From the IMG/VR virus record IMGVR_UViG_3300050821_017539, positions 1 through 20,591 of that record: DNA of 20,591 bases; one strand, 5' to 3'. This DNA is from a virus. The notes below the pieces were generated by a model. That model did not search any database. It had not been told where the DNA came from and saw only the letters and a list, made by a program, of their open reading frames with translations. A program made the translations under genes and the position numbers. Shown one piece after another: positions 1-20,591 of the stretch; the stretch's first letter is position 1, and every line of letters starts with the position of its first letter.

Positions 1-34
1 GACTTCGTCGGTCGAACAGGCCATGACACGTGTG

Positions 35-49
35 GGTGGTGCCGGGGGC
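35..49. repeat. Left attachment-site repeat (attL core)
   Basis: Fifteen bases identical to the 3' end of the tRNA-Phe gene at the other end of the window. The flanks differ at once (G before and A after here; C on both sides at the right copy), so the identity is exactly 15 bp. Bases 1-34 to its left should be chromosomal DNA that followed the tRNA before integration. Confidence 0.8.
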
Positions 50-183
50 ACGGCATGCACGGTACTGCCAGCAATCGATTTTAGGATCGCAGCGTAATTC
101 AGGAACTTACTCTATCGCGCCCTACGCTGGCAAGCGGTTGTGAGGGCAGGAAGAGAACTCTTGGCGTAATCACCGCGATATTC

Positions 184-330
184 TTGTGCCGTCGATTGCC
201 GGCCGATGGCAAACCGTCGCCGGCGAGAGAAACAGCCTTCTACGAATCCATTCAACTCGCGGAAGAACTGATGCGACGGATTGATGCCCGCTGGCCGCGG
301 ACCGCGTGCCTGGAAAAACTTAGACGGTAG
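184..330 (+). CDS. Possible small or degraded ORF at the left end
   Basis: The frame is open from 85 to a TAG at 328-330 but has no ATG until codon 30; a TTG at 184 gives 48 residues. The C-terminal part (ETAFYESIQLAEEL then RRIDARWPRTACLEKLRR) is a plausible amphipathic helix and looks more protein-like than random. No convincing ribosome binding site is seen. It could be a small phage-type protein, or the 3' remnant of one whose start has been lost. After excision it would lie directly downstream of the integrase gene. No function can be assigned. Confidence 0.3.
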   Translation: MCRRLPADGKPSPARETAFYESIQLAEELMRRIDARWPRTACLEKLRR

Positions 331-371
331 CGTGTTCGGAAAGACGATTGGTATTTGGTATATTGGTGTGG

Positions 372-1019
372 ATGACTCCCGACCACAAGTTTGAACTCAT
401 TCGGACTGTCATCTCAATTATCCCGGCAACTGTGCTCTCGGCATGGGCGTTCATCCATCAGCGTCGGCAAACAGCGCCTCGCCTGAAGGTAATTGTTAGC
501 CCAGTATTTTGGAGCGGTGTGGCCGGCGAGCAATGGCTGGCAGATGATTGGCCCGGAATCGTAGTGCTCAACGAAAGTACTTTTCCGCTGAGGGTGAGCA
601 GCGTGGGTTACAAGATTGGCAAAAAATATTACGAATTTGGGAGACCAATCACCGGCAACCTAAAGCCACCGACCACATGGCCGATGGAAATTGCGCCCCG
701 CTCAAGAATCAGTTTGTACTTAAACCCTCACACTATAGAGGGCCGCGCGGTAATGGATGCAGTTTCGCCAGCACTGCAAGGCAGGACGATATGGAAGGCC
801 GGCCGCGCCTACGCTATGACCGAATGTAGTCATACATTCATTTCTCGCCGCTTAAAGAAGAGCTCCGTGGAGATGCTAAGCAAAGCGCGAAAGGCTCAAG
901 AACCACAGGTCCTGAACGCCATACCCCCGAAAGTTAAGGAACAAATCGATAAGGCGAAGCCATTCCGACCAGCGGAACGACCAGCTGTTACAGAAAGTTT
1001 TGGATCAGAACGCGATTAG
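372..1019 (+). CDS. Membrane-anchored hypothetical protein
   Basis: A 215-residue protein from ATG 372; a TTG at 348 would add eight residues. One hydrophobic segment near the N-terminus (about residues 9-28, LIRTVISIIPATVLSAWAF) is followed by a basic RR, suggesting one membrane pass. The middle (residues 40-140) alternates hydrophobic and polar residues with a 'GIVVLNESTFPLRVSSVGYKIG' pattern (positions about 62-83) like a beta-sandwich. The C-terminal 60 residues are basic and proline-rich. I do not recognise a named family. It is alone between the left end and the toxin-antitoxin-like operon; in the excised circle it would follow the integrase. Accessory functions such as exclusion are possible but unproven. 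Confidence 0.6.
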   Translation: MTPDHKFELIRTVISIIPATVLSAWAFIHQRRQTAPRLKVIVSPVFWSGVAGEQWLADDWPGIVVLNESTFPLRVSSVGYKIGKKYYEFGRPITGNLKPPTTWPMEIAPRSRISLYLNPHTIEGRAVMDAVSPALQGRTIWKAGRAYAMTECSHTFISRRLKKSSVEMLSKARKAQEPQVLNAIPPKVKEQIDKAKPFRPAERPAVTESFGSERD

Positions 1020-1745
1020 GCACGACCTCGGTCCCCGTTGGCGGGCAAGACCATAAAGCCACAGAACGTGCGTCAGCGCCGAGCGTCTAGCGAGACACCG
1101 GAGCGCTACATCAACGCCCAGTAATGGCGGCCTCTGGAGAGTGCGCCGACCTGCTCAAGTTGGATGTAGAGACCTTCTACTTCAGCGATGCGCCGAGCTT
1201 CACGCGCCAGTGCGGTGCGGTTCGCTCTCCGGTCCATGGCGGACGGGGTTGGCATTGGCGGGAGTGTAGCAATCAAAGGCTTGGAAGCAGCGTTGCACGG
1301 GCGTTGCACAATGAATGCGGGGGAGAATGGGACGCGGAGGCCGTAGGCCAGGAGCAGGGGCAAGCCGAATCACCTGAAGCGCTTCGTGATACGCGCCAGC
1401 GATCTGCCAAGGCTCTCACAGCAAGAAATTCAGTTCCTCAACACCATTGCCCGCAAACTCGCGCCAGATACCCCCCAGAATCAAACAAAATCAAAGCCAG
1501 CCATCGGAGCGGTGAAGATGGAGTCAGAGGCGCATCCGTGGCGCCAGCCTCCAGATGCGTAGTGGTCAGTTCGAGCCATTGACGGGGGTTGGTTGTTGGT
1601 TTTAGCCAATCTATGCAACACTGTTCCTTCGGACAGTTCCAGCCGTGCGATTAAGTCCTATGTTCTCAGAAAAGCGAGTCGTGTAAGAATTGGTTGCACA
1701 CATGCGGGTCTCCTAGTGTAATATTCCGCCCGCAAGGGACACACT
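1020..1745. other. Long stretch with no convincing gene
   Basis: About 725 bp between the membrane protein and the DUF6941-like gene. Open frames exist on both strands, but the long plus-strand frame (1124-1582) is rich in C, R, S and H in no domain-like order and has no ribosome binding site. Only the 3' end of a minus-strand frame (1106-1255) looks protein-like and is listed separately. The right end may carry the promoter of the 1746 gene: TAATAT at 1719-1724 with a weak TTGCAC at 1694-1699, 19 bp apart. Confidence 0.5.
1106..1255 (-). CDS. Possible 49-aa ORF, may be a remnant
   Basis: From ATG 1255 the frame encodes 49 residues; the last 40 (ANRTALAREARRIAEVEG followed by LYIQLEQVGALSRGRHYWALM) form a plausible helical protein with bacterial-like codon use. 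No ribosome binding site is visible at 1255 or at the internal ATG 1237, and the frame extends upstream to a TTG at 1363 with a far less protein-like sequence. It may be the tail of a decayed gene. No family is recognised. Confidence 0.28.
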   Translation of the reverse strand: MPTPSAMDRRANRTALAREARRIAEVEGLYIQLEQVGALSRGRHYWALM

Positions 1746-2165
1746 TTGCCTGACATTCCGACACTTCTAGCGTTCATCGTCTGCGACACGGTGATACAGG
1801 ATACGGCGACTCAAAAACGAACGCTCGTGGGGGTATTTGACCGGGTTGTGTCTCCAAAGGTTCCGCTCACGATAAACAACCTCGGCCTGTACGCAAAATT
1901 GGTTGAGGGCTCTGGATCGTACGATATGAGGGTTCGACTGGTGAATCTGAAGGACGAGTCTCCGGTCATGGAAATAAAGGCGACCGCGCAGTGGAGTAAG
2001 CCAGATGAACCGCTGGAATTGGGGATGAATTTCGCAGGCATCCCACTTACTGAATTTGGAACGTATGAGTTCCAGTTGTACGCAAACGAGGTCTTTGTCG
2101 GTAGAGCACTTATCAGAGCCGACAAACTCCAACTTCCGCCCTTAGGGCCGGTGCGAGGTAATTAA
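1746..2165 (+). CDS. DUF6941-like protein
   Basis: A 139-residue protein with a TTG start, supported by AAGGGA at 1734-1739 six bases upstream. The opening 'LLAFIVCDTVIQDTATQKRT' (residues 7-26), then 'LVGVFDRV', a hydrophobic mid-part and 'GTYEFQLYANEVFVGRA' near the end, resemble the small beta-rich DUF6941 family, whose members start with an '..CD.v..d..tgk..liGvf' pattern; this is recall, not a search. No signal peptide or membrane segment. It is followed after 3 bp by the HicB-like gene and is probably first in a three-gene operon. Its biochemical role is unknown; the neighbours suggest it may act with the toxin-antitoxin-like pair. Confidence 0.7.
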   Translation: MPDIPTLLAFIVCDTVIQDTATQKRTLVGVFDRVVSPKVPLTINNLGLYAKLVEGSGSYDMRVRLVNLKDESPVMEIKATAQWSKPDEPLELGMNFAGIPLTEFGTYEFQLYANEVFVGRALIRADKLQLPPLGPVRGN

Positions 2166-2168
2166 AAT

Positions 2169-2591
2169 ATGGCCACTATGTCGCAGTACCTTGTAAACCA
2201 AAGTCTTGAGCAGCCCGGGCCAAAAGTCGTGCCTCCGCCCAATGCTCCACAAGCAGTTGTATTTGACAGGGGAATTCAAAGAATCAGGGTTCAAATTCGC
2301 GCGCGGGAGCGCCGCCCGAATCATATTTTGCTCGGGACAATCAATCATTGCGACTTTCGTGTGATTAAGCCGATCCCCGTACATTTGGACGTGCGCGGAG
2401 ACACCGTCATTGCATCGTGGCGGAAGATAGACGAATTTGGGACGGGCACTTCGAGCTCCCTGGCTTGCGATGATCTCGGCCACACGATTGCTGAATTGTA
2501 TTTGTCACTCAAGGCTGATGAACCTCGCCTCGGCCCGGATTTGGCTAGGGTGTGGGGTGTGTTGAAAGAGCATGTCATGCATCGGCCATGA
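2169..2591 (+). CDS. HicB-like antitoxin candidate
   Basis: A 140-residue protein whose C-terminal half resembles the partial RNase H fold of HicB antitoxins: 'VHLDVRGDTVIASWRKIDEF' (about residues 73-92), then 'GTGTSSSLACDDLGHTIAEL' and a closing helix. The order is strand, 'aSw..idefG.G.s...A..dL...iaely..L'. The N-terminal 65 residues have no clear HicB counterpart and no obvious DNA-binding motif is visible. GAGG at 2155-2158 precedes ATG 2169 by ten bases. The stop overlaps the next start as ATGA. Antitoxin is inferred from the weak fold resemblance and the adjacent HicA-like gene; confidence in the role is moderate. Confidence 0.6.
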   Translation: MATMSQYLVNQSLEQPGPKVVPPPNAPQAVVFDRGIQRIRVQIRARERRPNHILLGTINHCDFRVIKPIPVHLDVRGDTVIASWRKIDEFGTGTSSSLACDDLGHTIAELYLSLKADEPRLGPDLARVWGVLKEHVMHRP

Positions 2592-2905
2592 AAGTTCACG
2601 AGTTCGAGAAAATCGTAAATAAGTTAGGACTCAAGGTACGCAACAGCGGCGACCGTCTCGCCTGGTTCGAATACGACGGTCAAACGGTCATTCGCACAAA
2701 ACGCTCACACGGGAATAAAGAACAGCCAGGCAATTTGATTAGGCAACAACTCAAGTTGAACGAGAAACAACTGGCGGGCCTGATAAGTTGCAAAGTCTCT
2801 GTCACGGACTACGTAGATATTTTGAAATCCAAAGGCATAATCGCATCACAGCCCACGCAAGAGCCTGCTCCGCTGCCGAATCCATCAAAACCCAAACGGG
2901 TGTAG
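2588..2905 (+). CDS. HicA-like toxin candidate
   Basis: A 105-residue protein starting at ATG 2588, which overlaps the upstream TGA by 4 bp (ATGA), indicating translational coupling. The start 'MKVHEFEKIVNKLGLKVRNS' and following 'WFEYDGQTVIRTKRSHG' match the helix-strand-strand layout and the RT..SHG element of HicA-like small proteins, and 'IRQQLKLNEKQLAGLISC' then 'VTDYVDILKSKGII' form the C-terminal helices. HicA toxins are mRNA interferases with a dsRNA-binding fold and a key histidine; the His in RSHG is the candidate. The proline-rich tail is not part of the family. Gene order is antitoxin first, the reverse of classical hicAB. Confidence 0.6.
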   Translation: MKVHEFEKIVNKLGLKVRNSGDRLAWFEYDGQTVIRTKRSHGNKEQPGNLIRQQLKLNEKQLAGLISCKVSVTDYVDILKSKGIIASQPTQEPAPLPNPSKPKRV

Positions 2906-3314
2906 AATCCCCTCTCCTACCTCTACCGCAATTTCAATCCTAAGCTGCGGGGGCTCCAGAATTATTCAACAGGGCAATGAGTCTTCGATAGACTACCGCC
3001 AGAACTACCACGCCAACCGCCAAGTTAGCCAAAACATAATTACCTCTCTGTCTTACCCGGCGAATTGTCTCCCGAGCTTCTTAAGCGCCGATTCTCCGAA
3101 TCGGGCTGCACGATCCTTCGCTTGCTATCGACCGTTTGAACATTATCGCCAGCTTTAAGACGGCGCGTTTCCGTCGCGCTTTGTGCGTGATTGATTGACG
3201 CGCGAAATCGAATATGACGAATGGCCAGAACTTCGCGCGGTTCAAGAGGCGGCACAGGGCGGCCTACTTCATCGAACCTCCATAATCATTTCGTTTTGGC
3301 GGACGGAATGTATC
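2906..3314. other. Convergent intergenic region
   Basis: About 410 bp between the ends of the HicA-like gene (plus) and the resolvase gene (minus). I see no strong terminator. A minus-strand frame at 3040-3255 encodes a polar, arginine-rich peptide of low plausibility. Downstream of it, in another frame, is a short hydrophobic ORF listed separately. Confidence 0.45.
2940..3032 (-). CDS. Possible 30-aa membrane micro-ORF
   Basis: Reading the minus strand from TTG 3032 gives a 30-residue peptide with one strongly hydrophobic run, LANLAVGVVVLAVV, then YRRLIALLNNSGAPAA. The same frame stays open upstream to a TAA and encodes a basic helix (EARETIRRVRQRGNYV), but has no ATG or GTG. AGAGAGG lies about ten bases upstream of the TTG. 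A single membrane helix flanked by arginines is unlikely in random sequence, so this may be a real small protein or the end of a frameshifted gene. Confidence 0.28.
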   Translation of the reverse strand: MANLAVGVVVLAVVYRRLIALLNNSGAPAA

Positions 3315-3947
3315 CTAATCGGCTGCGATTTCACAGTGAGTTGCGGGCACCTCGCGGGAGGTGGTTTTGGCGGGGCTCTGAGCGGCGCGGTACGCGGTAC
3401 CTTCTCCTACCCCAAGCTGCTCAGCGATCATCGCCCATGACAAGCCTAGTTCACGGAGCGTGGCAACCCTCGCGCGATCTACGAATACGTGCGGGCGTCC
3501 GATTTTCTTTCCCTTCGCTCGCGCATTACGCAGGCCAGCTTTAACGCGCTCGACGATAAGGCTGCGCTCCAATTCGGCGACGGCACCGAGAACAGTAAAG
3601 ACCAATTTGCCGGCAGGCGTGCTGGTGTCGAGCTGCTCAGAGAAAGAAACGAACTCAATGCCCTGAGCCTTGAAGGTTTCGAGCGCCCGAAGCAGATGGC
3701 TCACGGAGCGCGCGAAGCGGTCGAATTTCCAAACCACTACAGCATCGAACCGCCGGCGATGCGCGTCAGACATCAGACGGTCGAGCTGCGGTCGCGTTTC
3801 TTTCGTGCCGCTGATTCCGATATCCACGTACTCCCCGGTAACGATCCAACCGCGGCGTTCGGCGTATTCTCGCAGTTCGCGTGTCTGCATTGCCGGATCC
3901 TGCCCATTGTTCAGCGTACTTACCCGTGCGTAGATCGCTACTCGCAT
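3315..3947 (-). CDS. Small serine recombinase (resolvase/invertase family)
   Basis: A 210-residue serine recombinase. The N-terminus 'MRVAIYARVS' places the nucleophile at Ser10; 'VVVWKFDRFARSVSHLLRAL' is the conserved DRFARS region; 'TPAGKLVFTVLGAVAELERS' and 'RVKAGLRNARAKGKKIGRP' form the long E helix and its exit; the C-terminus 'LRELGLSWAMIAEQLGVGEG' is the helix-turn-helix. Length fits the resolvase/invertase class (about 180-210). It should cut and rejoin DNA at paired sites for resolution or inversion. It overlaps the upstream peptidase gene by 10 bp and is last in the minus-strand operon. No invertible segment or res site is evident. It is unlikely to be the element integrase, since a large serine integrase sits at the att site. 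Confidence 0.93.
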   Translation of the reverse strand: MRVAIYARVSTLNNGQDPAMQTRELREYAERRGWIVTGEYVDIGISGTKETRPQLDRLMSDAHRRRFDAVVVWKFDRFARSVSHLLRALETFKAQGIEFVSFSEQLDTSTPAGKLVFTVLGAVAELERSLIVERVKAGLRNARAKGKKIGRPHVFVDRARVATLRELGLSWAMIAEQLGVGEGTAYRAAQSPAKTTSREVPATHCEIAAD

Positions 3948-4498
3948 GGGATTGCCCGTGCGGCCAAAGCGTTGAGCCGGATTGTATTGAACTCCGATAT
4001 GAGGAAAGTCTTCACTTCCTTGCCTTTCAACGTGCGTCGTCGCAGCAACTCGTGTGCCAGGGCGCGGACAAGTTTTTGATTCAGTGGTTGATCTAATAAG
4101 TCTTCGGTCGCAGCGTTAAGATATTTCAAAAACGCCTCAGACGTTCTAGCCGATCCGCAACAGTACATTGCAGCGTTGACCGCTTGTTCGTAGTCATATC
4201 GCCACTGAGATAGCTGGTAACTTCCCAGAGCGGCCTTACGCTGTGCAAGCCCGCCAGCCAGACTTATCTTGATGCTCTTTTCCATGCGGGCCCGCATTCG
4301 GTCGTTGTCCATGTCAAACTCCGGCCCCCGGGGGTGATGGATTTTCCCGTGATGGAAGTGCCCTAGGCTGCCAGCGCTCGACACGATGGTTAGTTTTTTA
4401 ATACGCACCCCGAGACACCAAGCCGCTATAGCATGACCAGATTCATGAAATGCAATTGATCTCAAGGCCCTACGCATCCGTCTTGACCTTCGCTTCAT
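3938..4498 (-). CDS. Stand-alone M41-type zinc metallopeptidase
   Basis: 186 residues from ATG 4498, chosen because AAGGA lies seven bases upstream; an ATG at 4540 is in frame but unsupported. 'SIAFHESGHAIAAWCLG' holds the HExxH zinc motif (His18, Glu19, His22). 'SIKISLAGGLAQRKA' (75-89) matches the glycine-rich helix of the FtsH peptidase domain, and Asp102 in 'YDYEQAVNAA' sits where M41 peptidases have the third zinc ligand. There is no AAA ATPase domain and no membrane segment, so it is only the peptidase part. Such solitary domains occur in phages and plasmids with unknown substrates; processing of a regulator is possible. The 3' end overlaps the resolvase start. Confidence 0.8.
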   Translation of the reverse strand: MKRRSRRMRRALRSIAFHESGHAIAAWCLGVRIKKLTIVSSAGSLGHFHHGKIHHPRGPEFDMDNDRMRARMEKSIKISLAGGLAQRKAALGSYQLSQWRYDYEQAVNAAMYCCGSARTSEAFLKYLNAATEDLLDQPLNQKLVRALAHELLRRRTLKGKEVKTFLISEFNTIRLNALAARAIPCE

Positions 4499-4586
4499 AG
4501 CACATTCCTTTCGATGGCCATCATCAGGCGCCGCATTCACGGCGCGACCCCGGAGGATTATCCCTGGGGTTTCGGCCTTACCTGCG

Positions 4587-4973
4587 CTATTTAATGAGGC
4601 GCGGGCCGTTTTGACCGGCGACCGGTTGTTCTTCGATGGCGCAGTCTACGCTAAACCCAGCGCGAATTGCGGCGAGGACGCTGGCGAAACGCGGGTGAGT
4701 GGTGTCGATCAGAGCAGCGTCCAGAAGGCCCGATTCCTGTACGCCTGTTACGTGACGACGCAGCGTCATCTTCATCGCTTCTACAGCGAGGCTTAACGGA
4801 TTGTCATAAGAACAGTCGTCGGCGGTATCGAGAGCGTTTAACCAAGCCTCAATCGCGTCCAGCAAATCGACCAAAGTCGCTTTTGCCGCACGATCCAGAA
4901 AGATCGACCCTGGATCCTTTAACCGCTGTTCCTGCATATACTCCCGAACTTCCTTTGCTCTCGCGTTTTCCAT
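4587..4973 (-). CDS. Hypothetical protein, helical
   Basis: 128 residues from ATG 4973, preceded by AAGGAG nine bases upstream; the in-frame ATG at 5012 lacks this. The protein begins 'MENARAKEVREYMQEQRLKD', then has a hydrophobic helical segment 'ATLVDLLDAIEAWLNAL' and a mixed C-terminal half. No cysteine cluster, nucleotide-binding loop or membrane helix. No family is recognised. It is the third gene of the minus-strand operon, 88 bp before the peptidase gene. Confidence 0.7.
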   Translation of the reverse strand: MENARAKEVREYMQEQRLKDPGSIFLDRAAKATLVDLLDAIEAWLNALDTADDCSYDNPLSLAVEAMKMTLRRHVTGVQESGLLDAALIDTTHPRFASVLAAIRAGFSVDCAIEEQPVAGQNGPRLIK

Positions 4974-5080
4974 CTCCGTAATCTCCTTTTCCTGCCCTAG
5001 CCTCATCGGCACCCGCAGGGCAGGTTCACTAATCGCGGGCGGACGAGCAGGGAATTACCCTGCCCGTTTCGGCTCAACGA

Positions 5081-5464
5081 CTAGAGAATTGCGAGGGATA
5101 CAGTCCGCGTTGGCTTCGTTGAATGCAGCACCCGCTCGCAGTAACCGCGGCCCGCATCACGACCGTAAAGGCGATCAGCGAGCCGCTCGGAGACTTCCCG
5201 CCATGCGACGTTGCGACGGAGATTTTCTTTTAGAGAGGCCGATTGTTGGCCAGGCTCGACACCGGCGCCAGCTTCCAAGCGCGCGCGGACAGACTGCTCC
5301 GCTTCGTCGACCTGCTGCTGGAGTTGTTCTGCCCGCCGACGCAATTCCAGAATTAAGCCAATTTCCAGCTGGGTGATTGTTTGCGAAACTGATGCGGATT
5401 TGATCGGTACGACGTTTGTAAAGCCGGGGCTATTGACTCTGTGTAATACACTATGCGTAGCCAT
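5081..5464 (-). CDS. Hypothetical coiled-coil protein
   Basis: 127 residues from ATG 5464, with GGAGG six bases upstream. The N-terminal 30 residues are polar; residues about 30-70 (LEIGLILELRRRAEQLQQQV then DEAEQSVRARLEAG) form a likely coiled coil; the C-terminal part is basic (RERLADRLYGRDAGRGYCER-like). No catalytic motif. It is the second gene of the minus-strand operon, separated from the HTH gene by a hairpin. Could be a small DNA-associated or oligomerising phage protein; the function is unknown. Confidence 0.65.
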   Translation of the reverse strand: MATHSVLHRVNSPGFTNVVPIKSASVSQTITQLEIGLILELRRRAEQLQQQVDEAEQSVRARLEAGAGVEPGQQSASLKENLRRNVAWREVSERLADRLYGRDAGRGYCERVLHSTKPTRTVSLAIL

Positions 5465-5495
5465 CAGTTGCCTCCTTATTAGGCGACTTCGGTTA

Positions 5496-5540
5496 GCGCC
5501 GTGTCAGGATTGCAGCCTGGCTCGGCGCGTTTTATTTTTC
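5496..5540 (+). terminator. Intrinsic terminator oriented rightward
   Basis: Plus strand: GCGCCG (5496-5501), CAGG (5505-5508), loop, CCTG (5516-5519), CGGCGC (5523-5528), then GTTTTATTTTTC. Two stacked stems with a small internal loop and a T-rich tail make a typical intrinsic terminator. It points rightward although the genes on both sides are transcribed leftward, so it would stop transcription arriving from the left end rather than end the local operon. Confidence 0.7.
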
Positions 5541-5752
5541 TAACGCTTTGATTTTGGTTTCGGGCCTGTCTTCTGTGTTCCTTTGAATCTGCGAGCCTTT
5601 TCCACATCTGCCTTTGTCCAGCGCCACATGATGCGCCCGTCCATCGGAACCTCAATGGATGGTTTTATAAACCCACCGTTGAGCCACCGCTGCAGAGTGA
5701 GTCTGTGAACGCCGATCCTCTTGGCGACTTCATTTGTCGAAAAGGTTTGCAT
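5540..5752 (-). CDS. MerR/excisionase-like helix-turn-helix protein
   Basis: 70 residues from ATG 5752: 'MQTFSTNEVAKRIGVHRLTL' and 'QRWLNGGFIKPSIEVPMDGR' are a classic helix-turn-helix plus wing of the MerR/excisionase (HTH_17) type, followed by 'MWRWTKADVEKARRFKG' and a basic GPKPKSKR tail. Longer in-frame starts upstream run into the control region and look non-coding. There is no clear Shine-Dalgarno sequence, so the mRNA may be leaderless. It is first in the minus-strand operon and adjoins the divergent promoter region. Likely roles are repressor/activator of that region or recombination directionality factor; the sequence does not decide between them. Confidence 0.85.
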   Translation of the reverse strand: MQTFSTNEVAKRIGVHRLTLQRWLNGGFIKPSIEVPMDGRIMWRWTKADVEKARRFKGTQKTGPKPKSKR

Positions 5753-5791
5753 TACGCATATACATGTACTATAATACCGAAATGCTGTCAA
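5747..5791. promoter_or_regulatory. Divergent promoter and operator region
   Basis: Between the HTH gene (5752, leftward) and the zinc-finger gene (5854, rightward). Plus strand: a perfect TATAAT at 5770-5775 with TTGCAT at 5747-5752, 17 bp apart. Minus strand: a perfect TTGACA at 5791-5786 with a weak TACATG 17 bp on, at 5768-5763. The palindrome TACATGTA (5761-5768) lies under both. The two promoters would face and interfere with each other, as in phage switches. Promoter assignments are by eye only. Confidence 0.55.
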
Positions 5792-5853
5792 GGAAATTGT
5801 GAGACATTGCTTCGTGCGCCGGGAAAGCGCGCGCTTCAAGAACCGGAGGATGT

Positions 5854-6615
5854 ATGCGAATTCAGATTGGACCTTACCAACGGCCAGCGCCCCCAAAGAG
5901 ACCACTCGGATTGGGCGCGTCGAAGACTACCCAGAAGCCACCCGTACCAATGCATGAGATTGAAGCAGAGGCAAAAATTGTGCTGCAAGGCATGATTGCA
6001 AGGGTCAGGAAACCAGGACGACCATTGGTTAATGTGGAACCGATGACAGCGGCCGAGCGACAAGTCAGGCGGCGGTGCATTCAGGAAGCATTAAGGGTTG
6101 GCGATGCACACGGAAAGTCTCGCGAGGAAGCCGTATCTGGTGGGTGGGGTAAATATGAACTCGACCGGTTTAGCGCAAACGTAGATGAGGGTTTGTCTCC
6201 TACGACCGGTGGCGGTAAAAGAGTGAGTCCCCGCCCTGCGACCGATGACGGCAAATCCCACAAAGTCCATGTAGGCGGACTGCAGATCGGTGATGAGAAC
6301 GCCAATCGGCGCCTGTTTGCGGAGAACGAGTTGAGCAAGATGGTCGGAGAGTATTTCGTGTCGCCGACAGTTAACCCTTCGGCGCATTGGGTTTCTAGAC
6401 AAGTTTCAAACGTTGTCGTCCAACAACCGTCCCCATCATTAACCCTCACCTGTAAGGTCTGCGATGATGTCATGCAGTCCACGAGCGATGCCACAGATCA
6501 CCTGCGAGTTGATCACCGAAAATTAATTTGTGCATGGTTTGCACGTCTGAATCCTCCGAGGGAGTTTCGTGACATGGGTTCTTTCGTGACTGTCGTTATA
6601 CCGAGGAAACGTTAA
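5854..6615 (+). CDS. C2H2-type zinc-finger-containing hypothetical protein
   Basis: 253 residues from ATG 5854 with GGAGG four bases upstream. N-terminal 60 residues are proline/arginine-rich with a 'KPGRPLVNVEPMTAAERQVR' segment (about 53-72), a pattern often seen before a basic helix in DNA-binding proteins. Near the C-terminus 'LTCKVCDDVMQSTSDATDHL' continues to RVDHRK, giving C-x2-C then H-x4-H (about residues 201-222), a single C2H2-like finger. The middle is not recognisable. As first gene of the rightward transcript from the divergent region it is probably an early or regulatory protein. The transcript should end at the terminator at 6734-6768. Confidence 0.75.
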   Translation: MRIQIGPYQRPAPPKRPLGLGASKTTQKPPVPMHEIEAEAKIVLQGMIARVRKPGRPLVNVEPMTAAERQVRRRCIQEALRVGDAHGKSREEAVSGGWGKYELDRFSANVDEGLSPTTGGGKRVSPRPATDDGKSHKVHVGGLQIGDENANRRLFAENELSKMVGEYFVSPTVNPSAHWVSRQVSNVVVQQPSPSLTLTCKVCDDVMQSTSDATDHLRVDHRKLICAWFARLNPPREFRDMGSFVTVVIPRKR

Positions 6616-6686
6616 AAGCCTCTGGAATCAGAAGATTAGACGCATTTAGCGTGGTGGTAATAATCGTGCATTCTATTCATGTTGCG

Positions 6687-6733
6687 TATAAGTGAGGGAA
6701 GCGCAAGCTTCTCCGGTTCGTAAAAACATTCCC
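6687..6733 (+). promoter_or_regulatory. Possible promoter and leader-RNA start
   Basis: TATAAG at 6687-6692 is a good -10 element but no good -35 is visible. A transcript starting just after it would first fold the hairpin GAAGC-GCAA-GCTTC (GNRA-type tetraloop, about 6699-6712) and then the strong terminator at 6734-6768, giving a short RNA of about 70 nt. Confidence 0.35.
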
Positions 6734-6768
6734 AAAGCCGTCTGGTCGTCAGGCCGGGCGGCTTTTTT
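6734..6768 (+). terminator. Strong intrinsic terminator before the Cro-like gene
   Basis: Twelve-pair stem AAAGCCGTCTGG (6734-6745) with CCGGGCGGCTTT (6754-6765), including two G-U pairs, an 8-nt loop, and a continuing T run to 6768. It lies between the zinc-finger gene and the Cro-like gene, so rightward early transcription should stop here unless antiterminated or restarted downstream. Confidence 0.88.
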
Positions 6769-6805
6769 ATTGCTGTCGAGACGAAGAAATTTTCAAGAGG
6801 GTATT

Positions 6806-7075
6806 TTGAGGGCGAATCTAGAAGCAGCAATCAAGGTCCGGTTTGGTAGTCAGATCGCATTCGCGCGTGAAGTTCGCTTGCACCCAATAAAAATCAATCG
6901 TATTTGCCGAGGCTGGATCGAACCAACACCCCTTGAGCGCGCGCGCATTACGGAAGCGCTTCAGGCGGATGCCGATTGGTTATTCGCGGTGTTGCTAATT
7001 CCGGGACCGAAAAATCCTTTAGCTGCTGGACCCAAGTCCGTAGTGGCGAGCAGTTCCGCAGACCTCACAATTTAA
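6806..7075 (+). CDS. Cro-like helix-turn-helix regulator
   Basis: 89 residues from a TTG at 6806 with AAGAGGG just upstream. An in-frame GTG at 6692 would place the terminator hairpin inside the coding region, so it is rejected. The core 'FGSQIAFAREVRLHPIKINR' and 'ICRGWIEPTPLERARITEAL' is an XRE/Cro-type helix-turn-helix (about residues 12-50) followed by 'ADADWLFAV', where the family typically ends its fold. The tail is low-complexity. It precedes the long late-type operon by 73 bp and is a candidate controller of the divergent region or of late genes. Confidence 0.8.
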   Translation: MRANLEAAIKVRFGSQIAFAREVRLHPIKINRICRGWIEPTPLERARITEALQADADWLFAVLLIPGPKNPLAAGPKSVVASSSADLTI

Positions 7076-7148
7076 CGGCAAGGGTGTGTCCAGTCCAGCC
7101 GACTACGATTAATCAATTCAGCGAGCTCTTTCGAGAGCGAGGAGTTTC

Positions 7149-8375
7149 ATGTGCCAAACGCAAAGCACAACACCCCAACCCCTAACTCAGCCAGGTAGCC
7201 CACTGCCCGGCGGTGGCACAGCCGGCGCGGGCCCGGTAAACGGCGACCCACTTAGCTCCGCGATTCAGGCAGAGTCCGCGGCCAACCCTGCAACTGCATC
7301 GGTAAACGCGCCAACAAAGTTCGGGAAGTTACTGAGTTTCGTCGCCCCCCTCGCAGAAGGCGCGGCAATTGGTGGGTTGACCGGTAAGGGCCATCCAGGC
7401 GGCGGGTTTGGCGCGGCGACGGATTTTTACAATCAGCAGCGGCAACTGCAAATGCAGCGACAACTGCAGATGCAGCAACTAGCGAATCAACAGACTGCCA
7501 ACCAGCAGAAGAACGCGGAAATCATGCTGGACGCCGCGCGAACGCAGCACGTTATCAACCAGCCCGAGTTTGTGAACTCCCGATTAGCAGAAGTGCAGGA
7601 TCCTGACGATCCAGACAGTCTGTTGGTGCAGGCGCGTAATCCTCAGAACGGAAACTGGGAAACGGTTGGTCGCAAACCTGCTAAAGCCGACAAAACCAAT
7701 ATCATTCCTACAACGCAAGGTTACATGGTGGCCAACGGGAGCAACGGAACTGCCGTGCCACTCACCGCACCAGGCACATCCACGCCGACTACAACGGCAA
7801 TTCCAGTCGGAACGAATCCTGTTGGCTCCGGACAGTTCGGCGGAGCAACTGCCAGTCCTAGCATGATTCGGAGCATACCGACGACAACTCCCGGCGTTCC
7901 CCTCATGCCTCCAGGGACAATTAACGCGAAGAACCCAAAGCCCCTCAAAGTTACGAACCGTGGAGCGAGCGGATCCGAGTCAGACAGTCTGATTGACGAG
8001 AATCCGCAAAGTCCAACATTCGGCCAACCACTTAAGCAAAACATTGCCAGTCGCGCACCGGCACCGAGAGAAGCGGATATAACTCGTGCGGATCGGGAGC
8101 AAACGGGTTCTGATGCGGAACAGGTTGCTGCGGCAGCGATGGATAAATTTGGTGGCGACCCAGACAAGGCGATCAACTACGTTAACAGTCTGAAAACTGG
8201 AGACCCTGCAGCGGACAAGCATTTGACCTCAATCCTGCCTTTAGTTCGTAAGAGCATCCGTGACCGGGTAAAGCCGGGGAAGACCGGAAGACAAAGATTG
8301 ACCCCTGACCAGGTTCAGCAGCTATCGAAGCAGAACACGGAAAACAGTTCCGTTCTTGACGACGACAACGATTAA
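7149..8375 (+). CDS. Q-rich virion-type protein, companion of the giant protein
   Basis: 408 residues from ATG 7149 with GAGGAG four bases upstream. Order: Gly/Pro-rich N-terminus; 'FGKLLSFVAPLAEGAAIGGL' hydrophobic stretch (about 57-76); a Q-rich coil with repeated QLQMQ (about 97-125); low-complexity Pro/Thr/Gly linker (about 190-265); a charged helical C-terminal third ending DDDND. No enzyme motif. Composition and position directly before a polyvalent-type protein resemble small internal or ejection proteins of short-tailed phages; this is inference. The gap to the next gene is 5 bp, so translation is probably coupled. Confidence 0.65.
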   Translation: MCQTQSTTPQPLTQPGSPLPGGGTAGAGPVNGDPLSSAIQAESAANPATASVNAPTKFGKLLSFVAPLAEGAAIGGLTGKGHPGGGFGAATDFYNQQRQLQMQRQLQMQQLANQQTANQQKNAEIMLDAARTQHVINQPEFVNSRLAEVQDPDDPDSLLVQARNPQNGNWETVGRKPAKADKTNIIPTTQGYMVANGSNGTAVPLTAPGTSTPTTTAIPVGTNPVGSGQFGGATASPSMIRSIPTTTPGVPLMPPGTINAKNPKPLKVTNRGASGSESDSLIDENPQSPTFGQPLKQNIASRAPAPREADITRADREQTGSDAEQVAAAAMDKFGGDPDKAINYVNSLKTGDPAADKHLTSILPLVRKSIRDRVKPGKTGRQRLTPDQVQQLSKQNTENSSVLDDDND

Positions 8376-8380
8376 ATCCC

Positions 8381-11300
8381 ATGGCCGACGTAGACAAAAT
8401 ATTACGAGCAATTCAGGGTGGTGGGACCGCGCTCGCGGACGAGGACGACGACTCATCCGCACCGAATGCTCCTGCTAAATCTGCGCCGATCAACACAATT
8501 TTAAAAACCATTCAAAGTTCTCCAAAGCCGTCCGTTGGCCCTCCGCCAACGTTCCAGAATCTTTATGCTCAACCGCAAGTACCGTCCATACCGCTGACAC
8601 AACAAGCGGCGAAGGTTACTGCGCCCGGTATCAATCTAGCCCCTCCACAAAATCCCACCTTGCAAACCGTCGATGCTACGCAGGTACCCGTAAACATTTT
8701 CACGGGTCGGTATATGCCTCCGACGGCGCCCGTTCCACCACCCGCGCCACCGGTACCAGAGCCAACACTCGCGCAATCAATACAGGCCGGAGTTGCGGCC
8801 AGAGGCGCCGCGGGTGTCTCGAAGCAAGACCTGGCCAACGTTGGGCAGGAGCAGGCTAATGCGACAGACTTTCTCAGCACCGGTTTTAGAAATCTCCCCA
8901 TTCCATCCGGCATTGAACGCGATCCCACCGGGAAACTGCATTTAGAGACAGTTCCATTGAGCACCGTAAAAAAGAACGTCGAGGATTATCTTGGCGATCC
9001 GAATATTGCCAAGACACAAACTGAGGCGTTTGCTGCCGGCGCGGCTTCGGACGCCGTTTCGACGCTGAACGATATGTTCCTTTCGCCAATTGGTTTGGCG
9101 TCGGCTGGAACTGGAGTAGTGGCTGCGGAGGCTCTTTCTCGTGCGGGCAGTGCAGGCGCAGATGCACTCCGTCTAGCGCAAGAGTATCAGGCAATGCGTA
9201 AGAGCGGTGCCACAGCCGCCGACTTACTTGAGCAGCAGGCCAAGATCAACGCTGCAATTCAAGCCGCCGCAAAATCACAGCAGGTAGTAAAAGCTGGCGC
9301 TCTCGCTGGTCGAGCAGCTACTGGCACGTTTGGATTGCAAGGCGCCGACGACATTTCAGAAGGCGTTCAGAATAAAGATTATCCGCGCGTGCTCTCGGGG
9401 CTAGCGCAGGTCGCACTAGCAACCGCGGGAGAAGTTGGGATACATCAGGCTGGCGGTATTGACCAGGGCATTAAGGGCCAAACCGCCAAAATGGCGATGG
9501 ATCAATTCGCCAAAGAGGGCGAAGTCTCCGCGAAGCGCACTCCGCAAGCTCCTGAGCGGGCTTCTACACCACCAGAGCAGCCGAAGCTAGGAGGCGGAAC
9601 ACCCGAAGGTCACATCGGACCCGAGGAAGAGCCGCTTGCACCCGAGTCTCTTGAAACGTTGAAAGCACAGACTGACGCTTTGGCAAATGGAAGTAATCCC
9701 GTCGTTTATTTCCCAAAAGGCCACGAATCCATTCCGCCACCGCCCGAGAACAGCGAAGTCACGATCGTGGCTGGCGACCAGCCCGGCGCGGGCGTTTATT
9801 ACCACTCGTCGGATGTGTCAGCAGATTCAATCAGGAGATCCGTCGATGAACAAAACTTTGGAAAGCTTCTTGGCTACACACAGGATAAGGCGCAAGCGTT
9901 CTCCGGAGGGCAGCCTTCCGCTATCGTCGCGCGTGATGAAAATGGCAAGGAAATTAAAGCTGCTTTGGCAGACGGCACGGACGCACAAGCATTGGCGGAA
10001 CAGAGTGCCGTATTAGCTCGACAATTCCCAGATGCCAAAATCTCGGTGGAAGACCCTGAACGCGTCGTAAAAGAACGCTTGGGTGTTTCCTCTGGTTCAG
10101 TGGCGAAAGCCCCGCAAACGCTGGCGTCTCGCGAGACACCAGCACCCGAGAGCGAGCCATTGGATAGAATCCTGCAGTCGATTCAGGGGCAGAGCAAGTC
10201 CCCGCTCTTTGGAAGCTCCGACGCAGGCCGGCAACCCGAGGTATTTAATGGTTCTGGTGCCGATGTTGTTTCTCAGTACTCCCCGCAGTTAAAAGACCTG
10301 TCCGCACAAGTGGCGTCTCGCGATCCTGAACTTTCAAAGGTCTTGACTCAATTGGCTGGTGGGGATGAGCGCGGAATAGAGTCGCTCGAAAAATATGTCT
10401 CAGAAAAGGTGCCCAATGTGGCAGACTCCCACAAATTCTACCGACTCATCGACGCAGCCCGAGCCGAATCCGCCAAGGTGGCAACACCTTTCAGTCAGAG
10501 CACCAAAGAAGTCCGGCCCGATGGAAGCACTGTAACCACTGGCGGGGCAGGTGCAGGTAGAGAGATTTTCGACCTAGAGAAAAAACTGGTAGACAGCGGA
10601 AAGTATAATCAAGAAGACATCCCCGCATTACGTAGGACTGTAATGGATTTGCGCGAGCAGCATGAAACGCCCGGCTTGCATGAAGACACTTACAGGGCGT
10701 TGCTTCGCAGGATGACGTCACAAGAACTGCCGATTGATCGCGGGGCACTGACATGGGAGAGTCGAGTTCGCGCTGCGGAGCAAGCAATCAAGGATCGCGG
10801 ATTCCCTCCTGAGAATATTGAGAAGCTCAGGCAGCTTGCGATTAATGAGCTGGGGGCGGGACCGAACTTCTCCGAAAAGTACGCTGAACTGCTGAAGTCT
10901 GCGATACAAAACCACGATGCGCTGACTTATAAACTTTATAACTCCTCACCAGAAGCCGACGCGAAGGCGGCGGTGGCCGGAAAGGAATCCAGACTCCTCG
11001 CGACGGCTGCGAAGGTCCGCGCGATCGATCCCGCGCTTGCAGATCAATTGGAAGGGCTGGCGGAAGGGCGTTATCACAATGCGCGCCAGCTAATGGATTT
11101 CGCGGAAGAACATATCGGCGACCCCAAGACCTTCTCATCGATTCAAAGGGACTTCAAGACATACCAAGCCAAGAGACGCTCGGCCGAGGCTGGTTTTGGA
11201 ACCATCGACACATTGCTATTCGGCATTCCGTCGCTGCTTGGCAAAGCACGGCGGGCGCTATCTCGTAAAGCCGTCTCGAAATCTGAGCCCGTGAAAGGCT

Positions 11301-13678
11301 CAACTCCAGCGCCAAGCACACCTAAAAGCGGAGTACCGACAGAACCGGCTAGAAAAGAGGGCGCAGGCAACATCCGCCTCGACAAACTCAATGCGCCGGA
11401 AGATGTGATCAACGAGATTCGCCGGATGGCGAAAGAGCGCGGTTCGGAGTTTGACGAACAACGCCGCGGCAAGCAGACCTTCCAGAACACCAAAGATGCT
11501 GCAGCTAAATTGGTTGAAGAGGGCATGTTCACGGAACGTGACCTCAAGAACATGAGGGCGGGGCATTCGCTGAATGCCGAGGAATTACTGGCCGCTCGAG
11601 GAATGCTGATTGAGCAAGGCCGCATGGTGCGCGTGGCCGCGAAGTTTGCCGAGGAACACCCATCGGTAGAAAACTTCCTGCACTTCCAAGAGGAACTACA
11701 AAAGCAGGCCGGCATCCAGAAGGCTGTCAGCGGAGCCCTGGCCGAAGCCGGCCGCGCACTTTCACAGCAACGCATCATCGCCAACGCCCTTAAGGGCGAG
11801 AACCGATCAAACCACGAAAAAGTGCTTGAGGCCCTCGGTGGAATGGAGTTGAGTGCGGAGGCGGCGCACCGACTCTCACAGATTCCAGAGAATGACCCCG
11901 TAGCGCTGAACAACTTCCTACGCTCGCAAAAGCAGTGGACAACGATCCAGAAAATTGAGGCGTATTGGATTACGAATGTGCTATCGAGCCCACGTACCCC
12001 GATCAAGAAGGGCCTGGGTGACGTCACGCTCGCAATACTCGAAGTCGCCAAGAAGGGCGTTGAGGGGGCGCTTGACCCAATCCTGGCGACGATTACCGGC
12101 CGACCACGCGAACACTATCTGCGTGAGGCTCCAATATCCGCTATAGCAGCGGTCTCCGCGATACCGGAGGGATTACGCAAGGCCGCATTCATCATGTCTC
12201 ACGGATTCGACAAGGATGAATCCACAAACTTTGAAATGCCGTACCGCTATGAATTTCCTGGTGGCGCGAAAAATCCTTGGAACTTACCGGGGCGCACACT
12301 TCAGAGCGTTACGAAATTCTTTCAGGTGATGGCTTTTCAGGGGGAGATACACGCTGGCGCCGTCCGCCAGGCGTTAAAAGAACGACTCAGGGGGGAAGCA
12401 TTCAAAAATCGTGCTGCAGCACTCATTCAGCACCCGACCGCCGAGATGGTGGATGCGGCAATGAATCAGGCGCACTTGCAAACCTATACCGAAGCGCCCG
12501 ACGCGCTCTCCCGAATTCTGACAACGATGCGCGACAAGGTACAAATCTCACCGAGTTTCCCTCTTATCGGTGGATTGCGCCCAATGAAATTTGTTATTCC
12601 CTTCATCCAGATCCCCTACAACCTCACGAAGCATGCCTTTCGTTACTCCCCCCTTGGTGCGGTACGGCTCTCTGACCCTAAGGTTTGGAAAAACAAGGAA
12701 GCCAGCGGAATCGCGGCGCGCGCGTTGATCGGCACGGCAATTATGGGGCTGTTTGCGTATCTGGCGGCCAAGAAGAGTTTGACCGGTGCGCCTCCATCGG
12801 CACCAGCCGAACGGGATGAGTTCTACCGCTCTGGCAAACAACCATTTTCAATGAAGATCGGAAATAGCTGGGTGTCTTACAAGATTCTCGGGCCGCTGGC
12901 TCTGAACGCCGCGGCTGTTGCGGGCTGGCACGACCGCATGGAAAAAACCGGTGATCAGCCTGTACCTGACCAATTGATTGCCGCCGGCGCCGCGATGGGC
13001 CAAGCCTTACTCGGAGAATCGTTCCTCGCCGGTATGAAAAACCTTGTCGATGCGTTGAGTGATCCAGCGCACTCGGCAAGCAGGTTCGCTACTGGCATCG
13101 TTGGAGGTTTTGTTCCCCTGGAATCTGCAGATCGCACCCTCAACGACGCGCTTGATCCAACGGTGCGCAATCCAAACGGCATGTACGAGCGCATCCTCTC
13201 CGGACTACCGGTGGTGAGTAAGAGTATTCCGCCGAAGCTTGATGCGCTTGGGCGCCCATCCACAAAGGAAGGTTCCAGCGGGTTCGCATCACTATTTCCG
13301 GGAGGGTTTGCTGACGCCAGGCCGCGCGGTCCCGTCGATAAAGAACTTGATCGACTAAGCGGTCTTGGGCTGAGAAACATTGGGTTCGTCGGAAAAACGG
13401 TCACCGTGGACGATGTGAAAATAAACCTCACACGAGACGAACGAGACGCCGCTCAAAGGATGCGCGGCCAGTACCTGCAAGCCTACCTAGGCAAGCTGTT
13501 CTCCAGCGCGGAATACAAGGCCATGACAAACGAGGACAAACTCCAAGAAGCGGAATCGACAATTCGCGATGCGGAAAAAGATGCTCACGAACAAACAATC
13601 GATGCAGTTTTAAACAAGCGATTGCAGCGTTCGGCGTCTATCCCGCGGACGGCACCCACCGGCGTACCGGCAAGGTGA
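8381..13678 (+). CDS. Giant polyvalent / internal virion (DNA-ejection) protein
   Basis: 1765 residues, a quarter of the element. Residues 1-135 are Pro-rich with two short 'IL.xIQ' motifs (repeated near 595). About 214-360 are Ala/Gly-rich hydrophobic helices. The middle is long, charged and helical with several separate segments. Around 1192 'EAYWITNVLSSPRTPIKKGL' and around 1401 'FVIPFIQIPYNLTKHAFRYS' match patterns I associate with the C-terminal region of large polyvalent proteins (LPD38-like), with one probable membrane helix at about 1445-1466. Polyvalent proteins are packaged in virions or transferred with DNA and act in the new host. No kinase, protease or lysozyme motif is clear. 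No good Shine-Dalgarno is visible; initiation may be coupled to the 408-aa gene. Confidence 0.75.
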   Translation: MADVDKILRAIQGGGTALADEDDDSSAPNAPAKSAPINTILKTIQSSPKPSVGPPPTFQNLYAQPQVPSIPLTQQAAKVTAPGINLAPPQNPTLQTVDATQVPVNIFTGRYMPPTAPVPPPAPPVPEPTLAQSIQAGVAARGAAGVSKQDLANVGQEQANATDFLSTGFRNLPIPSGIERDPTGKLHLETVPLSTVKKNVEDYLGDPNIAKTQTEAFAAGAASDAVSTLNDMFLSPIGLASAGTGVVAAEALSRAGSAGADALRLAQEYQAMRKSGATAADLLEQQAKINAAIQAAAKSQQVVKAGALAGRAATGTFGLQGADDISEGVQNKDYPRVLSGLAQVALATAGEVGIHQAGGIDQGIKGQTAKMAMDQFAKEGEVSAKRTPQAPERASTPPEQPKLGGGTPEGHIGPEEEPLAPESLETLKAQTDALANGSNPVVYFPKGHESIPPPPENSEVTIVAGDQPGAGVYYHSSDVSADSIRRSVDEQNFGKLLGYTQDKAQAFSGGQPSAIVARDENGKEIKAALADGTDAQALAEQSAVLARQFPDAKISVEDPERVVKERLGVSSGSVAKAPQTLASRETPAPESEPLDRILQSIQGQSKSPLFGSSDAGRQPEVFNGSGADVVSQYSPQLKDLSAQVASRDPELSKVLTQLAGGDERGIESLEKYVSEKVPNVADSHKFYRLIDAARAESAKVATPFSQSTKEVRPDGSTVTTGGAGAGREIFDLEKKLVDSGKYNQEDIPALRRTVMDLREQHETPGLHEDTYRALLRRMTSQELPIDRGALTWESRVRAAEQAIKDRGFPPENIEKLRQLAINELGAGPNFSEKYAELLKSAIQNHDALTYKLYNSSPEADAKAAVAGKESRLLATAAKVRAIDPALADQLEGLAEGRYHNARQLMDFAEEHIGDPKTFSSIQRDFKTYQAKRRSAEAGFGTIDTLLFGIPSLLGKARRALSRKAVSKSEPVKGSTPAPSTPKSGVPTEPARKEGAGNIRLDKLNAPEDVINEIRRMAKERGSEFDEQRRGKQTFQNTKDAAAKLVEEGMFTERDLKNMRAGHSLNAEELLAARGMLIEQGRMVRVAAKFAEEHPSVENFLHFQEELQKQAGIQKAVSGALAEAGRALSQQRIIANALKGENRSNHEKVLEALGGMELSAEAAHRLSQIPENDPVALNNFLRSQKQWTTIQKIEAYWITNVLSSPRTPIKKGLGDVTLAILEVAKKGVEGALDPILATITGRPREHYLREAPISAIAAVSAIPEGLRKAAFIMSHGFDKDESTNFEMPYRYEFPGGAKNPWNLPGRTLQSVTKFFQVMAFQGEIHAGAVRQALKERLRGEAFKNRAAALIQHPTAEMVDAAMNQAHLQTYTEAPDALSRILTTMRDKVQISPSFPLIGGLRPMKFVIPFIQIPYNLTKHAFRYSPLGAVRLSDPKVWKNKEASGIAARALIGTAIMGLFAYLAAKKSLTGAPPSAPAERDEFYRSGKQPFSMKIGNSWVSYKILGPLALNAAAVAGWHDRMEKTGDQPVPDQLIAAGAAMGQALLGESFLAGMKNLVDALSDPAHSASRFATGIVGGFVPLESADRTLNDALDPTVRNPNGMYERILSGLPVVSKSIPPKLDALGRPSTKEGSSGFASLFPGGFADARPRGPVDKELDRLSGLGLRNIGFVGKTVTVDDVKINLTRDERDAAQRMRGQYLQAYLGKLFSSAEYKAMTNEDKLQEAESTIRDAEKDAHEQTIDAVLNKRLQRSASIPRTAPTGVPAR

Positions 13679-13700
13679 GTACGAAAAAAAGAGGCTGAAT

Positions 13701-14012
13701 ATGAGAGCAAAGTTGTCAGAGAAACTGAAAGCGATTGAGAGGCTCCTATACCAGAGGGCGGTCCTTGCCGGTCTCGTCTGGTTGGCGGTGCTTATGGCCT
13801 TCGTCTCAGTAATCTGGGGTAGTCGTTGGGCCATGGCGTCATGCGCACTCTCGCTTGCGGTGTTGACGCATGTCGTAATGGTCATGCTTGGGACCATCGG
13901 AATGGTCGCGGAGAGCATTGCAGTGATTCGGGACAATTACAAAAAAGAAGTGCAAAGCATCGACAAGAAGGAGCCTGAGAGCGCCAAGCCAATGTCCGCC
14001 AAGGTCCACTAA
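13701..14012 (+). CDS. Small protein with two membrane helices
   Basis: 103 residues from ATG 13701, AGAGG six bases upstream. Two hydrophobic segments, about 21-40 (AVLAGLVWLAVLMAFVSVIW) and 46-69 (ASCALSLAVLTHVVMVML), separated by a short loop; basic N-terminus and charged C-terminal tail (KKEVQSIDKKEPESAK). This hairpin topology fits a class II holin but also many other small membrane proteins. No endolysin gene is recognisable nearby, so a lysis role is only a possibility. It sits 22 bp after the giant protein gene and may work with it at the membrane. Confidence 0.65.
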   Translation: MRAKLSEKLKAIERLLYQRAVLAGLVWLAVLMAFVSVIWGSRWAMASCALSLAVLTHVVMVMLGTIGMVAESIAVIRDNYKKEVQSIDKKEPESAKPMSAKVH

Positions 14013-14041
14013 AGGTATGCGCGGGCATGGCGTCCAGAGCG

Positions 14042-14060
14042 ATTTATAAAGTTTATAAAT
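14042..14060. repeat. AT-rich 19-bp palindrome
   Basis: ATTTATAAA, central G, TTTATAAAT: a perfect inverted repeat of nine-base arms that also reads as two tandem TTTATAAA octamers. It lies in the 80-bp gap before the 14093 gene and stands out in a GC-richer region. Candidate operator or protein-binding site. Confidence 0.6.
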
Positions 14061-14092
14061 GCAGTTAAGTCCAAAAGTCGGAGGAGACGAAG

Positions 14093-14383
14093 ATGGGAAT
14101 TCTTGAACAGCTTCAAAGAGAACAAGCCGCACGAGATCAGCAGACGCTCGATGAGATTGTCGGGAGCAATGTCCCAACGGGGCAAAGCTTCGAAGACGCA
14201 TGCCAGGAATCCAAGGATAAACAGCATGCGGAGCAAACAGAATTGGCAGTGCGGGAATTACGCCGTGATCCCGAATTAGCCCGCGCTGGATTTGTTATTG
14301 GTCTCCTGATGGACCGATTTCCACTATTAAGCCAACACGACGCCACTAGAGCCGTTGCGCGCTTCCGGAAGGAGAAAAAATGA
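14093..14383 (+). CDS. Hypothetical protein
   Basis: 96 residues from ATG 14093 with GGAGGAG six bases upstream, one of the best ribosome sites in the window. The sequence is soluble and mostly helical: 'MGILEQLQREQAARDQQTLD', an acidic and polar middle, and 'ARAGFVIGLLMDRFPLLSQH' near the C-terminus. No known motif. The stop overlaps the next ATG as ATGA. It belongs to a block of three unknown genes between the membrane protein and the terminase. Confidence 0.72.
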   Translation: MGILEQLQREQAARDQQTLDEIVGSNVPTGQSFEDACQESKDKQHAEQTELAVRELRRDPELARAGFVIGLLMDRFPLLSQHDATRAVARFRKEKK

Positions 14384-14673
14384 CCCATTCAATTTTTCAG
14401 GTCATGTATCAGGTGTGCAAACGGAACGACCCGAATGTTGCCGGCCCGGTGTACGCTTACCGAAAACCAGAGCGACAAGCAATCGTTGTAGTCGAAGACG
14501 AGTTAGCGGTCACCGCCGTTGTTACCTCGAATGTCAAGCTCGCAGACGGTGAAGCAGTGGACGTACTGCATTCTCGGCGCATCGGCCAAGGTATCAAAGA
14601 GATTTTTGTTCAACGGGAGGTAGAACGTGACGAGTTTAGAGCTAATTGCACTGCAGGATCTGGTGATGTCTGA
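14380..14673 (+). CDS. Hypothetical protein
   Basis: 97 residues from ATG 14380, overlapping the previous stop (ATGA) and preceded by AAGGAG. The N-terminal two thirds alternate strands (IFQVMYQVCKR, AIVVVEDELAVTAVV) and suggest a small beta-rich fold; the C-terminal 25 residues are charged. No family recognised. The 3' end overlaps the next gene by 47 bp. Confidence 0.65.
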   Translation: MTHSIFQVMYQVCKRNDPNVAGPVYAYRKPERQAIVVVEDELAVTAVVTSNVKLADGEAVDVLHSRRIGQGIKEIFVQREVERDEFRANCTAGSGDV

Positions 14674-15031
14674 ATTTGATGCAATAACGCCGGGCGAACT
14701 TATTGTGGCAATCGCCGTTCGTCCGGGGCCCAGTGAAAACGAGCGGATGGGGGCCGTGGTCTGGAACTACGACGACCGCCGAAAAGAGATGCTCGACTGC
14801 CTTATAAAGGGCGGTGGGCAGCCCATTGGGCTAATCAAAGTTTCTGACAGCGGTAAAAACCTCGTTGTGGACTCGATACTCTTAGAAGAATATCGCGGTG
14901 ATCAATCGGCAAGTCGAAGTCTCAAAAGAATCTGCCAAGTGGTTAACCAGCGCTTTATTGAACTAGTTGCTAAAAAAGGCAAGATTAACAAAATCAGCTA
15001 TTTCGAGTGTCCATCCGGTTGGCTTAACTGA
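14627..15031 (+). CDS. Hypothetical protein, alpha/beta
   Basis: 134 residues from GTG 14627, chosen because GGGAGG lies six bases upstream even though it overlaps the preceding gene by 47 bp. Regular strand-helix pattern: 'ELIVAIAVRPG', 'GAVVWNYDDRRKEMLDCLIK', 'PIGLIKVSDSGKNLVVDSIL', a helix, then 'KINKISYFECPSGWLN' at the end. No catalytic motif recognised. Last gene before the 97-bp gap that leads into the terminase genes. Confidence 0.68.
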   Translation: MTSLELIALQDLVMSEFDAITPGELIVAIAVRPGPSENERMGAVVWNYDDRRKEMLDCLIKGGGQPIGLIKVSDSGKNLVVDSILLEEYRGDQSASRSLKRICQVVNQRFIELVAKKGKINKISYFECPSGWLN

Positions 15032-15056
15032 AACACCAAGGGTCGGATCAAGCCAG

Positions 15057-15068
15057 TAATGGCCATTA
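15057..15068. repeat. 12-bp palindrome upstream of terS
   Basis: TAATGGCCATTA is a perfect palindrome in the 97-bp intergenic gap just before the small-terminase gene. Packaging sites and small-subunit binding sites commonly lie in or near terS, so it is a candidate, but a 12-bp palindrome alone is weak evidence. Confidence 0.4.
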
Positions 15069-15128
15069 AGGAACAGCGGAGTGGTGTGCTTCCCCGATTC
15101 GACGACCCAAAATAGCGAGAGGTGTTGC

Positions 15129-15611
15129 GTGAAATCTAAAAAGTCTACCAAGTCCTCCAAAACGACATTGACGCTCAAACAAGCCAGGCTCCTCAAAGAG
15201 ATTCCAATGTCCACCTCCGTTGCTGAGGCAGGGGAAAAAGCCGGCTACGCGTATCGACAGGACGCCCACAGAGCGCTTAAGAGCATCAGCGAGAGGGCAC
15301 CAGAAGTCCTTGAAAGACTAGGTCTAACGATCGAATACGTCGCTGACAAATGCTTACGGCCGCTCCTCGAAGCCAAGGAAACCAAATTCTTTGCTAATCA
15401 GGGAATAGTTCTGGATACGCGAGAGGTCGAAGCCTTGGATATCCGGCTCCGCGCCGTTGATGTCTGGGGGCGATTGATGGGCGCATTCACGGCACAGAAG
15501 CTTCAGGTAAGTGGAAACCTAAATTTGGATTTAAATCATGCCAGCGACGAAGAACTCGATAGTGCCATCACCGCTTTGCTTGGAGCGGATGAATCGCCAG
15601 CAAAAACTTGA
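15129..15611 (+). CDS. terS: Terminase small subunit
   Basis: 160 residues from GTG 15129 with GAGAGG six bases upstream; the frame opens earlier but that part looks non-coding. After a basic tail (KSKKSTKSSKTTLT) come 'LKQARLLKEIPMSTSVAEAG' and 'EKAGYAYRQDAHRALKSISE', a helix-turn-helix like those of TerS DNA-recognition domains, then a helical oligomerisation region and an acidic C-terminus (NLNLDLNHASDEELDSAITAL), the usual TerL-contact end. TerS selects the DNA to be packaged. The gene overlaps the ATPase gene by 23 bp in tight operon order. Confidence 0.8.
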   Translation: MKSKKSTKSSKTTLTLKQARLLKEIPMSTSVAEAGEKAGYAYRQDAHRALKSISERAPEVLERLGLTIEYVADKCLRPLLEAKETKFFANQGIVLDTREVEALDIRLRAVDVWGRLMGAFTAQKLQVSGNLNLDLNHASDEELDSAITALLGADESPAKT

Positions 15612-16251
15612 ACTGCACGCTGCCCTGGAAGAAAAAGAGCGCCGCCGGTGCGCGGCTGACGCGGAGTACTGGCTTTTCAAGTATGCAAAGACGCGGGATG
15701 AGCACGACCCTACGGTGACTGCCAAGCCGTTCCCGGATAAAGAGTACATACGGGAACTCATCCGGTTCTGGCTCCGCGGGAAAATGAATCTCATAGAAAA
15801 ATCGCGTCAGATGATGTGCAGCTGGGTGCTCTGCAGTCTTTACCTGTGGGACGCACAGTTCCACACCAACAGACTGAACTTTCTATCCTCCAAAAAGGAG
15901 GAGGATTCAGACCGATTGATCCAAAGGTGTTTTACCATTTGGGGCAATCAACCGGTCTTCTTGCGCGCGGTGTTTCCAGCGGAATATTCATTCTGCCATT
16001 TGAAGTTTTATCGTCCTGGCGGCGAGATTGTTCTGCCCTACAGCGAGTTGTGGGGAATTGCCCAGGGCCCAGACATCATCCGCCAACACGTTGGTTCGGC
16101 ACTTTTCATCGACGAAGGGGCATTTCAAACCGACTTGGAATCCTTGATCGGCGCCGCCAAACCAATGCTCTCCGGCGGTGGCCGCCTGGATATTGTTTCC
16201 TCTGCGTCTCCCGGATTTTTTGAGGAGTTAGCGGAGGACCGCGTTGCATGA
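15589..16251 (+). CDS. terL: Terminase large subunit, ATPase part (split gene)
   Basis: 220 residues from ATG 15589 (GGAG just upstream; ATG 15538 is also in frame but lacks a site). Packaging-motor ATPase: 'LIEKSRQMMCSWVLCSLYLW' holds the variant Walker A (about 70-79, KSRQM..SW form); 'PDIIRQHVGSALFIDEGAFQ' ends in Walker B ALFIDE (171-176); 'RLDIVSSASPGFF' is the coupling motif (204-209). Full TerL continues into a nuclease domain; here a TGA stops the protein seven residues after the coupling region and the nuclease follows as a separate overlapping gene. The two products probably assemble into a working terminase. Confidence 0.88.
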   Translation: MNRQQKLELHAALEEKERRRCAADAEYWLFKYAKTRDEHDPTVTAKPFPDKEYIRELIRFWLRGKMNLIEKSRQMMCSWVLCSLYLWDAQFHTNRLNFLSSKKEEDSDRLIQRCFTIWGNQPVFLRAVFPAEYSFCHLKFYRPGGEIVLPYSELWGIAQGPDIIRQHVGSALFIDEGAFQTDLESLIGAAKPMLSGGGRLDIVSSASPGFFEELAEDRVA

Positions 16252-17126
16252 AGGGGATATCACGGCGCCGCACGAAACTTGGCTTCAACATTCTGCGCCT
16301 TCATTACACTGCGGATCCGGACAAAGACCCAGCGACTCAGGTGGGAAAGGTTTGGTACAACGAAGCGCGGAAGGGCATGTCGGCGGCCCGTTGGGCGCAA
16401 GAGTTCGAGATCGATTACGGAGCCCTTAGCGGCCAACTAGTTTTTCCTGAGTGGGACGATAGCACGCACGTTGTTCCCTATCGTAAGTTGGAACCTCACG
16501 AATGGACGATGTGGATGGCGTGCGATCCGCATCCGCGGACTCCGCATGCTTTCGTCTGGCTTGCAGTGAACCGAGAAGGTGAGATGGTAGTCCCCTTCGC
16601 TTGGTGGCCGAAACAACCTCAAGCCGGCGACCCCAGACTCACGGTTAAAGACTACGCTGAAAAGCTAAAACTGATTCACCACCACTTGGGATTTGAGCCG
16701 CGTTACATGCTGATGGACGTGGCTGGCCGAAGCATGAACGCCAGTGAAGAGCACTCTTACTTTGATGCCTACCGCGAGGTCGGACTGTATTTCCGGCCCG
16801 CAAAGAAGAATCGCGATATGAGCGGTTTCGAGCTGATCAACGAAGCCCTGAAACTCAAACCATACAGTGTCGGCGACAAAGAAAAAATGAGGCCCCTTCT
16901 CACGGTGATGGACGATAACGACGAGTTGGTTTACCAAATCAGGCACTTACGTTTTGCGGAATGGCGCGGGAATGTAGTCGACAAAAACGATCCGCAAATG
17001 CCAGTCGAAAAACGAAGGCATCTTGTGGACGGTCTTTGTTACATCCTGCTGGATGAACCCAGATTTGTTGAGACCGGTAAACAGCAAACTGAGTATGAGC
17101 CTATCTACCCAGCTCTCGGGCACTAA
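16248..17126 (+). CDS. terL: Terminase large subunit, nuclease part (split gene)
   Basis: 292 residues from ATG 16248, overlapping the ATPase stop as ATGA, with GGAGG (16233-16237) ten bases upstream. The RNase H-like nuclease carries the three expected acidic positions: Asp93 in 'WMACDPHPRTPHAFVWL', Asp157 in 'PRYMLMDVAGRSMN', Asp261 in 'KRRHLVDGLCYILL'. The first 60 residues (LGFNILRLHYTADPDKDP, then WYNEARKGMSAARWAQEFEI) are the linker region normally fused behind the ATPase. All catalytic residues are intact, which argues for a functional split rather than decay. A sequencing indel in the 28-bp double-open stretch cannot be excluded. Confidence 0.88.
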   Translation: MKGISRRRTKLGFNILRLHYTADPDKDPATQVGKVWYNEARKGMSAARWAQEFEIDYGALSGQLVFPEWDDSTHVVPYRKLEPHEWTMWMACDPHPRTPHAFVWLAVNREGEMVVPFAWWPKQPQAGDPRLTVKDYAEKLKLIHHHLGFEPRYMLMDVAGRSMNASEEHSYFDAYREVGLYFRPAKKNRDMSGFELINEALKLKPYSVGDKEKMRPLLTVMDDNDELVYQIRHLRFAEWRGNVVDKNDPQMPVEKRRHLVDGLCYILLDEPRFVETGKQQTEYEPIYPALGH

Positions 17127-17157
17127 AAAATAAAGCCCCGCGTTGGAAGCGCGGGGC
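17125..17157 (-). terminator. Intrinsic terminator oriented leftward
   Basis: GCCCCGCG (17135-17142), 7-nt loop, CGCGGGGC (17150-17157). On the minus strand the stem is followed by TTTATTTTTT, a full intrinsic terminator; on the plus strand no T run follows. It sits just after the nuclease gene, yet it would stop only leftward transcription, and no leftward element gene lies to its right. Confidence 0.75.
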
Positions 17158-17180
17158 GGAAACATTGGAGATCGATTCTG

Positions 17181-18173
17181 ATGTCAGACAATAAAGTATC
17201 GGCGCCCATGGCGTCAAGAGAAAAGCGCGGTCCTGGATTCGTGCAAATCCGCAGGGGTCTCAAAGAGCATCTACACCAGGCAAAAATGTCGAGCAACGGA
17301 GCGAAATTTTACCTGTGGTGTCATCTCTCCGCCGGTTGGTCCGGTCCAAATCGCGGATGCGTCGAGACTGATTACCACACAATTGCAAGTGCCCTTGGTT
17401 GGGGAACGCGAATGATTCAGCGTACGATCGCTGAGTTGAACGGCACCTATATCGACGTTAAATTCGCGGCAAATCAGCACGAGCTTACAACGATCAAAAT
17501 ATTGAAGTTCGATGCCAAGCAAACCAATTCTGCTGTGGACACCGGTGTCCACAGCGACGATGTTGGTGTGGACAGTGGTGTGGACAGAGCAGTGGACAAG
17601 GGTGTCCATAGCAGTGTCCACAGCAACCAGCTTAACTCACAGAGTCAAAATGGTTTGCAGGCTCCTAAGAAGTCAATAGAAGTCATAGAAGAAAGAAGAG
17701 TAGAACATGACGCCGTACGGCGTCGGTTTGACGCCGAACAGCGATTGTCTTCTAAAAGAGTTTTTTCTCCTTCGGAGAAGAGGCAAAAGCTCGCCGAACG
17801 CCTCACCGCCAAAATTCGCGTGTCCGGCGAATCGTACCTCAGATTGATCGAATGCTGCAGGATGAAGGGTTTGGAATCACCTTTTGGAAGGGATGAACGG
17901 GAGGCGTTCGCGATGTTGCAGTACGACGTCGATCTGACAAATCCGCTGCTCACGTGCGGTTTTGTAGATGCCGTCGTTGATGTATGCGAGGCACAACGAG
18001 AAGCCGATGTGTTGCCGGGAAACCTTTGTTCAAAAGTGATTGATCTTTGCGAGAGTCGGCGATCACAAAACTGTTACTACCCTCCCGATTTTGTAGACCA
18101 TCGGAATCGTTTACGCGCAAAGGAGCGTGCGTTTGAGCTGCCGTCGGGATCTTACGAGGAGGCGCGGGTATGA
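17181..18173 (+). CDS. Replication-initiator-like protein with internal origin
   Basis: 330 residues from ATG 17181. Residues 18-110 ('GFVQIRRGLKEHLHQAKMSS', 'KFYLWCHLSAGWSGPNRGCV', 'TIASALGWGTRMIQRTIAEL') are a winged helix-turn-helix as found in phage and plasmid replication initiators. Residues 119-149 are a low-complexity linker of VDxG/VHSx units encoded by the iteron array. The basic and helical C-terminal half (190-330) would contact partner proteins. The layout, N-terminal DNA-binding domain, iterons coding the linker, then an A-rich tract, mirrors the lambda O gene and ori. The stop overlaps the next start (ATGA). No helicase or primase gene is seen, so host enzymes would be recruited. 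Confidence 0.75.
   Translation: MSDNKVSAPMASREKRGPGFVQIRRGLKEHLHQAKMSSNGAKFYLWCHLSAGWSGPNRGCVETDYHTIASALGWGTRMIQRTIAELNGTYIDVKFAANQHELTTIKILKFDAKQTNSAVDTGVHSDDVGVDSGVDRAVDKGVHSSVHSNQLNSQSQNGLQAPKKSIEVIEERRVEHDAVRRRFDAEQRLSSKRVFSPSEKRQKLAERLTAKIRVSGESYLRLIECCRMKGLESPFGRDEREAFAMLQYDVDLTNPLLTCGFVDAVVDVCEAQREADVLPGNLCSKVIDLCESRRSQNCYYPPDFVDHRNRLRAKERAFELPSGSYEEARV
17531..17620. repeat. Iteron array inside the replication gene (putative ori)
   Basis: Seven copies of GTGGACA or its complement TGTCCAC (one with a final T): starts 17534(+), 17545(-), 17567(+), 17579(+), 17591(+), 17602(-), 17614(-). Steps are 11, 22, 12, 12, 11 and 12 bp, close to one helical turn with one position skipped. The first two form a perfect 24-bp palindrome (17531-17554, half-site GCTGTGGACACC). 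An A/G-rich tract follows at about 17640-17708, a possible unwinding region. The copies loosely resemble DnaA boxes but miss two consensus positions. Confidence 0.75.
17709..17736. repeat. Second palindromic site next to the iterons
   Basis: A perfect 16-bp palindrome GACGCCGTACGGCGTC (17709-17724) plus a further direct GACGCCG (17730-17736). It lies just beyond the A-rich tract after the iterons and is unrelated to them in sequence, so a second protein may bind here. Confidence 0.55.
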
Positions 18174-18520
18174 ATGGTGCAGAGGAGCTTTTCCGGAAAT
18201 ATCGAGAGATTGGTCCAGCCGTTTGGCTACTCACTTTGTACTGGGCTGCCTGTGATCAGGAAGTGAATCCCTGGTTTCTTGTGATGAACGGGGAGCCACT
18301 TAGCGATCAGGAGGTAGCGGTGTATCTAGGCGTTTCGGTGCACACGGCAACGCGTTGGAGAAAGAAATTGCAACGAACTGGATTTGTTCTCTCTGAATCG
18401 CGCGCCGGCGGTTTTCAGATCCGTGTCAAACGGCCGCAGTTTGTGTACGCCGCCATGCTGGGTTACCGAACTCCGGTTCTTGGCAGTTGGCCAAAGATTG
18501 CGACAGAGTTGGTTCAGTAG
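18170..18520 (+). CDS. Helix-turn-helix protein downstream of the replication gene
   Basis: 116 residues from ATG 18170, overlapping the replication-gene stop (ATGA), with GGAGG-type sequence upstream. 'EPLSDQEVAVYLGVSVHTAT' and 'RWRKKLQRTGFVLSESRAGG' (about 42-80) form a winged helix-turn-helix. The N-terminal 'AVWLLTLYWAACDQEVNPW' segment is hydrophobic and probably a core helix. The pair order, initiator then second DNA-binding protein, suggests a replication accessory or loader, but no ATPase motif is present. It could also be a transcription regulator. Confidence 0.75.
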   Translation: MNGAEELFRKYREIGPAVWLLTLYWAACDQEVNPWFLVMNGEPLSDQEVAVYLGVSVHTATRWRKKLQRTGFVLSESRAGGFQIRVKRPQFVYAAMLGYRTPVLGSWPKIATELVQ

Positions 18521-18570
18521 CGGGCGTTCCAAAAACCCTCGTGGCCGGGCAGCCGCAAGCCATTGAATTT

Positions 18571-18669
18571 ATGGTGGCAGCGAGGACGGAAACGTCGTTC
18601 CAGAAACATGTGTTTTTGAAGGGGCAGAATAAGTATCAAAAAAAGGAGGAGAAACGGACGTATGGGTGA
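18571..18669 (+). CDS. Possible small ORF coupled to the next gene
   Basis: A frame ending in TGA at 18667-18669 overlaps the GTG start of the next gene as GTGA, the typical sign of coupled translation. From ATG 18571 it encodes 32 residues, highly basic and polar (VAARTETSFQKHVFLKGQNK then YQKKEEKRTYG). GTG 18541 and TTG 18487 would lengthen it; none has a clear ribosome site. AGGAGGAG, which serves the next gene, lies inside it. Confidence 0.33.
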   Translation: MVAARTETSFQKHVFLKGQNKYQKKEEKRTYG

Positions 18670-18875
18670 CAGCGACTGAGCGAAAGAAGAAACTCGAGCG
18701 GCTAGGCGCCAAGATTGATCCCGATCTCAGAGATTTTATTGATCGCGTGATCGTACCCGTTCTCGTGCGTGAGTACATTGCGGAGCGCCAAACTGGAATT
18801 CATATTGCTGAACCCCTCACAGGTGTGCCACAGTCCGAGACGTCCAAGGGGCTTTCGGCCGAGAGGATTCAATGA
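18666..18875 (+). CDS. Small integrase-associated protein, candidate directionality factor
   Basis: 69 residues from GTG 18666; AGGAGGAG is at 18643-18650, somewhat far, and no other in-frame start lies between. 'ERKKKLERLGAKIDPDLRDF' and 'IDRVIVPVLVREYIAERQTG' form a helical core; the short 'DP.L..FID.VIVP.LV..Y' pattern is one I recall next to large serine recombinases, though I cannot confirm this here. The tail is polar. The stop overlaps the integrase start (ATGA), so the two proteins are made together. A role in controlling integrase direction is plausible but not shown. Confidence 0.65.
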   Translation: MTATERKKKLERLGAKIDPDLRDFIDRVIVPVLVREYIAERQTGIHIAEPLTGVPQSETSKGLSAERIQ

Positions 18876-20560
18876 ATCAACTCCGCTGCGCTATCTACGC
18901 ACGATTCTCCAGCGAGAAGCAAAGTCCGTTAAGCATCGACGATCAGGTCAGGAAATGTCGGGAGTACGCGTCGCTTCATGGGTGGGCTGTTCTTGACTGC
19001 CACATTTATGCCGACGAGGCGATTTCCGGGGCAACAGATGACCGGTTAGGGCTGCGCAAAATGCTCGCGGCCGCGGTCAGTTCAGCGCATCCATTTGACG
19101 CTGTCCTTATCGACGACACCTCACGCCTAAGCCGAACACTTAGGGACTCCTTTGCTATTCACGACGACCTCCGTTTTGCGAACGTTCGACTTGTGTTCGT
19201 CAGCCAAGGTATAGACACCGACTCTGAGCAGGCAGAAGTTTTGCTTGCTACACACGGGATTGTCGACAGTCTTTACCTCAAAGAGCTAGGTAAAAAAGTC
19301 CACCGCGGCGTCCAGGGGAAAGCGCTAAACGGGCTGCACACCGGCGGGAGATGTTTTGGATACCGGAACGTGCCCATCGAAGACCCGACTCGGGTTGACC
19401 AGCACGGGCGGCCACTGATAACCGGTGTTCGACTCGAAGTGCGGGAAGATCAATCGGCGATCGTTACCAGGATTTTCAGTTTGTATGCGGGCGGCCTCAG
19501 TCTTCAAAAGATCGCAAAACAGCTAAATGCAGAGCGCGTCATATCCCCACAACCCCAGAAAGGAAGGATCTCGCAATCTTGGTGCCCATCGTCGATCCGC
19601 ACAATTCTTAGAAACGAGCGCTATCGGGGTAACGTCGTTTGGGGAAAAACAGTCAAAGTGCGCTCACGATCCGGAAAGCGCATCTACAAACGAACGTCCC
19701 CAGACAAGTGGGTCGTCCGGGAGATTACCGAGCAGCGGATTGTGTCGGAAGAACTATGGAACGCAGTTCAGTCTCGAATTCGGACGGTCAAGGAGCTCTA
19801 TGGCGAAATTGGGAAAAAGGGTGGCATGCAGGGCCGCTCGATTAGTTCGCCGTATCTATTCTCCGGGTTACTGAAGTGCAGCGAGTGCGGCGCAAATATA
19901 AGTATCGTCTCTGGACGGTGGCGTGGGAGAACAGACGTTGTGTACGGGTGCCCGCAGAACACCTTTCGAGGTGCTGTTGTCTGTCGCAACGGTACGCGCG
20001 TCTTCCGGAAGGTGCTTGAGGAGAGATTGCTGGGGGGCTTGCAGAATCAGGTAATGCGGCCGGAAGTCATCGATTACATCCTCGAGAAATTTGAGCACGA
20101 ATTTACGACCGCCATGGAGAACCTCGGCGGCGAGCTGGAGCAAATGCGTCGACGCAAGGAGGAGTTAGAACGGGAGATACGAAACCTGGCCAACTTCGTG
20201 GCGCAAGGCGACTGCTCACCTGGAATCAGGGGCGCCCTTGTGGATCGCGAGCGCCAGATTGGCGAAATAACAGGGAAGCTGCTCGAAGCACGACCAGACG
20301 CCCTACAGGCGAAGCTACGTAACATACGAATGCTCGTCGAGACTCGAATGAAGGAAATTCGCGGCATCTTAAATTCTGACACCGCCCAAGTGCGTGCCGA
20401 ACTCGCTAAGCATGTCGATAAAATCACGATGACTCCGAGCGGCGATCACTACGTGGCCTCAGGAAGTTGGCAATTGCTAGGGCGTGGCAGTATCGGTGGT
20501 GCCGGGGGCCAGAATCGAACTGGCTACGCCCGCCTTTTCAGGGCGGCGCTCTACCACTGA
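18872..20560 (+). CDS. int: Large serine integrase ending inside the tRNA gene
   Basis: 562 residues from ATG 18872. Catalytic domain 'MNQLRCAIYARFSSEKQSPL' (nucleophile Ser13), 'AVLIDDTSRLSRTLRDSFAI' and the following helix; recombinase domain about 160-300 with 'SLYAGGLSLQKIAKQLNAER' and 'WCPSSIRTILRNERYRGNVV'; zinc-ribbon cysteines at about 335, 338, 361 and 369 (CSEC...C...C); coiled coil about 410-470 of the LSR class. It catalyses integration between attP and the tRNA-Phe site. The last 16 codons lie beyond the 15-bp att core, inside the antisense of the tRNA, with stop at 20558-20560. In the excised circle the frame instead continues through bases 50-97 to a different 15-residue end. 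Confidence 0.95.
   Translation: MNQLRCAIYARFSSEKQSPLSIDDQVRKCREYASLHGWAVLDCHIYADEAISGATDDRLGLRKMLAAAVSSAHPFDAVLIDDTSRLSRTLRDSFAIHDDLRFANVRLVFVSQGIDTDSEQAEVLLATHGIVDSLYLKELGKKVHRGVQGKALNGLHTGGRCFGYRNVPIEDPTRVDQHGRPLITGVRLEVREDQSAIVTRIFSLYAGGLSLQKIAKQLNAERVISPQPQKGRISQSWCPSSIRTILRNERYRGNVVWGKTVKVRSRSGKRIYKRTSPDKWVVREITEQRIVSEELWNAVQSRIRTVKELYGEIGKKGGMQGRSISSPYLFSGLLKCSECGANISIVSGRWRGRTDVVYGCPQNTFRGAVVCRNGTRVFRKVLEERLLGGLQNQVMRPEVIDYILEKFEHEFTTAMENLGGELEQMRRRKEELEREIRNLANFVAQGDCSPGIRGALVDRERQIGEITGKLLEARPDALQAKLRNIRMLVETRMKEIRGILNSDTAQVRAELAKHVDKITMTPSGDHYVASGSWQLLGRGSIGGAGGQNRTGYARLFRAALYH
20495..20509. repeat. Right attachment-site repeat (attR core)
   Basis: The second copy of the 15-bp repeat. 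It covers, on the minus strand, the end of the T stem, the 3' side of the acceptor stem, the discriminator A, the encoded CCA and two further bases. The tRNA therefore keeps a full 3' end after integration. In the integrase frame the repeat reads as five whole codons (GGAGG). Confidence 0.82.
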
Positions 20561-20571
20561 GCTACCCCGGC
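20497..20571 (-). tRNA. tRNA-Phe (GAA)
   Basis: The minus strand folds into a standard 75-nt cloverleaf: acceptor GCCGGGG/CCCCGGC, D arm GCTC-AGTGGTA-GAGC, anticodon stem CCGCC/GGCGG with loop CTGAAAA (anticodon GAA, Phe), 5-nt variable region GCGTA, T arm GCCAG-TTCGATT-CTGGC, discriminator A and an encoded CCA. It is the integration target: its last 15-17 bases coincide with the att repeat. The plus-strand integrase gene overlaps its 3' 64 bases in antisense. Confidence 0.97.
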
Positions 20572-20591
20572 ACTGAACAAATTCTAGAGAC

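Follow-up and report, generated by a model that had tools for sequence, protein, structure and literature searches.

The window, that is, the whole 20,591-nt stretch of DNA analysed here, is the complete IMG/VR record IMGVR_UViG_3300050821_017539 and carries an element bordered on one side by a tRNA-Phe gene and on the other by a 15-nt duplicate of the 3' end of that tRNA (Table 1). Because the window spans the entire record, host DNA is visible only over ~34 nt on the left and ~20 nt on the right. The chance expectation for a 15-mer repeat in the first ~60 nt is <1e-6, and the exact repeat together with the tRNA gene bears out the preliminary description, in which the tRNA-Phe/att repeat was taken to fix the boundaries. 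The identical tRNA-Phe sequence is present in four Acidobacteria MAGs; the window is an integrated element of soil Acidobacteria.

Table 1. Features of the element (positions in the window; percentages are amino acid identities to relatives)
Feature	Position	Strand	Evidence and remarks
attL, copy of the 15-nt tRNA-Phe 3' end, GGTGGTGCCGGGGGC	35..49	+	exact repeat of 20495-20509
Cargo region	348..2905	+	223 aa protein; DUF6941 (1746-2165); 140 aa protein; weak HicA-like 117 aa protein (2552-2905); Pfam
Small serine resolvase/invertase	3315..3947	-	Pfam Resolvase, 2e-48
M41-like peptidase-domain protein, accessory	3938..4540	-	Pfam, 2.8e-7
Conserved protein g8	5081..5464	-	51-56% in G495, G493
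Helix-turn-helix (HTH) regulator	5540..5905	-	Pfam HTH_17/MerR; relatives in G019, L018, L021, G495, G030
Conserved protein g10	5854..6615	+	48% in G030
g11, probable repressor-like	6692..7075	+	31-36% in G493, G495, L021, G030
Gly/Gln-rich companion (408 aa) of giant protein; putative partner in ejection	7149..8375	+	27-31% partners
Giant polyvalent-type protein, 1765 aa	8381..13678	+	PHROG 6651, 1e-27; tblastn to podophages
g14, small membrane protein	13701..14012	+	43% beside giant gene in G019
TerS, small terminase	15081..15611	+	56-74% upstream of TerLN in G019, L023, L024, L035, G030
TerLN, large-terminase ATPase half	15538..16251	+	KSRQMM Walker-A-like motif, Walker B LFIDE, SSA motif
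TerLC, large-terminase nuclease half	16248..17126	+	D93, D157, H258, D261 invariant in 32 sequences
Replication initiator/helicase-loader-like gene	17181..18173	+	48-51% in G019, L035
Candidate origin, five TGTCCACA/TGTGGACA repeats inside replication gene	17534..17627	+	shuffles, <=3 copies
HTH protein g22	18170..18520	+	Pfam; relatives
g23, small protein just before int	18666..18875	+	45-51% before int in L019, L021, L035, G030
Large serine integrase (int)	18872..20560	+	Pfam/PHROGs; 80% at tRNA-Phe in L035
attR, inside tRNA-Phe 3' end	20495..20509	+	exact repeat of 35-49
tRNA-Phe(GAA), host attachment site	20497..20571	-	exact sequence in 4 Acidobacteria MAGs

The 3' end of the integrase gene reads through attR, antisense to the tRNA. 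At the other end of the element, no counterparts of the cargo region were found in the relatives described below, and the adjoining resolvase is 56-77% identical to proteins of seven of them (G019, L018, L019, G493, L021, G495 and L024). The call of the replication gene is one of the weaker points, relying on a weak PHROG match in the window (0.04) and on strong ones in relatives (6e-19), in which DnaD/O-like PHROG matches were obtained. A scan of viral contigs with the replication protein returned no relatives, and the iterons in the window's replication gene do not recur, as sequences, in relatives.

A two-gene terminase and an ejection-type protein pair

The large terminase is encoded by two genes. 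TerLN gave a PHROG terminase match (2e-8), and its profile matched the T4 gp17 ATPase (3e-11). The canonical GK[ST] Walker A motif is absent from TerLN, with KSRQxxxSW in its place; portal-bearing related phages have this motif too, and it is found in the related phage contigs L025/L026 and in the fused TerL of L028. TerLC is 28% identical to the nuclease portion of TerL from a podophage, its AlphaFold model (pLDDT 88) matches D6E TerL and the nuclease domain of P22 TerL, and the nuclease triad is complete in the alignment. The pair thus has the parts of a large terminase, namely, an ATPase with Walker B and coupling motif and an RNase-H-like nuclease with three acidic residues.

TerLN and TerLC are adjacent or overlapping in 10 of 12 elements (window counted), and the stop codons differ among the seven junctions inspected. 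Therefore, the split is real, and this comparison across the group rules out a frameshift or assembly error. The split TerL of the preliminary description is nevertheless not peculiar to the element: many related full podophages also split the gene, which rules it out as a hallmark of satellites. Since TerLC is absent from two members (G019 and L024), a full terminase is not universal in the group. TerS families were matched in the pooled scan of the elements, and at least three unrelated types precede the conserved TerLN (that of the window, an HTH type in L018, L019, G493 and G495, and that of L021). Among group members, the dN of the terminase is 0.10-0.37 versus a dS of ~2 or more, or saturated; the terminase is intact and under purifying selection.

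The giant protein is multidomain, with a C-terminus resembling a podophage internal virion protein (PHROG 6651, 1e-27) and a conserved domain at residues ~390-600 common to G019 and G493. The predicted structure of the C-terminus (pLDDT 50) was too poor for use, and the PDB yielded no sequence relative. In G019, G495 and G028, partners of the companion protein (27-31% identity) are encoded immediately before the giant gene or near it, and it is from this position and conservation that the companion may be assigned a role as ejection partner. It did not match the four-helix protein preceding the gp16-like gene in podophage ctQWt234.

The preliminary description had seen in the giant ejected protein a defining part of the strategy, which did not hold. 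L018, L019, L021 and G030 have no gene for it, the gene of L024 is decayed, and two other capsid-less Acidobacteria elements, G028 and G089, carry the ejection-type pair without a terminase; the giant protein is thus an accessory rather than a defining part of the group. In G495, the giant protein is DarB-like. Packaging into heads is known for products of the P1 darA operon (PMC5512222). We infer that the element's own giant protein may be loaded into the shell of a helper.

Relatives of the element and the search for shell genes

The tRNA pattern, host-order searches and alignments of two members led to the relatives; the giant protein and TerLC, each used singly to scan genome and viral contigs, gave no matches. 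Eleven relatives carry TerLN, most of them with TerS and TerLC (L018, L019, L021, L023, L024, L035, L109, G493, G495, G019 and G030), and mostly have recognisable replication and integrase genes. Two come from Acidobacteria genomes and nine are metagenomic; elements of the group reach 31 kb. Members are mostly metagenomic contigs, several of which are fragments, and the two chromosomal members have no mapped second boundary. A serine integrase at tRNA-Phe is shared by the window, L021, L035, G495 and G030, and a second att copy was looked for in the latter four and not found; tyrosine recombinase genes are present in G019, L023 and G493. In G030, int, g23, rep, TerLC, TerLN and TerS lie in the chromosome beside ftsK.

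The TerL-ATPase (TerLN) tree took in 11 of the 12 elements (the window and 10 relatives), which form one clade (support 100/99) on a long stem (0.76), a conserved capsid-less lineage separate from its phage relatives. The nearest portal-bearing phage has a TerLC identity of 41-43%.

Neither Pfam nor PHROGs identified a portal, capsid or tail gene across the ORFs of the group, and portal, major capsid protein (MCP) and tail HMMs built from related podophages had no match in the 11 elements of the tree. In contrast, a portal is present in 33 related phage loci, and 21 have a same-lineage MCP. Where the order is readable, the terminase of group members is followed by the replication gene, whereas in related podophages the portal lies downstream. 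Thus, the element is not a complete temperate podophage, with portal and MCP downstream of TerL; like a satellite, it has integration and replication genes but lacks a full set of virion genes. We saw no hallmark genes of PICIs, and hallmarks of P4-like elements and PLEs (psu, sid and others) had no match in general PHROG/Pfam scans.

These results agree with the preliminary description in that TerS, the split TerL, the 1765-aa polyvalent-type protein and the integrase are present (by PHROG/Pfam, structure and relatives) and shell and tail genes are not; the hidden portal or capsid that it named as a refutation was sought by profile searches and not found. The check that it proposed, for a capsid-less layout conserved elsewhere, showed the same design in independent elements. 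Given the 11 relatives with the same terminase, and given that those in the TerLN clade all lack shell genes, a one-off deleted prophage is ruled out.

A probable capsid-less satellite family and rival explanations

With its own packaging motor, no shell gene and at least 11 relatives of the same design, the element likely represents a new family of virus parasites. We consider it probable that these are capsid-less integrative phage satellites of soil Acidobacteria, which bring their own TerS and TerL and take the shell from a helper podophage. The serine integrase would insert the element at tRNA-Phe, where HTH regulators would keep it quiet until helper infection or induction led to excision and to replication from its own initiator. 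Its TerS would then select satellite DNA, and the two-gene TerL (TerLN ATPase and TerLC nuclease) would dock on the helper's portal and fill the helper's head. Members with the giant protein may add it and its companion to the particle, to enter the next cell with the DNA. The missing TerLC of G019 and L024 and the noncanonical Walker A position speak against this reading, as do the fragmentary state of several contigs and the unmapped second boundary of both chromosomal members.

That the group consists instead of reduced or defective prophages, that is, podoprophages which lost head and tail genes and whose remainder persists without packaging, is rather unlikely. The podophage type of terminase, giant protein and replication gene would fit this view, as would the decayed giant gene of L024 and the missing TerLC of G019. 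However, the losses are shared by 11 relatives, 10 of which form one old clade with the window, purifying selection acts on the genes, which are intact, the integrases differ, and the terminase is followed by the replication gene with no portal remnant. We regard as unlikely, and slightly more so, the use of the terminase for interference or redirection, with TerS/TerLN subverting or blocking the helper motor and the nuclease half being optional. TerLN without TerLC in G019 and L024 points in this direction, as do the unrelated TerS types preceding a conserved TerLN; yet TerLC is kept in 10 of the 12 members, with invariant catalytic residues in those aligned. The variable cargo (DUF6941, the peptidase-like protein and the weak HicA-like gene) would suit an anti-phage or host-benefit island of exapted phage genes that is rarely transferred horizontally, but the conserved part comprises integrase, resolvase, replication and terminase genes and the cargo is not conserved, making this explanation very improbable.

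Among known systems, cf-PICIs, by definition, include their own small and large terminase genes (PMC10690885). Like these and the Mulch/Flayer satellites, the window is integrative and has its own TerS and TerL, but those satellites have genes for portal, major capsid and head and depend on borrowed tails, whereas the window has its terminase subunits and no portal, MCP, protease or connectors of its own. Classical PICIs/SaPIs resemble it in integrase, regulators, replication, a TerS-type specificity factor and small size; unlike the window, with TerLN and TerLC, they have no TerL and redirect that of the helper via TerS or Rpp. PICMIs of Vibrionaceae are likewise small integrative satellites without capsid-remodelling genes, but no packaging genes have been identified in them, in contrast to the TerS and two-gene TerL here. 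Podophages with a split TerL and P22-like capsid (for example, L051, L062 and the soil-metagenome L038) encode the same TerLN/TerLC family in two genes, with TerLC 27-43% identical to that of the window, but have portal, scaffold and MCP genes after TerLC. The giant protein recalls P1 DarB and T7-like internal virion proteins in its size, multidomain build and C-terminus; known polyvalent/DarB cases are found in full phages or conjugative elements, whereas here they are on capsid-less elements.

In the literature searched, which largely excluded subscription papers, we found no satellite family with terminase and without capsid, no split TerL, and no satellite reported from soil Acidobacteria; novelty is provisional. 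The satellites in the literature examined redirect the helper's motor, use it unchanged, or bring both motor and shell. If our reading is correct, a lineage with its own motor and the helper's shell would fill the missing combination and would mean that the pairing of TerL with portal is permissive enough for exploitation between genomes. We tentatively propose, as a possibility somewhat short of even, that such satellites operate a full two-gene motor on a foreign portal, with several members also bringing an injected DarB/gp16-like protein, such that the helper would provide only the shell and the parasite would control what is packaged and injected. The polyvalent-protein theme of phages and conjugative elements would then reach satellites through the DarB-like and gp16-like giants that capsid-less elements carry, and the TerLN clade provides a marker for finding satellites in soil Acidobacteria.

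Attachment site and gene layout

The window holds the IMG/VR record in full (20,591 bases) and ends with tRNA-Phe(GAA). The last 15 nt of the tRNA-Phe region recur near the left end, so that the boundaries read from the sequence by the preliminary description were confirmed. Exact copies of the 75-nt tRNA were found in four genome contigs, all from Acidobacteria MAGs, and three of the four carry at this tRNA serine integrases with 50-52% identity to that of the window. Given the tRNA repeat, the exact tRNA matches and the related integrases, the element resides in a soil Acidobacterium, inserted 3' of its tRNA-Phe. The integrase frame crosses attR into the tRNA, such that integration changes its last ~17-22 residues relative to the circular form. 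The replication gene contains five TGTCCACA/TGTGGACA repeats in a lambda-O-like arrangement; that of the relative L023 has its own 5-copy repeat of a different sequence (GATCGGACA).

Features of the window, in left-to-right order, and of related contigs
Feature	Sequence	Coordinates	Direction
15-nt tRNA repeat	window	35-49	
Cargo region (leftmost)	window	348-2905	
Small resolvase, M41-like protein, two unknowns, HTH regulator	window	3315-5905	leftward
g10, g11	window		rightward
Companion	window	7149-8375	rightward
Giant	window	8381-13678	rightward
Small genes	window		rightward
TerS (small terminase)	window	15081-15611	rightward
TerLN (ATPase half of TerL)	window	15538-16251	rightward
TerLC (nuclease half of TerL)	window	16248-17126	rightward
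Replication gene		window		rightward
Repeats within replication gene	window	17534-17627	
HTH gene, g23	window		rightward
Large serine integrase	window	18872-20560	rightward
tRNA-Phe(GAA)	window	right end	
TerS, unrelated type	L018	6091-6531	
TerS, unrelated type	L021	3880-4377	
Decayed giant-gene remnant	L024	3279-3569	
Giant, 3467 aa	G495 (L029)	4204-14607	

Shell-less relatives

A scan with the TerLNs of the window and of G019, an element in an Acidobacteria genome, yielded seven close viral contigs, and later scans two more. G019 carries resolvase, companion, membrane protein, 1856-aa giant, TerS, TerLN, replication and HTH genes in nearly the order of the window (TerS 56%, TerLN 62%, replication 49% and HTH 48% identity), with a tyrosine integrase and with TerLC missing. 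L035 repeats the right half of the window, tRNA-Phe included (TerS 74%, TerLN 77%, TerLC 62%, replication 48%, HTH 56%, integrase 80%), and L021 extends from resolvase through tRNA-Phe within 9 kb, with the giant gene missing. In G493, the giant has 1400 aa and the integrase is of the tyrosine type. The 30.8-kb G495 record ends at tRNA-Phe beside ftsK and has partly reordered modules; its resolvase/HTH block separates TerLC from int, which is not the arrangement of the window, indicating that module order is reshuffled among members. G030 lies inside a 165-kb chromosomal contig, within which no far boundary was found, in the order ftsK, tRNA-Phe, integrase, g23, replication, TerLC (58%), TerLN (78%), TerS (70%), g11, g10, HTH.

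No capsid, portal, scaffold or tail family appeared when the ORFs of these elements were scanned against PHROG and Pfam, including in subset scans with complete family listings. Portal, MCP and tail-protein HMMs grown from related podophages recognized portals in 33, MCPs in 21 and tail proteins in 6 phage loci, but matched no satellite member searched, G030 included. Thus, the hidden portal or capsid considered in the preliminary description did not emerge from any of these scans. The window proteins of at least 400 aa are the 408-aa companion, which by its sequence appears low-complexity and not portal-like, the giant and the integrase.

Neither is a one-off deletion supported: in a TerLN tree of 96 sequences, the eleven members then known, none with shell genes, formed one clade (support 100/99; stem length 0.76 substitutions per site), with 1 label change versus 10.7 in shuffles. 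dN was 0.10-0.37 and dS about 2 or more, or saturated. In the nearest phage, L038 (TerLC 41-43%), a portal gene follows TerLC; where the satellite members are readable, this position is taken by a replication gene.

A two-gene large terminase

TerLN has PHROG terminase matches and, as a profile, matched the T4 gp17 ATPase domain (3e-11). For TerLC, no family was found in Pfam or PHROG; it is alignable to the nuclease half of a podophage TerL, and its AlphaFold model (pLDDT 88) resembles the phage D6E TerL and the P22 TerL nuclease domain. Residues D93, D157, H258 and D261 are invariant in an alignment of 32 sequences. In all 7 members with the junction read, the TerLN stop (TGA, TAG or TAA) overlaps or abuts the TerLC start, and the halves are adjacent in three further members; therefore, the split is natural. 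The TerLN Walker A reads KSRQxxxSW in place of the usual GK[ST]. This is not a sign of decay, because related phage contigs share the motif, as does a fused 482-aa TerL whose next gene is portal-like as judged by eye. At least three unrelated types of TerS precede the conserved TerLN, a diversity that suggests modular swapping of the specificity subunit.

Split TerL is common, which the preliminary description could not see from the sequence alone. In nearly all recovered loci that contain both halves, each half has its own frame (fused in L028, L074 and L137), a frequency biased by queries themselves drawn from split genes. Full-size podophages are among these loci, as is the L025/L069 group, where the order of the halves is reversed and the nuclease gene precedes both TerS and the ATPase gene. 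Environmental phage contigs with two TerL genes include L043, L047, L051, L060, L062, L069, L111, L126 and many more, the halves often being hundreds to thousands of bases apart.

The ejection-type protein and a probable satellite with its own motor

Within the 1765-aa giant of the window, residues ~970-1740 are similar to podophage internal virion proteins, and the 270 residues at the C-terminus hit the internal virion protein family PHROG 6651 (1e-27). This C-terminus was detected by HMM only in the window and G495, and G019 and G493 have in common with the window a domain around residues 390-600. The G495 giant combines DarB-like antirestriction, methyltransferase and helicase regions with the internal-virion-protein C-terminus. 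The giant gene is present in the window, G019, G493 and G495, decayed in L024, where TerLN beside it is intact, and absent from L018, L019, L021 and G030. Because its presence varies, the gene is accessory, and its place in the strategy proposed by the preliminary description is not supported as a defining one. Two capsid-less Acidobacteria elements, G028 (28.1 kb, flanked by 13-nt tRNA-Phe repeats) and G089 (13.4 kb, flanked by repeats of tRNA-Thr, 40 nt or longer), carry a gp16-like giant gene and companion without terminase, so that shell-less elements can carry the terminase and ejection cassettes independently of each other, as separable modules. One search placed a TAA inside the G089 match; the frame as read is open.

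A conserved lineage lacking shell genes could also consist of defective prophages, an explanation we consider unlikely. The best reading, and in our judgement a probable one, is a phage satellite with its own packaging motor, which is also the simplest account. Classical PICIs redirect the motor of the helper, whereas the window family brings its own TerS and TerL. In cf-PICIs, the terminase is accompanied by portal and capsid (PMC10690885), which the window family lacks; conversely, packaging genes have not been identified in PICMIs (PMC10803314), whereas the window family has a terminase. A literature search of incomplete coverage found no description of a satellite with terminase but without capsid.

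The giant would probably be loaded and injected, by analogy with the P1 darA-operon proteins (PMC5512222) and T7-like internal proteins. Podophage relatives of both TerL and the giant make a podophage the probable helper, and members without TerLC could rely on the nuclease of the helper. Such a satellite would integrate at tRNA genes, replicate by its own gene and draw specificity from its own TerS, of several unrelated types, and the motor from its own TerL, while the helper would supply the shell.
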